DNA of 64,000 nt from Clostridiales bacterium (GTDB taxonomy: Bacteria; Bacillota; Clostridia; Lachnospirales; Lachnospiraceae). Below, one piece after another: positions 1 to 64,000 of this stretch. A program made the translations under genes and the position numbers. Under the pieces are notes generated by a model. That model worked only from the letters and a program-made list of their open reading frames with translations. It was not told the origin of the DNA and made no database searches. Every line of letters begins with the position of its first letter. The first letter of the stretch is position 1. Location of the stretch: assembly GCA_021199255.1 (NCBI GenBank), contig JAJQIK010000081.1, positions 248,001 through 312,000 on the forward strand, in the 5' to 3' direction.

Positions 1-635
1 GCGTTATTTTCCCTAACCCCAACGCGCCTACGGGAATTTTGCTGGGGCTTGACAAGGTGGAGGAGATTCTGGCGGCGAATCGGGACGTGGTGGTGATTGT
101 TGACGAGGCTTATGTGGACTTTGGCGGAGTCAGCGCCCTGCCGTTGATCGACCGATATGATAATCTGCTGGTGGTACAGACCTTTTCCAAATCCAGAGCC
201 ATGGCGGGAATGCGTATTGGTTACGCTATGGGCAATCCCAGGCTGATTCAGTATCTGAATGATGTGAAATATTCCGTCAATTCTTATACGATGAATTATG
301 CCGCGCTGGAGCTTGGAGTGGAGGCGGTTCGCAATGAGGCGTATTTCCGGGAATGTTGCGACAGGATTATCAAGACCCGCGGGAGGGCGGAGGAGGAATT
401 GACAAGGCTGGGCTTTACCTTTCCCAAGTCCTGTAGTAATTTTATCTTTGCTTCCCATAAGAGGGTTCCGGCGCAGGTAATTTTCGACCGGTTGAAGGAA
501 CGGGACATTTATGTCAGACATTGGAATAAGGAGAGAATCGGCAATTATCTGCGCATTACCATCGGCACGGACGAGCAGATGGAGGCGCTGTACGCCGCTT
601 TGGAGCAAATATGCCGGGAGGCGGCTCCACTGTAA
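1..635 (+). CDS. hisC: Histidinol-phosphate aminotransferase, 3' part (5' end outside window)
   Basis: The reading frame is open from base 3, so the gene starts before the window and the N-terminal part is missing. What remains is the C-terminal two thirds of a fold-type I PLP aminotransferase. It shows the FPNPNAPTG substrate-binding motif at the left edge, then VDEAYVDFGG, whose Asp and Tyr contact PLP. The SKSRAMAGMRIGY segment follows; its SK lysine forms the Schiff base and its Arg binds the phosphate. This pattern is typical of HisC, which converts imidazole acetol phosphate and glutamate to histidinol phosphate in the cytosol. Other histidine genes, if linked, lie to the left. A cobalamin-cluster CobD-type paralogue is possible but less likely. 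Confidence 0.88.
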   Translation, partial: VIFPNPNAPTGILLGLDKVEEILAANRDVVVIVDEAYVDFGGVSALPLIDRYDNLLVVQTFSKSRAMAGMRIGYAMGNPRLIQYLNDVKYSVNSYTMNYAALELGVEAVRNEAYFRECCDRIIKTRGRAEEELTRLGFTFPKSCSNFIFASHKRVPAQVIFDRLKERDIYVRHWNKERIGNYLRITIGTDEQMEALYAALEQICREAAPL

Positions 636-754
636 CGATGCCGGAAATGGCAAATTCGCGGATAATCGCGGGACAGAAGGAATATATTATAGTAAAGAAC
701 AGATGATGCCTCGTCGTCTGAGGGAAAAACCATCTGAAAAAGAAAGAGGTTGTC

Positions 755-1255
755 ATGGAAGGATTAGCAGTTGCATTTGCGAACACACTGGGAAAATATG
801 TAGCCAAGGAAGTCGTTGTATTTGTCATATCTATGATTCCGATTCTGGAGCTGAGGGGAGGACTGATTGTGGCGTCCCTGCTGCAGGTGCCCATTACGAC
901 GGCGGTACCGCTTTGTATTGTGGGCAATATCATTCCGATTCCTTTTATTCTGCTTTTTATCAGACAAATTTTTAAATGGATGAAGAAGATCAGAATTTTC
1001 CGGGGATTAATAGAGCGGTTGGAGAATCGCGCCATGAGTAAAAGCGATAATATTAAGAAATATGAGTTTTGGGGTCTGGTATTATTCGTAGGGATTCCGC
1101 TGCCGGGCACGGGTGCGTGGACCGGTTCCCTGATTGCGGCGCTTCTGGAAGTGGATTTTAAGAAAGCTGTTCTGGCGGAGCTTCTCGGTATTGCAATAGC
1201 GACTGTTATTATGTCTGTTGTTTCCTACGGACTGCTGGGAGCTCTGCTTGGATAA
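755..1255 (+). CDS. Small multidrug-export family membrane protein
   Basis: A 166-residue, very hydrophobic protein with about four membrane segments (roughly residues 10-40, 45-70, 105-130 and 140-165). The ELRGGLIVA and GIPLPGTGAWTG motifs are characteristic of the COG2426 / Sm_multidrug_ex family. These proteins are annotated as putative small multidrug exporters, but their substrate is not established. A plausible ribosome binding site (AAGAAAGAGG) lies before ATG 755. The stop is close to the following hexosaminidase gene, so they may be co-transcribed. Family assignment is firm; the transport function is only a family label. Confidence 0.8.
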   Translation: MEGLAVAFANTLGKYVAKEVVVFVISMIPILELRGGLIVASLLQVPITTAVPLCIVGNIIPIPFILLFIRQIFKWMKKIRIFRGLIERLENRAMSKSDNIKKYEFWGLVLFVGIPLPGTGAWTGSLIAALLEVDFKKAVLAELLGIAIATVIMSVVSYGLLGALLG

Positions 1256-1316
1256 TAGTATCATACCTTTTTGTCGCTCGAATCATTGGATAAGAAAAAG
1301 GCAAGGTTGCTGGAGT

Positions 1317-3680
1317 ATGGGGAAAAGGAAAATAAGGCTTCTGTCAGGCTGCGTGATTGTGGCGGCGCTTGTGGGCGCGGCGGCTGCGGTTCTGCTGGCG
1401 ACAGGGGATCAAAAGATACGGGAGAGTCAGAATCTTGCCTTGATGAAGGGCGTGACCGCTACCTGTGACAGTACGGAAACGGAAGCGTTGTCGGCGGATA
1501 AGGCGATCGACGGAGACGACGAGTCCCTGTCCTCCCGTTGGTCCAGCGAGAATAACTGGGAAGACGCCTCCCACTATATACAACTGGAATTTCCGGAAGA
1601 AATTTCAGTTTCTTTTGTTGTACTGAAATGGGAAAGGCGCAACGCGGTTTCCTATGCGCTGGAGGGCTCCCTGGAAGGCAGCCAATGGACTCTGCTGCAG
1701 TCCTTTGATACCGCGCCGGAGCAAAAGGAACAGGAAATTCTGCTGGACGAGGCGGTGACGGTGCGGTATCTCAGAGTGTCTGTGGAGGAGGTATCCCAGA
1801 GGGAAGAGGATTATTCGAACCTTTACCAGAATGTGTCGCTGTATGAATTTGAGGTTTACGCGGACAAGCCGGCGGCTTATCAGGTGCAGGCGCCTGTGAT
1901 TGAGACGGGGGAGGACGGCAGCAGATATTTGTCTTCGCCTGAAGCGCCGGAGGGCTATACGGTCACATATATCGGCGCGGACTTAGAGCAGGTGATCGGC
2001 GGGGACGGCGTTGTTTATGATACCATTCAGGATAAAGAAGTGACGGTAGGCTACCGGGTGCAGGATCAGGAAGGGCAGGAAAGCGCGCGGGAGGTTTCTT
2101 TTGTGATTCAGGTGCCCGCATATCAGAAGCCGGAGACGGGGGAAGGGCAGCAGACGGAGGCGGCGGAGAACGAATGTCCGACGGTGATTCCCGCGTTGCA
2201 GGAATGGAAGGGCGCTGCCGGAAGCTTTGCGGTAACAGGGCAGAGCCGCGTGATAGTAGATGTGGGCTCCGCAACTGAACAGGATACGCGGCAGTCGGCG
2301 CAGGCGCTTCGGGAGGCGGCGGAGCTTCTGGCGGAACAATACCATGCACGAACCGGCGGCTCCGAGGGGACGGAGGGTCAGGCCGACGGATATCGGTTGG
2401 AGATTTGCGAAGGAACAGCGGCAGATGCGCGAGCCGGAGATATTTATCTGGGCTATGCGGAGGAAGCCAACGGTTTAGGGGAAGAAGGGTATACCTGCGA
2501 TATAAATGACACATGCGTCATAAAAGCGGAATCCGCTGTGGGAATCCGTTGGGGAACGGTTACTTTGCTGCAATTGCTTTTTCCAGATTGGCAGACGGAG
2601 GCGACTGCGGCGGCAGAGGAGGAGGACGGGACAGATCAAAGTATCCCTGCCGCTGTGCCGCGGGGGCAGATCAGAGATTACCCTCTTTATGAAGTGCGCG
2701 GCTTCGGCATAGACGTTGCCAGATGCGCGGTTTCAACGGATATGCTGTATAAGATGATAGAGACCATGTCCTGGTACAAGATGAATGATTTTACGATTCA
2801 CTTGAATGATAACGCCATACTCTCCGGCAGCGGACTGACGGACTCTGTGGAGAGCGCGATGACGGCCTACAGCGCGTTCCGTCTGGAATCAGAACTGGCC
2901 AACGAGGAGGGGCAAAGGCTGACCTCAGAAGATGGCAGCTATACGAAGGAAGAATTTGCCCGGCTCATCACCGTGGCGAAAGCCTATGGCGTCACTGTGG
3001 TACCGGAGATTGATACGCCGGCTCATTCTTTAGCCATTACGAAGCTATATCCGGAGTACGCGCTGACGGGAAACGCTGAAGCCGTGGATCAGATCGACCT
3101 TCACAATGAGGACGCCAAGGCGTTTGTAAAGGAAATCTGGCAGGAAGCGCTGGATAAGGAAAACGGCGCTTTCCGGGAGGCGGAGATTGTGGGCATCGGT
3201 ATGGACGAGTATTACGGGGACGGCGAAGAATACCGCCGGTTTCTGGTAGAAATTCATGAGCTGGTGCAGTCTGAGGATAAAACCGCGCGTTTGTGGGGGA
3301 GCCTCAGCAATGTGGACGGTACTACGGTTCCCGCCGTCGAAAACCTGCAGATGAACATCTGGAGTACGGTCTGGGCCGATCCTGAGGAAATGTATGAGGC
3401 GGGCTATTCCCTGATTAACATGCAGAATAATCATCTTTATATTATTCCGGGCGGCGGTTATGATTATTTGGATCTGGAGGAGCTGCGGGAGAACTGGGAG
3501 CCGAACAAATTCTATGATTATAATGAGCTGGAGGTGATACCCGCCTATTCGCCCCAGATGCTGGGGGCGGCTTATATGATCTGGAACGATAAAAGCAGGG
3601 AGCTGGAGATAGGGGAAACGGATATGTATGAGCGGTTTGTACAGCCCCTCGCGGTGATAGCGGACAAGCTGTGGCAGTAG
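1317..3680 (+). CDS. Secreted/membrane-anchored GH20 beta-N-acetylhexosaminidase with F5/8C domain
   Basis: About 787 residues from ATG 1317. I chose this start because it opens directly with a basic N-terminus and one hydrophobic signal/anchor segment (about residues 6-30); the upstream extension overlaps the previous gene. Next comes an F5/8-type C (discoidin) carbohydrate-binding domain (about 38-185), a linker/Ig-like stretch, a GH20 N-terminal alpha/beta domain, and the GH20 barrel from about residue 458. The barrel carries PEIDTPAHS near residue 565 and the Asp-Glu catalytic pair in GIGMDEYYG at 630-631 (usual family motif GGDE). GH20 enzymes release terminal GlcNAc or GalNAc by substrate-assisted catalysis, so mucin or peptidoglycan glycans are likely substrates on the cell surface. 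No LPXTG signal is seen, so it is probably held by the N-terminal helix. Confidence 0.85.
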   Translation: MGKRKIRLLSGCVIVAALVGAAAAVLLATGDQKIRESQNLALMKGVTATCDSTETEALSADKAIDGDDESLSSRWSSENNWEDASHYIQLEFPEEISVSFVVLKWERRNAVSYALEGSLEGSQWTLLQSFDTAPEQKEQEILLDEAVTVRYLRVSVEEVSQREEDYSNLYQNVSLYEFEVYADKPAAYQVQAPVIETGEDGSRYLSSPEAPEGYTVTYIGADLEQVIGGDGVVYDTIQDKEVTVGYRVQDQEGQESAREVSFVIQVPAYQKPETGEGQQTEAAENECPTVIPALQEWKGAAGSFAVTGQSRVIVDVGSATEQDTRQSAQALREAAELLAEQYHARTGGSEGTEGQADGYRLEICEGTAADARAGDIYLGYAEEANGLGEEGYTCDINDTCVIKAESAVGIRWGTVTLLQLLFPDWQTEATAAAEEEDGTDQSIPAAVPRGQIRDYPLYEVRGFGIDVARCAVSTDMLYKMIETMSWYKMNDFTIHLNDNAILSGSGLTDSVESAMTAYSAFRLESELANEEGQRLTSEDGSYTKEEFARLITVAKAYGVTVVPEIDTPAHSLAITKLYPEYALTGNAEAVDQIDLHNEDAKAFVKEIWQEALDKENGAFREAEIVGIGMDEYYGDGEEYRRFLVEIHELVQSEDKTARLWGSLSNVDGTTVPAVENLQMNIWSTVWADPEEMYEAGYSLINMQNNHLYIIPGGGYDYLDLEELRENWEPNKFYDYNELEVIPAYSPQMLGAAYMIWNDKSRELEIGETDMYERFVQPLAVIADKLWQ

Positions 3681-3730
3681 GGAGACCTTTGGTTTGGCGG
3701 AAAGCATTGTATGGGAGAAAGGGAGGACGC

Positions 3731-4564
3731 ATGGAAGCATATATGGATTTTGCGCTGGTTTACGATACCTTTATGGACGAAACGCCTTATGAGGAATGGT
3801 GCGACTACCTTGTGGAATTGCTGCGCCGGTATGAGGACGGCGTTTTGGCGGGTGAAGAGCCGGACGGCAATCTCAGACAGGAGCGCAACTCGGTTCTGGA
3901 TCTGGGCTGCGGTACGGGAACCCTGACGGAGCTGATGGCGCGAAAGGGATACGAGATGATCGGTGTGGACAACTCCCCGGAAATGCTGCAAATCGCTATG
4001 GAGAAGCGGCTGCGGTCGGGCCTGGATATCCTGTACTTATTACAGGATATGCGGGAATTTGAGTTGTACGGCACGGTGGGAGCGGTAATCAGCGTCTGCG
4101 ATTCCCTGAATTATCTGTTGGAGGAAGAGGATCTCCTGCGCACCTTTCGCCTGGTGAACAATTACCTTTATCCCGGAGGGATTTTTATTTTCGATTTTAA
4201 TACGGTGTATAAATATGCCGTGGTGATCGGAGATGCCACCATCGCTGAAAATCGGGAAGAATGTAGCTTTATCTGGGAAAACTATTATCATGGGGAAGAG
4301 GAGATCAATGAATATGATCTGACCATTTTTGTGAAAACGGATAAGGACGCCCTCTTCCGCAGATTTCAGGAGACTCACTATCAGCGGGGCTATCGCCTGG
4401 GGCAGATGCTGGAGCTGGTGGAGCAGTCGGGGCTGGAGTTTGTGGAGGCGATCGACGCGGATACCAGGGGAACGGTTACGCAGGAAAGCCAGCGGATTTA
4501 TATGATAGCGCGCAAGGGCGCCGACACCAAGGCTAATACGTTTCCCGCCGCGGACGGCGCCTGA
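3731..4564 (+). CDS. Class I SAM-dependent methyltransferase
   Basis: About 277 residues from ATG 3731, preceded by GGGAGG at a good distance; a frame extension further upstream has no such site. The Rossmann-type SAM-binding motif VLDLGCGTGTLTE is at about residues 55-67, followed by the acidic VDNSPEML loop. The opening MDFALVYDTFMDETPYEEWCDY and the rest resemble the widespread Firmicute Methyltransf_25 proteins found next to hslO. The substrate is unknown. It sits between the GH20 gene and hslO on the same strand. Confidence 0.8.
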   Translation: MEAYMDFALVYDTFMDETPYEEWCDYLVELLRRYEDGVLAGEEPDGNLRQERNSVLDLGCGTGTLTELMARKGYEMIGVDNSPEMLQIAMEKRLRSGLDILYLLQDMREFELYGTVGAVISVCDSLNYLLEEEDLLRTFRLVNNYLYPGGIFIFDFNTVYKYAVVIGDATIAENREECSFIWENYYHGEEEINEYDLTIFVKTDKDALFRRFQETHYQRGYRLGQMLELVEQSGLEFVEAIDADTRGTVTQESQRIYMIARKGADTKANTFPAADGA

Positions 4565-4591
4565 CGCCGGAAGGGGCAGTAGCTTTTTCAT

Positions 4592-4700
4592 ACTCAAATT
4601 TGTGCCGGAGCGTCACAAATTTGTCTGATGGCAGAAGAGAAACCGCCTTCGCGGATTTCTCTTCGCCCCGTCGCTAACGCTCTGGAATGGAGATTACAAT
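4592..4700 (+). repeat. Intergenic mosaic repeat with hairpins, copy 1 (before hslO)
   Basis: The gap before hslO holds two inverted repeats. The first has arms AAATTTGTG and CACAAATTT. The second, GAGAAACCGC-CTTC-GCGGATTTCTC, has one bulged A. The second hairpin and the flanking GATGGCAGA are nearly identical to the gap before gatB (16690-16730). The element ends in the ribosome binding site of hslO. It looks like a dispersed, modular intergenic repeat, not a classical terminator, because no T-run follows. Confidence 0.6.
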
Positions 4701-5565
4701 GACAGATTATATGGTACGGGCAACGGCGGCGAATACGCAGATTCGCGCCTTTGCGGTCACTTCAAGAGAACTGGTGGAGCAGGCGAGGGCGGCGCACCAT
4801 ACAAGCCCGGTGGTAACCGCTGCGCTGGGGCGTCTGATGACAGGCGGCCTGATGATGGGCGGTATGTTAAAGGGCGAGGAGGATATGCTCACATTGCAGA
4901 TCAGCGGTTCCGGTCCGGTACACGGCCTGACGGTGACGGCGGATTCTAAGGGAAACGTGAAGGGCTACGCGGATTATCCCCAGGCAATGATGCCGCCCAA
5001 CAGCATGGGAAAACTTGATGTGGGCGGTGTGATCGGAAGCGGCGTGCTGACGGTGATTAAGGACATGGGGCTGAAGGAACCCTATTCTTCCACGATAGAA
5101 TTGCAGACAGGGGAAATTGGGGACGACTTGACTTATTATTTTGCCGCCTCCGAGCAGGTACCCTCCAGCGTGGCGCTGGGCGTGCTGATGAACCGGAATA
5201 ATACGGTGAAACAGGCGGGCGGGCTGCTCATTCAGTTGATGCCCTTTACGGAAGAGGAGACGGTGGACAGACTGGAGCGGAGGCTGAAAGAAATGAAGCC
5301 TGTCACGGCCATGCTGGAGGAGGGGAATACGCCGGAACAGATTCTGGAACTGGTACTGGGAGACTTAGGGCTGGAAATTAAGGATACCATGCCTCTCCGT
5401 TTTTATTGTAGCTGTAATAAGGAGCGGGTGGAAAAAGTACTGGTCAGTCTGGGGAAGGAAGAATTGCAGAAGCTGATCGACGAGGGCAAAGAGGTGGAGC
5501 TGAACTGCCGTTTCTGCAATACCAATTACCGCTTCAGCGTGGAGGAATTGAAGAAGCTTCGATAG
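4699..5565 (+). CDS. hslO: Redox-regulated chaperone Hsp33
   Basis: About 288 residues. ATG 4699 is preferred over ATG 4687, because ATGGAG at 4687-4692 supplies the Shine-Dalgarno sequence. Hsp33 is a cytosolic holdase activated when oxidants release zinc from four C-terminal cysteines. These are visible as CSC (C237, C239) and CRFC (C270, C273). The N-terminal half contains the family segments RLMTGGLMMGGMLK and QISGSGPVHGLTVTAD. Length and architecture are normal for the family. It forms a plus-strand series with the methyltransferase upstream and nadE downstream (15 nt gap). Confidence 0.95.
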   Translation: MTDYMVRATAANTQIRAFAVTSRELVEQARAAHHTSPVVTAALGRLMTGGLMMGGMLKGEEDMLTLQISGSGPVHGLTVTADSKGNVKGYADYPQAMMPPNSMGKLDVGGVIGSGVLTVIKDMGLKEPYSSTIELQTGEIGDDLTYYFAASEQVPSSVALGVLMNRNNTVKQAGGLLIQLMPFTEEETVDRLERRLKEMKPVTAMLEEGNTPEQILELVLGDLGLEIKDTMPLRFYCSCNKERVEKVLVSLGKEELQKLIDEGKEVELNCRFCNTNYRFSVEELKKLR

Positions 5566-5580
5566 ACATGGAGGTGTGTG

Positions 5581-7491
5581 ATGAAGCATGGATTTGTTAA
5601 GGCGGCGGCTATGACGCCGAAGATCAGGGTGGCTGATCCGGTTTATAATGCGAAGGAAATATGTAAGGGAATCGGGGAAGCTCTGGAAAAAGGGGCTAAA
5701 ATTATCGTTTTCCCGGAATTGTGTCTGACAGGCTATACCTGTCATGATTTGTTCCTGCAGGAGCTTTTGCTTTCCCAGGCGAAGGAAGCGCTGGGCGTGG
5801 TGGCGGAGGCCACCGAAGGAAGCGACGCGCTGGTCTTTGTGGGGCTGCCGGTGGAGAAGGAGCATAAGCTTTATAATGTGGCGGCGGCGATTCAAGATGG
5901 CCGGGTATTAGCATTTATTCCTAAGAAGAATATACCGTCTTACGCCGAGTTCTATGAGAATCGTCATTTTACGCCGGGCAATGAAAGCCCGGAGCCTTAT
6001 CGTTATGCAGGAAAGGAAGTACCCTTTGGCACGAATATTTTACTGGAATCGGACGCCGTAGAGGGTATGGCGGTGGGCTGTGAAATCTGCGAAGATATCT
6101 GGGTTCCGGATTCGCCGGGAATCTCCCACGCTTTGGCCGGCGCTTCCGTGCTGGTGAATCTGTCCGCTTCCAATGAGACGGTGGGAAAGGATACCTACCG
6201 GGAAATGCTGGTGACGTCTTCCAGCGCCAGGCTGATCGCCGCCTATATCTATGCTTCGGCGGGGGAAGGGGAATCCACGCAGGATCTGGTTTTCGGCGGC
6301 CATAATATGATAGCGGAGAATGGAACCCTGCTGGCTCAGGCGAAGCGCTTTGCGTCGGAAAACATTTATGCTGATCTTGATCTTCACAGGCTGTGCCATG
6401 AGCGGCGGCGAATGACGACCTTTGCGCCTAAAGGAAGGGAACGGTATCTGGTGATCCCAATTCATATGGAAGAGGAGGATACTAAGCTGGAGAGGCAATT
6501 TCCGCCGCACCCCTTCGTGCCTTCCGACCGGACCCAACGGGATAAGCGCTGTGATGAGATTCTTTCCATTCAGTCCTGTGGGTTAAAGAAGCGGTATGAG
6601 CATACCGGCTGCCAGTCGGCGGTGATCGGCGTTTCCGGCGGCCTGGATTCTACGCTGGCGCTGTTGGTGACCGTGCGGGCTTTCGATATGCTTGGGCTTG
6701 ACAGGGGACAGATTACAACGGTGACCATGCCCTGTTTCGGAACCACGGACAGAACCTATGAAAACGCCTGTAAGCTCGCCAGAACCTTAGGAACCGCGCT
6801 GGAAGAGGTGGATATCCGGGAAGCGGTAACCCTCCATTTCCGGGATATCCGGCAGGACATTCACTGCCATGATGTGACTTATGAAAACGGACAGGCGAGG
6901 GAGCGGACGCAGGTGCTGATGGATATTGCCAATCGTACGGGCGGTATGGTGATCGGTACGGGGGATATGTCGGAGCTTGCTCTTGGCTGGGCGACCTACA
7001 ACGGCGACCATATGTCCATGTATGGAGTCAACGCAGGGGTGCCAAAGACGCTGGTGCGTCATCTGGTGCGGTATTATGCGGACACCTGCGGTAATGCCCC
7101 GCTTCAGGAGGTACTGCTGGATATACTTGACACGCCTGTCAGTCCTGAACTCCTGCCGCCGGTGGACGGTGTGATTTCCCAGAAAACCGAGGATTTGGTG
7201 GGACCCTACGAGCTCCACGACTTCTTTTTGTATTATATGCTTCGCTGTGGCTTTGAGCCGGAAAAGATATATCGGATTGCCTGCAGCGCTTTTCAGGGAA
7301 TATATGACAGAGGTGTCATTTTAAAATGGCTTAAGATTTTTTACCGGAGATTTTTTGCCCAGCAGTTTAAACGTTCCTGCCTGCCGGACGGCCCTAAGGT
7401 GGGAAGCGTCGCCGTATCTCCGCGGGGGGATCTGCGTATGCCTTCCGACGCCTGCGCCGAAATCTGGATGCGGCAGCTGGAGGAACTGTAA
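5581..7491 (+). CDS. nadE: Glutamine-dependent NAD+ synthetase
   Basis: About 636 residues from ATG 5581, with GGAGG six bases upstream. The N-terminal nitrilase-type glutaminase domain (about residues 5-270) shows the Glu of FPELCLTGY, the Lys of IPKKNIPSY and the Cys of GCEICEDIW. The C-terminal ATP-PPi synthetase domain has the SGGLDSTLAL P-loop near residue 352 and IGTGDMSELALGW. The enzyme amidates deamido-NAD using glutamine-derived ammonia carried between domains. Length matches the two-domain bacterial form. Confidence 0.95.
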   Translation: MKHGFVKAAAMTPKIRVADPVYNAKEICKGIGEALEKGAKIIVFPELCLTGYTCHDLFLQELLLSQAKEALGVVAEATEGSDALVFVGLPVEKEHKLYNVAAAIQDGRVLAFIPKKNIPSYAEFYENRHFTPGNESPEPYRYAGKEVPFGTNILLESDAVEGMAVGCEICEDIWVPDSPGISHALAGASVLVNLSASNETVGKDTYREMLVTSSSARLIAAYIYASAGEGESTQDLVFGGHNMIAENGTLLAQAKRFASENIYADLDLHRLCHERRRMTTFAPKGRERYLVIPIHMEEEDTKLERQFPPHPFVPSDRTQRDKRCDEILSIQSCGLKKRYEHTGCQSAVIGVSGGLDSTLALLVTVRAFDMLGLDRGQITTVTMPCFGTTDRTYENACKLARTLGTALEEVDIREAVTLHFRDIRQDIHCHDVTYENGQARERTQVLMDIANRTGGMVIGTGDMSELALGWATYNGDHMSMYGVNAGVPKTLVRHLVRYYADTCGNAPLQEVLLDILDTPVSPELLPPVDGVISQKTEDLVGPYELHDFFLYYMLRCGFEPEKIYRIACSAFQGIYDRGVILKWLKIFYRRFFAQQFKRSCLPDGPKVGSVAVSPRGDLRMPSDACAEIWMRQLEEL

Positions 7492-7521
7492 ATTACCGCC
7501 GGCTGCCTTTCCGTTGGGGGA

Positions 7522-7995
7522 TTATTCTTCTTCCTCGTCCCCCACATTTTCCAGCGCTTTGTTCAGAGAAGAAGTGATGGCGTCCAAAAGAATGATGGAG
7601 GTATACTTGCTGTCATCGGCGTATGTAATTCCTTCCAGGCTTTGATTTTTGATAATCTGATCCGCCAGGTCTTCGAAGGAAGGCTGAATCAGAGGATACA
7701 TGGTGGCAACGGCCTCATCGAGATTGACTAAGCGAATGGAGTTGATGTTGGTTTCATCTACAGTAACCTCGATCTCAACCACATTATCATTTAAGATCAG
7801 GGAAGTCGTATAGACGCCGGGCACATAGGTATTTTCCGTGGTCTGCGTCATGGTGGAGACAGTCGCCTTTTTCTCCTCTTTGGGAAGAAACATGATAATG
7901 AGCAGAATGATAAAAAGGATACCGAGCGCGGCAAAAATGCCGGTATAGATTAATTCTTTTACATGAAGCACCACAATTTTTGTTTTGGAACTCAT
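7522..7995 (-). CDS. Membrane-anchored hypothetical protein with FMN-bind-like fold pattern
   Basis: 157 residues, unrecognised at family level. One strong hydrophobic helix (about residues 15-37) follows a basic N-terminus, so the rest should lie outside the membrane. The outer part, with TYVPGVYTTSLILNDNVVEI followed by VTVDETNINSIRLVN, has the strand pattern of small FMN-bind-type domains (substrate-like GxYxxxxxL, then VEVTV). The flavinylation Thr motif is not seen. The C-terminus is very acidic. It is convergent with nadE and divergent from glnA. Function unknown. Confidence 0.6.
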   Translation of the reverse strand: MSSKTKIVVLHVKELIYTGIFAALGILFIILLIIMFLPKEEKKATVSTMTQTTENTYVPGVYTTSLILNDNVVEIEVTVDETNINSIRLVNLDEAVATMYPLIQPSFEDLADQIIKNQSLEGITYADDSKYTSIILLDAITSSLNKALENVGDEEEE

Positions 7996-8151
7996 ACAAT
8001 ATCCCCATAGAAAATCTTTTTAACAGTTTATGTACGGCGTGGGAAGAATATTCCAGCAGCGCAGGGCAAACTGTTGATAAAGGAGGTTCTTTTCACAGGC
8101 TCGCCAAAGGGCGATGGAGGGCGCGAAATGCCGGGGACAGAAAGGGACAAA

Positions 8152-8169
8152 GTTGACAAAGCTGTCAAC
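8152..8169 (+). promoter_or_regulatory. Hexaloop hairpin P1 of a candidate ANTAR leader (or -35 region of the glnA promoter)
   Basis: The arms GTTGAC (8152-8157) and GTCAAC (8164-8169) close a six-base loop, AAAGCT. The loop has A at position 1 and G at position 4, as reported for RNA hairpins bound by ANTAR antiterminators. The same bases also contain TTGACA (8153-8158), with a moderate -10 (TATTCT, 8177-8182) 18 bases on. The dyad could therefore instead be a DNA operator over a promoter. Both readings are open. Confidence 0.45.
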
Positions 8170-8195
8170 CGGGTGTTATTCTGATACAGGGCAAA

Positions 8196-8228
8196 GGCGT
8201 TCTTATGACAGGATAAGAATGTCTTTTT
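8196..8228 (+). terminator. glnA: Leader terminator-like hairpin before glnA (candidate ANTAR hairpin P2)
   Basis: An 11-bp stem pairs 8196-8206 with 8213-8223, including two G-U pairs. It has a six-base loop, GACAGG, and is followed directly by TTTTT (8224-8228). It lies 26 bases after hairpin P1 and about 85 bases before the glnA start. Position and form fit a leader terminator that an ANTAR protein could prevent. The loop bases at positions 1 and 4 are G and A, not the usual A and G, which weakens the P2 assignment. Confidence 0.55.
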
Positions 8229-8313
8229 ATTGTAATGGAACAGGCATGGCTGCGGAAGATATGCGGTGACAGGACAGACGCGGCTGCGAAATAGATAGAA
8301 AGGAAGGTAGGTT

Positions 8314-9648
8314 ATGAGAAAAAATTACACCAAGGAAGATATTATTAATCTGGTGGCGGATGAGGACGTGGAATTTATTCGCCTGCAGTTTACCGATATC
8401 TTCGGCAACCTGAAAAATGTGGCGATTACGGCCAGCCAGTTGGAAAAGGCGTTGGATAACGAGTGTATGTTTGACGGCTCTTCCATAGAGGGATTTGCGC
8501 GGATTGAGGAGTCGGATATGTATCTATATCCCGATTTCAGCACCCTTGAAATTTTCCCATGGAGACCCCAGCAGGGCAAGGTGGCGAGGCTGATCTGCGA
8601 TGTGTACCGTCCCAACGGCAAGCCTTTTGAGGGCGATCCCCGTTATATTTTGAAACAGGCGGTTCAGAAAGCGTCGGAGCTGGGTTATACCTTCGAGGTG
8701 GGGCCGGAATGTGAGTTTTTCCTGTTTAATACAGATGAAAATGCAATGCCTACGACGATTACCCATGAAAAGGCGGGCTATTTCGACTTAGGGCCGATGG
8801 ATTTCGGGGAAAATGCCAGGCGGGATATGGTGCTGACGCTGGAGGATATGGGCTTTGTCATCGAAGCCTCCCATCATGAGGTAGCGCCGGCGCAGCATGA
8901 GATTGATTTCCGCTATGACGAGGCGTTAGCTACCGCGGATAATATCATTACCTTTAAGCTGGCGGTGAAAACCATTGCCAGAAGACACGGGCTCCACGCC
9001 ACCTTTATGCCGAAGCCCAAGTATGGCGTGAACGGTTCGGGCATGCACATCAATATGTCCCTGTCTAAAGATGGCAGGAATATTTTTGCAGATCAGAGTG
9101 ATAAACTGGGATTGAGCAGAGAAGCCTATTTTTTTATAGGCGGTATTATGAAGCATATGCAGGGAATGACGGCGATTACGAATCCGCTGGTCAATTCTTA
9201 TAAGAGACTTGTGCCGGGCTATGAAGCCCCCGTATATATTGCGTGGAGCGCAACCAACAGAAGTCCCCTGATCCGTATTCCGGCTTCCAGGGGAGAGGGA
9301 ACCAGAATCGAGCTGAGGTGCCCCGACCCGTCGGCGAACCCGTATCTGGCGCTGGCGGTATGTCTCCGCGCCGGACTGGACGGTATTGTGAATGAAATCA
9401 TGCCGCCCCAGAGCGTGGACTGCAATATTTTTGAATTGTCCGGGGAAGAGAAAAAAGCCCGCGGAATCGAAGAAATACCGGGAACCTTGATAGAAGCGAT
9501 TTATCATATGGAGTCGGACCCGTTTATCAAAGATATTTTGGGAGAGCACACATATTATAAATATATCGAGGCCAAGAAAGCCGAGTGGTACCGCTATCGT
9601 TCCCAGGTCACAGACTGGGAGGTTAACGAGTACTTAAATACGTTCTAG
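8314..9648 (+). CDS. glnA: Glutamine synthetase type I
   Basis: 444 residues, start ATG 8314 behind AAGGAAGG. It catalyses ATP-dependent ligation of ammonia to glutamate. Clear GSI marks are FDGSSIEGF near the N-terminus, [11 protein letters not shown] (metal-binding Glu), the [11 protein letters not shown] histidine loop, [16 protein letters not shown] and [20 protein letters not shown]. The length and the lack of an adenylylation-loop tyrosine context fit the Gram-positive GSI-alpha type, which is controlled by feedback and not by adenylylation. It is followed by an ANTAR regulator gene and preceded by a structured leader, suggesting control by antitermination. Confidence 0.96.
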
Positions 9649-9729
9649 CTACACTGGTACAGTGTTTCAATCCCTGATTGGATACACGGACATCAGACAG
9701 AAAGATTATGCCCGGAAGGAGGTGAGCGT

Positions 9730-10278
9730 GTGATTAATATTATAGTGGTACTGCCGAAGCTGGAGGACGCCAAAGGCGTCCGGGGTCTTTTGATCAAAAA
9801 TGGGTTTCAGGTCACCGCGGTCTGTACGACGGGCGCCCAGGCGCTGAGCCAGTTGGACGATCTGAACGATGGAATCATCATATGCGGATATAAGCTCACG
9901 GACATGATTTACCAAGAATTGCACGACTGCCTCCCGAAAGGCTTTGATATGCTCCTGATGGTGTCCCAGAATATGGTCAACGACTGTATGGACAACGATA
10001 TCATCTGCCTGTCCATGCCGTTGAAGGTGTATGACCTGATTAATACGGTAGACATGATGAGCCAGGCGATTCAGCGCCGCCGCAGGAAAGCGAAGCAGAC
10101 GCCCAAGGTGCGCAGCGCGGAGGAAACGGCGCTGATCAGGGAAGCCAAGCAGCTTCTGATGAATCGCAACAATATGACGGAGGAAGAGGCGCACCGCTAT
10201 ATCCAGAAGTGCAGTATGGACAGCGGTACGAATATGGTGGAAACGGCGCAGATGGTGCTTGCCATGATGCGTTCTTAA
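9730..10278 (+). CDS. ANTAR-domain response-regulator-like antiterminator
   Basis: 182 residues from GTG 9730, with GGAGG at 9718-9722. Residues 1-115 form a receiver-like domain, but the usual acidic pocket and phosphoacceptor Asp are not evident (IICGYKL stands where a D would be expected). It is probably a pseudo-receiver. A basic linker (RRRRKAK) leads to a C-terminal three-helix ANTAR domain (about residues 128-180; EEEAHRYIQKCSMDSG). ANTAR proteins bind paired hexaloop hairpins in leader RNA and stop terminator formation. Its place directly after glnA and the leader before glnA argue that glnA is its target. A short dyad, ACACTG-GTA-CAGTGT, lies between the two genes. Confidence 0.88.
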   Translation: MINIIVVLPKLEDAKGVRGLLIKNGFQVTAVCTTGAQALSQLDDLNDGIIICGYKLTDMIYQELHDCLPKGFDMLLMVSQNMVNDCMDNDIICLSMPLKVYDLINTVDMMSQAIQRRRRKAKQTPKVRSAEETALIREAKQLLMNRNNMTEEEAHRYIQKCSMDSGTNMVETAQMVLAMMRS

Positions 10279-10363
10279 AACAGTCTGAATATGATATACT
10301 ATCCAGGACGAAGCAGGCAATCGCCCAAAAGACGCGAAATGAAAGAAAGGCGGGAGGACGCGT

Positions 10364-11206
10364 ATGAAATTTACGAAAATGCATGGCTGCGGCAACGATT
10401 ATATTTATATTGACGGGGCAAAGGAGAAAATTCCCCAGGAAAAGAAGCCTGAATTTGCGCGCAGAGCCAGCGACAGACACTTCGGTATCGGCGGAGACGG
10501 CGTGATTTTTATCAATCCCTCCGAGGAAGCGGATTTTGAGATGGAAATGTATAACGCGGACGGCAGCCGCTCGGAAATGTGCGGCAACGGTATCCGCTGC
10601 GTGGCCAAGTATGTGTACGACAAAGGCCTGACTGATAAAACTGACATAAGCGTCATAAGCTGCGGGAAGGTCAAATATCTACAGTTGTTTTTACAGGACA
10701 ATCGGGTGGCTTCCGTCAGGGTTAATATGGGAGCGCCGGAGCTTCGCCCGGAACAGATTCCGGTGATCGCGGAGGGCTGTGAAGAGAAGGTGGTAGATGA
10801 GCCGATCGAAGTGCAGGGACGGGAATATAAAATGACATGTGTGTCAATGGGGAATCCCCACGCGGTAGTCTATGTGGACGATGTGATGGGGCTGGAAATC
10901 GAGAAGATCGGCCCCTTCTTTGAAAACCATGAGCGTTTTCCGAGACGAACCAATGCGGAGTTTGTTCAAGTGCTGGACAGGAAAACCGTGCAGATGCGCG
11001 TCTGGGAACGGGGGACGGGAGAGACGCTTGCCTGCGGTACCGGCTGCTGCGCGACCGTTGTTTCCTGTATTTTAAATGGTTTGACGGATGACACGGTTAC
11101 TGTTAAACTATTAGGAGGCGAACTTGAGATTACTTGGGACAGGGAAGCGGATCGGGTCTATATGACAGGGCCGGCGGAGACAATTTTCGACGGGGAGCTG
11201 GTTTAA
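10364..11206 (+). CDS. dapF: Diaminopimelate epimerase
   Basis: 280 residues, ATG 10364 after GGGAGG. It interconverts LL- and meso-diaminopimelate for peptidoglycan and lysine. The two catalytic cysteines are in SEMCGNGIRC and ACGTGCCA; the N-terminal MHGCGNDY and GDGVIFI motifs are typical. It is followed by dapL about 95 bases later, so both steps after tetrahydrodipicolinate are grouped. Confidence 0.95.
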   Translation: MKFTKMHGCGNDYIYIDGAKEKIPQEKKPEFARRASDRHFGIGGDGVIFINPSEEADFEMEMYNADGSRSEMCGNGIRCVAKYVYDKGLTDKTDISVISCGKVKYLQLFLQDNRVASVRVNMGAPELRPEQIPVIAEGCEEKVVDEPIEVQGREYKMTCVSMGNPHAVVYVDDVMGLEIEKIGPFFENHERFPRRTNAEFVQVLDRKTVQMRVWERGTGETLACGTGCCATVVSCILNGLTDDTVTVKLLGGELEITWDREADRVYMTGPAETIFDGELV

Positions 11207-11301
11207 GTGATTCAGATATCGACCCCGCGTACAGGAGCGTATCGGCGGGGAGAACCGTGATAACATAAGCGGCGGAATAAGCGCGCGGAAATGAGGACAA
11301 A

Positions 11302-12522
11302 ATGGTTAAAGTAAACGACAATTATTTAAAATTACCCGGAAGCTATCTTTTTTCCACGATTGGTAAAAAGGTCAATGCGTATGCGGCGGCTCATCCGGAC
11401 AGGAAAATTATCAGGCTGGGTATCGGCGACGTAACGCAGCCGCTTTCCCCTGCCGTGATCGGCGCGCTGCACAGCGCTGTAGACGAGATGGCGGACGCGG
11501 AGACCTTCCGCGGATACGCGCCTGACCTGGGCTATGAATTTCTGAGAACCGCCATTGCCGAGAATGATTATAAGGCAAGAGGGTGCCAGATTGACGCGGA
11601 TGAAATATTCGTATCGGACGGCGCGAAATGTGATTCCGGTAATATTCAGGAGATTTTTGCGCTGGATAATAAGATCGCCGTATGCGATCCGGTATATCCT
11701 GTTTATGTAGATACCAATGTGATGGCGGGCAGAACGGGAACCTATGACGCCGCTACGGGCAACTGGAGCGATGTGATTTATATGCCCTGCACCGCGGAGC
11801 ATGATTTCGCGCCCCAACTGCCGGAGCAGACGCCTGATTTAATTTATCTCTGCTTCCCCAATAACCCCACCGGTTCTACTATTACCAGGGCGCAGCTTCA
11901 GGAGTGGGTGGATTATGCCAACAAGAACGGTTCCGTGATTATTTATGACGCGGCTTATGAAGCTTATATTGCCGAGGAAGACGTACCCCATACTATTTAC
12001 GAGTGCGAGGGCGCCAGAACCTGCGCTATCGAGCTTCGTTCTTTCTCCAAAAACGCGGGCTTTACCGGCGTGCGCCTGGGCTTTACGGTTATCCCGAAGG
12101 AATTAAAGGTGGGCGATGTGTCCCTGCACAGCCTTTGGGCGAGACGTCACGGTACGAAATATAACGGAGCGCCCTATATTATCCAGAGAGCGGGCGAGGC
12201 TGTGTACAGCGAGGCGGGCAGGAAAGAGACGAAAGCGCTGGTCGCTTACTATATGAAGAATGCGGCTTATATTCTGGAAGGGCTGAAATCCGCGGGCTTT
12301 AGCGTGTCCGGCGGCGTGAACGCGCCCTATATCTGGTTAAAAGCGCCGAACAATATGACAAGCTGGGAATTTTTTGATTATTTATTGGAGAACGCGAATG
12401 TAGTCGGGACGCCCGGCTCCGGCTTCGGACCCAGCGGGGAGACTTATTTCCGTCTGACAGCCTTCGGCAGCTATGAGAATACGGTGGAAGCGGTGGAACG
12501 GTTGAAAAAGCTTTCCCTGTAG
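11302..12522 (+). CDS. dapL: LL-diaminopimelate aminotransferase
   Basis: 406 residues, ATG 11302. A PLP fold-type I enzyme that makes LL-diaminopimelate from tetrahydrodipicolinate and glutamate in one step, bypassing the succinyl or acetyl branch. The signature start [20 protein letters not shown], the CFPNNPTGS motif and the PLP lysine in [14 protein letters not shown] are present. Length is normal. Together with dapF it defines the DapL route of lysine synthesis, common in Clostridia. Confidence 0.95.
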
Positions 12523-12562
12523 GAGATTTTAAGCCGGTATTGTATTTTTTTATAAACAATCG

Positions 12563-12591
12563 TTGCATTTTTTTCACGGTTGTGATATAAA
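12563..12591 (+). promoter_or_regulatory. Sigma-A promoter for the T-box / aspS transcript
   Basis: TTGCAT (12563-12568), a 17-base spacer and TATAAA (12586-12591) place transcription initiation near 12598, just before the structured T-box leader. Confidence 0.75.
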
Positions 12592-12597
12592 ATATGC

Positions 12598-12936
12598 ATA
12601 TATAAATGCGTTGAAAGAGACTCGCTTTACGGAAAACAACAGGAATACGGCGTCACCGACTGAGAGCGCTGTTTGTGGGAGGTAAAGACTGGGAACACTC
12701 CGGAGCAGATTATCTGAACCATTTGTTCGGTTGTTGGGACTGCGGTAAACAGCAGGTTCTTCAAGGGACAGCCGGAATGTTAGGATAGTTCGTTGCACGC
12801 GTTAAGTGTCAGAGCGGGCAGGGCGAAAGCACATCTTGTTGGAGATGGCGGCCTGTCAATGCGGGTGGTACCGCGGATGTCAGTGATAATCCGTCCCGGA
12901 ATACAGTAATTGTATTCCGGGACTTTTTAGTGTGTT
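12598..12936 (+). promoter_or_regulatory. T-box riboswitch leader of aspS
   Basis: The antiterminator T-box core GGGTGGTACCGCGG (12863-12876) is present. A strong terminator follows: a perfect 13-bp stem (12893-12905 with 12911-12923), then TTTTT. A long stem I region opens with paired GCTGTTT and AAACAGC arms around 12670 and 12745. A GAC triplet at 12738-12740 lies on the 3' side near the expected specifier loop and would fit tRNA-Asp, but I could not fold stem I with certainty. Uncharged tRNA should allow readthrough into aspS and probably gatCAB. Confidence 0.9.
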
Positions 12937-12989
12937 TGAAGGCACATGTTCTACAGGAACTGTAAAAGCGTTGCGGAATGGAGGAAGAT

Positions 12990-14741
12990 ATGACAATCAA
13001 AAATATTTACAGGGACGTAACCTTACAACAAATCAGTGAACAGGATATTGGAACGGAGCTCAGGGTAGCGGGCTGGATTGAGAATATCCGTGACCACGGC
13101 GGGGTATCCTTTGTGGACTTGCGGGATATGTATGGCGTCCTGCAGGTCGTTATGCGGGACACTTCTCTTTTGGAAGGGCTGACGCGGGAGATGAGCGTTT
13201 CCATTGAAGGGCTGGTAGAAAAGCGGGACGAGGAAACCTACAATCCCAGAATCCCCACCGGTACGATTGAGCTGGAAGCCCATCAGGTAGAGGTTCTCGG
13301 CAAGGTATACAAACAGCTTCCCTTTGAGATTATGACGTCCAGGGAGACGAGGGAGGACGTCCGCTTGAAATACCGTTATCTGGATTTGAGAAATCAGAAG
13401 GTGAAGGATAATATTATTTTCCGCTCTCAGGTTATCAGCTTCCTGCGGGAAAAAATGACGCAGATGGGATTTTTGGAGATTCAGACTCCGATCCTGTGCG
13501 CTTCCTCTCCGGAGGGAGCCAGGGACTATATTGTCCCTTCCAGAAAGTTTAAGGGTAAATTTTACGCGCTGCCCCAGGCGCCGCAGCAGTATAAACAGTT
13601 GCTGATGGTATCGGGCTTTGACAAGTATTTCCAGATCGCGCCTTGCTTTCGGGATGAGGACGCCAGGGCGGATCGCTCGCCGGGGGAGTTTTATCAATTG
13701 GATTTTGAGATGAGCTTTGCGACGCAGGAAGATGTGTTCCGGGTAGGGGAGGAAGTGCTGTCCGCGGTCTTTGAGAAATTCGCGCCGGAGGGCTTTGAGG
13801 TGACGAAAGCCCCTTATCCGGTGATCAGCTATCGACAGGCAATGCTTGAATTTGGTACGGATAAGCCGGACTTAAGGAATCCCCTTCGTATTATGGATTT
13901 GACAGATTTCTTCCAGAAATGCCAGTTTAAACCCTTCCATGGGAGGACGGTTCGCGCTATTAAGGTGCATGCGGATATGTCCAAGGGCTTCCATGAAAAG
14001 CTGTTAAAATTTGCCACGGATATGGGAATGGGCGGCCTTGGCTATCTGGAGGTGGAAGAGGATCTGTCCTATAAGGGGCCTATTGATAAATTCATTCCGG
14101 AGGAGTTAAAGAAAGAGCTGCTTACCCTGGCCGCTCTGGCAGCAGGGGACACGATTTTCTTTATTGCCGATAAGGAGGAGCGGGCGGCCTGGTATGCCGG
14201 GGAAATCCGCAGGGAGCTGGGGGAGAAGCTGGGCTTAATCGAGCAAAGCGCATATCGTTTTTGCTATGTCAACGACTTCCCGATGTTTGAACTGGATCCC
14301 GACACCAAACAGATTGGCTTTACCCATAATCCTTTTTCCATGCCTCAGGGCGGCCTGGAGGCCTTGCGGCAAAAAGACCCCCTGGAGGTTCTGGCTTACC
14401 AGTACGATATTGTCTGCAACGGCGTGGAGCTTTCTTCCGGCGCGGTGCGCAATCATGATATGGAGATTATGGAAAAGGCGTTTGAGATTGCCGGGTATGA
14501 TCGGGAGACTCTGAAAAACAAATTCGGTGCGCTGTATCAGGCCTTTCAGTTCGGCGCGCCGCCCCACGCGGGCATGGCGCCGGGGGTAGACCGTATGATT
14601 ATGCTGCTGCGCGGAGAGGATAATATCAGGGAAGTGATCGCTTTCCCGATGAACGGCAACGCGCAGGATCTGATGTGCGGCGCGCCCAACGACGTGACGG
14701 AACAGCAGCTCAGGGAAGTGCATATTAAGATACGGCAGTAA
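12990..14741 (+). CDS. aspS: Aspartyl-tRNA synthetase
   Basis: About 583 residues. ATG 12990 is chosen because ATGGAGG at 12978-12984 is its ribosome binding site. The order is an N-terminal OB-fold anticodon domain (about 1-105), a class II catalytic core with motif 2 (FRDEDARADRSPGEF), a bacterial GAD insertion (about 290-420), and motif 3 (GMAPGVDRMIMLL). Because gatCAB follows, the enzyme may be non-discriminating and also charge tRNA-Asn for transamidation. That is inference from context, not from a residue I can read. It is under the T-box upstream. Confidence 0.96.
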   Translation: MTIKNIYRDVTLQQISEQDIGTELRVAGWIENIRDHGGVSFVDLRDMYGVLQVVMRDTSLLEGLTREMSVSIEGLVEKRDEETYNPRIPTGTIELEAHQVEVLGKVYKQLPFEIMTSRETREDVRLKYRYLDLRNQKVKDNIIFRSQVISFLREKMTQMGFLEIQTPILCASSPEGARDYIVPSRKFKGKFYALPQAPQQYKQLLMVSGFDKYFQIAPCFRDEDARADRSPGEFYQLDFEMSFATQEDVFRVGEEVLSAVFEKFAPEGFEVTKAPYPVISYRQAMLEFGTDKPDLRNPLRIMDLTDFFQKCQFKPFHGRTVRAIKVHADMSKGFHEKLLKFATDMGMGGLGYLEVEEDLSYKGPIDKFIPEELKKELLTLAALAAGDTIFFIADKEERAAWYAGEIRRELGEKLGLIEQSAYRFCYVNDFPMFELDPDTKQIGFTHNPFSMPQGGLEALRQKDPLEVLAYQYDIVCNGVELSSGAVRNHDMEIMEKAFEIAGYDRETLKNKFGALYQAFQFGAPPHAGMAPGVDRMIMLLRGEDNIREVIAFPMNGNAQDLMCGAPNDVTEQQLREVHIKIRQ

Positions 14742-14760
14742 TCGTTACCAATTTCTTTAC

Positions 14761-14829
14761 ACGGCTGCTTGCTTCCGGGCGAAAGCAAATAGCCCCTGAG
14801 GGTGGAAGACAAATCGCTCAGAAACGAGG
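14761..14829 (+). repeat. Intergenic mosaic repeat, copy 2 (before gatC)
   Basis: The segment GCGAAAGCAAATAGCCC and the ending GCTCAGAAA closely match the gap before gatB (16680-16765), but the central GAGAAACCGC hairpin is absent here. It appears to be a shortened member of the same intergenic repeat family and ends at the gatC ribosome binding site. Confidence 0.5.
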
Positions 14830-14835
14830 ATGAAT

Positions 14836-15129
14836 ATGGCAAATGTGATCAGTGACGAAACCATCGAGTATGTGGGGATTCTGGCCAAGCTGGAGCTTTC
14901 TGATGAGGAGAAGGAACAGGCGAAGAAGGATATGGGCAGGATGCTGGATTATATTGATAAGCTGGGGGAATTAGATACGGAGGGTGTGGAACCTATGTCC
15001 CATGTATTTCCGGTACAGAACGTATTTCGGGAGGATGTGGTGACAAACTCTGACACAAGGGAACAGTTGTTGTCCAATGCGCCGGAGCAAAAGGACGGTA
15101 TGTTTGTGGTTCCGAAGACATTTGATTAG
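14836..15129 (+). CDS. gatC: Asp/Glu-tRNA amidotransferase subunit C
   Basis: About 97 residues. ATG 14836 is preferred to ATG 14830, because GAGG at 14826-14829 fits it. GatC clamps GatA and GatB together. The typical [16 protein letters not shown]-like N-terminus and the [19 protein letters not shown] segment are clear. It is the first gene of gatC-gatA-gatB. Confidence 0.94.
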
Positions 15130-15151
15130 ATGGAAGGGAATGGAGAAAGCG

Positions 15152-16615
15152 ATGAGCGATATTCTGGATATGACAGCCGTAGAACTTTCGGCGGCCATCA
15201 GGGCGGGAAAAACCACGGCGGTGGAAGCCGTAGAGGCGGCGCTTGCCCGTATTGAGGAAAGAGATCAGGAGTTCAATTGTTATGTGACGGTGAGCAGAGA
15301 CAAAGCTCTGGCGCAGGCGAAGCAGGTACAGGCGGCAATCGAGGCGGGAGAACTGACAGGGCCGCTGGCCGGCGTACCGGTAGCGATTAAGGATAATATG
15401 TGTACGGAGGGCTTGCTGACCACCTGCTCTTCCAGAATATTAGGAAATTTCGTTCCCGCTTATACGGCGGAAGCAGTCCTGCGTCTGGAAAAGGCGGGGG
15501 CGGTGATCCTGGGCAAAACCAATATGGACGAGTTTGCCATGGGCTCTACTACGGAGACTTCGGCCTATGGGGAAACGAAAAATCCATGGAATCCGGCGCA
15601 TGTGCCGGGCGGCTCTTCCGGCGGTTCTGCGGCGGCGGTGGCGGCGGGGGAATGTTTCTACGCCCTGGGCTCCGATACGGGCGGCTCTATCAGACAGCCG
15701 GCCTCCTTCTGCGGCGTGGTAGGTATGAAGCCTACCTATGGGACGGTGTCCCGCTATGGCCTGATTGCCTATGGCTCGTCGCTGGATCAGATTGGCCCTC
15801 TGGCCAGAAATGTAACGGACTGCGCGGCTATTCTGGAAGCTATTGCCGGGCATGACCATAAGGATTCCACCTCAGTTGCCAGGGAGGATACGGATTTCAC
15901 CGCGGCGCTGGTGGAAGATGTGAAGGGAATACGTATCGGGATTCCCAATGACTATTTTGGGGAAGGGCTGAATGAGGAGGTTCGGGGCGCGGTTTTGCAG
16001 GCTGCCGGAGTCCTGGAGGAAAGGGGCGCTATCGTAGAGCGCTTTGATTTAAGCCTTGTGGATTATGCGATTCCCGCCTATTATACCATTGCGGCGGCGG
16101 AAGCAAGCTCGAATCTGGAGCGGTTCGACGGTATTAAATATGGTTATCGGACGCCGGAGTATCATGGCCTTCACAATATGTACAAGAAATCCCGTTCCGA
16201 GGGCTTCGGGGAGGAAGTGAAGCGCCGCATTATGCTGGGTTCCTTTGTTTTAAGCTCCGGCTATTATGACGCCTATTATCTGAAGGCCCTGAAGGTTAAG
16301 GCGCTGATTAAGAAAGCCTTTGACGAGGCGTTTGCCAGATATGATGTGATTCTGGGGCCGGTAGCGCCCACCACGGCGCCGAAGCTGGGCGAGAGCCTTG
16401 CCGACCCGATTCAGATGTATCTGGGAGATATTTATACCATCGCCGTCAATCTGGCGGGGCTGCCGGGGATCAGTATCCCCTGCGGGCGAGATGCAGAGGG
16501 GCTGCCCATCGGTTTGCAGCTTATCGGAGACAGCTTCCGGGAAAAGAAGCTGATTCAGACGGCCTATACCTATGAAAAGGCACGGGGAGCGTTCCCTTTG
16601 GCACTTGCAGAATAA
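15152..16615 (+). CDS. gatA: Asp/Glu-tRNA amidotransferase subunit A
   Basis: About 487 residues. ATG 15152 lies six bases after GGAG; an in-frame ATG 12 bases upstream is part of that site. This is an amidase-signature glutaminase that releases ammonia from glutamine for GatB. The Ser-cisSer-Lys triad is visible as the Lys of VAIKDNMC, GGSSGGSAAAVAAG and the Ser of DTGGSIRQPASFCG. Length is normal. It lies 22 bases after gatC. Confidence 0.96.
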   Translation: MSDILDMTAVELSAAIRAGKTTAVEAVEAALARIEERDQEFNCYVTVSRDKALAQAKQVQAAIEAGELTGPLAGVPVAIKDNMCTEGLLTTCSSRILGNFVPAYTAEAVLRLEKAGAVILGKTNMDEFAMGSTTETSAYGETKNPWNPAHVPGGSSGGSAAAVAAGECFYALGSDTGGSIRQPASFCGVVGMKPTYGTVSRYGLIAYGSSLDQIGPLARNVTDCAAILEAIAGHDHKDSTSVAREDTDFTAALVEDVKGIRIGIPNDYFGEGLNEEVRGAVLQAAGVLEERGAIVERFDLSLVDYAIPAYYTIAAAEASSNLERFDGIKYGYRTPEYHGLHNMYKKSRSEGFGEEVKRRIMLGSFVLSSGYYDAYYLKALKVKALIKKAFDEAFARYDVILGPVAPTTAPKLGESLADPIQMYLGDIYTIAVNLAGLPGISIPCGRDAEGLPIGLQLIGDSFREKKLIQTAYTYEKARGAFPLALAE

Positions 16616-16629
16616 ATGGGGGGATTAGT

Positions 16630-16776
16630 ATGAAAAATCACACTGATGTGCTGATTTTTCATACGGCTATTTGTTTCTGAGCGAAAGCAAATAGCCCTGA
16701 TGGCAGACGAGAAACCGCCTTCGCGGATTTCTCGCCGCCGCTTCGCAACAAGTTGCTCAGAAATGGAGATTAGCAT
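16630..16776 (+). repeat. Intergenic mosaic repeat with three to four hairpins, copy 3 (before gatB)
   Basis: The gap contains successive inverted repeats: ATGAAAAATCA / TGATTTTTCAT, GGCTATTTG / CAAATAGCC, CGAGAAACCGC-CTTC-GCGGATTTCTCG, and a short GCAAC / GTTGC pair. The third is shared with the gap before hslO and the second with the gap before gatC. No T-run makes any of them a clear terminator. The element ends in the AAATGGAGATTAGC ribosome binding region of gatB. Confidence 0.65.
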
Positions 16777-18208
16777 GACAAAACAATATGAAACGGTTAT
16801 CGGGCTGGAGGTTCATGTGGAGCTTGCCACCAAAACCAAGATTTTTTGCGGCTGTTCCACCGCTTTCGGAGGAGCGCCCAATACCCATACCTGTCCGGTA
16901 TGCACCGGTATGCCCGGTTCTTTGCCGGTGTTAAACAAACAGGTTTTGGAGTACGCCATTGCGGTGGGGCTTGCGACCAATTGTGAGATCACCCGTTATG
17001 GCAAGTTTGACAGAAAGAATTATTTTTACCCCGATAATCCGCAGAATTATCAGATTTCTCAGCTCTATCTGCCGATCTGTAGAAAGGGCGGCGTGGAGAT
17101 TGCAACGAAAGACGGCCGCACAAAGACGGTGGGGATTCACGAGATTCATATGGAGGAAGACGCCGGAAAGCTGATTCATGACGAATGGGAAGACTGCTCT
17201 TTGGTGGACTATAACCGTTCCGGCGTACCGTTAATCGAGATCGTGTCGGAACCGGATATGCGAAGCGCCGAAGAAGTAATCGCCTATCTTGAGAAGCTGC
17301 GGCTGATTATTCAATATCTGGGAGCCTCCGACTGCAAGCTGCAGGAGGGTTCCATGCGGGCAGATGTGAATCTGTCTGTCCGTGAAGTGGGGGCGAAGGA
17401 GTTTGGCACCCGGACGGAGATGAAAAATCTAAATTCCTTTAAGGCGATCGCAAGGGCAATCGAAGGGGAAAGGGAACGGCAGATCGACCTGCTTGAAGAA
17501 GGCGGGCAGGTTGTACAGGAGACAAGAAGGTGGGACGACGCGAAGGGAGAATCCTATGCCATGAGAAGCAAGGAGGACGCGCAGGATTACCGCTATTTTC
17601 CAGATCCCGACCTGACGCCCATTGTGGTAAGCGACGAGATGCTGGAGGAAATTCGGGCGAAGCAGCCGGAGTTCCGTACGGAAAAGATGCTTCGTTATAA
17701 AGAAGAATTTGATCTTCCGGACTATGATATTGATATTATTACCGGGGCAAAGCCGATGGCGGATCTGTTCGAGGCCACTGTTGCCATCTGCCGTCAGCCC
17801 AAACAGGTTTCTAACTGGCTTATGGGAGAAACCATGCGTCTGATGAAGGAACAGGAAATGGATGCGGAGGATCTGCGGTTTTCCCCGGAGCATCTTGCCG
17901 GGCTGATTGCCCTGGTGGACAGTAAGGCAATCAACAGTTCCGTTGCGAAGGAAGTGTTCCAGGCCATGTTTGAGGAAGATGTGGAACCGGAGCAGTATGT
18001 GGAGCAGAAGGGACTCAAGACCGTCAACGACGAGGGAGCCCTCCGCAAGACCATTGAGGAAGTGATCGCAGGCAATCCCCAGTCTGTAGAGGATTATCAT
18101 AAGGGCAAGGAAAAGGCCATTGGTTTTCTGGTGGGACAGACCATGAAGGCCATGAAAGGAAAAGCCGACCCCGGTATGGTTAACCGGATTTTAAAGGAAC
18201 TGCTGTAA
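16775..18208 (+). CDS. gatB: Asp/Glu-tRNA amidotransferase subunit B
   Basis: About 477 residues. ATG 16775 follows GGAGATTAGC; the frame upstream of it is the repeat element and not coding. GatB activates and amidates the mischarged aminoacyl-tRNA. Family landmarks are IGLEVHVELATKTKIFCGC, CPVCTGMPGSLPVLN (zinc cysteines), DFNRSG-type DYNRSGVPLIEIVSEPD, and a C-terminal YqeY-like tail ending in the family's usual GMVNRILKELL. It completes GatCAB with the genes upstream. Convergent with the next gene, only 4 bases apart. Confidence 0.96.
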   Translation: MTKQYETVIGLEVHVELATKTKIFCGCSTAFGGAPNTHTCPVCTGMPGSLPVLNKQVLEYAIAVGLATNCEITRYGKFDRKNYFYPDNPQNYQISQLYLPICRKGGVEIATKDGRTKTVGIHEIHMEEDAGKLIHDEWEDCSLVDYNRSGVPLIEIVSEPDMRSAEEVIAYLEKLRLIIQYLGASDCKLQEGSMRADVNLSVREVGAKEFGTRTEMKNLNSFKAIARAIEGERERQIDLLEEGGQVVQETRRWDDAKGESYAMRSKEDAQDYRYFPDPDLTPIVVSDEMLEEIRAKQPEFRTEKMLRYKEEFDLPDYDIDIITGAKPMADLFEATVAICRQPKQVSNWLMGETMRLMKEQEMDAEDLRFSPEHLAGLIALVDSKAINSSVAKEVFQAMFEEDVEPEQYVEQKGLKTVNDEGALRKTIEEVIAGNPQSVEDYHKGKEKAIGFLVGQTMKAMKGKADPGMVNRILKELL

Positions 18209-18212
18209 CAGG

Positions 18213-19013
18213 TTACTCTTCCAGAAATTCCAAAAACAGCAATACCGTATCCAGCTTCGTGGAGGTGGCCGGAATCCCCAGGACTGCCTCGGACGGATAA
18301 CCCTGGTAGGTAACTTCGGATTCGCTCAGATAGTCATAACAGCCTGTTTCCATGAGCTTATTGTCCCCCGGAAGACAGATGCCTACGGCTACCGGCTGCT
18401 CCATGGCAGAGGGGTCGCGGTGGTTGATGACATAAGTGTCGGGATCTGTCAGCTCGTCCTGCGTATAAAAGGTGTCGTCGTCTCCCATATCGATGGTAGC
18501 CATATCCGTGTAATACAGGCAGTCCTCATACTTGGCGTACACATCTGCCGGAAGGGCTTCTTCCAGATTCAGAAAGCACTCGTTCTGCGCATACTCCTCA
18601 AAGGTAGCGGTGTCCGCCACGATGACGTCTATCATGCCGGCCATCAGCATGGCCACAAGCTTTTCCGAGCTGGAAAGGGAATATTGGGTGGAGTCGTTGT
18701 CGGAGAGAAGGATAGAGGTATCGATATATGCCTGATACTCTTGTGTGTCAATTTCCGCATATGTCTCAAATTCGCTGCCCCAGGCCTCCATCTCGGCCGC
18801 GGAGGAGGTATCCGCGTTAATGACGGCGGCATAGAAGCCGTAATCCTTGTTGGTTGCGTACTGATAAATAAACAGGGAGATAAGGGAGACCGCTACGACG
18901 GCCACAAGGGCATGTATTTTGTAGTAGTCCCAGAAGTAGGACAGCTTCTCTTTGGCGTTCATTTCCTTTAAGACTTTTTTCTGTTCTTCTCTGATTTCTT
19001 CTACAACTGACAT
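18213..19013 (-). CDS. Membrane-anchored protein of unknown function
   Basis: About 266 residues from ATG 19013, preceded by GGGGAG. A promoter at 19066-19094 on this strand would start RNA near 19058, which rules out longer versions. The N-terminus is charged and helical (about 1-30), then comes one transmembrane helix (about 43-62). The long acidic extracytoplasmic part recalls substrate-binding-like proteins (AVINADTS, MIDVIVADTATFEEYA, AVGICLPGDNKL). I do not recognise a named family. Such proteins recur in Lachnospiraceae near purine and gat genes. Confidence 0.65.
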   Translation of the reverse strand: MSVVEEIREEQKKVLKEMNAKEKLSYFWDYYKIHALVAVVAVSLISLFIYQYATNKDYGFYAAVINADTSSAAEMEAWGSEFETYAEIDTQEYQAYIDTSILLSDNDSTQYSLSSSEKLVAMLMAGMIDVIVADTATFEEYAQNECFLNLEEALPADVYAKYEDCLYYTDMATIDMGDDDTFYTQDELTDPDTYVINHRDPSAMEQPVAVGICLPGDNKLMETGCYDYLSESEVTYQGYPSEAVLGIPATSTKLDTVLLFLEFLEE

Positions 19014-19065
19014 GCCGCTCCCCGCTTCCCTGTGATTATTTGCTTTTTTCATAAATCTATCCAAT

Positions 19066-19094
19066 ATCTTATAGAGTTGTAAAAGCAATGTCAA
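19066..19094 (-). promoter_or_regulatory. Minus-strand promoter for the membrane protein gene
   Basis: On the minus strand, TTGACA (19094-19089), a 17-base spacer and TAAGAT (19071-19066) lie about 50 bases before ATG 19013. Confidence 0.65.
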
Positions 19095-19253
19095 TGAAAC
19101 TTCTCTGAAGAAAGTGTGAAATTTTTGGCGCTGAAACTTTTGGCGCGCTGAAAGTTTTGCCACCTTGCTTTTTTGCTTATTTTGTTATACGATAGTTCTA
19201 TATTTCGCGGGTTGAGCGGTTACGTTTAGATCGAACGGAAATGGAGGATTAAG

Positions 19254-21253
<2,000 letters not shown>

Positions 21254-21287
21254 AAGCTTTGTCGTAATGCTTCGGAATGGAGAGAAA

Positions 21288-22001
21288 ATGCAGAAGATAT
21301 CATTAGCACAGGATTTAGCGGCAAACGCTTATCCGGGAAGAGGAATTGTGATCGGGAAGTCTGAGGACGGCAAATATGCCGTAACGGCTTATTTCATTAT
21401 GGGCAGAAGCTCGAACAGCAGAAACCGGGTGTTTGTAGAGGACGGGGAGGGTATCCGCACGCAGGCATTTGATCCCTCTAAATTGGAGGATCCCAGCCTG
21501 ATTATCTATGCGCCGGTTCGTGTGCTGGGCAATAAGACGATTGTGACCAACGGCGACCAGACGGACACGATCTATGAATTGATGGATAAGCAGCAGACCT
21601 TCGAGCAGGCGCTGCGCACCAGGGAATTTGAACCGGACGCTCCCAATTATACCCCCCGTATTTCCGGAATCATGCATCTGGAAAAGGGCGCCTATAATTA
21701 TGCCATGTCGATTTTAAAGAGCAATCACGGCGATCCTTCCTCCTGCTGCAGATATACCTTTGCCTATGAGAACCCTAAGGCGGGCGAAGGACATTTCCTT
21801 CACACCTATATGGGCGACGGCAGCCCGCTGCCAAGCTATGAAGGCGAGCCTGCGCTGGTGGGGATGGAAGGGGATATCGACAGCTTTACCGGAATGATCT
21901 GGGATCACCTCAATGAAGAAAATAAAGTATCGTTGTTTGTCAGATATATTGAGATCGAAACGGGCAGGTATGAAACCCGTATCGTGAATAAGAATGTGTG
22001 A
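21288..22001 (+). CDS. IMP cyclohydrolase (stand-alone, PurO-like fold)
   Basis: About 237 residues from ATG 21288 after GGAATGGAGAG. It resembles the IMP_cyclohyd family (COG3363): YPGRGIVIGKSEDGKYAVTA, FIMGRSSNSRNRVF and GDPSSCCRYTFAYENPKAGEG. The family closes FAICAR to IMP. Bacterial genomes usually carry this activity in bifunctional PurH; here it is separate and followed by a transformylase gene. Family assignment is good; the biochemical role rests on family knowledge. Confidence 0.82.
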   Translation: MQKISLAQDLAANAYPGRGIVIGKSEDGKYAVTAYFIMGRSSNSRNRVFVEDGEGIRTQAFDPSKLEDPSLIIYAPVRVLGNKTIVTNGDQTDTIYELMDKQQTFEQALRTREFEPDAPNYTPRISGIMHLEKGAYNYAMSILKSNHGDPSSCCRYTFAYENPKAGEGHFLHTYMGDGSPLPSYEGEPALVGMEGDIDSFTGMIWDHLNEENKVSLFVRYIEIETGRYETRIVNKNV

Positions 22002-22023
22002 CGCTTCGGAAGGGAGAAAGAAG

Positions 22024-23205
22024 ATGAATGAACTGGAATTAAAATACGGATGCAATCCAAATCAGAAACCATCCCGTATTTTTATGGAAGACGGAAGCGA
22101 CCTGCCGATCAGGGTGTTGAACGGAAAGCCGGGTTATATTAATTTTCTGGATGCCTTTAACGGCTGGCAGCTTGTAAAGGAATTGAAGAAGGCTACGGGA
22201 CTTCCGGCGGCCACTTCCTTCAAGCATGTGTCTCCCGCCGGCGCGGCGGTAGGGCTTCCCCTTACCGATGTGGAGAAGAAGATTTACTGGGTAGATGACC
22301 TGGATATGGAGTTTACGCCTCTTGCCAACGCGTATGCAAGAGCGCGGGGAGCCGACAGAATGAGCTCCTTCGGCGATTTTATTTCCCTGTCCGATGTGTG
22401 CGACGCAGCGACGGCTATGATTATCAAGAGGGAAGTCTCCGACGGTGTGATTGCGCCGGGCTATGAGCCGGAGGCATTGGAAATCCTGAAGGCAAAGAAG
22501 AAGGGAAATTACAATATCATTGAAATAGAGGAAAGCTATGTTCCCGCGCCGACAGAGGTCAAACAGGTATACGGCGTCAGCTTTGAGCAGGGCAGAAATG
22601 AACTGAACATCGACGAGGCGTTTTTTGACCATATTGTGACGGACAACAAAGATTTGCCCAAGCAGGCCAGAATCGATCTGGCAATCGCTATGATTACGCT
22701 GAAATATACCCAGTCCAATTCCGTATGCTATGTGAAGGGCGGACAGGCAATCGGTATCGGAGCCGGACAGCAGTCCCGTATCCATTGTACCAGGCTGGCA
22801 GGCGGCAAGGCGGACAACTGGTTCCTGCGCCAGTCGCCGAAGGTGCTGGGGCTGCAATTTGCAGATGGTATCGGCCGGGCGGACAGAGACAACACGATTG
22901 ATTTGTATATCGGAGAAGATTACATGGATGTATTGGAGGAGGGCGCATGGCAGAAGCTTTTCAAGGTGAAGCCGGAAGTCTTTACAAGGGAAGAGAAGCG
23001 GGCATGGCTGGATCAGATGAGCGATGTGGCTTTGGGCTCGGACGCGTTCTTCCCCTTTGGGGACAATATTGAACGCGCGCACAAGAGCGGCGTCAAATAT
23101 GTAGCCCAGCCGGGAGGCTCTGTGCGTGACGACAATGTAATTGAAGTCTGCAATAAGTATGGCATGACCATGTGCTTTACGGGAATCAGGCTGTTCCATC
23201 ATTAA
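22024..23205 (+). CDS. AICAR transformylase (stand-alone PurH C-terminal-type domain)
   Basis: About 393 residues from ATG 22024 behind AGGGAG. It corresponds to the formyltransferase half of PurH. It has LKYGCNPNQKPSR, the KHVSPAGAAVGLP motif (PurH: KHANPCG), YTQSNSVCYVKGGQAIGIGAGQQSRIHCTRLA, and the C-terminal FPFGDNIERAHKSGVKYVAQPGGS split here only for quotation. It lacks the N-terminal cyclohydrolase domain, which the preceding gene supplies. A strong hairpin terminator follows at 23248-23290. Confidence 0.88.
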   Translation: MNELELKYGCNPNQKPSRIFMEDGSDLPIRVLNGKPGYINFLDAFNGWQLVKELKKATGLPAATSFKHVSPAGAAVGLPLTDVEKKIYWVDDLDMEFTPLANAYARARGADRMSSFGDFISLSDVCDAATAMIIKREVSDGVIAPGYEPEALEILKAKKKGNYNIIEIEESYVPAPTEVKQVYGVSFEQGRNELNIDEAFFDHIVTDNKDLPKQARIDLAIAMITLKYTQSNSVCYVKGGQAIGIGAGQQSRIHCTRLAGGKADNWFLRQSPKVLGLQFADGIGRADRDNTIDLYIGEDYMDVLEEGAWQKLFKVKPEVFTREEKRAWLDQMSDVALGSDAFFPFGDNIERAHKSGVKYVAQPGGSVRDDNVIEVCNKYGMTMCFTGIRLFHH

Positions 23206-23247
23206 ATAAAACGGAGGCGCTCCGGCGCGTGAAACAGCCATAGAAAA

Positions 23248-23290
23248 CGCCCGGCGTGAAGATTCCGTTACGGAACTTTCACGCCGGGCG
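23248..23290. terminator. Bidirectional intrinsic terminator
   Basis: Perfect 13-bp arms, CGCCCGGCGTGAA (23248-23260) and TTCACGCCGGGCG (23278-23290), with an inner TTCCG/CGGAA pair. T-rich sequence follows on both strands (GCTTTTATTT on plus, TTTTCTATGG on minus). It separates the AICAR transformylase gene from convergent buk. Confidence 0.88.
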
Positions 23291-23307
23291 GCTTTTATTT
23301 ATGATAA

Positions 23308-24375
23308 CTAGTATTTCATGGCTGCCTCTTCGCCGTTTAAGACGCGGAGACCGCCCTGAACAAGAGCGAGTAACTCATCTTCTCCGGGATAGACTGTTAC
23401 AGGCGCAATCCATCCGGCTCTTTCCTGCAACCCGGCTACCACATACTTGTCATAGGCGATGCCGCCGGTAATGATGATCTGGTCGACCTTTCCTTTCAGC
23501 ACACAGGCCATGGAACCGATATCCTTGGCAACCTGTGTAATGAACGCTTCGCGAGCCTCGGCTGCCCCGGCGTCGCCGCCCTCTGCCAGCTTATCTACAT
23601 CGCGCATATCGTTGGTGCCGCAGTAAGCGTTGAAGCCGCCGCCGCCCACGATTTTTTTATAAACCTCTTTCTCCGTATACTGGCCGGAGAAGCACAGCTT
23701 GATCAGCGCTCCGCTGGGAACGGCGCCGGCTCTTTCCGGTGAAAACGCGCCGTCTCCGTCTAAAGCATTGAATACATCTACAACCTTGCCCTGCCTGTGG
23801 GCTCCTACAGAGACGCCGCCGCCCATATGGACGACAACCAGATTCAAAGAATCATAGGCCTTGCCGGCTTCCCTGGCGTAGCGCCTGGCAACCGCTTTCT
23901 GATTCAGCGCGTGGAACACGCTGGTTCTGGGAAGCTCCGGAACGCCGGAATATCTGGAGGTGGGCTCCAGCTCATCTACCACTACGGGATCTACGATATA
24001 GGAAGGAACGCCGATAGAATCAGCGATTTCCCTTGCCAGAATACCGCCCAGATTAGAGGCGTGCTGTCCCTGCCTGCCGATTTTCAGATCCTCCAGCAGA
24101 TCGTCGCTGACAGCGTAGGTACCGCCGGGAATCGGCTTTAACATACCGCCCCTGCCCACTACCATATTCAAAGAATGAATATCAAAGTCTTTTTCCTTCA
24201 GCAGATTGATAATGATCTCCTTGCGGAAATCCTTCTGATCTACAATGGAAGCGTACCGCGCGATTTCTTCCGTAGAATGTCTTAAGGTTTCCTCAAATAA
24301 CAGGGTCTCGTCTTCAAACACACCGATCTTGGTGGATGTAGAGCCCGGATTGATAATTAAACTTTTAACAGCCAT
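23308..24375 (-). CDS. buk: Butyrate kinase
   Basis: About 355 residues from ATG 24375, preceded by ATGGAGG. An acetate-kinase-superfamily (ASKHA) enzyme with the N-terminal [15 protein letters not shown] motif, [11 protein letters not shown] and the [13 protein letters not shown] adenosine motif. Those residues and the length fit butyrate kinase better than acetate kinase. It makes ATP and butyrate from butyryl phosphate. It is downstream of ptb on the same strand, forming the classic ptb-buk pair. A related branched-chain substrate cannot be excluded. Confidence 0.92.
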
Positions 24376-24446
24376 TTTTTCCTCCATTCATTCATGTTAT
24401 TCATGAAAATATTATTACGCCGGGTGCATGAACAGTGCGATTCTCC

Positions 24447-25364
24447 TTAGCAGCCCTTCAGAGCCTCCGCCACAACGGCTCCCAGTGCCAGAGAATTTAC
24501 CTTCGTCTCGAAATCATCGGAACGGGAGGTTAGGATGACAGGAGCCTTGGTGCCTGTCAGGATATTGCCGTTTTTCACTTTCGCCGTGTGTACCAGACAT
24601 TTGTAGACCAGGTTTCCGGCATGAATGTCAGGGAAAAGAAGGATATCCGCATCTCCCACGATCTTTCTGCCCTCCGCGCCCTTATGCTTGGCGGCGGCAG
24701 GATCGATGGCGAGGTCTAAGGAAAGGGGGCCGTCTACGATACAGCCCGTGATTTTGCCCTCCTCGCACATTTTGGTCAGTGCGTCCGCGTCCACGGTAAC
24801 GGGCATTTTCGGATTGACCACTTCCACCGCTGCAAGGGGCGCTACCTTGGGAACGGGAATACCGCATGCGTGGCATACCTGTACCGTGTTCTCAATAATA
24901 TGTACCTTGTCCTCCAGAGTGGGATAAGTCATGAATGCTACGTCGGATAAGAATAAGAGATGGTCGATTCCCTCCACCTCAAACACACAGACATGGGACA
25001 GGGGTTTGCCGGTTCGCAGGCCGACCTCCTTGTCCAGTACGCTCTTTAAGAAAGATTTGGTGTCGATCAGCCCCTTCATATACATATCGGCCCGGCCCGT
25101 ATGTACTAATTCCACGGCTTTTAACGCGGCGGTATAATCTTCCTTTTCATCAATGATTTCATATCCGCTTAAATCCATGTGGATAGATGCGGCTACATCC
25201 TTGATCTTGTCCTCGTCTCCGACAAGAATCGCCTCCGCGATATTACGCTCCCTGGCAGCCTGCACCGCTTCCAATACAGCGCTGTCCTGCGCGACTGCCA
25301 CAGCGACCTTCTTCACGCTGCACGCAGATACCCTGGATAATAAGTCGTTAAAACTCTTGCTCAT
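24447..25364 (-). CDS. ptb: Phosphate butyryltransferase
   Basis: About 305 residues from ATG 25364 (GGAG upstream). PTA/PTB family: VAVAQDSAVLEAVQAARERN, a DADALTKMCEEG stretch, GPLSLDLAIDPAAAKHKG, and DILLFPDIHAGNLVYKCL. It transfers the butyryl group from CoA to phosphate, feeding Buk. The first gene of the operon, with a good promoter at 25454-25482. A long frame upstream of ATG 25364 is non-coding leader. Confidence 0.92.
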   Translation of the reverse strand: MSKSFNDLLSRVSACSVKKVAVAVAQDSAVLEAVQAARERNIAEAILVGDEDKIKDVAASIHMDLSGYEIIDEKEDYTAALKAVELVHTGRADMYMKGLIDTKSFLKSVLDKEVGLRTGKPLSHVCVFEVEGIDHLLFLSDVAFMTYPTLEDKVHIIENTVQVCHACGIPVPKVAPLAAVEVVNPKMPVTVDADALTKMCEEGKITGCIVDGPLSLDLAIDPAAAKHKGAEGRKIVGDADILLFPDIHAGNLVYKCLVHTAKVKNGNILTGTKAPVILTSRSDDFETKVNSLALGAVVAEALKGC

Positions 25365-25453
25365 CTCAATCTCCTCGCATTTTAGTTTATAGTTTAGGGT
25401 GGAAAACAGGGGAAGCAGCATCTGCCGATTCGGATATTTTCACGCTCGTTAAA

Positions 25454-25482
25454 AGAATAACACTTTCTGTCATAAAATGCAA
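25454..25482 (-). promoter_or_regulatory. Promoter of ptb-buk
   Basis: On the minus strand, TTGCAT (25482-25477), a 17-base spacer and TATTCT (25459-25454). It is divergent from the secA promoter about 20 bases away. Confidence 0.65.
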
Positions 25483-25499
25483 TTGCTTCCGCGCAAAGG

Positions 25500-25528
25500 T
25501 TGAATTTGCGTGCCAAATCTGATACAAT
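25500..25528 (+). promoter_or_regulatory. Promoter of secA
   Basis: TTGAAT (25500-25505), a 17-base spacer and TACAAT (25523-25528), about 40 bases before the secA start. Confidence 0.7.
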
Positions 25529-25568
25529 ATAACTTGGTGTTTTCCGTAAAGGGAATATGGAGGAAATC

Positions 25569-28136
25569 ATGAGCGTAGTACAAAAAGTGTTTGGAACACA
25601 TAGTGAAAGAGAAATCAGGCGTATCACGGGTTTGGTAGATCAGATAGAAGCGCTTCGTCCCTCTATGGTGGAGCTGTCTGACGAACAGCTTCGGGATAAG
25701 ACGAAGGAATACAGGAAGAGACTGTCAGAGGGGGCGACTCTGGACGATTTGCTGGTAGAGGCCTACGCGACGGTCAGGGAGGCTGCCAGAAGGGTGCTCA
25801 AGACCGAGCATTACCGGGTGCAGCTGATGGGCGGCATTATTCTTCATCAGGGACGGATCGCGGAGATGAAAACCGGTGAAGGAAAGACCCAGACCTGTCT
25901 TTTGCCGGCCTATCTGAATGCGCTGGAAGGAAAAGGCGTACATGTTGTCACTGTCAACGATTATCTGGCGAAACGTGACGCGGAGTGGATGGGACAGGTA
26001 CATGAGTTTTTGGGACTGAAAGTGGGCGTCGTGTTAAACGATATGAAGTCCGAAGAACGGAGAGAGGCATATAACTGCGATATTACCTATGTAACCAATA
26101 ACGAGCTGGGCTTTGATTATCTGCGTGACAATATGGTGATCTATAAAGAACAGCTTGTGCTGAGAGATCTGCACTATGCCATTATCGACGAGGTGGACTC
26201 GGTGCTGATCGACGAGGCCAGGACGCCTCTTATTATTTCGGGGCAGAGCGGCAAATCTACCAAGCTGTACGAGGCCTGCGACATTCTGGCGAAACAGTTG
26301 CAGCGCGGCGAGGATATGGAGGAGCTGTCCAAGATGGACGCCATCATGGGCATAGAGCGCGAGGAGACAGGCGACTTTATCGTAAATGAGAAGGATAAAG
26401 TAGTCAATCTGACGGCGCAGGGCGTTGCCAAGGTAGAGCGCTTCTTCCAGATCGAGAATCTGGCCGATCCGGAGAATCTGGAAATACAGCACAATATTAA
26501 TCTGGCGCTGCGGGCGCATAATTTAATGTTCCGCGACCAGGATTATGTGGTCAAGGACGATCAGGTTATGATTGTAGACGAATTTACCGGACGTATTATG
26601 CCGGGACGGCGTTATTCCGACGGCCTGCATCAGGCAATCGAGGCCAAGGAGCACGTGAAGGTTAAGCGGGAGAGCAAAACCCTCGCCACCATCACCTTCC
26701 AGAACTTTTTTAACAAATTCGAAAAGAAAGCGGGCATGACCGGTACCGCCCTTACCGAAGAAAGAGAATTTCGTGATATCTATGGTATGGACGTGGTGGA
26801 AATCCCGACCAATAAGCCCATCGCCCGCGTGGATCATCAGGACGCGGTTTATAAGACCAAACGGGAGAAATTAAAGGCTATCGTGGAGGCGGTCGCCCAG
26901 GCGCACGCCAAGGGACAGCCGGTGCTGGTGGGCACGATCAATATCGATTCCTCCGAGGAGTTAAGCGCCCTTCTCAAAAAGAACGGCATAGAGCATAAGG
27001 TCCTGAACGCGAAGTTTCACGAGCTGGAAGCCGAAATCGTAGCGGACGCCGGTATCCATGGCGCGGTTACCATAGCCACCAACATGGCGGGACGTGGTAC
27101 GGATATTAAGCTGGATGAAGAAGCGAAGGCGGCAGGCGGCCTGATGATTATCGGCACGGAGCGCCATGAATCCAGACGTATTGACAATCAGCTCCGCGGA
27201 CGAAGCGGACGTCAGGGAGACGTGGGCGAGTCCAAATTCTATATATCGCTGGAAGATGATCTGATGAGACTGTTCGGCTCTGACAGAATGATCGCCATGT
27301 TTAACGCGCTGGGGATTCCCGAAGGGCAGGAAATCCAGCATAAGGCGCTGACGAAGGCGATTGAGTCCGCCCAGAAGAAGATTGAGAGCAATAACTTTGG
27401 CATCAGGAAGAGCCTGTTGGAATACGATCAGGTTATGAACGAGCAGCGTGAGATTATTTATGAGGAAAGACGCCGTGTGCTGGACGGCGAGAGCATGCGG
27501 GATGCCATCTACAAGATGATTACGGACATTACGGAGAACAGCGTGGATATCTGTATCGGCGACGACACGGATTTCGAGGAGTGGGATTATAATGAATTAA
27601 ATACCCTGCTTCTGCCCACCGTTCCCTTGCAGCCGGTGAGCGCGGAGCGCGTTTTAAAGCCTAAGAAGAACAGCTTGAAGCAGCAGCTAAAGGAAGAAGC
27701 CGTGAAATTGTATGAAAGCAAGGAAGCGGAATTTCCGGAGCCGGAATCGATTCGTGAGATTGAACGGGTGATTCTGCTGAAGGTGATTGACAGAAAGTGG
27801 ATGGATCATATCGACGATATGGATCAGCTTCGTCAGGGCGCAGGCCTGCAGGCATACGGGCAGAAGGACCCCTTAGTGGAGTATAAGCTGAGCGGTTATG
27901 AAATGTTCGATGAAATGACGCAGAATATTAAGGAAGAGACGGTTCGCCTGCTGTTCCATGTGCGCATCGAGCAGAAGGTGGAGAGAGAGCAGGTCGCAAA
28001 GGTAACCGGTACGAATAAGGACGACACCGTCCAGAAGGGGCCGGTCAAGCGTATGGAGGCTAAGGTCTACCCCAACGACCCCTGTCCCTGCGGTTCCGGT
28101 AAAAAGTATAAGCAGTGCTGCGGACGTGTTCATTAA
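25569..28136 (+). CDS. secA: Preprotein translocase ATPase SecA
   Basis: About 855 residues. ATG 25569 is used because TGGAGG at 25558-25563 is the ribosome site. The peripheral motor of the Sec pathway, driving precursor proteins through SecYEG. Walker [10 protein letters not shown], the [16 protein letters not shown] motif, [19 protein letters not shown] (DEAD-like), [12 protein letters not shown] and [13 protein letters not shown] are present. The C-terminus ends in the zinc-binding tail [14 protein letters not shown], which contacts SecB-like partners and ribosomes. secE is encoded at 62909 in the same window. Confidence 0.97.
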
Positions 28137-28210
28137 GAAAGAGATCCGCGCGGACGCGGCTTTAGGGCTGACGCCGCGGGAATCAAAAGATAGAAAGAAG
28201 GTGACGTTAA

Positions 28211-29315
28211 GTGGTTGAATTAGATAATATGAAATCTGAGCTGTTAGCTTATGAAAGTCCCTTAGCGGAAGTGAGGGATTCACTTTGACTTAGATCATAA
28301 GTTGAAGCGGATTGAAGAACTGGAAATGGAAATGCAGGCGCCGGACTTCTGGGAAGACCCGGAGAAGTCCAACAAGAAAATGCGGGAATCCAAGAGCCTG
28401 AAGGATATTGTGGACACCATGAATGGACTGTCCGGCCAGTATGACGATATTTTGACCCTGATTGAGATGGGGTATGAGGATAATGATCCCGCTATTATAC
28501 CTGATATTGAAGAAGAACTGCGGCAGTTTAAGGAAACCTTTGAGAATATTCGCATCAGCACCCTGTTGTCCGGCGAGTATGACAGGAACAATGCGATCCT
28601 CAAGCTGAACGCGGGCGCGGGCGGTACGGAGAGCTGCGACTGGTGCGGTATGCTGTACCGTATGTATAGCAGATGGGCGGAACGCAAGGGATTTTCCCTG
28701 GAAGTCATCGATTATCTGGATGGAGAGGAAGCGGGTATTAAATCCGTTACTTTCCAGATCAATGGCGAGAATGTCTATGGATATTTGAAATCGGAGAAGG
28801 GTGTGCACAGACTGGTGCGTATCTCCCCCTTTAACGCCCAGGGCAAACGGCAGACCTCCTTTGTATCTCTGGATGTAATGCCGGATATTGAAGAAGATGT
28901 GGATATCGAGATTAAAGACGAGGATATCCGAATCGATACCTACCGAAGCAGCGGTGCGGGCGGCCAGCATATCAATAAAACCTCATCGGCTATCCGGATC
29001 ACCCATTTCCCTACGGGAATCGTGGTAACCTGCCAGAATGAGCGTTCCCAGTTCCAGAATAAGGATAAGGCAATGCAGATGCTGAAGGCTAAGCTTTTTA
29101 TGCTGAAGCAGGAGGAGAATGCGGAGAAGCTTTCCGATATCCGGGGCGATGTAAAAGAGATTGGCTGGGGAAATCAGATCAGATCTTATGTGTTGCAGCC
29201 CTATACCATGGTAAAGGATCACAGGACGGGGGAAGAAACCGGCAATGTGGACGCAGTGCTGGACGGTTCGCTTGATCCCTTTATCAACGCGTATCTTCGC
29301 TGGATCAACCGCTGA
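28211..29315 (+). CDS. prfB: Peptide chain release factor 2 with programmed +1 frameshift
   Basis: Translation starts at GTG 28211 (AAGAAGG at 28194-28200), giving VVELDNMKSELLAYES and onward to RDSL. An in-frame TGA follows at 28286-28288. The slip site CTTTGAC (28283-28289) is that of bacterial prfB; moving +1 at CTT continues as DLDHKLKRIEELEME. An AGG codon just before it (28274) is part of the internal Shine-Dalgarno-like GTGAGGG. The product is about 367 residues with GGQ in SGAGGQHINKTSS. RF2 reads UGA and UAA, so low RF2 favours the frameshift (autoregulation). It lies about 75 bases after secA. Confidence 0.96.
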
Positions 29316-29329
29316 GCCTATCGTAGATT

Positions 29330-30085
29330 TCAGCCGTACATTTTATGGGGTTCAGAGTGCCTGACCACATCTAAGAAAAATTCCGTCTGCGCAGCGTTCC
29401 AATAAGGAAGAATCCACAGAAACGCGATGCCGAAGGTAAAGAAGCCTAACAACATAAGGGGCAGAAAGCTTACATGGAGATAGAATAACCGGGCTTTCTG
29501 CCCTTTCATCAGTCTGCGGCTCATGGCTAACAGCTCCCTGGCGGAATACTGTGGGAAATCGTGCAGCAGATAAAAGGCCTGCTGGTAGATTAGAGAAAGC
29601 ATAATTGATACCACATAGGACAGAATCAGGGCAAGAGAATAAAAAAGCAGCAGATTTGCGCTGTCGCCTGTCACCGTGAGATCCGTAAAGGAACTGATGC
29701 GATAGCCGATGATGATGAGCGGCAGATCTGCGAGATAGCTGATCAGGGTAATCCATAGCTGAATCAGAAGCGCCTTGCCGGGACATGTCTTAAACCCATA
29801 CAAAAGATCTCCTATGGAGGCATAATAGCCGCAGGAAATCTTGAGATACAGGCAGCAGGAGCCGGAAGTCAACAGCCCGGTAAACAGGGAAACGATAAAG
29901 GCAAGCGCATAATAAATGACGGTACCTGTTACTGTGGCGGGGTCAGTCAGAAAAGCGCAAAACAGCGTGAGGGAACCGGTGATGCAGGTAACGATAAGAC
30001 CGGCTCCGATAGCGGTACCGTAATGGCCGCGCATATGTTCTTTGGCGGAGGCTTTCAGCTCCCCGGAAGATTGAAAAACGTTCAT
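29330..30085 (-). CDS. DUF975 polytopic membrane protein
   Basis: About 251 residues from ATG 30085 (ATGGAG upstream). The N-terminal ELKASAKEHMRGHYGTAIGAGL is typical of DUF975 proteins, split as ELKASAKEHMRG and HYGTAIGAGL. Five or six membrane segments follow (about 22-45, 55-80, 110-140, 155-185, 205-235), with a SRRLMKGQKARLFYLHVSF cytosolic loop. Function is not established for the family. Convergent with prfB. Confidence 0.75.
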   Translation of the reverse strand: MNVFQSSGELKASAKEHMRGHYGTAIGAGLIVTCITGSLTLFCAFLTDPATVTGTVIYYALAFIVSLFTGLLTSGSCCLYLKISCGYYASIGDLLYGFKTCPGKALLIQLWITLISYLADLPLIIIGYRISSFTDLTVTGDSANLLLFYSLALILSYVVSIMLSLIYQQAFYLLHDFPQYSARELLAMSRRLMKGQKARLFYLHVSFLPLMLLGFFTFGIAFLWILPYWNAAQTEFFLDVVRHSEPHKMYG

Positions 30086-30137
30086 AATTTTCTCCATGTC
30101 AGAGCAGTTTGAGTCAGAAGGGTTGGGTTCCAGAGCC

Positions 30138-30650
30138 TTAGCAGGCCATATCGACATTCATTCCCAGATATTTGTTGGCCGCATCGGAGGATTTCATTTC
30201 CTGTTGATAGGGATTTTCCTCATTATAGTATTTAATCTGGGTCGCGGTGGTGCCCCCGGATACATAGGTGCGCCCACATTCCGGACAGATCGACGTATGG
30301 ATGGATACGTTACAGGATACGACCTCCCCGTTGTTCTGGGCGGCTTCCTTGTAAGCGTTGCTTACATGCTCCTGCTCATGGCTTCTGACACGGGAAGCGG
30401 CAGCGTCGGGATCAATGTGCGCGGCAGCCTTAAAGGAGACGTCTTCATCTGAGCCGTCCTGATATTTGCGTTCCTTACACGTCTTACATTCGGCGGGGGA
30501 GGATTCCCTGCCCGCCTGTTTTCTGGTAGATTCTCCGGGGTTGCGGACGATGGACTGTCCGTTGTCCGGCTCATTGGAGACGCTGCTTAGTCCTGATGCA
30601 GCGTAAGGAGAACTATAATTATCATAAGAATTTGCTATGCCGCCGATCAT
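30138..30650 (-). CDS. HExxH protein, SprA-related family (putative metalloprotease)
   Basis: About 170 residues from ATG 30650 (GGCAGGA upstream). The frame continues upstream only into the promoter region. The disordered N-terminus is Ser/Asn-rich (about 1-50). The core begins with CKTCKERKYQDGSDEDVSFK. Then comes SRVRSHEQEHVSNAYKEA, which contains HEQEH (HExxH zinc motif), and a CPECGR pair near residue 125. The CxxC-KYQDGS and SHEQEHV motifs recall the SprA-related family (PF12118). No protease activity is proven. A minus-strand extended -10 promoter precedes it. Confidence 0.65.
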   Translation of the reverse strand: MIGGIANSYDNYSSPYAASGLSSVSNEPDNGQSIVRNPGESTRKQAGRESSPAECKTCKERKYQDGSDEDVSFKAAAHIDPDAAASRVRSHEQEHVSNAYKEAAQNNGEVVSCNVSIHTSICPECGRTYVSGGTTATQIKYYNEENPYQQEMKSSDAANKYLGMNVDMAC

Positions 30651-30703
30651 CGTGGTATCCTGCCTTTCCTGTTGGGGGATTCCGAGTTTCTGATTGTGTG
30701 TCC

Positions 30704-30732
30704 AGTATAGCACAAAACGGGCGTGAAGGGAA
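30704..30732 (-). promoter_or_regulatory. Promoter of the HExxH protein gene
   Basis: On the minus strand, an extended -10 (TGC-TATACT, -10 hexamer 30709-30704), with a weak -35 TTCCCT (30732-30727) at 17 bases. It is divergent from the sigma-D site at 30760. Confidence 0.5.
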
Positions 30733-30759
30733 GCCGCGCGGAAAAACTCTTTATGGCTG

Positions 30760-30786
30760 TAAATATTCTTCCCAAACGGCCGATAT
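30760..30786 (+). promoter_or_regulatory. Sigma-D (FliA/sigma-28 type) promoter 1
   Basis: TAAA (30760-30763), a 15-base spacer and GCCGATAT (30779-30786) match the flagellar sigma-D consensus exactly. It drives the tandem cytidylyltransferase genes through a structured leader. Confidence 0.82.
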
Positions 30787-30800
30787 ATATTATAAGAAAA

Positions 30801-30841
30801 AAGATAAGCAAGGATTGCTGTAATGTTGCATGGAAGCAGAG
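30801..30841 (+). repeat. Conserved 41-nt leader element, copy 1
   Basis: About 41 bases after the sigma-D promoter are nearly identical to 32472-32512, reading GATAAGCAAGGATTGCTG then TTGCATGGAAGCAGAG. AGCAA-GGA-TTGCT and TTGC-ATGGAA-GCAG can form two small hairpins. Conservation beyond the promoter suggests an RNA-level role. Confidence 0.7.
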
Positions 30842-30859
30842 GATAAAGTGTGAATGGAC

Positions 30860-30894
30860 GGGCTGCCGCAACTTTAGATTGTGGCAGCCCTTTT
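30860..30894 (+). terminator. Leader terminator-like hairpin 1
   Basis: Stem GGGCTGCCGCAA (30860-30871) pairs with TTGTGGCAGCCC (30879-30890), loop CTTTAGA, followed by TTTT. It lies between the sigma-D promoter and the first gene, about 100 bases from the predicted RNA start, so RNA could end here unless antitermination occurs. Confidence 0.75.
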
Positions 30895-30918
30895 GTATGG
30901 GTAAAGGGTGATTGAGGA

Positions 30919-31623
30919 ATGAATATAGCGCTGATACTGGCGGCGGGCGTAGATCCGAGGTTCCAGTTGAATGTACCGAAGCAGTTTGTCAATGTTTATA
31001 ACAGGCCGGTTATTGTGTATACCCTGGAAGCCTTTCAGAAGCACAACGAGATAGACGCTATTGCGGTGGTGTGCCTGAACGGCTGGCAGGAAATGGTGAA
31101 AGCCTATGCGAAACAATTCAATATTACGAAAATGAAGTGGGTGGTGACCGGCGGCGCAGACGGACAATCCTCCGCCAGAATAGGCGTTAACGCGCTGAAA
31201 GAGGAATGTGGGCTGGGAGATATTATCGTGCTGCATGACGCGATCAGGCCTCTGGTATCGGAAGAAATCATAACCGACAGCATAAGAGTCTGCCGTAAGT
31301 ACGGCAATGGGATAGCTGCTATCAGAACCATGGATAATATTATGCGGACAGAGGACGGCAGAACCGGGCGGGAAAGTATTTCGCGCGACCATATCGTGCG
31401 TATCCAGACACCGCAGGCGTATCGGATCGATAAGCTCATGGAACTGCATGATAAAGCGGTGGAGGCGGGTATCAAAGGCGGTATGGATACCTCAGTGGTT
31501 GCGTCCAGGTTGGGAGAAAGCATTTATTTTTCCCAAGGGTCAGAATTGAATCTTAAAATTAACACGGTAGAAGATGTGGAAATGTTTAAGGCCTTATATA
31601 ATATGAGACAGATTGGAGATTAG
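30919..31623 (+). CDS. IspD/TarI-type cytidylyltransferase, copy 1 (altered Gly loop)
   Basis: 234 residues, ATG 30919 after GAGG. A nucleotidyltransferase of the IspD/TarI family, which uses CTP to make CDP-polyol phosphates. The nucleotide loop reads LAAGVDPRFQLNVPKQF; the Arg and Lys corresponding to IspD R20 and K27 remain, but the usual GxG/SGT glycines are replaced by V-D-P. HDAIRPLVS and IQTPQAY are intact. It is about half identical by eye to the next gene, a tandem duplicate. Context with a CDP-glycerol-transferase-like gene favours a CDP-activated polyol for glycan modification over isoprenoid synthesis. Confidence 0.82.
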   Translation: MNIALILAAGVDPRFQLNVPKQFVNVYNRPVIVYTLEAFQKHNEIDAIAVVCLNGWQEMVKAYAKQFNITKMKWVVTGGADGQSSARIGVNALKEECGLGDIIVLHDAIRPLVSEEIITDSIRVCRKYGNGIAAIRTMDNIMRTEDGRTGRESISRDHIVRIQTPQAYRIDKLMELHDKAVEAGIKGGMDTSVVASRLGESIYFSQGSELNLKINTVEDVEMFKALYNMRQIGD

Positions 31624-31624
31624 T

Positions 31625-32335
31625 ATGAATGTGGCGTTATTGCTTGCGGGAGGGAGCGGCACCAGAACGGAACAGGATGTGCCCAAGCAGTTTTTTAACG
31701 TATATGAGAAACCTATTATTATCTATACGATGGAGACATTTCAGAAACATCCGGATATTGATCAGATCATCGTTTCCTGTCTGGATGGCTGGCATGAGAT
31801 TCTGCGCGCCTATGCCAGGGAGGCTGGCATTACCAAGCTGCGCCGGGTTGTAAGCGGCGGAGAGAATGGGCAGGCTTCCGCCAGAAAAGCGTTGGAGGCA
31901 CTGAAGGGGGTATGCAAAGAGGAGGATATCGTGGTCATTCATGACGCAATCAGACCCATGGTGTCCACAGAAATTATTTCCGACTGTATCGCTAAATGCA
32001 GGCAGTTTGGTTCCGGCCTGGCGGCAATGCGCTGCCAGGAAACCATTGTTGAGTCTAAAGATGCTGTCAGCGGCCATAAAGGAATCAGCCGCAACGATAT
32101 TATGCGGGTACAGACCCCTCAGGCATATCGCTATGGCAGGGCAATGTGGGCTCATGAAGAGGGCGTCCGGCGGGGCATCACCAATGCGGTGTATACCAAT
32201 ACGCTTATGCTGGATTTGGGAGAAACCTTATACTTTTCAAAGGGTTCTGAAAAAAATCTGAAAATTACTACGATGGATGATGTGGAGATTTTTAAAGCCC
32301 TGTATAAAATGGAACGGGAGGATTGGGTGAAGTGA
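31625..32335 (+). CDS. IspD/TarI-type cytidylyltransferase, copy 2
   Basis: 236 residues; ATG 31625 follows TTGGAGATTAG, one base after the stop of copy 1, so translation is probably coupled. The canonical loop LLAGGSGTRTEQDVPKQF, HDAIRPMVS and VQTPQAYRY are present. TarI makes CDP-ribitol and IspD makes CDP-methylerythritol; sequence alone cannot choose, but the neighbourhood points to a TarI-like sugar-alcohol substrate. Confidence 0.85.
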   Translation: MNVALLLAGGSGTRTEQDVPKQFFNVYEKPIIIYTMETFQKHPDIDQIIVSCLDGWHEILRAYAREAGITKLRRVVSGGENGQASARKALEALKGVCKEEDIVVIHDAIRPMVSTEIISDCIAKCRQFGSGLAAMRCQETIVESKDAVSGHKGISRNDIMRVQTPQAYRYGRAMWAHEEGVRRGITNAVYTNTLMLDLGETLYFSKGSEKNLKITTMDDVEIFKALYKMEREDWVK

Positions 32336-32428
32336 AAGGGGAAACTAAATTCTGTTTTCAGCAAGGTAAATAGAAGTAGAATTTAGAATTACCTTCAAGT
32401 TTTGATAGTCATGATGCGCGGATAGATA

Positions 32429-32455
32429 TAAACATTTTCCCCAAACAGCCGATAT
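32429..32455 (+). promoter_or_regulatory. Sigma-D (FliA/sigma-28 type) promoter 2
   Basis: TAAA (32429-32432), a 15-base spacer and GCCGATAT (32448-32455) are again an exact match. The spacer is close to that of promoter 1, both containing CCCAAAC. Confidence 0.82.
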
Positions 32456-32471
32456 ATATATCATAGTGAAA

Positions 32472-32512
32472 AAGATAAGCAAGGATTGCTGTAAAGTTGC
32501 ATGGAAGCAGAG
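32472..32512 (+). repeat. Conserved 41-nt leader element, copy 2
   Basis: Nearly identical to 30801-30841, including GATAAGCAAGGATTGCTG and TTGCATGGAAGCAGAG, at the same distance from a sigma-D promoter. A weaker relative (ATGCTGTAAAAGCATGGAAG) occurs at about 47148-47167. Confidence 0.7.
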
Positions 32513-32528
32513 ATATTGTTACGATTGG

Positions 32529-32565
32529 AACCTGTTATTGCAGCGATTGCGGTAACAGGTTTTTT
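32529..32565 (+). terminator. Leader terminator-like hairpin 2
   Basis: Arms AACCTGTTA (32529-32537) and TAACAGGTT (32553-32561) with a T-run at 32560-32565. It sits between sigma-D promoter 2 and the next gene, as in leader 1, though the hairpin sequence is different. It also lies inside the upstream frame extension of the next gene, which argues that the extension is not translated. Confidence 0.7.
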
Positions 32566-32583
32566 ATATGCGAAGGGCAGTCC

Positions 32584-35076
32584 GTGGCGGCAGAAAGGGA
32601 ATATTCGTCTATGCGCAAGGTGCAGAAGGAACAACTGTTAGAGATATGTACAAGCCTGCATACGCTTCATCAGAAGAGCCAGAACCGGCTGGAACGGAAA
32701 GACTATCAGACTGTCCAGACCGCACTGGCGGACTGTCAGGAGGCCGCTATCCAAATGGGGGAAGCCATCGAACAGATCGAAGGGGAGGGCACACAGGCTG
32801 TCGCCTGCCTGGAGGAGTACTGCGAAAGGGTTTATCAGGCGTGCATGGGCCTGGAAATGATTCCTCCGAAGAAATTTTATAAAAATCTCAATGAAATACT
32901 GTTGAAAGCCGAAAATGCAATCAAGCATATGCCTGTGCGCAAAGAGGTAGTATTTTTTCCTTATAAAGCCAGTATGTGGGATTCTCTGGAAAGCGTATAT
33001 CTGGCTGCCAGAGAAGATGAAAGCTGCGACGCCTACTGTGTGCCGATTCCCTATTATGAGCGCAGGGCGGACGGGAGCCTTGGCCAGATGCATTATGAGG
33101 GAGATGAGTACCCGAAGAATATCGAAATAACAGATTATAGAACTTATAATCTGGAACAAAGACATCCTGATATCATCTATATCCATAACCCATATGACGA
33201 ATGGAACCATGTGACCTGCGTGGCGGAGCGGTATTTTGCGAAAAATCTGCGGAACCATACGGAGGAACTCGTATATATACCTTATTTTGTGTTGGGGGAG
33301 ATAGAACCGGACGACCAGAACGCGATAGAAGGAATGAAGCATTTCTGCTTTACACCGGGGGTAATCTATTCTCATAAGGTAATCGTGCAGTCTGAAAAGA
33401 TGCGGCAGATTTATATTAATGAATACATTAAAGCCGCCAGGGAAAACGGGCTGTCGGGGGAACATACCGACCGGAAATATCTGGAAAAGAAAATCCTGGG
33501 GCTTGGTTCGCCTAAGTTTGATAAGGTGTTAAATACGAAGAAGGAGGAGCTGGAAATCCCGGCGGAATGGTTAAGGATCATCGAGAAGCCCGACGGGAGC
33601 CGGAAGAAAATCATCTTCTATAACACCAGTATTAACGGTCTGCTGCGCCATAATGAAAAGATGCTGGAGAAAATGCAGGACGTATTCCGCGTCTTCTATG
33701 AAAACAGAGATGAAGTCGCTTTGCTGTGGCGTCCCCATCCGTTGATCGAGAGTACGGTAAAATCCATGCGCCCGCAGCTCTGGGAGGAGTACCAGAGAAT
33801 AGTAGAGCAGTACAGGACGGCAGGCTGGGGCATCTATGACGACACCGCGGATGTGGACAGGGCTGTGGTATTAAGCGACGCGTATTATGGGGATCCAAGC
33901 AGCGTGGTGGATTTGTACCGGAAGACGGGGAAACCGATGATGATGCAGGATGTGGCTACATTGTCAAAAGATGGATATTTATTGCCAATAAGCAATGGCG
34001 TGCTTTATGATGAACATCTTTGGTTTGTTGGTTTGAATGACAATGGAATTTATTGTATGGATATCAATACCTTTGAAGCAGAGTTAGTTTGCAGGATTCC
34101 ATGGGAAGATGCATCCTGTAAAAAGGCTCAGTATGGAAAAATAGTACAGTTCAAAAATAAAATTCTTCTTGTACCGTGGCTGGCAACTCGAATTGCAATA
34201 TTTGATATGCAGGAAAAGGAGTTAAGATATATTAAATATAATATTGAAAAATGTGGATCAGGAAGCTGTTTTTATGATGGAATTGTGAAAGATAATAAGG
34301 TCTTCTTGGTGCCATCTTCAAGTGAAAGAATTATATGTATTAATATGGACAGCGAAAAAGTAGAATATGTCAGCGCATCGTTAGTGAAAACCTTTAATGT
34401 GGAGAAAGGAAAAAGAGCGTTTGCGTTTGGCGGAATCGCATCTACGCAAAAACATATTTTGTTTACTACGTTACTTGGCAATTCGCTCATTAAATATGAT
34501 ATGGAGTCGAACGATATAACATCACTGCTTATAGAAATGGTCGGCGATGGGGGAAGTGGTATTTTAAACAATAATGGTGGATTTTGGATTGTCCCTAGAG
34601 AAAAGAAAGAAATATTTTATTATAATTCAGAAACATTACAAATGCATTTGTTGAAAGATTTTCCAAAGGATTATGTAGGTGAATCTGTATGGAATTTTCA
34701 ACAAGGAATTGTGTTTGAGGAAGATTTGATTTTGTTACCAAGAGAATCAAATATGTGTCTGAGAGCAAGCATGAAAAAGCGAAACATTGAGCAGATTGCA
34801 TTGGGAGAATGTCGATATAATGATGAAAATTATTGGGAAAAATATATGAAATATCCATCAGCGTTTCAGGTGGCGAGTAAGCTGATAGTTACAGATTATA
34901 AAGGAAACTGTTATGTGTTGTCGAAGTATGGAAAGGTAGACACTAAAAAGATTAAAGTGCACTATAAAGAAAATAAAGTAAAGCAGTTTGAGACGATTGA
35001 TTATGAGGAAAGCAATTATTATGATAACTTGGAATGCTTTCTTTGTAATATTTTGAAAGGAGTACTTAAAAATTGA
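32584..35076 (+). CDS. CDP-glycerol glycerophosphotransferase-like protein with C-terminal beta-propeller-like region
   Basis: About 830 residues from GTG 32584, with GAAGGG six bases before; the in-frame ATG at 32497 would overlap the leader terminator. An N-terminal helical part (about 1-110) leads to a GT-B-type domain related to TagF/TarF-like CDP-glycerol transferases. That domain shows LLWRPHPLIEST near 382 and the SDAYYGDPSSVVDLYRKTGK signature near 435. From about residue 458 the protein changes to repeated short strands (NGVLYDEHLWFVGLNDNGI, FNIDMQ-like, NNNGGFWIVPRE) resembling a propeller. At the same point (about 33960) the DNA turns sharply AT-rich. A chimera by recombination is likely. 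It may attach a phosphopolyol to a protein- or lipid-linked glycan. Confidence 0.78.
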   Translation: MAAEREYSSMRKVQKEQLLEICTSLHTLHQKSQNRLERKDYQTVQTALADCQEAAIQMGEAIEQIEGEGTQAVACLEEYCERVYQACMGLEMIPPKKFYKNLNEILLKAENAIKHMPVRKEVVFFPYKASMWDSLESVYLAAREDESCDAYCVPIPYYERRADGSLGQMHYEGDEYPKNIEITDYRTYNLEQRHPDIIYIHNPYDEWNHVTCVAERYFAKNLRNHTEELVYIPYFVLGEIEPDDQNAIEGMKHFCFTPGVIYSHKVIVQSEKMRQIYINEYIKAARENGLSGEHTDRKYLEKKILGLGSPKFDKVLNTKKEELEIPAEWLRIIEKPDGSRKKIIFYNTSINGLLRHNEKMLEKMQDVFRVFYENRDEVALLWRPHPLIESTVKSMRPQLWEEYQRIVEQYRTAGWGIYDDTADVDRAVVLSDAYYGDPSSVVDLYRKTGKPMMMQDVATLSKDGYLLPISNGVLYDEHLWFVGLNDNGIYCMDINTFEAELVCRIPWEDASCKKAQYGKIVQFKNKILLVPWLATRIAIFDMQEKELRYIKYNIEKCGSGSCFYDGIVKDNKVFLVPSSSERIICINMDSEKVEYVSASLVKTFNVEKGKRAFAFGGIASTQKHILFTTLLGNSLIKYDMESNDITSLLIEMVGDGGSGILNNNGGFWIVPREKKEIFYYNSETLQMHLLKDFPKDYVGESVWNFQQGIVFEEDLILLPRESNMCLRASMKKRNIEQIALGECRYNDENYWEKYMKYPSAFQVASKLIVTDYKGNCYVLSKYGKVDTKKIKVHYKENKVKQFETIDYEESNYYDNLECFLCNILKGVLKN

Positions 35077-35671
35077 GATTTTATTCTTATGCGTAGGAGT
35101 ATGAAGATTAATTTTATTTATTCTTTTAAGAGATGTGGGGGGGGTAAACGCTCCCACTTATCTCAGCGTGACAAGAGCCTTTTATGAAAGGGGAGGGGAA
35201 TTTGGTTTGCGATGGGACGGGGTCGACCTTTTTGGAAGAAGTTGCAAGTGATAGAAAACTTGATAAGAGACCTAAACATATAGAAAAATATTGACATTGA
35301 CACAGATATGGGAGCAGTATTGTAAACCATACCAATAGGTTCATTTTTGTAAAATAGATGTAGAAGGCTTTGAAAAGGAAATATTAATGGGATGCGATTT
35401 CAATATAGTTAGACCGTGGATATTTGTGGTTGAGGTGACGAAAACTGGGACATCAATTCTTTCTCATGAAGGATGGGAAACTATCTTGATAGATCATGGA
35501 TATATATTGGGATATAACAAAGGAATTGATCGTTATTATGTAGATCCTAGGAGAGAGTATTTGCTGGATTATTTTGAAAATACAGATAAATTTATAACAG
35601 AAAATGAAATTGTTCGCATGTCAATGATAAAAGGATGGACACAAATATGGGAAATGCAAAACAAAAAATAA
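35073..35671 (+). pseudogene. FkbM-family methyltransferase, broken
   Basis: Pieces of an FkbM protein lie in order but in different frames. RFYSYA then a TAG where Gln is expected then EYED; a frameshift; LILFILLRDVGG-like, then PTYLSVTRAFYERG; a jump with missing sequence to VCDGTGSTFLEEVASDR; and another break to LTQIWEQYCKPYQ, a TAG, and KIDVEGFEKEILMGCD. The last open part, 35387-35671, encodes only the C-terminal 94 residues. A G8 run lies at 35137-35144. The start would be TTG 35073, overlapping the previous stop. Several independent lesions make reversible phase variation unlikely as a full explanation. Confidence 0.8.
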
Positions 35672-36651
35672 TTGTTTGGGGAATAGGACATAATTATTTG
35701 CAAAATAAGAAACAGATAGAGAACCAGTTTGAAATTATTGGATATACAGATAATAAGTTTGAAAATCAGGATATTTTAGGTGAAAAAGAAATCCGACCAA
35801 AGGATATTTATTTATATTCATATGACATAATATTGGTGACATCTTATAAATACTTTGATTCTATTAGATTACAATTATATAAATATGGATTAGATATGGC
35901 CAGAGTAAAAAACCTGGACATATTAGAAAGAGAATGTAATGAAGAATTGAAACAAGTTGTATGTGATATAGAGGAGTACGAAAGACTTAATTTGAACCCT
36001 TCTTTTTCGATCAATTTAAATGACTTGAAATTGATGACAAGCGATAAAAAGATGGCAGCGGGAGTACCTGCCGCTCATTATTTTGCTCAGGATATTTGGG
36101 GGGGAGCAAAAATATATAGAAATAATCCAATAAAACATTATGATATAGGATCAAGGTTAGACGGGTTTATAGCCCATTTATTGGTTTTCAGAGAAGTTAA
36201 CTATATAGATATACGTCCGTTGCCTTTTAAAATTCCAAGATTACATTTTATACAGGGTGACGCAACAAATCTAGAGGGATTTGAAAATAATTCTATAGAA
36301 TCGCTATCATCATTTCATGCGATTGAACATTTTGGCTTGGGAAGATATGGGGATGAAGTTGATCCGGATGCGTATTTAAAGGTTATTAGTAACATACAGC
36401 GTGTAATAAAGCCGGGCGGGCATGCTTATATTGGAGTCCCGATTGGTCCAAAAGATAAATTGGTTTTTAACGCGCATAGAATTTTTGCAATTCGAACAAT
36501 ACTTGAATTGTTTGATGAAATGAAATTGCAGGATATAGCAGTTGTAAAATCGACCAGTGCGTATGCAGAGAAAATTGTAGAAGAGCAATACCACTTGGTG
36601 GAGGATTACAGTTGTGGATTGTTTGAATTTATAAAAAATAGTAAGTACTAA
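35647..36651 (+). CDS. Rossmann-like module fused to DUF268-type methyltransferase-like domain
   Basis: About 334 residues. ATG 35647 is chosen as the methionine just before the conserved core; ATG 35635 is possible but lies directly on the AAGG. Residues about 5-95 form the island's recurring small Rossmann-like module (KIIVWGIGHNY, DIILVTSYKYF). The C-terminal domain (about 120-330) resembles DUF268/SAM methyltransferases: YDIGSRLDGFIAHLL, FIQGDATNLEGF, LSSFHAIEHFGLGRYGDEVD and VIKPGGHAYIGVPIG. It probably modifies a sugar nucleotide or glycan. A G7 run occurs at 36098-36104. AT-rich. Confidence 0.72.
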   Translation: MGNAKQKIIVWGIGHNYLQNKKQIENQFEIIGYTDNKFENQDILGEKEIRPKDIYLYSYDIILVTSYKYFDSIRLQLYKYGLDMARVKNLDILERECNEELKQVVCDIEEYERLNLNPSFSINLNDLKLMTSDKKMAAGVPAAHYFAQDIWGGAKIYRNNPIKHYDIGSRLDGFIAHLLVFREVNYIDIRPLPFKIPRLHFIQGDATNLEGFENNSIESLSSFHAIEHFGLGRYGDEVDPDAYLKVISNIQRVIKPGGHAYIGVPIGPKDKLVFNAHRIFAIRTILELFDEMKLQDIAVVKSTSAYAEKIVEEQYHLVEDYSCGLFEFIKNSKY

Positions 36652-36685
36652 AGTATATGGGTATTATATGGGAGGAAACAGGAGT

Positions 36686-37633
36686 ATGAAGGTTCTTGTG
36701 TATGGATTGGGGAGAGAATTTTCACTTTTGAGAGAAGTGATAGAATCTAGTTATGAAGTGATTGCTTATAGTGATATACGTAAAATAAATATTGAAGGAT
36801 ATATTGCGCCCACACAAATTCCCAATATAGATTTTGATGCTATATTTGTTACAAGTGAACGATTTTATAATGAAATTAAAGCATATTTGGAGAAAATACT
36901 GGGGGATAGATTTCTTTGCCTATCAAAAAAGGATTTAATAGGAGTATGTGATAATGTTGTGGCAAGAGATTCTTGGGTTATCTCCAAGCTTTTGGAAATT
37001 GATGAGGGGAAAGTTTTACTGGATGCTGGAGCAGGCGAGGCAAAATATTCTAAATACTGTTCTCATTTAAAATATATAGCGCAGGATTTTGGTGAATATA
37101 AGCCACAACAGTCTGTAGTAGGTTTGCAGTCAGAAAAATGGGTATATCCGAAGAATTATATAAAATGTGACATTGTTGATATGCCGTTGGATAAAGCAAG
37201 TGTGGATGTGGTTTTGTGTACGGAAGTATTTGAACATATTGCGAATCCGGTTATGGCGTTAAAAGAATTTTCTAGAATTATAAAGGTGGGCGGTCAAATG
37301 ATTCTTACCGCACCTTTTGCAAGTTTGGTGCATATGGCACCGCATTATTATAGCAGTGGGTTTAGTAGATATTGGTATGAAAAAAATCTGAATGAGGTTG
37401 GATTTAAGATAGTAGAGATACGACCTTATGGAAATTATTTTTCGTGGCTTGGACAAGAAATAAATAGGTTGCCGAGCATGGCGGAACGGTATTTGGATCA
37501 AGAGATGAGCGACGATGAGCAAAAGACAATTTATAAAACGCTTAACTTATTGAGAAAGTTGGAATTGCAAGAAAATCAATCAGATGAAATATTGTGTTAC
37601 GGATATATGGTAGTTGCGAAAAAAGAAGAGTAA
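36686..37633 (+). CDS. Rossmann-like module fused to SAM methyltransferase
   Basis: About 315 residues from ATG 36686 (AGGAG just upstream). N-terminal module (about 1-85): MKVLVYGLGREFSLLREVIE and DAIFVTSERFYNEI. C-terminal Methyltransf_11-type domain (about 110-250): VLLDAGAGEAKYSKY as the SAM loop, then DIVDMPLDKASVDVVLCTEV, FEHIANP and IIKVGGQMILTAPF. It has the same architecture as the preceding gene but a different methyltransferase class. The substrate is unknown, probably a glycan sugar. Confidence 0.78.
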   Translation: MKVLVYGLGREFSLLREVIESSYEVIAYSDIRKINIEGYIAPTQIPNIDFDAIFVTSERFYNEIKAYLEKILGDRFLCLSKKDLIGVCDNVVARDSWVISKLLEIDEGKVLLDAGAGEAKYSKYCSHLKYIAQDFGEYKPQQSVVGLQSEKWVYPKNYIKCDIVDMPLDKASVDVVLCTEVFEHIANPVMALKEFSRIIKVGGQMILTAPFASLVHMAPHYYSSGFSRYWYEKNLNEVGFKIVEIRPYGNYFSWLGQEINRLPSMAERYLDQEMSDDEQKTIYKTLNLLRKLELQENQSDEILCYGYMVVAKKEE

Positions 37634-37646
37634 GGGAAAATTATTT

Positions 37647-38507
37647 ATGGTAATCATAAAAACCTGTGGTGGATTGGGAAATCAACTGTTTCAATACGCT
37701 GCGGCACTTGAAATTGCAGAAACCTGTCACGATGCAGTCAAATTTGACTTAGAGTTTCAAAAAAAGGATAAAAGAAAATTTGAGTTGAGAAAATTAGGGA
37801 TAAAAGAAAAAATACTATCAGATAAAGAGAAAAAGAGAAAAAAATACATAATACAAAATTTATTGCTGTTAGTTTACAAGCAATATGTGGCATATAGTAT
37901 ATGGGATAATCAAGCCGTGCGATATATATTTGCAAGGTTTGGAGTATTTTTTTGTACTACATATAATCCGGATATACCAAGGATACTCTTCCAGTGTAAA
38001 CATATTTTATTAGCAGGCTCTTTTTCAAATGAAAAATTTTTCTCTAATGTAATTGGTCAAATGCGTAATATAATGAAAACTTATATTGAAAAGAATAAAC
38101 TTGAAATAGAAACTCCAAGTGTCTGCGTACATATCCGTAGAGGGGATTACGTAGGGAACAGACCATATGAAGTATGCACAGAAAATTATTACTATCAGGC
38201 AATGCGTATGATTGAGGATAAGGTGGGGAAAATAGGGTTTCTAATTTTTTCGGATGATATAGACTATGTACGCCATCAGATGAGGTTTGAACAAACGGTT
38301 ACTTTTTGTGAAGAAAAAAGTACATGTAAATCGTTAGGTTATATGGTTCAATGCAGTCATTATGTAATTTCTAACAGTTCATTTAGCTGGTGGGCGCAGA
38401 AGTTAAATGCTTCAGACCAAAAGCTGGTTTATGCACCTAGGCGTTGGTATAACTCAGATAATAATTGTGATTTATATGATAATAGTTGGATTAAAATAGA
38501 GGTGTGA
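37647..38507 (+). CDS. GT11 alpha-1,2-fucosyltransferase-like protein
   Basis: About 286 residues, ATG 37647. GT11 signatures: GGLGNQLFQYAAALEIA at the N-terminus, VHIRRGDYVGN (the HxRRGDY GDP-fucose motif) near 175, and SNSSFSWWAQKLN near the C-terminus. The family adds fucose from GDP-fucose to galactose or related acceptors. No GDP-fucose synthesis genes are visible in the window. It ends at a TGATG overlap with the next gene. Confidence 0.87.
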   Translation: MVIIKTCGGLGNQLFQYAAALEIAETCHDAVKFDLEFQKKDKRKFELRKLGIKEKILSDKEKKRKKYIIQNLLLLVYKQYVAYSIWDNQAVRYIFARFGVFFCTTYNPDIPRILFQCKHILLAGSFSNEKFFSNVIGQMRNIMKTYIEKNKLEIETPSVCVHIRRGDYVGNRPYEVCTENYYYQAMRMIEDKVGKIGFLIFSDDIDYVRHQMRFEQTVTFCEEKSTCKSLGYMVQCSHYVISNSSFSWWAQKLNASDQKLVYAPRRWYNSDNNCDLYDNSWIKIEV

Positions 38508-40039
38508 TGAAGCGGGAGGTAAAGGTTTTGGTAAATTCACTCAAAAAAAGGAATATGCTTTCTGTCTGGGAACTGATAGACGAAATTGATATTTTGGAAA
38601 AATTGATGGCTCAACGAAGGCAAGATAGAAATTTTGAATGCTATTATTTGGATGATTTTGAGAAAAAAGTGAATAGAAGCGACTATATTATTGTGGGAGC
38701 AGGGAAAGATGGTCATGCTATGATTAGGTTACTGAATTTGCTGGATAAAAAAATTAGTGCATGGTGTGATAGTTCATCGGGGAAAATAGGGACTTTAAGT
38801 GAAAAACATATAATTCAATCTACGGAAAAGATACTAGAGTCATATAATGGAGAAATTATTTTGATTGCTTCCAGACAATATGGGTTAGAAATTCTTGAAC
38901 AAATTTTAAATTTTGAAAAAGTTGAAAAAAAGATGATCTTTGATTTTGACAGCATTTATGCGGGGGGCAAGCATAAAAAGGAGTACAAAAGGCAGACTGT
39001 TTTATCTTATCCTCCTTTATGGATGACCATTTGCGTGACTTCCGCATGCCCTAATAAATGTTTGTTTTGTTCTTACCATGGGGAAGCGGCAAATGGTGTG
39101 AGTAATGTGTATGGGTTGCCATATATGCTTTCATATAAGGATTTTTGCAGGATGGTTGATATGGCAAAAGAAGGAGGAGTTCCAAGAATCCATATATGCG
39201 GAACGGGAGAACCTTTTATTAATCCTGAGATATTTAAGATGATTGATTATGTCATTGAACAATATGGGCGAGTTTCGCTACAAACGGACTTCTGGAAAGA
39301 ATTATTTCAGAAAAAGAACTATTTAGATGAAATCATTAAAAGGGAAAGATATATAAGCTATATTGCAACAGATATTCTGTCTTCTGAAGAGAAAGAGCAT
39401 AATAAAATCAAACAGGGTATGACTTATGCAGAGTTACTGGAGGCATTGGAATATTTGGGAGCAAACAGTAACGTACGAATTCGTGCTGTAAATATTTTGA
39501 CCAAAAAAAATTATAAACATTTAAAAGGGATAATTGATGATTTGGATTCTCGAAATGTAAACTTTGAGTTAATGATAACGAATTTGTTGTCGTATGATTA
39601 TTCAGAATTTACTGCATCAAGTAATGTTTATACGTCTGCTGATAAGGAAATAACAAAAATGCTTGAGGATGTGGAAGAGTATGCCAAAGGTAAAGATATA
39701 AAAGTCAGTATTCCCAGGCCGGCTGATGGTGAAGGAGACTGTTTTGTGTTTTGGGACACCTTTCAGACGTGGCCTGTCAGAGGTTGCCAAAAGGAGAGAT
39801 ATGTAGAAAATATGATTCCGCATGCATGTGCAGCAGTTGTTCGAGGCGAACTAAATTCTTTAGGATATTTGTTTGATTATGAAAATATCATGGATGCTTG
39901 GAATAATCCCAAACTTGTAAAAATCAGGGAAGATATGATTAATGGGACGTATCCAAGCGAATGGTGTAGAAATTGTTTTCTATATCACGGACAGGATTCT
40001 TATTTTAACAAAGGACAATCATTATGTGTGGTATCTTAG
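38507..40039 (+). CDS. Radical SAM protein with Rossmann-like N-terminal module and SPASM-like C-terminus
   Basis: About 510 residues from ATG 38507, overlapping the fucosyltransferase stop by one base. Residues about 45-155 are the recurring Rossmann-like module (YIIVGAGKDGHAMIRLLN, GEIILIASRQYG). The radical SAM core begins near 165; TSACPNKCLFCSYHG holds the CxxxCxxC [4Fe-4S] site, followed by HICGTGEPFINPE (GGEP-like) and RIRAVNILTKKNYKHLKG. The C-terminal GCQKERY, HACAAVVRGELNS and EWCRNCF provide cysteines in a SPASM/twitch-like pattern for a further cluster. The target is unknown; a glycan, an amino-acid component of it, or a protein is conceivable. Confidence 0.8.
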   Translation: MKREVKVLVNSLKKRNMLSVWELIDEIDILEKLMAQRRQDRNFECYYLDDFEKKVNRSDYIIVGAGKDGHAMIRLLNLLDKKISAWCDSSSGKIGTLSEKHIIQSTEKILESYNGEIILIASRQYGLEILEQILNFEKVEKKMIFDFDSIYAGGKHKKEYKRQTVLSYPPLWMTICVTSACPNKCLFCSYHGEAANGVSNVYGLPYMLSYKDFCRMVDMAKEGGVPRIHICGTGEPFINPEIFKMIDYVIEQYGRVSLQTDFWKELFQKKNYLDEIIKRERYISYIATDILSSEEKEHNKIKQGMTYAELLEALEYLGANSNVRIRAVNILTKKNYKHLKGIIDDLDSRNVNFELMITNLLSYDYSEFTASSNVYTSADKEITKMLEDVEEYAKGKDIKVSIPRPADGEGDCFVFWDTFQTWPVRGCQKERYVENMIPHACAAVVRGELNSLGYLFDYENIMDAWNNPKLVKIREDMINGTYPSEWCRNCFLYHGQDSYFNKGQSLCVVS

Positions 40040-41739
40040 GTGGAAATAATAAAGAATGGAATTATCAAAGCGCAATTACGTGCATGACGCATAGAGGACC
40101 AGATGGGCAGAAAATATGCGGCTTTTATGACTTTATATTTGCGTTTGCCAGATTGGCTGTTGTTGATTTAAGCAAAGAGGCGATGCAGCCAATGAACTCG
40201 GAAGATGGAAGATATGCAATTATATTTAATGGTGAAATCTATGATTATGTGTATGTGAGAAGAGAATTAAGCAGAAAAGGATACCGCTTAAAGACGAAGT
40301 CTGACACAGAAGTGTTACTTTATGCCTTTATAGAATGGCGAGAAAAAGTGGTTGATTATATTGATGGGATTTTTGCATTTGCGGTATATGATCAGTTAGA
40401 GCACAGGGTGTATTTGTTCCGAGACAGATGTGGAATAAAACCGATTTATTATTATTATGATGGGAAAAATTTTGCGTTTGCTTCAGAAATAAAGGCTTTT
40501 CAGTGTTTGGGGTCTTCTTTACGCCTGACGTTAGATCGGACTGCACTTTATGATTACCATACATATCTTTATATTCCAGAACCAAAGAGTATGTATAATG
40601 AAGTGAAAAAACTACCGGCGGCAAGCTACCTTGTTTTTGATACTACATCCAGTCAAATAGTTGGGATACATAAGTACTGGAAAGTGCATTTAAATATGCA
40701 GGAGGGAAAAGTATTATCTGAAAGAGAACTGAACGAAAAAGCGGGTGAGCTGCATTTTCATTTGAATAATGCGGTGAAACGACAGTTAGTAGCTGATGTT
40801 CCTGTTGGTACGTTTTTAAGCGGAGGAGTAGATTCAAGTATTATTACAGCAGCAGTAAAGGAGAACATGAATTGTGTAACGGCGTATTCCATAGGATTCC
40901 CCGATAGAAGATATGATGAGTCATCTTATGCAAAAAAAGCAGCAGATATGCTAAATATAAAGTTGAAAATACAGCGTTTTGAGAATGGCGATTTGATAGA
41001 ATTGTATGACCAGATTGTTCGGTGGTATGATGAACCTTTTGCAGATACATCTGCATATCCTACTTATATGGTCTCAAAGTTTGCGAAAGAAGATGTGACG
41101 GTAGTGCTCACAGGGGATGGGGGAGATGAATTATTTGGGGGATATTCAAGATGCATAACCTGTAAAAACGATTTACAGAAAAATGAGTTTACAAATAAAA
41201 AAATTTCTATGTTTTATTTGAATTATTTAAAGGAATGTAAAATTTTAGGAAACACATTAGATAATTTCCTTGAAGAGGATCTCGCTATTTTGATGCCCCG
41301 ATATTTATATCCTGTATTGCCAGATAGAAAACGATTAAGGGAAAAGTATAACATATCTAAAGATTATGATGATTTTTGGTATTATAGGAAATATTATCAT
41401 AAAGATTTACCACCTTATACCAGAATGCGTTATCTGGATTTTATGACATATATGAATGGAGATATATTGGCAAAAGTGGATAGAACTTCAATGGCGGTTT
41501 CCTTAGAAGCGAGAGTCCCTTTTTTAGATAGGGAAGTTATTGAATTTGCTTTTTCTTTAACACAGAATGCATGTAATCCGGGTGGTGAATTAAAAGGTTT
41601 GCTGAAACGGGCATATGCGGATTTGTTTCCAAAAAAGTTTTTTGATAGAAAAAAGCAGGGATTCAGTATGCCGTTTTCATATTTACGAAGACAGATAAGC
41701 CCACAGGAATACTTAATTGAAGATTTGTGGAAAATGTAG
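40024..41739 (+). CDS. asnB: Asparagine synthetase B-type amidotransferase
   Basis: 571 residues, ATG 40024 overlapping the previous gene by 16 bases. N-terminal class II glutaminase with Cys2 in MCGILGG, THRGPDG and NGEIYDY. C-terminal ATP-pyrophosphatase domain with LSGGVDSSI near 265 and TGDGGDELFGGYSR. The family amidates aspartate; copies in polysaccharide loci often amidate sugar acids or amino-acid decorations instead. AT-rich and between glycan genes, so a glycan role is inferred. Confidence 0.85.
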   Translation: MCGILGGNNKEWNYQSAITCMTHRGPDGQKICGFYDFIFAFARLAVVDLSKEAMQPMNSEDGRYAIIFNGEIYDYVYVRRELSRKGYRLKTKSDTEVLLYAFIEWREKVVDYIDGIFAFAVYDQLEHRVYLFRDRCGIKPIYYYYDGKNFAFASEIKAFQCLGSSLRLTLDRTALYDYHTYLYIPEPKSMYNEVKKLPAASYLVFDTTSSQIVGIHKYWKVHLNMQEGKVLSERELNEKAGELHFHLNNAVKRQLVADVPVGTFLSGGVDSSIITAAVKENMNCVTAYSIGFPDRRYDESSYAKKAADMLNIKLKIQRFENGDLIELYDQIVRWYDEPFADTSAYPTYMVSKFAKEDVTVVLTGDGGDELFGGYSRCITCKNDLQKNEFTNKKISMFYLNYLKECKILGNTLDNFLEEDLAILMPRYLYPVLPDRKRLREKYNISKDYDDFWYYRKYYHKDLPPYTRMRYLDFMTYMNGDILAKVDRTSMAVSLEARVPFLDREVIEFAFSLTQNACNPGGELKGLLKRAYADLFPKKFFDRKKQGFSMPFSYLRRQISPQEYLIEDLWKM

Positions 41740-41758
41740 GTGTGGCAAGGAGATAAAC

Positions 41759-42688
41759 GTGAAAGGTAGTTTAATTACGGTATTAATGTCTGTATATAAT
41801 GAAGAAAATAATATTGATGAATCAATTCAAAGTATTTTAGCTCAAACCTATGAAAATTTTGAATTTATTATTATTGATGATGCCTCCACGGATCACACGG
41901 TCGAAAAAATACTGAATTACAAGGACAAGAGGATTGTTTTTATTCGAAATGAGGTTAATTGTGGATTGACAAAGAACCTAAACTATGGGTTGAAAATTGC
42001 AAAAGGAAAATATGTCTTAAGAATGGATGGAGATGACATATCACTTCCTGAACGGTTTGAGAAGCAGGTTGAATTTATGGAAAGGAATCCGAGAATTGCC
42101 TTGTCGGGAAGTGGTATGAAAAGATTTGGTGAATGTAATAAATCATTGAGACCGACTGTAGATAAGGAATTGCTAAAAATAAATTTGATTTTTAATAGTG
42201 TAATCGCCCATCCTACCGTGATTGTTCGAAAAGACTTTATTGACATGCATGAGATTCAATACGATGAGAATCTACAATATGCGCAGGATTATATGTTTGT
42301 TTATCAGGTATCTCAGAAAGGCGATATTGCAAATATGCCGATTATATTACTTAAGTATCGCACTCATAAAGAGCAGATTTCATTGGGAAAGGCGGATGTG
42401 CAATTAAGATGTGCAAATGTAACGAGAAAGAGAATCTTAAAAGATTTAGGTATCGGATTAAATGATACGGCGTTTCAATTATGGTGTGATTTTTGTACAG
42501 GAAATAAAAGAAAACTTTCGTTTCGCGATATAGTTACACTTCAGCGAATAATAAAATTATTTATTCAGAAAAATCAAAGAATGAGATCATATAATGGACA
42601 GAAACTGAAGGAACAGTTGAAATCCAGAACAAAGGATTATTATAGAGATAACGCCAGAATAGCAAAATGGCTATATATTGCTAAGTGA
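41759..42688 (+). CDS. GT2 family glycosyltransferase
   Basis: About 309 residues from GTG 41759, with AAGGAG six bases before; this is better supported than the upstream in-frame ATG inside the previous gene. GT-A fold: ITVLMSVYNEENNIDESIQS, IIIDDASTDHTVEKI, GKYVLRMDGDDISLPERF (DxD-type metal site), and IAHPTVIVRKDF. The donor and acceptor are unknown. No module is fused here. Confidence 0.88.
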   Translation: MKGSLITVLMSVYNEENNIDESIQSILAQTYENFEFIIIDDASTDHTVEKILNYKDKRIVFIRNEVNCGLTKNLNYGLKIAKGKYVLRMDGDDISLPERFEKQVEFMERNPRIALSGSGMKRFGECNKSLRPTVDKELLKINLIFNSVIAHPTVIVRKDFIDMHEIQYDENLQYAQDYMFVYQVSQKGDIANMPIILLKYRTHKEQISLGKADVQLRCANVTRKRILKDLGIGLNDTAFQLWCDFCTGNKRKLSFRDIVTLQRIIKLFIQKNQRMRSYNGQKLKEQLKSRTKDYYRDNARIAKWLYIAK

Positions 42689-42698
42689 GGTAAGGAAG

Positions 42699-44090
42699 AT
42701 GCTCTGCATAGATGCTATTGTACCAGTATATAATGTTGAATTGTATTTAAGGGAATGTATAGACAGTTTACTTAATCAGACGGTGCCATTTCACAGAATT
42801 ATTTTGATTAATGATGGTTCTATAGATAGTAGCAGAGAAATATGCGAAGAGTATTGTATAAAATATAATTTCATTGAATTGGTTAATCAAACGAATCATG
42901 GTCTGGGATTTGCAAGAAATGTCGGGATAAATCATTCAGAGGCTGATTATCTTGTTTTTGTTGATTCAGATGACTTTGTCTCTGCTGATATGGTGGAAAA
43001 ACTTCTGTGCAAATTGAATCAAGAGCAAATTGATGTTTTAATTTATAATGCTAGAGAACAGTATGATATGGCAATAGATCAAAAGGCCGGTTACTTTAAA
43101 CATTCATCGTTTTTGAATGGAAAAACGATGAATGGTAAGCAATATATTAAAACGGTGTTTCCGAGAAATTATATTGTTTCAGCATGCATTGCAGCATATA
43201 AGAGAAACTTTCTTTTGGAGAACAATATTCTTTTCCCAGAGGAATTATTTCATGAAGATTATTTCTTTTATTTGCAGGTTTGGTTCAATGCAAAGAAAAT
43301 CCAATGTATGGAAGAATTTCTTTATGTCAGAAGATATAGGCCAAATTCTATTACTACGACACTGCTTTCTAGAAAACGAAGTCAGGACTTAGTGGATGGC
43401 AAAGTGTTGGAATGGAATTATATCAAGCAAAGAGAAGAAGAGATAGAGAGTGATATAGTAAGGCTGTTTGTTTTGCGGGAGACGGCGAAGATTCTTAATA
43501 TACTCAACGATGAAAGTGATCCGCAATGGGGTATGGTTGAGCAGTTATTAGAGTGGTTTGGGAAATTTTGGGTGCGATTTTTGGATGAGGATTTGTCATG
43601 GAGTGAGAGCTATTTCGCATTGCAAATCGTTTATAAAGTGAAGTCTTGTCCTGAAACTGTAGTATATCAAAAAATAGATATACATACAGCGATACAAAAG
43701 TATAGAAGGAATTTAGAGATTGGTATAAAAAACAAAATAGTACGATTATCAGCTTATAAGGGTAAAGTGGGTGTGTATGGAATAGGGGCACATACAGAAC
43801 TATTGTTAGAATTGTATAGAAAATATGTAGGTGAATTATCTGAGGAGATATTTTTTGTTGTAAGCACACAAATTGAAAATAAAAAATATTTTAATAGAGA
43901 AATCATTACATATGATCAACTGACAGATGATATTGATTATATTATTGTTTCCAGCTTGGTCTATCAGGAAGAAATGGTTACTAATTTGTCAAAGGTGGGA
44001 ATTTCAAATCAAAAGATCGTCACATTGTATGATGAAAATGAGGCATACGACATAACTCATATGTATCGTATGTTAGTAGAAAATGAATAA
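42699..44090 (+). CDS. GT2 glycosyltransferase with C-terminal Rossmann-like module
   Basis: About 463 residues from ATG 42699 (AAGGA upstream). N-terminal GT-A domain: CIDAIVPVYNVELYLRECID, NDGSIDSSREICEEY, GLGFARNVGINHS and FVDSDDFVSADM. After a helical region the C-terminus (about 355-455) is the recurring module: KGKVGVYGIGAHTELLLELY, TYDQLTDDIDYIIVSSLVYQ. It is the last gene of the AT-rich section. Confidence 0.85.
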   Translation: MLCIDAIVPVYNVELYLRECIDSLLNQTVPFHRIILINDGSIDSSREICEEYCIKYNFIELVNQTNHGLGFARNVGINHSEADYLVFVDSDDFVSADMVEKLLCKLNQEQIDVLIYNAREQYDMAIDQKAGYFKHSSFLNGKTMNGKQYIKTVFPRNYIVSACIAAYKRNFLLENNILFPEELFHEDYFFYLQVWFNAKKIQCMEEFLYVRRYRPNSITTTLLSRKRSQDLVDGKVLEWNYIKQREEEIESDIVRLFVLRETAKILNILNDESDPQWGMVEQLLEWFGKFWVRFLDEDLSWSESYFALQIVYKVKSCPETVVYQKIDIHTAIQKYRRNLEIGIKNKIVRLSAYKGKVGVYGIGAHTELLLELYRKYVGELSEEIFFVVSTQIENKKYFNREIITYDQLTDDIDYIIVSSLVYQEEMVTNLSKVGISNQKIVTLYDENEAYDITHMYRMLVENE

Positions 44091-44192
44091 GGTAGATGTA
44101 AAAAGAAGAGGATCAAAAGTGATAACGTTAATAGAGTTTTAACTATTAATAAACGTAAAGAAGTGTAATGTGCGAGGGAAAAGAATAAAGAT

Positions 44193-45206
44193 ATGAAACG
44201 TGATCAAGTAGTATATATACCTTGTCAGATAAGAGCGGACAGAATCAATGAATACACCTCAAATATGATAGGAATTCTGCAAGAAAGATATAAGGTAACA
44301 GGCGTGTTAGCGGAGCCTGCTAATATTTTGCAGATGATGCAGACAAAGGCAGTGTTTTTAAACTGGGTGGAAGATGACCTGGATTTAAAAATGAAATTGC
44401 AGTTGCTTCTGCATAAAGCGGCAGGCGTGAAGATCATATGGGTATTTCATAATAAATATCCCCATGACAGGGAATACAGTGAGCGGATTGTAAGTAACAT
44501 GAGGTGGTTAGCGGATCATAGCAGCGTGGTTATGCTTCATTCCGAAAATAGCAGGCGCTTTATTCCGAATAGGAATAAAAATAGCAGAAAAGCAAAGTAT
44601 ATACCACATGTTTTGTTTAATAAGCATAATCAGTCAGGAGAAGAGAATAAGGTCAGGGAGCATTATGGAGTCAAGGAAACGGATTTCCTTTTTACCATAT
44701 TTGGCGCGGTGAAACCGTATAAGAACATAGAAGCAGCGATTGACGCTTTTCAGAAACTACATCTGGAGGGAGCAAAACTACTGATCGCTGGGAAATCTGC
44801 GGATCATGCATATGCATTGGAAATTGAGGAAAGGTGCAGGCAAGACAACAATATTATTCTTGACTTGCATTTTATTCAGGCAAGATTGTTGGAGCAGATC
44901 ATTGAAGCATCGGATGTGATTGTTATGCCGTATAAGGATGTAAGCAGTATGAATTCCAGAGTAATGATTCATTCCTTTTCTTTGGGGCGGACGGTGATCT
45001 CGCCAGATATTTGTATGGCAAGAGATTTTAAATCGAAGGGGTTTTTATACGTATATAAAAGTTCGTTAGAAAGGGCTATGAAGAAAGCGTATATGGACGG
45101 ATGTGCGGTTTGTCGTATGATGGGCGAAGAAGCCCGAAAATATATGAAACAATATCACAGTGAAACGATTGTTAAAAGAAACGTTATGGATATGCTGGAA
45201 AAATAA
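44193..45206 (+). CDS. GT-B glycosyltransferase (GT4-like)
   Basis: 337 residues, ATG 44193. C-terminal nucleotide-sugar half is clear: TDFLFTIFGAVKPYKNIEAA near 165, GAKLLIAGKSADHAYAL, IIEASDVIVMPYKDVSSMNS and SFSLGRTVISPDIC. The N-terminal half has VFHNKYPHDREYSERIV. The usual EX7E is less clear. Base composition returns toward that of the flanks here, so the gene probably belongs to the older island backbone. Confidence 0.8.
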   Translation: MKRDQVVYIPCQIRADRINEYTSNMIGILQERYKVTGVLAEPANILQMMQTKAVFLNWVEDDLDLKMKLQLLLHKAAGVKIIWVFHNKYPHDREYSERIVSNMRWLADHSSVVMLHSENSRRFIPNRNKNSRKAKYIPHVLFNKHNQSGEENKVREHYGVKETDFLFTIFGAVKPYKNIEAAIDAFQKLHLEGAKLLIAGKSADHAYALEIEERCRQDNNIILDLHFIQARLLEQIIEASDVIVMPYKDVSSMNSRVMIHSFSLGRTVISPDICMARDFKSKGFLYVYKSSLERAMKKAYMDGCAVCRMMGEEARKYMKQYHSETIVKRNVMDMLEK

Positions 45207-45224
45207 AAACAGGAGGCGCAAAGC

Positions 45225-45701
45225 ATGAAAAAGGGGTTCGTAGGAGTATTATCATTATTGGCAGGAGTTGCCGTAGGAGCGGCAGGAGTGGGTAAAGTTA
45301 CCGGTGATAGGACTCAGGAGGTGCAGGAACTTTCCGATAAACACTTGGGACTTTTCCTGATGATGAATCAATGGGTGAAGGTAAAACAGGAGGGTAAAAA
45401 TCTATCATCTTATTTTAAGAAAAATGGGTATAGCCGAATTGCGGTTTATGGAATGAGCTACGCAGGAGAGACATTGGTGGAGGAATTGAAAAACAGTGGC
45501 ATTACCATTGCCTATGGCATAGATCAGAAAGCGGATTCTATTTATGCAGACGTAGAGATTGTTTCGGCAGACGGCGATCTGGAAGAGGTAGATGCGGTTG
45601 TGGTAACAGCGATTACCTTTTTTGACGAGATAGAGGAGAAGCTTTCTGCTAAGATAGAATGTCCGATTCTTTCACTGGAAGACATTCTATATGAAATGTA
45701 A
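45225..45701 (+). CDS. Membrane-anchored stand-alone Rossmann-like module protein
   Basis: 158 residues from ATG 45225 (GGAGG upstream), 18 bases after the glycosyltransferase. An N-terminal hydrophobic, Gly/Ala-rich segment (about 4-24) is a signal anchor or short membrane helix. A short helical linker (about 35-60) leads to the island's recurring module (about 62-158): YSRIAVYGMSYAGETLVEEL, IAYGIDQKA, VDAVVVTAITFFDEIEEKL. There is no enzyme domain. It could be a scaffold or sensor for the fused enzymes. No name or family can be given with certainty. Confidence 0.7.
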   Translation: MKKGFVGVLSLLAGVAVGAAGVGKVTGDRTQEVQELSDKHLGLFLMMNQWVKVKQEGKNLSSYFKKNGYSRIAVYGMSYAGETLVEELKNSGITIAYGIDQKADSIYADVEIVSADGDLEEVDAVVVTAITFFDEIEEKLSAKIECPILSLEDILYEM

Positions 45702-45740
45702 TGACATGAATCTTTATTATCTTATATCAGGAAAAGCTTC

Positions 45741-45769
45741 TTGACAAACCGTGTACCTTCTGCTATATT
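45741..45769 (+). promoter_or_regulatory. Sigma-A promoter before the Rpn-like nuclease gene
   Basis: TTGACA (45741-45746), a 17-base spacer and TATATT (45764-45769). It implies a leader of about 250 bases before ATG 46024. Confidence 0.75.
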
Positions 45770-46023
45770 AAATTTATCAATTTTCCGTGAATATCTATTT
45801 CCCTTTACCGGAGCGGATTTGTCTGGCGGTAAGGAGATTCGTATCGGCGTCTCGCCGGAAATTCACAGAATGTAAATTTAATGCAAAGCAGGAGCGGGAA
45901 GCTTTTATGGTACAGATGCGGTTTCCTGGCAGGTATGTTTTCTGGATATTACCCGGAATCGGCCGGGGCATATACTGCTGGAAGCTGAATACATGGTTCC
46001 TGACCCTGCGGGAAGGAGAAGGT

Positions 46024-47082
46024 ATGGGTTACAGGAAAAAAACGTTGCAGGAGCTGGACTTAATGGACGACTTTCTATCCAATGCCATGGCTACCAGTGA
46101 GGAGGTAAGCGAGCCGTTTTACCGCCTGCTGTTGTCCGTGTTGCTGGGGAAAGAGGTAAAGAAGATCAGGATACTTGCCCAGCACATGATCCCTGCAGTT
46201 ACGTTGGGGCGGAGAGGGATCTGTCTGGATGTGGAGATTACGGAGTATGAGGGGGAGAATATTACCAGCGTGTATGATGTGGAGCCCCACCGGAAGGATC
46301 AGCTTCATCTTCCTAGACATAATCGGTTCTATCAGGCGAAAATAGACGGCCGGTATGTGCGGCGCGGTTTGAAAGATTTCTCTAAAGTTCCTGATCTGTA
46401 TGTGATTACAATTACGGATTATGATCCCTTTGGAATGGACTATATGATGTATACTGTTCGGAACCACTGCATAGAGCTGCCGGAAATGGAATATAATGAC
46501 GGCCTTCAGTTTATTTATTTTAATACAAAAGGGAAAAAGGGAGGTAGCCAGAAGATTAAAAATGTGTTAACATATTTTCAAAATAGTGATAGCACTAATG
46601 TGGTAGATGAGGCGACCAGAACCATGGATTCCTACGTGAGACAGGTGAAAGGGTTGCCGGAAATGGAGGGCGGCTTTATGACAGTGGGAGACTGGATAGA
46701 CGACAGGCTGGAGGAAATGCGGGAAGCGCTGATCGATGATGTCAGGCAGGAGGTAAGCGAGCAGATAACGAAGGAAGTGACTGACCAGATAACGAAGGAA
46801 GTGACTGACCAGGTGACGAAGGAAGTAACTGATCAGGTGACGAAGGAAGTAACTGATCAGGTGACGAAGGAAGTAACCGATCAGGTGACGAAAAAGGTAA
46901 CTGCTCAAGTGACGGAGAAAGTAACCAGGGAAATTACCGAACAGGATATTCGTTTTTTTATCAGCGCTTTCCAACGGTATGCATGTAGTAAGGAAGAGAC
47001 GGAGTCATTGTTGAAAGAGCAGTATCCGGAATATGCCGACAGGATAGAAGAACTGACAGAGAAAGATTGGAGTATCAGTTAA
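46024..47082 (+). CDS. Rpn-like PD-(D/E)XK nuclease family protein with 8-residue repeat tail
   Basis: About 352 residues from ATG 46024 (AAGGAG six bases before); longer frames run through the leader. The N-terminal PDDEXK_2/Rpn-type domain (about 1-215): YRKKTLQELDLMDDFLSNAM, GICLDVEITEYEGENITSVY and DVEPHRKDQLHLPRHNRFYQ. The family is labelled transposase or recombination-promoting nuclease. Residues about 245-305 are repeats of QVTKEVTD, a predicted coiled coil encoded by a 24-base tandem repeat. It interrupts the glycan genes and has its own promoter and terminator, so it behaves as an independent insertion. Confidence 0.8.
   Translation: MGYRKKTLQELDLMDDFLSNAMATSEEVSEPFYRLLLSVLLGKEVKKIRILAQHMIPAVTLGRRGICLDVEITEYEGENITSVYDVEPHRKDQLHLPRHNRFYQAKIDGRYVRRGLKDFSKVPDLYVITITDYDPFGMDYMMYTVRNHCIELPEMEYNDGLQFIYFNTKGKKGGSQKIKNVLTYFQNSDSTNVVDEATRTMDSYVRQVKGLPEMEGGFMTVGDWIDDRLEEMREALIDDVRQEVSEQITKEVTDQITKEVTDQVTKEVTDQVTKEVTDQVTKEVTDQVTKKVTAQVTEKVTREITEQDIRFFISAFQRYACSKEETESLLKEQYPEYADRIEELTEKDWSIS
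46762..46929 (+). repeat. 24-base tandem repeat inside the Rpn-like gene
   Basis: About seven 24-base units, each coding QVTKEVTD or close variants (first two units QITKEVTD, last units diverging to QVTKKVTA and QVTEKVTR). Middle units are nearly identical, suggesting recent expansion. In frame, so copy number can change without breaking the protein. Confidence 0.85.
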
Positions 47083-47084
47083 TG

Positions 47085-47131
47085 CATAATCCCGATATAA
47101 GATATTGATTTGTATCGGGATTATGTTTTTT
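47085..47131 (+). terminator. Intrinsic terminator after the Rpn-like gene
   Basis: Perfect 13-bp arms CATAATCCCGATA (47085-47097) and TATCGGGATTATG (47113-47125), followed by six T. Confidence 0.9.
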
Positions 47132-47179
47132 GTAACATAGAAGATCATGCTGTAAAAGCATGGAAGGGTAGAACGGTGA

Positions 47180-48709
47180 ATGGACAAGGGCATTGACAAT
47201 CAGCATATTATATTGGATGAGAAGGGATTAGTGGAAAAACTGCATCAATCTTCCGCAATTTTTATTTATGGCGCCGGCATACGCGGGAAACGAATGTTAT
47301 ATTATCTTAAGTGGAAGGGTTTTAGCGCGGAGGCATTCCTTGTGACAGCGCTTGATAATCCATATTCTGTAGACGGGGTTCCCGTCTGGAAGTTTGAGGA
47401 TGCCATTGCCCGTTATGATGATTATATGATTATCGTGGCCTGTGATAAGAGAAGCTGGCTGGATATTATCCGTACGATAGAGAAGAAAGATGTATATGAT
47501 TATTTGCTTGTAGAGGAAGGACTCTATCTTCAAATACGCAAATATGCCTATGATTATATTGCTAGTACGTGGTCAACTCAGAAACAGGAATTACAGGATC
47601 GCAGGGTGAGGATAGGTTACCTGTCTCCGGGCTATCTGGACACAACATATGCAGAAGAGAGATTGATTATCAATAAATTAAAGTCTGATGTTGCGGAATA
47701 TGTGGCATTGCCTAAGGAACTGGGAGCGGATGCGCAAGCAGATAGCTATTACGAACCGCGTTTGTATATACCGAATGTAGATGTCATACATACCTTCAAT
47801 ACAGTTTGTGTTACAGATGTCTTATGGTGTGCCAGCTTTGAGACTAATTTGCCTAGAATTTTCGATTTGAAGGGAAAGAACAGGGAAACTTTTGAGCGGC
47901 TGATAGATTGTATTCTAAAGAATAACTGTTTGGGGCTTTTTCCGCTTTGCCAGAACGCATATGAAATCCAGAAGTCCTTTTTGCTGGAAAACGCAGAAGA
48001 TGTAGCAAAGGAAATTTTGTGTAAAACAGAGGCGCTGCATCCGCCTCAGCCGATACTGCTTTCTCAGGAAGAGGAGGAGGAAAAATGTAGCAGAGAGCGG
48101 GAAGAGCTTGTTTTTATTTTTATAGGTAATTGTTTCTTTATTAAGGGCGGCAGGGAAATAATTAATGCCTTGTCGTATTTTGAGGGAAAGTTCCCGTTTA
48201 GGCTTATTTTGATTAGTTCCTTTTTATATGATGATTTTTTCACTCATACAGCCTATGACGAAATGCTTTTGTATAAGAAAATAGTGCAGGAAAAACCGTG
48301 GATAGAATATTATAATGGGCTGCCGAATGAAAAGGTACTGAAAAAATGCAAGGAGGCTGATGTTGGATTGCTACCGTCTTTTGCAGATACCTATGGCTAT
48401 TCCGTATTGGAAATGCAGGCGGGAGGCTGTCCGGTTATTACCACTAATATCAGGGCGTTGCCGGAGCTGAACGACGGCTGCGGCTGGATGTGTGAATTGC
48501 CTGTGGATGCCAATCAGTGTTGTCAGAGATTGGATATGAATGAATTGAGCAGCCTGTTGGAAAAGCAGTTAATCAATTGTTTTCAACAGATATTTGAGCA
48601 GCCGGAAATTATTTTGGATAGGAGAAGGGCTTCTTTGGCAAGAATCAGGCGGATGCATGATCCGGACGTTTATGCCCGAAGACTGTCTGAATGGATATTG
48701 CAGAAATAA
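47180..48709 (+). CDS. Rossmann-like module fused to GT4-like glycosyltransferase
   Basis: 509 residues from ATG 47180. Residues about 15-120 are the recurring module (SSAIFIYGAGIRGKRMLYYL, DDYMIIVACDKRSW). The rest is a GT-B glycosyltransferase: RVRIGYLSPGYLDTTYAEER, LVFIFIGNCFFIKGGREIIN near 310, GLPNEKVLKKCKEADVGLLP and FADTYGYSVLEMQAGGCPVI with the donor-binding Glu. The donor is unknown. It restarts the glycan genes after the nuclease terminator, so it probably has its own promoter in 47132-47179; none is clear. Confidence 0.8.
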   Translation: MDKGIDNQHIILDEKGLVEKLHQSSAIFIYGAGIRGKRMLYYLKWKGFSAEAFLVTALDNPYSVDGVPVWKFEDAIARYDDYMIIVACDKRSWLDIIRTIEKKDVYDYLLVEEGLYLQIRKYAYDYIASTWSTQKQELQDRRVRIGYLSPGYLDTTYAEERLIINKLKSDVAEYVALPKELGADAQADSYYEPRLYIPNVDVIHTFNTVCVTDVLWCASFETNLPRIFDLKGKNRETFERLIDCILKNNCLGLFPLCQNAYEIQKSFLLENAEDVAKEILCKTEALHPPQPILLSQEEEEEKCSREREELVFIFIGNCFFIKGGREIINALSYFEGKFPFRLILISSFLYDDFFTHTAYDEMLLYKKIVQEKPWIEYYNGLPNEKVLKKCKEADVGLLPSFADTYGYSVLEMQAGGCPVITTNIRALPELNDGCGWMCELPVDANQCCQRLDMNELSSLLEKQLINCFQQIFEQPEIILDRRRASLARIRRMHDPDVYARRLSEWILQK

Positions 48710-48736
48710 ATCAGGAAAGTATATGGAGCGAAAGGT

Positions 48737-50038
48737 ATGAAAGGAAAAATATCGGTGATTATTCCGGTTTATAATTGTGCCCCCTATCTGCATGAATGTC
48801 TGGACAGTGTTTTGGCGCAGACGATACAGGAAATGGAAGTTATATGTATCGATGATGGGTCGACAGATGGTTCAGATATCATACTGAAGGAATATTGCGG
48901 GCTCGACAAGCGGTTGAGGGTGTTCCACCAGTCTAATCAAGGCGCCGGCGTAGCCAGAAATATGGGAATAGAGAAGGCGGAAGGCGACTTTTTGATTTTT
49001 TTGGATGGAGATGATTATTATCTGAATCGGGATAGTCTGGATAAGATGTATCATACATGTATTCAAAATGATGTAAAAATTTGCGGAACTGCAATTATGC
49101 ATCTTCAGAATGGTAAGCTCTCGCAGGATTATTTTACCCGGAATATTTGGACAATTTCAGCTCAGAAAAAAGTAATGCGGTATCAGGATTTTCAGATTGA
49201 TTATGGATATCAGGGATTTTTAATCAACAGAGAATTAATCCTTGCCCATAATATCAGATTCCCCAATTACAGGAGATTTCAGGATCCGCCTTTTTTTGTC
49301 AGGGCAATGTTTGCCTCTGGAAGCTTTAGCTTTATACAGGATTATCTATACTGCTACAGAGTTCCCGCTGTGACGGCCAGGTTTAATGGAGAGAAGGTGG
49401 CGGATTTATTGAAAGGTCTTCGGGATAATATTGAGTTTGCCATAGAACATGATTTAGACAAACTCCTTGAGATATCTTTGATGAGACTGGAATATGAGTA
49501 TGATAGCATTATATGTCATTATACCATGCCGGACGACTGTAAAATAATAGATTTATTATGGGAAATCAATGATACAATTACGGGTTTCATGAAAAGAGGA
49601 CGACGGGCGGGGAACTATCTTTTGCGTCCACTGAAGTTTCTGCTGGAGGGAGACAGGGACAGGCTTGAACATTATGAGGATTATTTGTGTGATGAAATTC
49701 GTAACAGGGACGAAATCTGTCTTTATGGGGCAGGTGAGATGGCGAGGCGTTTTATCTGGTTTTTAAAACAAACAAAATTGTCAGAGAAGGTAAAAAAGAT
49801 TATTGTTACAGATACTGATGGGAAGCGGCAGTCTCTAGAGGGAATTGAAATCATGTCTTTAGAAGAGTTCTCTCAGAGTGAAGCCCGCGATATGAGAATC
49901 TATACGGCGGTGGGGCCAGTGCTGCAAAAGGACGTGCTGGAGAATTTACAGCATTACGGCTATTTCAATGTGGAACTTCTGGATGGGATTTTTCTGGATA
50001 AGCTGGCGGCATTTTCCACAGGAACGGCAAACGGGTAA
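48737..50038 (+). CDS. GT2 glycosyltransferase with C-terminal Rossmann-like module
   Basis: 433 residues, ATG 48737. N-terminal GT-A domain: KISVIIPVYNCAPYLHECLD, CIDDGSTDGSDIILKEY, GAGVARNMGIEKAEGDFLIF and LDGDDYY. C-terminal module (about 325-425): RDEICLYGAGEMARRFIWFL, KKIIVTDTDGKRQSLEGIEI and DMRIYTAVGPVLQ. Same layout as the gene at 42699 but not AT-rich. Only two bases separate it from the next gene. Confidence 0.85.
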   Translation: MKGKISVIIPVYNCAPYLHECLDSVLAQTIQEMEVICIDDGSTDGSDIILKEYCGLDKRLRVFHQSNQGAGVARNMGIEKAEGDFLIFLDGDDYYLNRDSLDKMYHTCIQNDVKICGTAIMHLQNGKLSQDYFTRNIWTISAQKKVMRYQDFQIDYGYQGFLINRELILAHNIRFPNYRRFQDPPFFVRAMFASGSFSFIQDYLYCYRVPAVTARFNGEKVADLLKGLRDNIEFAIEHDLDKLLEISLMRLEYEYDSIICHYTMPDDCKIIDLLWEINDTITGFMKRGRRAGNYLLRPLKFLLEGDRDRLEHYEDYLCDEIRNRDEICLYGAGEMARRFIWFLKQTKLSEKVKKIIVTDTDGKRQSLEGIEIMSLEEFSQSEARDMRIYTAVGPVLQKDVLENLQHYGYFNVELLDGIFLDKLAAFSTGTANG

Positions 50039-50040
50039 AT

Positions 50041-51222
50041 ATGAATCGGGCAATCAATTATCAGGAAACAGAACAACAATTAAATAAGCTTTTGCAGGAA
50101 CTGCGGCAATATGATCAACTGTATCTCTATGGCGCGGGCAATCGCGCCAGAGCAATTTTGCAGATGTGTAAAAAGAACTTTTTGACGAATTTATCCCTTA
50201 AGGGATTTATCATAACCAGCACGCAGGGAAACAGGGAATATTCAGACGCTCCGACGGCGCTGGATGGCCGGCCTGTAGTATCGGTGTCGGAATATTATGA
50301 CAGGGAAGAGGCAGGCTTTGAACAGGCGGCAGTGCTTGTTACGGTAATGGAGCATTATCATGAGGAGATTCGGCGGGAGCTTGTGCGTACGCCGTTTCGG
50401 CATATTTATTATTTAACAGATGCGATGGAACGGCTTTTGACAGATGGATATGTGGAGCAGCGGTTTAAGCAGTTGGAGCTGCCCTATGCTTTCACGGGAC
50501 GCGCTTCTGAGGATCGCTATGGGAGTGAGAAGGCGAAGAGGCTTGTGCGGGTATTTCGTGTACAGAGTGCCGCGGATGTGTCGCTGACACAAGAACTTCC
50601 GGAAGCTTCTTATGTTGTGCCCATTCAGGCAGGCGTAAGGCTGACAGGGTCGAGAATCTGTGATGTGACGGACGGGGATGGAATGAATATTTCTGAACAA
50701 AATTCTTATTATAATGAACTGTCCTGTTTATATTGGCTGTGGAAAAATACGGATTACCCATATTCCGGGATTTGCCACTACCGCAGGATGTTTGAATCAG
50801 ATATTGCACTGCGGCCGATTATGGAGGGCAAAGCGGATGTGATTCTTCCTTCCCCAACGGTGGTCTGGCCGGATTTACAGGGTTATTACCTGGGCTGGGG
50901 ATTGCGAGCGTATTATGAGGAGATGCTTTCTGTAATCGAGCAGCAATTCCCAGAATATTATGATACGGCGCTCTGGTGTGCGGAAAATGAAATTTTTATT
51001 CCGAATAATATCTGTATTGCCTCCCGGAAAGAATTAGAGCGTTATTGCAGCTTCCTGTTTGGAGTCGTATTCGAGGTTGAGGAGCGGATGCGCGCGAAGG
51101 AAGGACCGAAGCAGAAACGCTGCTGGCTTTCGGAGCATGTGTCTACGGTCTATTTTATTCATTGCCTGAAACATTCCGAAACCGGTAAAATATATTTTTC
51201 GGATATTGTGCGTTATTGGTAA
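50041..51222 (+). CDS. Rossmann-like module fused to DUF4422 domain, copy 1
   Basis: 393 residues, ATG 50041. Module at about 15-135 (YDQLYLYGAGNRARAILQMC, AAVLVTVMEHYHEEI). DUF4422 at about 175-390: SYVVPIQAGVRLTGSRICDV, NISEQNSYYNELSCLYWLWK, YSGICHYRRMF, DVILPSPTVVWPDLQGYYLG, and FIPNNICIASRKELERYCSF. DUF4422 proteins occur in capsule and exopolysaccharide clusters and are presumed glycosyltransferases. A second copy lies at 52462. Confidence 0.8.
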   Translation: MNRAINYQETEQQLNKLLQELRQYDQLYLYGAGNRARAILQMCKKNFLTNLSLKGFIITSTQGNREYSDAPTALDGRPVVSVSEYYDREEAGFEQAAVLVTVMEHYHEEIRRELVRTPFRHIYYLTDAMERLLTDGYVEQRFKQLELPYAFTGRASEDRYGSEKAKRLVRVFRVQSAADVSLTQELPEASYVVPIQAGVRLTGSRICDVTDGDGMNISEQNSYYNELSCLYWLWKNTDYPYSGICHYRRMFESDIALRPIMEGKADVILPSPTVVWPDLQGYYLGWGLRAYYEEMLSVIEQQFPEYYDTALWCAENEIFIPNNICIASRKELERYCSFLFGVVFEVEERMRAKEGPKQKRCWLSEHVSTVYFIHCLKHSETGKIYFSDIVRYW

Positions 51223-51262
51223 GTTTGTTTGGAGGAAAGGGACTTTTTGAGGGGGTTAAAGT

Positions 51263-52429
51263 GTGTACGAGGACGTAGAGATTAAGCGGCTGAAAAAGGA
51301 AAAATCAGTCTGGATATATGGTATTGGAAGATTAGGAAAAAAGTTGTGTTCCATTTTTGAGGCATGTGATATTGCTATAGAAGGGATTATAGTATCTGAT
51401 TCCAAACAGAATCCCCTAAGATATGGAGGAATGAAAGTCTATTCCCTGGATGCCTGTGCCGCTCCGAAGGATGCACTGATTATCATAGCGGTAAATAGAC
51501 GGGCTGCGGTGGAAGTGGCGGAGCATTTATCTCAAAGAGGTTATGGGAGGTTTGTGATCTGGAGTGAAGCCTGTCTGTCTGCATTTTGGAAAAGTTATCC
51601 ACATCTATTTGTTGATCGGAGAAAAGGAAAGGATAAGGTACTATTTGTACTGAGCGGTTATAAATTGTATTTATGGGATAGTGTTTTCTCCAGATTAAAA
51701 AGATTTCTTCCTGATGATGTGGAGGTATGTCTATGTTCATCGGGAATATATGATGATACGCTTGCTGCGATTGCGGCGGAAAATGTCTGGTCTTATTTGA
51801 GTACTTCACAAAATAGCGTCACTTTGATTCAGAATATCGCTTACGCAATTTATGAGGACTGTACGTGGATTTATAAAATGGACGAGGATATTTTTCTTAC
51901 AAACAATACTCTTTCAAGGCTGTATGAGGCCTATGTGAGGGAGGAAATAAATTCCTCATACCGTATTGGGGTGATGGCACCGGTTATTCCATTAAATCAG
52001 TCCTGTTATCGGTTGGTGCTTGAAAAGTATCATTGTCTTCAGGATTTTGAAGAAAGATACGGCAGGGCATTATGGGGCGGGCTTAGTATTTCTGCGCCTG
52101 ATGTCGCGTTGTATTTATGGGGAAAATACGGAAATATTCCCGGAATTGATCAAATAGCATCTGATTTCCGGGAACCTGTAATATCTCTCTGCTCGACAAG
52201 GTATAACATAGGCTTGATTTTGATCAAAAGAACTCTTTGGAGCAATATGTCAGGGTTTACGACAAGCGCCAGCCCGGATATGGGATTAGATGAGGAAGAG
52301 CTTGATGCGTATTGCGTAAATTCTTCCAGAGTGATCATGATTGCTCATGATGCGGTAGCGGGGCACTTTGCCTTTGGCCCACAGTCATATGGTATGCGGG
52401 AGTACATGAAAGTGTCTGGTTGGGCGTGA
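51263..52429 (+). CDS. Rossmann-like module fused to a putative GT-A glycosyltransferase
   Basis: 388 residues from GTG 51263 (GGGGG upstream). Module at about 10-115 (KSVWIYGIGRLGKKLCSIFE, DALIIIAVNRRAA). The second half is unfamiliar but contains CTWIYKMDEDIFLTNNTLSR, where DED could be a GT-A metal motif, and ISAPDVALYLWGKYGNIPGI. The ending (AHDAVAGHFAFGPQ) lacks a known signature. Glycosyltransferase is inferred from this motif and its position between DUF4422 genes. Confidence 0.62.
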   Translation: MYEDVEIKRLKKEKSVWIYGIGRLGKKLCSIFEACDIAIEGIIVSDSKQNPLRYGGMKVYSLDACAAPKDALIIIAVNRRAAVEVAEHLSQRGYGRFVIWSEACLSAFWKSYPHLFVDRRKGKDKVLFVLSGYKLYLWDSVFSRLKRFLPDDVEVCLCSSGIYDDTLAAIAAENVWSYLSTSQNSVTLIQNIAYAIYEDCTWIYKMDEDIFLTNNTLSRLYEAYVREEINSSYRIGVMAPVIPLNQSCYRLVLEKYHCLQDFEERYGRALWGGLSISAPDVALYLWGKYGNIPGIDQIASDFREPVISLCSTRYNIGLILIKRTLWSNMSGFTTSASPDMGLDEEELDAYCVNSSRVIMIAHDAVAGHFAFGPQSYGMREYMKVSGWA

Positions 52430-52461
52430 ACTGTTTAAGGGGTTCAGAGGGGTATAAGATC

Positions 52462-53547
52462 ATGAATAGTAGGAACTTTATTTACGGCGCGGGTATTGTC
52501 GCAGCCAGTATTTATACGGCCATGAAGGCCTTGTATCATTTCAGTCCGGCCGCCTTTCTGGTATCCGATTCGGCGGGCAATCCGGAGCGGATAGATGGCG
52601 TCCCGGTCAGACTGTTATCAGACATAGCGGATTTTGGCCTGGCGGATCGCATTTATATTGCGACGCCGGAGGAACATCATGGGACGATTGTTTCAATGCT
52701 GGCTGAGCGGGGGATTGCGCAGGAGCAGATTGTTTTAGCGGATAATCAATTTGAGAATCATTTGCTGGAGGAATATTACCGAAGCCTGCCGGGGTTTACC
52801 ACAGCGGCTGAACTTTTAGCAGGGGATCATGGGGAAAATATTGCAAAGTTGCAGGATATTCAGGTGTTTCAGGCAAAATGCCATGTGGATAAGTCGTTGA
52901 AGAAGGAGACGCCGATTCCGGCATATGTGCTTCCGATTCAGGTCGGCGCTGTTTTTGAGGATCAAAGAATTGCGCGGCTACAGGATAATACGGGGGAAAA
53001 TATTTCAGAGAAAAATCGCAATTATTGCGAATTGACGGCTGGATATTATGCATGGAAAAACAGCAAAGCCGCTTATAAAGGTTTATGCCATTACCGGCGG
53101 ATCTTTGACCTTGACGAGCGGCAGATGGAGGCCTTATTGGAACGGCGGCAGGAATGGGATGTCGTCATACCCTACCCCTCCGTTCAGTATCCGGATATTT
53201 CAGCGCAGCATGGACGATATTTAAAGGAGGCAGACTGGCAGGCTATGCTGGAAGCGCTGCGGCAGACGGCGCCGGAGTATCTGGAAGCCTATGAGCAGGC
53301 TGTAAATAAGGGAGAGCGGTATTTCCTGAATTTTAATATGCTCATTGCCAGAGCTGAGGTTTTTGACGAGTATTGCGAGTTTTTGTTTCGCGTCCTCGGC
53401 AGGGCGGAGGAACTGGTTTCCCCCAGAGGCTGGGAGCGCGCAGACCGTTTCGCGGGCTATATGGGGGAAAATCTGACTACGATCTATTTTCTTGCCAACA
53501 GAGATAGGCTTAAGATCGTCTGCTCCGGGAAGCTGTGGCTGACATAG
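52462..53547 (+). CDS. Rossmann-like module fused to DUF4422 domain, copy 2
   Basis: About 361 residues; ATG 52462 follows AGAGGGG and avoids overlap with the previous gene. Module at about 3-110 (SRNFIYGAGIVAASIYTAMK, ADRIYIATPEEHHG). DUF4422 domain at about 150-360: AYVLPIQVGAVFEDQRIARL, ENISEKNRNYCELTAGYYAW, YKGLCHYRRIFDLDERQ and DVVIPYPSVQYPDISAQHGR. Paralogous to the gene at 50041. Confidence 0.8.
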   Translation: MNSRNFIYGAGIVAASIYTAMKALYHFSPAAFLVSDSAGNPERIDGVPVRLLSDIADFGLADRIYIATPEEHHGTIVSMLAERGIAQEQIVLADNQFENHLLEEYYRSLPGFTTAAELLAGDHGENIAKLQDIQVFQAKCHVDKSLKKETPIPAYVLPIQVGAVFEDQRIARLQDNTGENISEKNRNYCELTAGYYAWKNSKAAYKGLCHYRRIFDLDERQMEALLERRQEWDVVIPYPSVQYPDISAQHGRYLKEADWQAMLEALRQTAPEYLEAYEQAVNKGERYFLNFNMLIARAEVFDEYCEFLFRVLGRAEELVSPRGWERADRFAGYMGENLTTIYFLANRDRLKIVCSGKLWLT

Positions 53548-53634
53548 CCATGGGGCAATGCCCAAGTGGCGGCGCAGCAAGGCAGTAGGGGAACGGTTGA
53601 ATAGATTTGTAAGCGCTTCGGAATGGAGGAAAAG

Positions 53635-54726
53635 ATGGATACATATCAGGAAGACTTGAGATTATTGTTGGAGCAGGAGCTGCCCTGGGATAAGCTGGCG
53701 GGTAAAACCGTTATGATTTCCGGCGCCACCGGAATGATAGGCAAATGCATGATCGATTTGCTGATGCTTAAGAATATGGAGTTGCGGGACGGTGCTGCCA
53801 AAGCGCCGGGGGCTGATAGGGGACAGAAGCAGCCTGTCAGCGTTATAGCACTGAGCAGAAATAAAGAGCGGGCGATGGAGCGTTTCGGGGAGTACTGGGA
53901 ATCAGATATGTTTCGATATATTGCCTGTGACGTGAATCAGGGGATACCGGAATGTGGGCGGGCGGATTATATCATTCATGCGGCCAGCAACACTCATCCG
54001 CTGCAATATTCCCAGGATTCCATCGGCACTGTGATTTCGAATGTCATTGGCACTAAAAATCTGTTGGATTATGCGGTTTCCCATCATACGGAACGTTTTT
54101 GCTTCGTGTCGTCTGTAGAAATCTATGGGGAAAATCGAGGGGATACGGACAAGTTTGATGAAAGCTATCTGGGATATTTGGACTGCAATACGCTGCGGGC
54201 GGGGTATCCTGAGAGCAAACGGGCAGGAGAGGCATTGTGCAACGCCTATTGCCAGACCTATCAGCTTGGATTTGTGATTCCGAGATTAAGCAGGGTATAT
54301 GGGCCGACCATGCTGGGGGCGGATTCCAAGGCCATCGCGCAGTTTATTAAGAAAGCGGCTGCCGGAGAGGACATCGTGTTAAAGAGCGCGGGAACCCAGC
54401 TCTATTCTTATACCTATGCGCTGGATGCAGCCATGGGAATTTTCACTGTTTTGCTGAAGGGAAAGCAGGGGGAAGCCTATAATATTTCTGATGCAGGCTC
54501 TGAAGTGACGTTGAAGCAGATCGCAGAATGGCTGGCAGAGGATAATGGAATGAGGGTGGTCTTTGAAATACCGGACGAGACGGAACAGAAGGGTTATTCC
54601 ACGGCAACCAGGGCGCTGCTTTCCGCGGAAAAAATAAAGACTCTGGGTTGGAACCCACAGACCCCTATGAGGGAAGGGCTGAGAAAGACCGTAAACGCCA
54701 TCAGAACCCGAAAGCCGGAGGCGTAA
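53635..54726 (+). CDS. NAD-dependent epimerase/dehydratase
   Basis: About 363 residues; ATG 53635 uses ATGGAGG 12 bases upstream as its ribosome site. Extended short-chain dehydrogenase: VMISGATGMIGKCMIDLLML (GxxGxxG) near residue 28, a Ser in FVSSVEIYGEN and YPESKRAGE with the Lys of YxxxK. Active-site spacing is as expected for the family. It probably epimerises or dehydrates a nucleotide sugar for the island. The substrate cannot be read. It is the last plus-strand gene of the island. Confidence 0.85.
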   Translation: MDTYQEDLRLLLEQELPWDKLAGKTVMISGATGMIGKCMIDLLMLKNMELRDGAAKAPGADRGQKQPVSVIALSRNKERAMERFGEYWESDMFRYIACDVNQGIPECGRADYIIHAASNTHPLQYSQDSIGTVISNVIGTKNLLDYAVSHHTERFCFVSSVEIYGENRGDTDKFDESYLGYLDCNTLRAGYPESKRAGEALCNAYCQTYQLGFVIPRLSRVYGPTMLGADSKAIAQFIKKAAAGEDIVLKSAGTQLYSYTYALDAAMGIFTVLLKGKQGEAYNISDAGSEVTLKQIAEWLAEDNGMRVVFEIPDETEQKGYSTATRALLSAEKIKTLGWNPQTPMREGLRKTVNAIRTRKPEA

Positions 54727-54740
54727 CCGCAGCCCTCACA

Positions 54741-55121
54741 TCATGCGCCCTGCCCCGCAGCCTTCATCGCATGCTCCCTGATTTTCTCGAAGGTTTCCTC
54801 GCTCAGATCGTGCTCGATTTTGCAGGCGTCTTCCGCGGCGACCTTTTCATCGACGCCCAGCGACACAAAGAAGCTGGTCAGTACCTTATGTCTGTTATAA
54901 ATATTGGAGGCGATTTCGTAACCGGCGGCGGTCAGCTTAATAAAGCCCTCCCTGTCCATTTCGATAAAGCCGTTTTCCCGCAGCTTTTTCATAGCGACGC
55001 TGATGCTGGGCTTGGTGTAATTCATTTCCGTGGCGATATCAATCGAACGAACCTGTCCGGTTCGCTCTTTTAGTACCAGTATCGTTTCTAAATAATCTTC
55101 AGCAGATTCATGTATTTCCAT
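54741..55121 (-). CDS. MntR/DtxR-family metal-dependent regulator
   Basis: 126 residues, ATG 55121 with AGGAGG. N-terminal winged helix: SAEDYLETILVLKER, IATEMNYTKPSISVAMKKLR and GFIEMDREGFIKLTAAGYEI. Then a dimerisation domain with metal ligands (NRHKVLTSFFVSLG, DACKIEHDLSEETFEKI). It lacks the SH3-like third domain, so it is like MntR. It probably senses Mn or Fe; no metal transporter is adjacent. Convergent with the epimerase gene, 14 bases apart. Confidence 0.88.
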   Translation of the reverse strand: MEIHESAEDYLETILVLKERTGQVRSIDIATEMNYTKPSISVAMKKLRENGFIEMDREGFIKLTAAGYEIASNIYNRHKVLTSFFVSLGVDEKVAAEDACKIEHDLSEETFEKIREHAMKAAGQGA

Positions 55122-55163
55122 GGAAACCTCCTGCCTTTCTGAAATCTATTCGTTATTCTTAAT

Positions 55164-55192
55164 AAAATAGCATATTTCCGGCGCGATTGCAA
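55164..55192 (-). promoter_or_regulatory. Promoter of the MntR-like gene
   Basis: On the minus strand, TTGCAA (55192-55187), a 17-base spacer and TATTTT (55169-55164), about 45 bases before ATG 55121. Confidence 0.55.
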
Positions 55193-55200
55193 TGCTCCGC

Positions 55201-56262
55201 TTAAGTGTCTGGCAACTGCTGCAATCTTGCCTGGGCGGGCTCATAAGCCCCGCACTTCTGATAGGCTTCCCTGGCCTTGGCGGCAGCGCCGCTACATTCA
55301 TAGATCACGCCGATGTTATAGTATGCTTTATAGCTGTTAACACCGTCCACGGCAAACTCTTCCATTGTGGTAGCTTTTTGAAATTCGGCGACGGCTTTTT
55401 CCAGGAATCCGTTGTTCATATAGATCAGACCCATTAAAAATACAAAGTCAGCGCGGCCGGAAAATTCATCGTATACGCCAAGCAGGTTCAAGGCGTCGCC
55501 GTTACGTTTCAGATCCAGAAGCGTATAGCCGTAAGCTTCTACCATAGCCTGTACATAGTCCAGCGCGGGGTCTGTGTCCATGGCGAGTCCCAGGTCAAAG
55601 TAATGGCAGGCCATCGGGTAATCACGCAGCTTGCGATAGCTTTGCCCTAACTGAAAATAGAGATAGGGATCGGCACCCTGGGTTTCCAGTTCCTTTTCCA
55701 GAAGGGAAATATTGCGCCTGCATTTCTGCTCCATTTCCTCCGGGGAACCATCGTACCCCACATGAAGCGCTGTGATGGGGGCGTCATAAACCTGTTTGAC
55801 GGGAATTGCCCCGCAGGGCGTCAGTTGTTCGTGTACCGCTCCCTCGAAGCGGTAGCAGCAGCGGTTCACAAACCGGCTTATCCGCGCCTGTTCAAAGGCG
55901 GTCTGGCCGTTTTCCGTGAAGCGGCTGCGGATCAGGATACGTCCGGCGGAATGAGGATATTGTTCCATGCATTTTTGGAGCGCCTTGGTATCTAAGGACT
56001 CGATATATTCGTCACAGTCCAGAGAAAGTATCCAGTCATGGGAGGCTTTTTCCATGGCGTAATTTTTGGCGGCGCTGAAATCGCCGCACCAGTCGAAGTG
56101 ATAGATTTGATTCGTATACTTCCTTGCCAGTTGGATCGTATGATCCGTGGAGCCGGTGTCTGCCAGTACGATTTCAAAGCCGTAGGGCAGCAGGCGGCTG
56201 CAGCACTCCTCAATGTGTTTTTCTTCATTTTTGGCAATGATACAAACGGATATCGGTAACAA
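55201..56262 (-). CDS. GT2 glycosyltransferase with TPR tail, copy A
   Basis: 353 residues, start TTG 56262 (AAAGGA upstream); no better start is in frame close by. N-terminal GT-A domain: ISVCIIAKNEEKHIEECCSR, VLADTGSTDHTIQLARKY and WILSLDCDEYIESLD. From about residue 195 come repeated helices of TPR type (YLYFQLGQSYRKLRDYPMAC, FVFLMGLIYMNNGFLEKAVA, AYYNIGVIYECSGAAAKARE). This resembles SunS-like and other GT2-TPR proteins that can act on peptides or proteins. It is paralogous to the gene at 56296. Confidence 0.83.
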   Translation of the reverse strand: MLPISVCIIAKNEEKHIEECCSRLLPYGFEIVLADTGSTDHTIQLARKYTNQIYHFDWCGDFSAAKNYAMEKASHDWILSLDCDEYIESLDTKALQKCMEQYPHSAGRILIRSRFTENGQTAFEQARISRFVNRCCYRFEGAVHEQLTPCGAIPVKQVYDAPITALHVGYDGSPEEMEQKCRRNISLLEKELETQGADPYLYFQLGQSYRKLRDYPMACHYFDLGLAMDTDPALDYVQAMVEAYGYTLLDLKRNGDALNLLGVYDEFSGRADFVFLMGLIYMNNGFLEKAVAEFQKATTMEEFAVDGVNSYKAYYNIGVIYECSGAAAKAREAYQKCGAYEPAQARLQQLPDT

Positions 56263-56295
56263 GGCGGATTCCTTTCTGGAAGTGGGGCGCCGGGT

Positions 56296-57348
56296 TTAGT
56301 GGTTCAGCTCCCGCAGTCTTCGGACGGCGGGCTCGTAATCGCCGCATTTTTTATAATAAGCTTTGGCGTCTTCCATTTTGCCGGTGGTTTCATAGATGCT
56401 GGCTATGTTGTAATTGGCGCGATAGCTGTTTACGCCCTTTCTGGAGTAGGTGGAGAGGCCGGTTGCCTTCTGAAATTCCGCGATTGCCTTATCATACAGT
56501 CCCTTTTTCATATAGAGCACGCCCATCAGATAGACGAAGTCCGCCCGGTGGGAAAGAGATTCATATTGATTCTGAATGGTCATGGCAAGATCATATTTGG
56601 CCAATTCGATCAGGCAGTAGCCGTATGTTTCCGTCATGCTCTGGACAAAAGCGGAATGAGGGTCTGCGTTGAGGTCAAGCCCCATTTTATAGTAATGAGC
56701 CGCTTTCTCAATATCGTTTAGGGAGCAGTAGTTTTGCCCTAATTGGAAATAGATGTAGGGACTCGGTCCCTTTAGCTCCAGATCATGCAGAAGCATTTCC
56801 AGATTTCTGGTGGCCCGCATACGCTTGTCGGATTCGGAGACATAGCCTTCATGATAGAAGGTCAGGGGAATCTCAAAAGATGCGGGTTCCTTTCCGTCTA
56901 ATCGGCGTACCTGTTCGTGGACGCTTCCCTCATAATGACAGTAGTTCCGGTTGAAAAGTCGGCCGATGCGCTCGGACATGACGGAACGGACGCCCTGCAC
57001 ACTGTAAGGGTTATTGCGGGTAATCATTCCGACGGAAGGATTGTTGCCCTCCAGCAGCTCTTCCAGTTCCGCGAGATTGGCGTTTTCCAGATATTCATCG
57101 CAGTCGATGGTCAGTACCCAGTCGTTGCTGGCCTGTTGGACGGAGAAATTCCTGGCGGAGCTGAAATCGTCGCACCAGGCGAAATGGAATACTTTATTCG
57201 TATATTTCTGGGCGATTTCCACAGTTCTGTCTACAGAACCGGTGTCTACGACAATAATTTCAAATTTGCAGGGGCGGAGCCTCTTTAAACATTCTTCTAT
57301 GTGGTTATCTTCATTTTTCGCAATCATGCAGACGGAAATGGGAGACAT
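56296..57348 (-). CDS. GT2 glycosyltransferase with TPR tail, copy B
   Basis: About 350 residues from ATG 57348 (GAGGTG upstream). The same architecture as copy A: ISVCMIAKNEDNHIEECLKR, VVDTGSVDRTVEIAQKY, WVLTIDCDEYLENAN, then TPR-like helices (YIYFQLGQNYCSLNDIEKAA, FVYLMGVLYMKKGLYDKAIA). The two are tandem duplicates diverged throughout. A promoter is proposed at 57395-57423. Confidence 0.83.
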   Translation of the reverse strand: MSPISVCMIAKNEDNHIEECLKRLRPCKFEIIVVDTGSVDRTVEIAQKYTNKVFHFAWCDDFSSARNFSVQQASNDWVLTIDCDEYLENANLAELEELLEGNNPSVGMITRNNPYSVQGVRSVMSERIGRLFNRNYCHYEGSVHEQVRRLDGKEPASFEIPLTFYHEGYVSESDKRMRATRNLEMLLHDLELKGPSPYIYFQLGQNYCSLNDIEKAAHYYKMGLDLNADPHSAFVQSMTETYGYCLIELAKYDLAMTIQNQYESLSHRADFVYLMGVLYMKKGLYDKAIAEFQKATGLSTYSRKGVNSYRANYNIASIYETTGKMEDAKAYYKKCGDYEPAVRRLRELNH

Positions 57349-57699
57349 GGAATACACCTCTTTAGCTTGCTTTTAATTCTTAAATCATAATTATATATTA
57401 GCATTTTCTGGACATAACGACAATAAAATCTTTTCAGGGAGGGCAGCGGCGGTCAATGGAGTAAAATAACGCCTTACTGGACTTTTTGAACAAAAAAAGC
57501 GGGACGGGATAGTCATAAATTGACAATAGTAACGATATTCCGTTAAAAGAATCGTTTGGGTGGTTCCTTTTTGGGAAAATATGTGGTAGACTGATACGGA
57601 AGAATATTAGAGGAGCGCGTTCTTTTCGAAATACCTGTGTATGCGCTGCGGCACAGGTATGAATCATGCGCAGCGGGCAGCGCGGAAATGAGGTGTATT
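57349..57699. other. Divergent regulatory gap between GT2-TPR and HTH-glf genes
   Basis: A 351-base gap without a gene. Minus strand: TTGTCG (57423-57418), 17 bases, TAATAT (57400-57395), a fair promoter for copy B. Plus strand: TTGACA (57520-57525) with TTAAAA 17 bases later (57543-57548), a weaker match. A perfect 9-bp inverted repeat, ATACCTGTG / CACAGGTAT, lies at 57631-57660, about 40 bases before the HTH start, and could be its operator or a leader hairpin. Confidence 0.5.
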
Positions 57700-58041
57700 A
57701 TGACAAAAGCAGAAATTTTGAAGGCAGAAATTTTGAAACAGTACAAGAGCGTAAGGCAGTTCGCAATCGAGATGGAGATTCCCTATTCCACATTGGTTAC
57801 GGCATTGGATAGAGGAATTGAAGGAATGGCATATGGCACGGTAATCAGAATGTGCGATAAGCTGAACCTGAATCCGGTTGATTTTTCCCCTTTGAACCAG
57901 AAGAGCCTGCTGGGCGGCAAGATCATGGAGAACCGGGTTATGCAGTATTATGTCAGGCTGAATAAGGTGGGGCGTAAGAAAGCGCTGGAGCTGATGGAGG
58001 ATTATGCGCAGTTAGATAAATATAAGGCGGACGAGGAATAA
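57700..58041 (+). CDS. Small HTH (Cro/CI-like) protein preceding glf
   Basis: About 113 residues from ATG 57700 (GAGGTG upstream). Helix-turn-helix at about 20-62: SVRQFAIEMEIPYSTLVTAL then GMAYGTVIRMCDKLNLNP. The C-terminal tail is helical. An in-frame 15-base tandem duplication at 57709-57738 repeats AEILK. Its stop overlaps the glf start (TAATG), so they are co-translated. It may regulate the unit through the inverted repeat at 57631-57660. Target unproven. Confidence 0.72.
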   Translation: MTKAEILKAEILKQYKSVRQFAIEMEIPYSTLVTALDRGIEGMAYGTVIRMCDKLNLNPVDFSPLNQKSLLGGKIMENRVMQYYVRLNKVGRKKALELMEDYAQLDKYKADEE

Positions 58042-59183
58042 TGCAATACGATTATTTAATAGTAGGCGCCGGCCTGTTCGGAGCGGTATTTGCCCATGAG
58101 ATGAAAGAGCGGGGCAAGTCGGTTTACGTGATTGACAAAAGAGACCATATCGCCGGCAATATTTATACGGAGTCCGTGCTGGATATTCAGGTACATAGAT
58201 ATGGCGCCCATATTTTCCATACCTCCAATCAAAGGGTATGGGACTATGTAAACCGGTTTGCGCAGTTTAATCACTATATTAATTCGCCGGTTGCCCGTTA
58301 CCGCGACGAGCTGTATAACCTTCCCTTCAATATGAATACCTTCAGTAAAATGTGGGGAGTGATTACGCCGGCGGAGGCAAAGGCGCAGATTGCCCGCCAG
58401 ATCGAGACGCTGGGGATTACAGCGCCCGCTAATCTGGAGGAGCAGGCGCTTTCGCTGGTGGGTACGGACGTATATGAGAAGCTGGTAAAGGGCTATACCG
58501 AGAAACAGTGGGGCAGAGACTGTAAGGAGCTTCCCGCCTTTATCATTAAACGGCTGCCGCTGCGTTTCACCTATGACAATAACTATTTTAACGATCGGTA
58601 TCAGGGGATTCCCATAGGCGGCTATACGGCCATGATAGAGCGTATGCTTCAGGGAATAAAGGTCAGAACCGGCACGGCTTATCAGGACTTTGCCACAGAG
58701 ACAGAGGAGGCCGGGAAGGTGCGGATCGAAGACCGGGAAGGCAACAGTTACAGCAGGGTAGTCTATACCGGTATGCTGGACGAGTATTTTAATTATTGCT
58801 TAGGGCATCTGGAATACAGATCCCTGCGGTTTGAAACGGAAGAACTGCCTGACTGTGAGAATTATCAGGGCAATGCGGTGGTCAATTACACGGAGCGGGC
58901 AATCCCTTATACCAGAGTGATAGAGCACAAACACTTTGAGTTCGGCACACAGCCGGGCACGGTTATTACCAGAGAATATCCGTCGGAATGGCAGGAGGGG
59001 GAGGAACCCTATTATCCGGTCAATGATGCGCGTAACGACGCTTTATTCCGGAAATATCAGGAGCTGGCCCAGACGAGGAAGCACATTATTTTCGGCGGCC
59101 GTCTGGGGCAATATAAGTATTACGATATGGATAAAGTGATTGAAGCGGCGCTGGAAGCGGCGACGGAAGAGCTTTCAAGATGA
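58041..59183 (+). CDS. glf: UDP-galactopyranose mutase
   Basis: 380 residues; ATG 58041 overlaps the HTH stop by one base. Flavoenzyme converting UDP-Galp to UDP-Galf for galactofuranose-containing glycans. N-terminal FAD dinucleotide fold YDYLIVGAGLFGAVFAHEMK, RDHIAGNIYTE, the HRYGAHIFHTSNQRVWDYV active-site His region, and the C-terminal IFGGRLGQYKYYDMDKVIE are all typical. Length is normal. It may feed the glycan genes nearby. Confidence 0.95.
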   Translation: MQYDYLIVGAGLFGAVFAHEMKERGKSVYVIDKRDHIAGNIYTESVLDIQVHRYGAHIFHTSNQRVWDYVNRFAQFNHYINSPVARYRDELYNLPFNMNTFSKMWGVITPAEAKAQIARQIETLGITAPANLEEQALSLVGTDVYEKLVKGYTEKQWGRDCKELPAFIIKRLPLRFTYDNNYFNDRYQGIPIGGYTAMIERMLQGIKVRTGTAYQDFATETEEAGKVRIEDREGNSYSRVVYTGMLDEYFNYCLGHLEYRSLRFETEELPDCENYQGNAVVNYTERAIPYTRVIEHKHFEFGTQPGTVITREYPSEWQEGEEPYYPVNDARNDALFRKYQELAQTRKHIIFGGRLGQYKYYDMDKVIEAALEAATEELSR

Positions 59184-59200
59184 TCCTCTAAAAAACACAA

Positions 59201-59238
59201 GGCAGAGTATTGACAAGAAATCATACTCTGCCTATAAT
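59201..59238 (+). promoter_or_regulatory. Consensus promoter framed by a perfect inverted repeat
   Basis: TTGACA (59210-59215), 17 bases and TATAAT (59233-59238), a perfect sigma-A match. Perfect 10-bp arms GGCAGAGTAT (59201-59210) and ATACTCTGCC (59223-59232) flank the spacer, touching the -35 and ending at the -10. This is a strong operator candidate. It could also act as a terminator on the minus strand, where T6 follows. Confidence 0.8.
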
Positions 59239-59246
59239 ACAAATTG

Positions 59247-59267
59247 ATAGTTTGAATATCAAAGTAT
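59247..59267 (+). promoter_or_regulatory. FabT-like dyad downstream of the promoter
   Basis: TTTGAATATCAAA (59251-59263), flanked by ATA and TAT, resembles the FabT/FabR operator (TTTGATTATCAAA type) of Firmicute fatty-acid genes. It lies about where transcription would start, fitting repression. The match is by eye. Confidence 0.45.
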
Positions 59268-59371
59268 TAGAGGGTCAAATCATTAGTTACCCAAACGGGA
59301 AATTCCCTATAGAAGATTTTTCTGTGGAATCTGAGATTTTCCTGCGGGAATGAGAGAGAAAGGTATGGATC

Positions 59372-60988
59372 ATGAACTGGAACGAAGCGATTGAAGACTT
59401 AGACAGCAGAAGAGAGAAAGCGTTACGCGGCGGCGGGCAGAGTAAGATTGACAAGCAGCACGCGCAGGGCAAGATGACTGCGAGAGAGAGAATTGAGATG
59501 TTGTTGGATCCGGGCACCTTCGTAGAAGTGGATGGCTTTTTGGAGTCCCGTATCAACGATTTTGATCTGGATAAAAGAAGAGTGCCGGGAGACGGCGTCG
59601 TGACCGGTTACGGGGAAATCGACGGACGTCAGGTATTTGTGGCCAGCGAGGATTTTACGGTAATCGGCGGTACTCTGGGGGAATATCATTCCTTTAAGAT
59701 CTGCCGTATTCAGGACATGGCGATGGAGATGAAAGCCCCGCTGATCTGCATTAATGACAGCGGCGGAGCCAGAATTGAGGAGGGTATTTCGTCTCTCAGC
59801 GGATACAGCGGTATGTTCCTGCGCCACACCAAGGCGTCCGGCGTTATCCCGCAGATCGCCGTAATCTTGGGACCCTGCTCCGGCGGCGCCTGCTATGCGC
59901 CTGCTATCTGCGACTTTATCTTTATGGTAAAGGATATTTCTAAAATGTTTATTACCGGCCCGAATGTGGTTAAGACCGTTATCAATGAGGAGGTATCCGT
60001 GGAGGAGCTTGGCGGCGCGGATGTGCATGCCAAAAAGAGCGGCGTGTCCCATTTTACCTATGATTCGGAGGGCGAGTGCCTGATGGGCGTGCGGAAGCTC
60101 CTGTCCTATCTGCCCAGCAACTGGCTGGAGAAACCGCCGGTGGTCAATAATCCTGAGCGGCAGCGGTTCCTGTCCCACGTGGGCAAGGTGTTTGGCAAAA
60201 CGGACGGAAATAAGCTCGATTCCGGTATGAAAGCGAAAGCGGCTAAGATTATGGATATTGTACCGGATAATTCCCGTCATGCTTATGACGTCAAGGAAGT
60301 GATCGATTGTATTGTAGATGAAGGCAGCTTCTTTGAAGTGCAGCAGGATTTCGCCATGAACGCGGTGGTAGGCTGGTGCAGAATGGACGGCAAGGTGGTC
60401 GGAATCGTGGCCAATCAGCCCAATGCGATGGGCGGTTCCCTAGATTATCACGCTTCGGATAAGATTGCCAGATTTATCCGTTTCTGCGACTGCTTCAATA
60501 TCCCTTTGGTAACGTTGATTGACGTGCCTGCGTTTCTGCCGGGTACTGCGCAGGAGCATAACGGTATTATCCGCCATGGCGCTAAGATATTGTATGCCTA
60601 TTCGGAGGCCACTGTGCCGAAGATTTCACTGATTATGCGGAAGGCCTACGGCGGCGCTTATATTGCCATGAATTCTAAGGAAATGGGCGCAGATATCGTG
60701 TATGCGTGGCCTATCGCGGAGATTGCGGTTATGGGAGCCGACGGCGCCGTGAACATTGCCTTTAAGCGTAAGATCAAGGCTGCGGAGGATCCGGAGGCTA
60801 TGCGCGCCCAGTGCAAGAAGGAATATGAAGACAGGTTCCTGAATCCTTATGTGGCAGCCGCAAGAGGCTATGTCAACGAGGTGATTAAGCCGGAGGAGAC
60901 AAGGGACGCCCTGATTAAAGCCCTGAAAGGACTTAAAAATAAACAGGTTGAGAATCCTAAGAAGAAGCATGGCAATATTCCGCTTTAG
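59372..60988 (+). CDS. Biotin-dependent acyl-CoA carboxyltransferase (PccB/MmdA type)
   Basis: 538 residues, ATG 59372 (GAAAGG upstream). A double crotonase-fold carboxyltransferase: KIDKQHAQGKMTARERIEML, NDSGGARIEEGI, PCSGGACYAPAICDFIFMV and, in the C-terminal half, DVPAFLPGTAQEHNGIIRHG then KAYGGAYIAMNSKEMGAD. It moves carboxyl groups between biotin and an acyl-CoA (propionyl, methylmalonyl or acetyl). No biotin carrier, biotin carboxylase or decarboxylase membrane subunit is next to it, so partners must lie elsewhere. Its own promoter suggests fatty-acid-linked control. Confidence 0.88.
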   Translation: MNWNEAIEDLDSRREKALRGGGQSKIDKQHAQGKMTARERIEMLLDPGTFVEVDGFLESRINDFDLDKRRVPGDGVVTGYGEIDGRQVFVASEDFTVIGGTLGEYHSFKICRIQDMAMEMKAPLICINDSGGARIEEGISSLSGYSGMFLRHTKASGVIPQIAVILGPCSGGACYAPAICDFIFMVKDISKMFITGPNVVKTVINEEVSVEELGGADVHAKKSGVSHFTYDSEGECLMGVRKLLSYLPSNWLEKPPVVNNPERQRFLSHVGKVFGKTDGNKLDSGMKAKAAKIMDIVPDNSRHAYDVKEVIDCIVDEGSFFEVQQDFAMNAVVGWCRMDGKVVGIVANQPNAMGGSLDYHASDKIARFIRFCDCFNIPLVTLIDVPAFLPGTAQEHNGIIRHGAKILYAYSEATVPKISLIMRKAYGGAYIAMNSKEMGADIVYAWPIAEIAVMGADGAVNIAFKRKIKAAEDPEAMRAQCKKEYEDRFLNPYVAAARGYVNEVIKPEETRDALIKALKGLKNKQVENPKKKHGNIPL

Positions 60989-61033
60989 GATAGGTTTTCT
61001 GAGAAAACAGCGGTTATATGATGGGAATAGAAA

Positions 61034-61059
61034 GAGCCGGTTCGGGAAAGAACCGGCTC
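61034..61059. terminator. Hairpin terminator between convergent genes
   Basis: Perfect 10-bp arms GAGCCGGTTC (61034-61043) and GAACCGGCTC (61050-61059), loop GGGAAA. The flanks are only moderately T-rich (TTTCTATT on minus, CTGCTTTG on plus). It likely serves both convergent genes. Confidence 0.65.
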
Positions 61060-61104
61060 CTGCTTTGCTGGTCGTTCTGAATAAAAGCGGCAGTCTGCTG
61101 CGGC

Positions 61105-62409
61105 TCAGCAGTAGCTGTTAAACATCATGCCGCTGTAAGCGCTGGTGATGTAAGGGCTGGCAAAATTTTTGCCGGGATTTTTGTAAGCTACGATAATATT
61201 ATTGACATAATTCATCGGGTTTAAGGATACCTGGTTGGTTTTGCGCAGCACGGAATTGGTAAAGCCTTTCATGGAAGAAAACACCTCTTTGGCGTTATCG
61301 CTCATGGCCTGCTGCTTTAGGGTGCTGCGGTCTACCTCCAGCGTGCCGTCCTGCCCCAGCCTGAGCCCTGCCGAGGTGAGCCCCTGGGCGTATACTCTGG
61401 CGACGCTGCTCATTTCGTGGAACAGCCGGTTGCTTTTAGGCTGGTTTTCACTGTATTCGGAAACCGCCTGCAGGAAAGAATTGTAGCCTCTGACTAAGGT
61501 GTTGATATTTTCAGTCAGAGATTCCACGTCTGTCCGCAAGCCGATGGAAGCCGTCCCGCCATCTTCGCCGCTGACGCCTTTCAGCTGCAGCTCATAGGTG
61601 TTCTCCAGGGTAAAGCGATTGGAAGCGGTAGTGATTTCCTCCTCGTTTACCACAAAGGAAGCGTTGGTGGACTGCGCGGACACATGATCTAAACCAAAGT
61701 ACTCAATGGAGCCTGAGGTTTTACTGGTCTGATGATCCGATATTTTAAATAAGCAGGGCTTGCCGTCCTTTAAACCGGTAGCGTTGGATTCCATTCGCAG
61801 AGAGGAATTGCCTGCGTCGTCCGTGACGACCTCCGCCGACATGCCAATATTGGCATTATTGATCAGGCGGGACAGCTTTTCCTGCACATCGCGGTTCGTG
61901 TCGGTGGACTTGATATTAAACTGGAGCTCATAATTTAAGTCGTCGATTCCCACGTCGAAGGAATAAGTGGACGGTGGGAGGGCGACCGCTTCCTCGCCGG
62001 GGAGGAACTTGCCCGTATTAATCTGCGGGGAAGCCAGATTCTTTACCTCGATTTCATAGGCGGGGGCATCTTCGGAATCCTCCGAGGAGCCGATGTAGGT
62101 GGCGGTAACGATAGCTTCGTCGCTGGAATATGCCACCTTCTTATTTAAAAGGTCATCTTCATCGAGACCGCCTAAGGAGGCGATGGTATTGCGCAGCTCG
62201 CGGGCATTTTCCTTCATGCTTACGGCGAACTGCTGAGAGTCCTTGCTGGTATCCAGAATATACAGAGGGGATTCCTTGTTCATTTTGACTATGGAATTAT
62301 ATACGCTCCGCAGCTCGCTCTTCTTATGAGAGTCATAAGGCGTGCTGGGCTTAGGCGCGTAGGTAGTCATATAGAAATTATAGACATTATAAATACTGCT
62401 ATAAGCCAT
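61105..62409 (-). CDS. FliD-like flagellar filament-capping protein homologue
   Basis: 434 residues, ATG 62409 with AGGAGG. Composition and segments match FliD-type hook-associated proteins. The N-terminal helical region holds LRSVYNSIVKMNKESPLYIL, then come beta-rich middle domains (SYDFDVGIDD-like, RMESNATGLKDG). In the C-terminal part are the helical VESLTENINTLVRGYNSFLQ, GLRLGQDGTLEVDRSTLKQQ and FTNSVLRKTN. FliD caps the filament and directs flagellin folding. No other flagellar gene is adjacent, and the start MAYSSIYNVYNFYMTTY is unusual, so it may be a divergent paralogue. It supports flagellation. Confidence 0.75.
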   Translation of the reverse strand: MAYSSIYNVYNFYMTTYAPKPSTPYDSHKKSELRSVYNSIVKMNKESPLYILDTSKDSQQFAVSMKENARELRNTIASLGGLDEDDLLNKKVAYSSDEAIVTATYIGSSEDSEDAPAYEIEVKNLASPQINTGKFLPGEEAVALPPSTYSFDVGIDDLNYELQFNIKSTDTNRDVQEKLSRLINNANIGMSAEVVTDDAGNSSLRMESNATGLKDGKPCLFKISDHQTSKTSGSIEYFGLDHVSAQSTNASFVVNEEEITTASNRFTLENTYELQLKGVSGEDGGTASIGLRTDVESLTENINTLVRGYNSFLQAVSEYSENQPKSNRLFHEMSSVARVYAQGLTSAGLRLGQDGTLEVDRSTLKQQAMSDNAKEVFSSMKGFTNSVLRKTNQVSLNPMNYVNNIIVAYKNPGKNFASPYITSAYSGMMFNSYC

Positions 62410-62580
62410 GGTTCCCCTCCTTTCTTCCGTGAAATAGTATCAGATGTCTTCTCCGGCTGTCCGTAGCCTGCAAGGCATCATCCTTGGGTATTCTGCTTAT
62501 TCAGTTTCATTGTAGCATTTACGGGGAGGAAAATGCAAGTATATATAAGGAAAAAACCCGAAAAAACCACATTTTTTCTC

Positions 62581-62609
62581 TTGACTTGAAAGACTCCGTA
62601 TGGTATAGT
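62581..62609 (+). promoter_or_regulatory. Promoter of rpmG-secE-nusG
   Basis: TTGACT (62581-62586), 17 bases, TATAGT (62604-62609), about 80 bases before rpmG. The rest of the gap 62410-62580 shows no gene. Confidence 0.75.
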
Positions 62610-62688
62610 ACATAAACGAGATGAGATTTAGGTCTTTTTTTTATGCTCAAAATTTGGACTTCATTAAAATACACGTGGAGGTAGCGAA

Positions 62689-62838
62689 ATGCGTACAAAA
62701 ATCACTTTAGCATGCACAGAATGTAAACAACGTAACTACAATACGACCAAAGAGAAGAAAAACCATCCTGACAGAATGGAGATTAGGAAATATTGTAGAT
62801 TCTGCAAGAAGCATACTTTGCACAAAGAGACGAAATAA
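62689..62838 (+). CDS. rpmG: 50S ribosomal protein L33
   Basis: 49 residues from ATG 62689 (TGGAGG at 62677-62682). [20 protein letters not shown], then [15 protein letters not shown]; four cysteines in two CxxC pairs (zinc-binding C+ form). Its place before secE and nusG is the usual Firmicute order. Confidence 0.95.
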
Positions 62839-62908
62839 TAGTTGCGCTTGCCTGATGTGCGCGCGGCACACGCGAAATGCGCGGACGGCAGGGAATGGAG
62901 GATTAGCG

Positions 62909-63127
62909 ATGGGAGATTCTGCTAAATCAGAGAAAATATCCAAGCCCGCCAGGTTCTGGGAGGGTGTGAAAGCTGAATTTAAGAAAATCACCTGGCCTGA
63001 TAAAGATGCCCTTTTGAAGCAATCCGTTGCGGTTGTGATTATTTCTGTTGTCGTAGGAGCGCTGATTGCGATACTGGACTTCGGCCTGCAGTATGGCGTG
63101 GATTTTATTACCACATTTACATTTTAG
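62909..63127 (+). CDS. secE: Preprotein translocase subunit SecE
   Basis: 72 residues from ATG 62909 (ATGGAGG upstream); the longer in-frame start is not supported. A charged amphipathic segment with FWEGVKAEFKKITWPDKDAL precedes a single transmembrane helix (about 40-60), the minimal Gram-positive SecE. It clamps SecY in the SecYEG channel. Confidence 0.95.
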   Translation: MGDSAKSEKISKPARFWEGVKAEFKKITWPDKDALLKQSVAVVIISVVVGALIAILDFGLQYGVDFITTFTF

Positions 63128-63168
63128 CAGACTTTGAAAACAGGTTCTAAGAAAGGCATGGTATTGGT

Positions 63169-63684
63169 ATGGCAGAAGCAAATTGGTATGTTGTTCATAC
63201 TTATTCCGGGTATGAGAACAAGGTAAAAGCCAATATTGAGAAAACGATTGAGAACAGACATCTGGAAGAGGAAATCCTGGAGGTGCGAGTGCCGATGCAG
63301 GACGTTATGGAGTTGAAGAACGGCGCCCGCAAGACTGTCCAGAAGAAAATGTTTCCCGGCTATGTTCTAATTAATATGGTGATGAATGATGACACATGGT
63401 ATGTGGTGAGAAATACCAGAGGCGTGACGGGCTTCGTAGGGCCGGGAAGCAAACCGGTACCGCTTACTGAGGCGGAGATGAAACCGCTCGGCATTAAGAC
63501 GGAGAATATCAGCGTTGACTTTGCCGAGGGCGATACCATAGCGGTGGTTGCCGGCGTCTGGAAGGATACCGTCGGCGTGGTTCAGAGGATGGATTACGGC
63601 AAGCAGACGGCGACCATCAACGTAGAACTGTTTGGCAGAGAGACTCCTGTGGAGATCAGCTTCGCGGAAGTCAGAAGTATGTAG
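63169..63684 (+). CDS. nusG: Transcription termination/antitermination factor NusG
   Basis: 171 residues, ATG 63169. NGN domain (about 1-105): NWYVVHTYSGYENKVKANIE, KKMFPGYVLINMVM and TRGVTGFVGPGSKP. KOW domain (about 120-171): FAEGDTIAVVAGVWKDTVGV. General NusG, coupled to secE and ribosomal genes; not one of the specialised LoaP/RfaH paralogues. Confidence 0.96.
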   Translation: MAEANWYVVHTYSGYENKVKANIEKTIENRHLEEEILEVRVPMQDVMELKNGARKTVQKKMFPGYVLINMVMNDDTWYVVRNTRGVTGFVGPGSKPVPLTEAEMKPLGIKTENISVDFAEGDTIAVVAGVWKDTVGVVQRMDYGKQTATINVELFGRETPVEISFAEVRSM

Positions 63685-63731
63685 TCGATCTTGATTCGAT
63701 ATTTATTCCGCTTATGCGGTTTAAATAGAGC

Positions 63732-63761
63732 CTGTTTATGCGGCTTATGCGGTATAAACAG
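63732..63761 (+). promoter_or_regulatory. Leader hairpin before rplK
   Basis: Arms CTGTTTAT (63732-63739) and ATAAACAG (63754-63761). Overlapping it, GCTTATGCGGTTTAAA (63710-63725) recurs as GCTTATGCGGTATAAA (63743-63758), one mismatch. No T-run follows. Possibly a leader control element for the L11 operon; nothing is proven. Confidence 0.4.
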
Positions 63762-63881
63762 CAGTGTGGGAGTGATGTTTCACGGACGCCGTTTCCTGTA
63801 GGGCGCTTGGGCGCTGCAGAGCAGGATAGGGCGGAGGCGGAGACGTTACGCCCGTACCACATTATATTAGGAGGTGCCATT

Positions 63882-64000
63882 ATGGCAAAGAAAGTAGAAG
63901 GATATATTAAGTTACAGATCCCTGCTGGTAAAGCTACACCAGCACCGCCGGTTGGTCCCGCACTCGGACAGCACGGCGTAAACATCGTTGAATTTACAAA
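63882..64000 (+). CDS. rplK: 50S ribosomal protein L11, 5' part (cut by window end)
   Basis: ATG 63882 with AGGAGGTG at 63869-63876. The 39 visible residues, [20 protein letters not shown] then [19 protein letters not shown], are typical of L11 ([12 protein letters not shown] motif). The gene continues beyond the window, presumably into rplA. Confidence 0.97.

Follow-up and report, generated by a model that had tools for sequence, protein, structure and literature searches.

A small Rossmann-like domain shared by unlike enzymes of a Lachnospiraceae glycan island, and its possible role as a recruitment adapter

Background

Several described systems come close to the domain that is reported here. 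The N-terminal domain of PglD has the same likeness of a small domain with a glycine loop and an Asp after strand 2; according to PMC8040287 it binds UDP as part of a UDP-sugar acetyltransferase that also has a beta-helix domain, whereas the present module sits on unlike enzymes and is often without the acid. The C-terminal domain of the sugar C-methyltransferases (PF08484; TcaB9, KijD1) is also among the closest known systems, and C2185-like_N (PF22674) covers a part of the module family only. The fold of the module is that of the N-terminal domain of 2g6t, a solved structure from Clostridium acetobutylicum, which from the organism and the names we infer to be the C2185 protein. A table in PMC4000134 covers CA_C2186-2199 and not C2185, and the literature search on C2185 gave only seemingly unrelated occurrences of that name. 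Among systems which bring a soluble enzyme to the membrane, Alg14 is called a membrane anchor in PMC4973528.

Here we analysed the window, a stretch of 64,000 nucleotides from a Clostridiales bacterium (contig JAJQIK010000081.1), in which a preliminary description had noticed ten similar short segments in one glycan island. In the literature searched, with most subscription papers outside its scope, no paper was recognised that deals with the module or with an adapter shared within islands of this kind.

Materials and methods

The gene calls are the longest non-overlapping open reading frames and were uncurated. Profiles were started from five separate seeds and iterated over 1292 genes, and the E-values from these profiles carry no correction for selection. 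For the core set, 15 of 603 genes having fewer than four of the five seed votes were dropped. The set of precursor-making enzymes consisted of IspD, TarJ, SDR, RuP-epimerase, DegT, CapD, Glf and nucleotidyltransferases.

One domain family in ten genes

The iterated profiles place the ten segments of the window (Table 1) in a single Rossmann-like domain family of about 95 residues, and each of the five seeds led to a nearly identical end set of about 590 genes. In the window the family profiles matched exactly the ten named genes and none of the 46 others, and neither the reversed decoys (0/1292) nor any epimerase was matched. The module is built as strand-helix-strand with a glycine-rich loop after strand 1 and with more strands and helices following, which places it in the Rossmann-like superfamily, and structure prediction for two unlike module proteins gave the same main topology.

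It could be argued that unrelated Rossmann look-alikes have been joined by a short motif, as 38504 (M3) and 42678 (M4) are weak in pairwise alignment and the profiles reach Rex and CapD-like proteins as well; this is largely refuted by the convergence of the seeds, the absence of decoys and epimerases and the common topology, and we hold it to be very improbable. Pairwise alignment of the ten segments gave two plain subgroups only, and M3 is recognised by profile and not clearly by pairwise alignment. The early observation, that one module is shared by the ten segments and used on unlike partner enzymes, was right and is borne out by the profile set and the partner families, and the family is broader than first described.

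Table 1. Module copies, stand-alone protein and module-less enzymes of the glycan island (positions in the window)
Feature	Position	Strand	Description
M1	35641..35949	+	N-terminal in gene 35635-36651, DUF268/Methyltransf_11
M2	36668..36991	+	N-terminal in gene 36668-37633, Methyltransf_11
GT11 glycosyltransferase, module-less	37614..38507	+	
M3	38654..38983	+	N-terminal part of gene 38504-40039, radical SAM
AsnB-like amidotransferase, module-less	40024..41739	+	
GT2, module-less	41717..42688	+	
M4	43743..44066	+	C-terminal in gene 42678-44090, GT2
GT4-type glycosyltransferase, module-less	44193..45206	+	
Stand-alone protein, N-terminal part	45225..45407	+	Hydrophobic Gly/Ala-rich stretch, then conserved helix LFLMMNQWVKVKQEGK
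M5	45408..45698	+	Stand-alone protein 45225-45701, without enzyme domain
M6	47228..47560	+	N-terminal in gene 47180-48709, GT4-like
M7	49685..50029	+	C-terminal in gene 48737-50038, GT2
M8	50089..50463	+	N-terminal in gene 50041-51222, DUF4422
M9	51278..51610	+	N-terminal in gene 51263-52429; enzyme part without clear Pfam family
M10	52447..52776	+	N-terminal in gene 52420-53547, DUF4422

Relation to known domains

None of the ten window modules came above the Pfam cut-offs. No PglD_N (PF17836) match was listed for any of the ten window proteins at E values up to 1; the model was reached by 15 of 70 diverse module copies at E<0.1 (best 4e-5), which upholds the PglD-N-like relation that had been suggested from the pattern. 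C2185-like_N was reached by 12 of the 70 at E<0.1, and some relatives elsewhere match it strongly (2e-17); in the window PF22674 was listed with E 0.097 for 35635 and 0.4 for 36668, both under the 27-bit cut-off, and was not listed for the other eight. Methyltransf_14 (PF08484) appeared for 38504 only (E 0.096), with 12.9 bits against a cut-off of 23.5. When the full GT2 chain was used for a fold search, GT2-type chains came up, and these give no information on the module. The module belongs to a known fold, as a branch which Pfam covers in part only, and the segments are best explained as a single adapter domain within the Rossmann-like superfamily (PglD_N / C2185_N / CoA-binding-like).

Partner enzymes and side of attachment

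Over 72 loci, 265 copies are N-terminal, 198 are C-terminal, 108 lie in proteins of fewer than 200 residues (7 of these being cut by locus ends) and 17 are placed otherwise. The partners in 95 random module proteins of at least 200 residues were GT2 (17), FkbM (12), Methyltransf_11 (9), RgpF (7), radical SAM (6), GT1-type (5), DUF4422 (4), DUF268 (4) and others. The module is C-terminal in 91 of 92 GT2 and 13 of 13 RgpF proteins, and N-terminal in FkbM (42/43), DUF4422 (18/19) and DUF268 (16/16); from a side of attachment that is constant per family we take the fusions to be old and to have been gathered by the island. When only protein pairs with non-homologous partners (blastp E>1e-3) were compared, module similarity was 44.3 within a locus and 43.0 between loci, a difference reached by 5 of 1000 label shuffles. 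A locus-specific docking code was looked for in these values and none was visible.

These results bear on a purely structural role, in which old families would each have gained the same fold for stability or homo-oligomerisation and the island would merely gather them. TarS and TarP, for instance, are GT2s carrying C-terminal trimerisation domains. Such an appendage agrees with the constant side of attachment, with the weak within-locus similarity and with the module clusters that are also present elsewhere in the phylum, but it leaves unexplained the recurrence of an enzyme-free copy that has a hydrophobic N-terminus of its own, the co-occurrence of that copy with high module counts and the charge pattern, all given below. 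We rank it third among the possible roles and consider it improbable.

Classes of enzyme that carry the module

Among glycan-acting enzymes, for which several seeds were selected for carrying the module, there are 204 carriers in 309 (204/287 inside module spans); by family these include GT2 92/131, FkbM 43/44 and RgpF 13/13. The precursor-making enzymes have no carrier in 87 (0/30 inside module spans). With module-less seeds the carriers were GT2 89/121, GT4 10/42, GT11 2/26 and AsnB 0/12, and ten further loci gave GT2 20/27 (module-less seed), SDR 0/6, DegT 0/7 and CapD 0/5.

The main rival to an adapter is a nucleotide-binding domain: each module may bind a nucleotide or nucleotide-linked sugar (UDP, CDP, NAD type) like the PglD-type N-terminal domain and so position or regulate its enzyme. 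The contacts with UDP described in PMC8040287 include a Ser and two Asp, the closest solved sequences to the module include 3nkl, Rex and VioB, and in 486 aligned enzyme copies the GxG is kept in 417 and the D after strand 2 in 354; since both are found in 304, a ligand role stays alive. It is opposed by the fusion to GT, SAM and radical SAM enzymes, whose substrates differ, by the lack of any carrier among the precursor enzymes and by a signature that is incomplete in 182 of the 486 enzyme copies and in 81 of the 108 copies in proteins of fewer than 200 residues. Of the window copies, M1, M2 and M3 alone combine GxG with the acid after strand 2; M4 and M6-M10 are without the Asp at that place, and M5 has GxS. 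With the full signature in 3 of 10 window copies and the precursor enzymes devoid of the module, the nucleotide-sugar sensor of the preliminary description fits badly, and we regard ligand binding as unlikely, though it deserves more weight than the structural role.

Charge and membrane segments

The median charge of GT2 tails per 80 residues is +7 in module-less proteins (n=34 of 39, five tails cut by locus ends being left out) vs 0 before a module (n=91; p 2e-9), in a test that was devised after the tails had been seen, and the charge of the whole GT2 is +8 vs -9. The ten further loci agree more weakly: p is 0.013 for the tails (7 module-less vs 21 with module), two of the seven module-less tails being negative, and the whole-GT2 medians are -1 vs -9 (p 0.047). 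GT4 proteins have -11 with the module (n=10) and +4 without (n=28), GT11 proteins have -2 (n=2) and +11.5, and the module-less DUF4422, DUF268 and FkbM (2, 2 and 1 proteins) are acidic too and show no charge trend. Basic tails fit peripheral membrane binding, and the module may replace such direct binding by protein-borne recruitment. The module enzymes are weakly poorer in membrane segments of their own (30/478 vs 39/295). Own membrane segments as an alternative to the module were rejected, the relation being weak overall and the GT2 counts 6/92 with module and 0/39 without; the test of basic tails followed this result.

The stand-alone protein

The protein of gene 45225 has a hydrophobic Gly/Ala-rich stretch and a long helix before its module, and structure prediction gives one long helix over residues 4-55. 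A second stand-alone copy, in another island of the source genome (C54), is 62% identical to it, and the stand-alone relatives are strongly conserved, including W50, Q55, Y75, G76, G81 and D100. An uncharged stretch of 15-28 residues is present in 72 of 73 aligned stand-alone sequences, the majority having been gathered with patterns that lie in the conserved helix, and by a simple hydropathy rule 68 of the 89 full-length short copies have the N-terminal segment. The flank charge is +3 (amine counted) before the hydrophobic stretch and +1.5 after it; by the positive-inside rule these values do not favour a cytosolic C-terminus, so that either a signal-anchor or a signal peptide is possible. 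The enzyme-free copy with hydrophobic N-terminus recurs in the second island and in the loci of relatives. As for the earlier statement that one copy is membrane-anchored, the hydrophobic N-terminus stands and anchoring is likely, while the topology is ambiguous from the flank charges.

Helix and module together also form the end of longer proteins, with 45 matches. Among these, L047 is a stand-alone protein with an extended start and L083 is a stand-alone protein fused to a hydrolase-like protein, the L083 unit being without a neighbouring module within 10 kb. With 45225 as the query, Foldseek found nothing at E<=0.001, and a PDB sequence search with the stand-alone profile was uninformative (best E 0.017).

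Occurrence of the module

The second island holds eight more module copies, one stand-alone and seven further module genes, and of 17 module matches in the source genome at E<=1e-8, 16 lie inside the two islands and the remaining one is CapD-like. The 70 loci around stand-alone relatives have a median of seven module-bearing enzymes each; they were gathered by patterns within the conserved helix, by which helix conservation there is inflated. Of 149 other genomes of the family, nine contain a frame of 100-199 residues that matches the stand-alone profile; only such frames were scored as stand-alone (the match of G041, in a 65-residue frame, was scored absent). At least six further module matches, stand-alone copies not being counted among them, occur in 8 of these 9 genomes vs 15 of the 140 others (p 8e-7), with medians of 7 vs 2.

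In ten extra module-rich loci, of which L102-L106 were chosen from genomes without a stand-alone match, nine have no stand-alone copy and have 5-9 modules each, so a hub is not required for module use; the idea of a single scaffold through 45225 does not hold as a general rule. One locus outside the family (L110) carries two stand-alone copies, of which one has a hydrophobic N-terminus. The idea that the islands serve flagellin glycosylation was not supported: with one flagellin and the FliD of the window as queries, the 70 loci contained no flagellin or FliD homologue at E 1e-5, and the three flagellin matches of the source genome are all on other contigs.

Discussion

The best reading of the module, which we put forward tentatively and at somewhat less than an even chance, is a recruitment adapter. 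Such an adapter would sit at a fixed place (after GT2 and RgpF; before FkbM, DUF268 and DUF4422) on the enzymes that act directly on the surface glycan as it grows, and would replace the charge-driven direct membrane binding of acidic soluble enzymes. Contact between modules, or between a module and a partner, would then assemble the enzymes where the chain is built. In loci like the window the stand-alone 45225 may act as membrane hub through its hydrophobic N-terminus and long helix, and in loci without it the modules may bind one another or a different partner. The shared adapter that had been suggested at first receives indirect support from the enzyme classes carrying the module and from the charge pattern, and is weakened by the extra loci without a stand-alone copy.

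The fuller picture of plug-in recruitment, in which a small hydrophobic-anchored hub and one adapter domain grafted on many enzyme families would make surface-sugar enzymes swappable in one membrane assembly line while they stay acidic and soluble, is possible and on the doubtful side. An adapter role of the module, if real, would account for how soluble enzymes reach the growing surface-glycan chain in gut Lachnospiraceae and how enzymes are exchanged between glycan islands without loss of order, and it would give a common name and a test for several hundred module proteins whose extra domain is mostly unassigned in Pfam.

The nearest arrangements in manner of working are Alg13-Alg14 and EpsE-EpsF, in which a membrane-anchored partner is in complex with a soluble sugar transferase, an order that the island may resemble. 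They differ in that their two parts correspond to MurG halves and one enzyme is served, whereas the island has complete enzymes of many kinds with the same add-on domain. The proposed use would be a new variation on known recruiter arrangements such as Alg13-Alg14.

Composition and gene content of the island

The GC content of the glycan island was profiled over positions 34000-54000 of the window, where it stands at 33-35% between 34 and 44 kb and rises to 49% by 54 kb, the surroundings being at about 50%. The two groups into which the Rossmann-like modules of the island fall by pairwise alignment lie mostly on opposite sides of this step, and the island thus looks composite. The genes discussed here are listed in the table.

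Features within and around the glycan island
Feature	Position in window	Strand	Details
IspD-family cytidylyltransferases, two in tandem, and weakly TagF-like protein	30919-32335 and 32497-35076		Adjoining the island
ORF of 431 residues	45787-47082		Tandem VTKEVTDQ-type repeat; flanked by module genes
Two adjacent GT2 genes	55201-57357	minus	C-terminal TPR repeats, without module
FliD-like flagellar cap gene	61105-62409	minus	FliD_C 1.8e-9

The match of the TagF-like protein is weak (E 0.003, below the cut-off). The second module-bearing island of the same genome (L026, 3156-7132) likewise has one gene homologous to IspD and another that is TagF-like; by eye, one further gene there codes for an alcohol dehydrogenase and another for a ribulose-phosphate epimerase. 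Together these genes suggest a polymer containing CDP-polyol (ribitol or glycerol phosphate). The FliD-like gene is on a different contig from the three flagellin matches of the genome.

Further module matches and the repeat ORF

The helix and module of the stand-alone type, which carries no enzyme domain, were also found as a C-terminal fusion on a protein that is hydrolase-like by eye (L083, 9113-10423), with no second module gene within 10 kb. Among the 150 genomes of the family that were searched, G111 gave the highest number of module matches (23 at E<=1e-5), several of them in frames containing an internal stop. The repeat ORF had no match above the cut-off in the Pfam search; we take it to resemble proteins of the PD-(D/E)XK transposase family.
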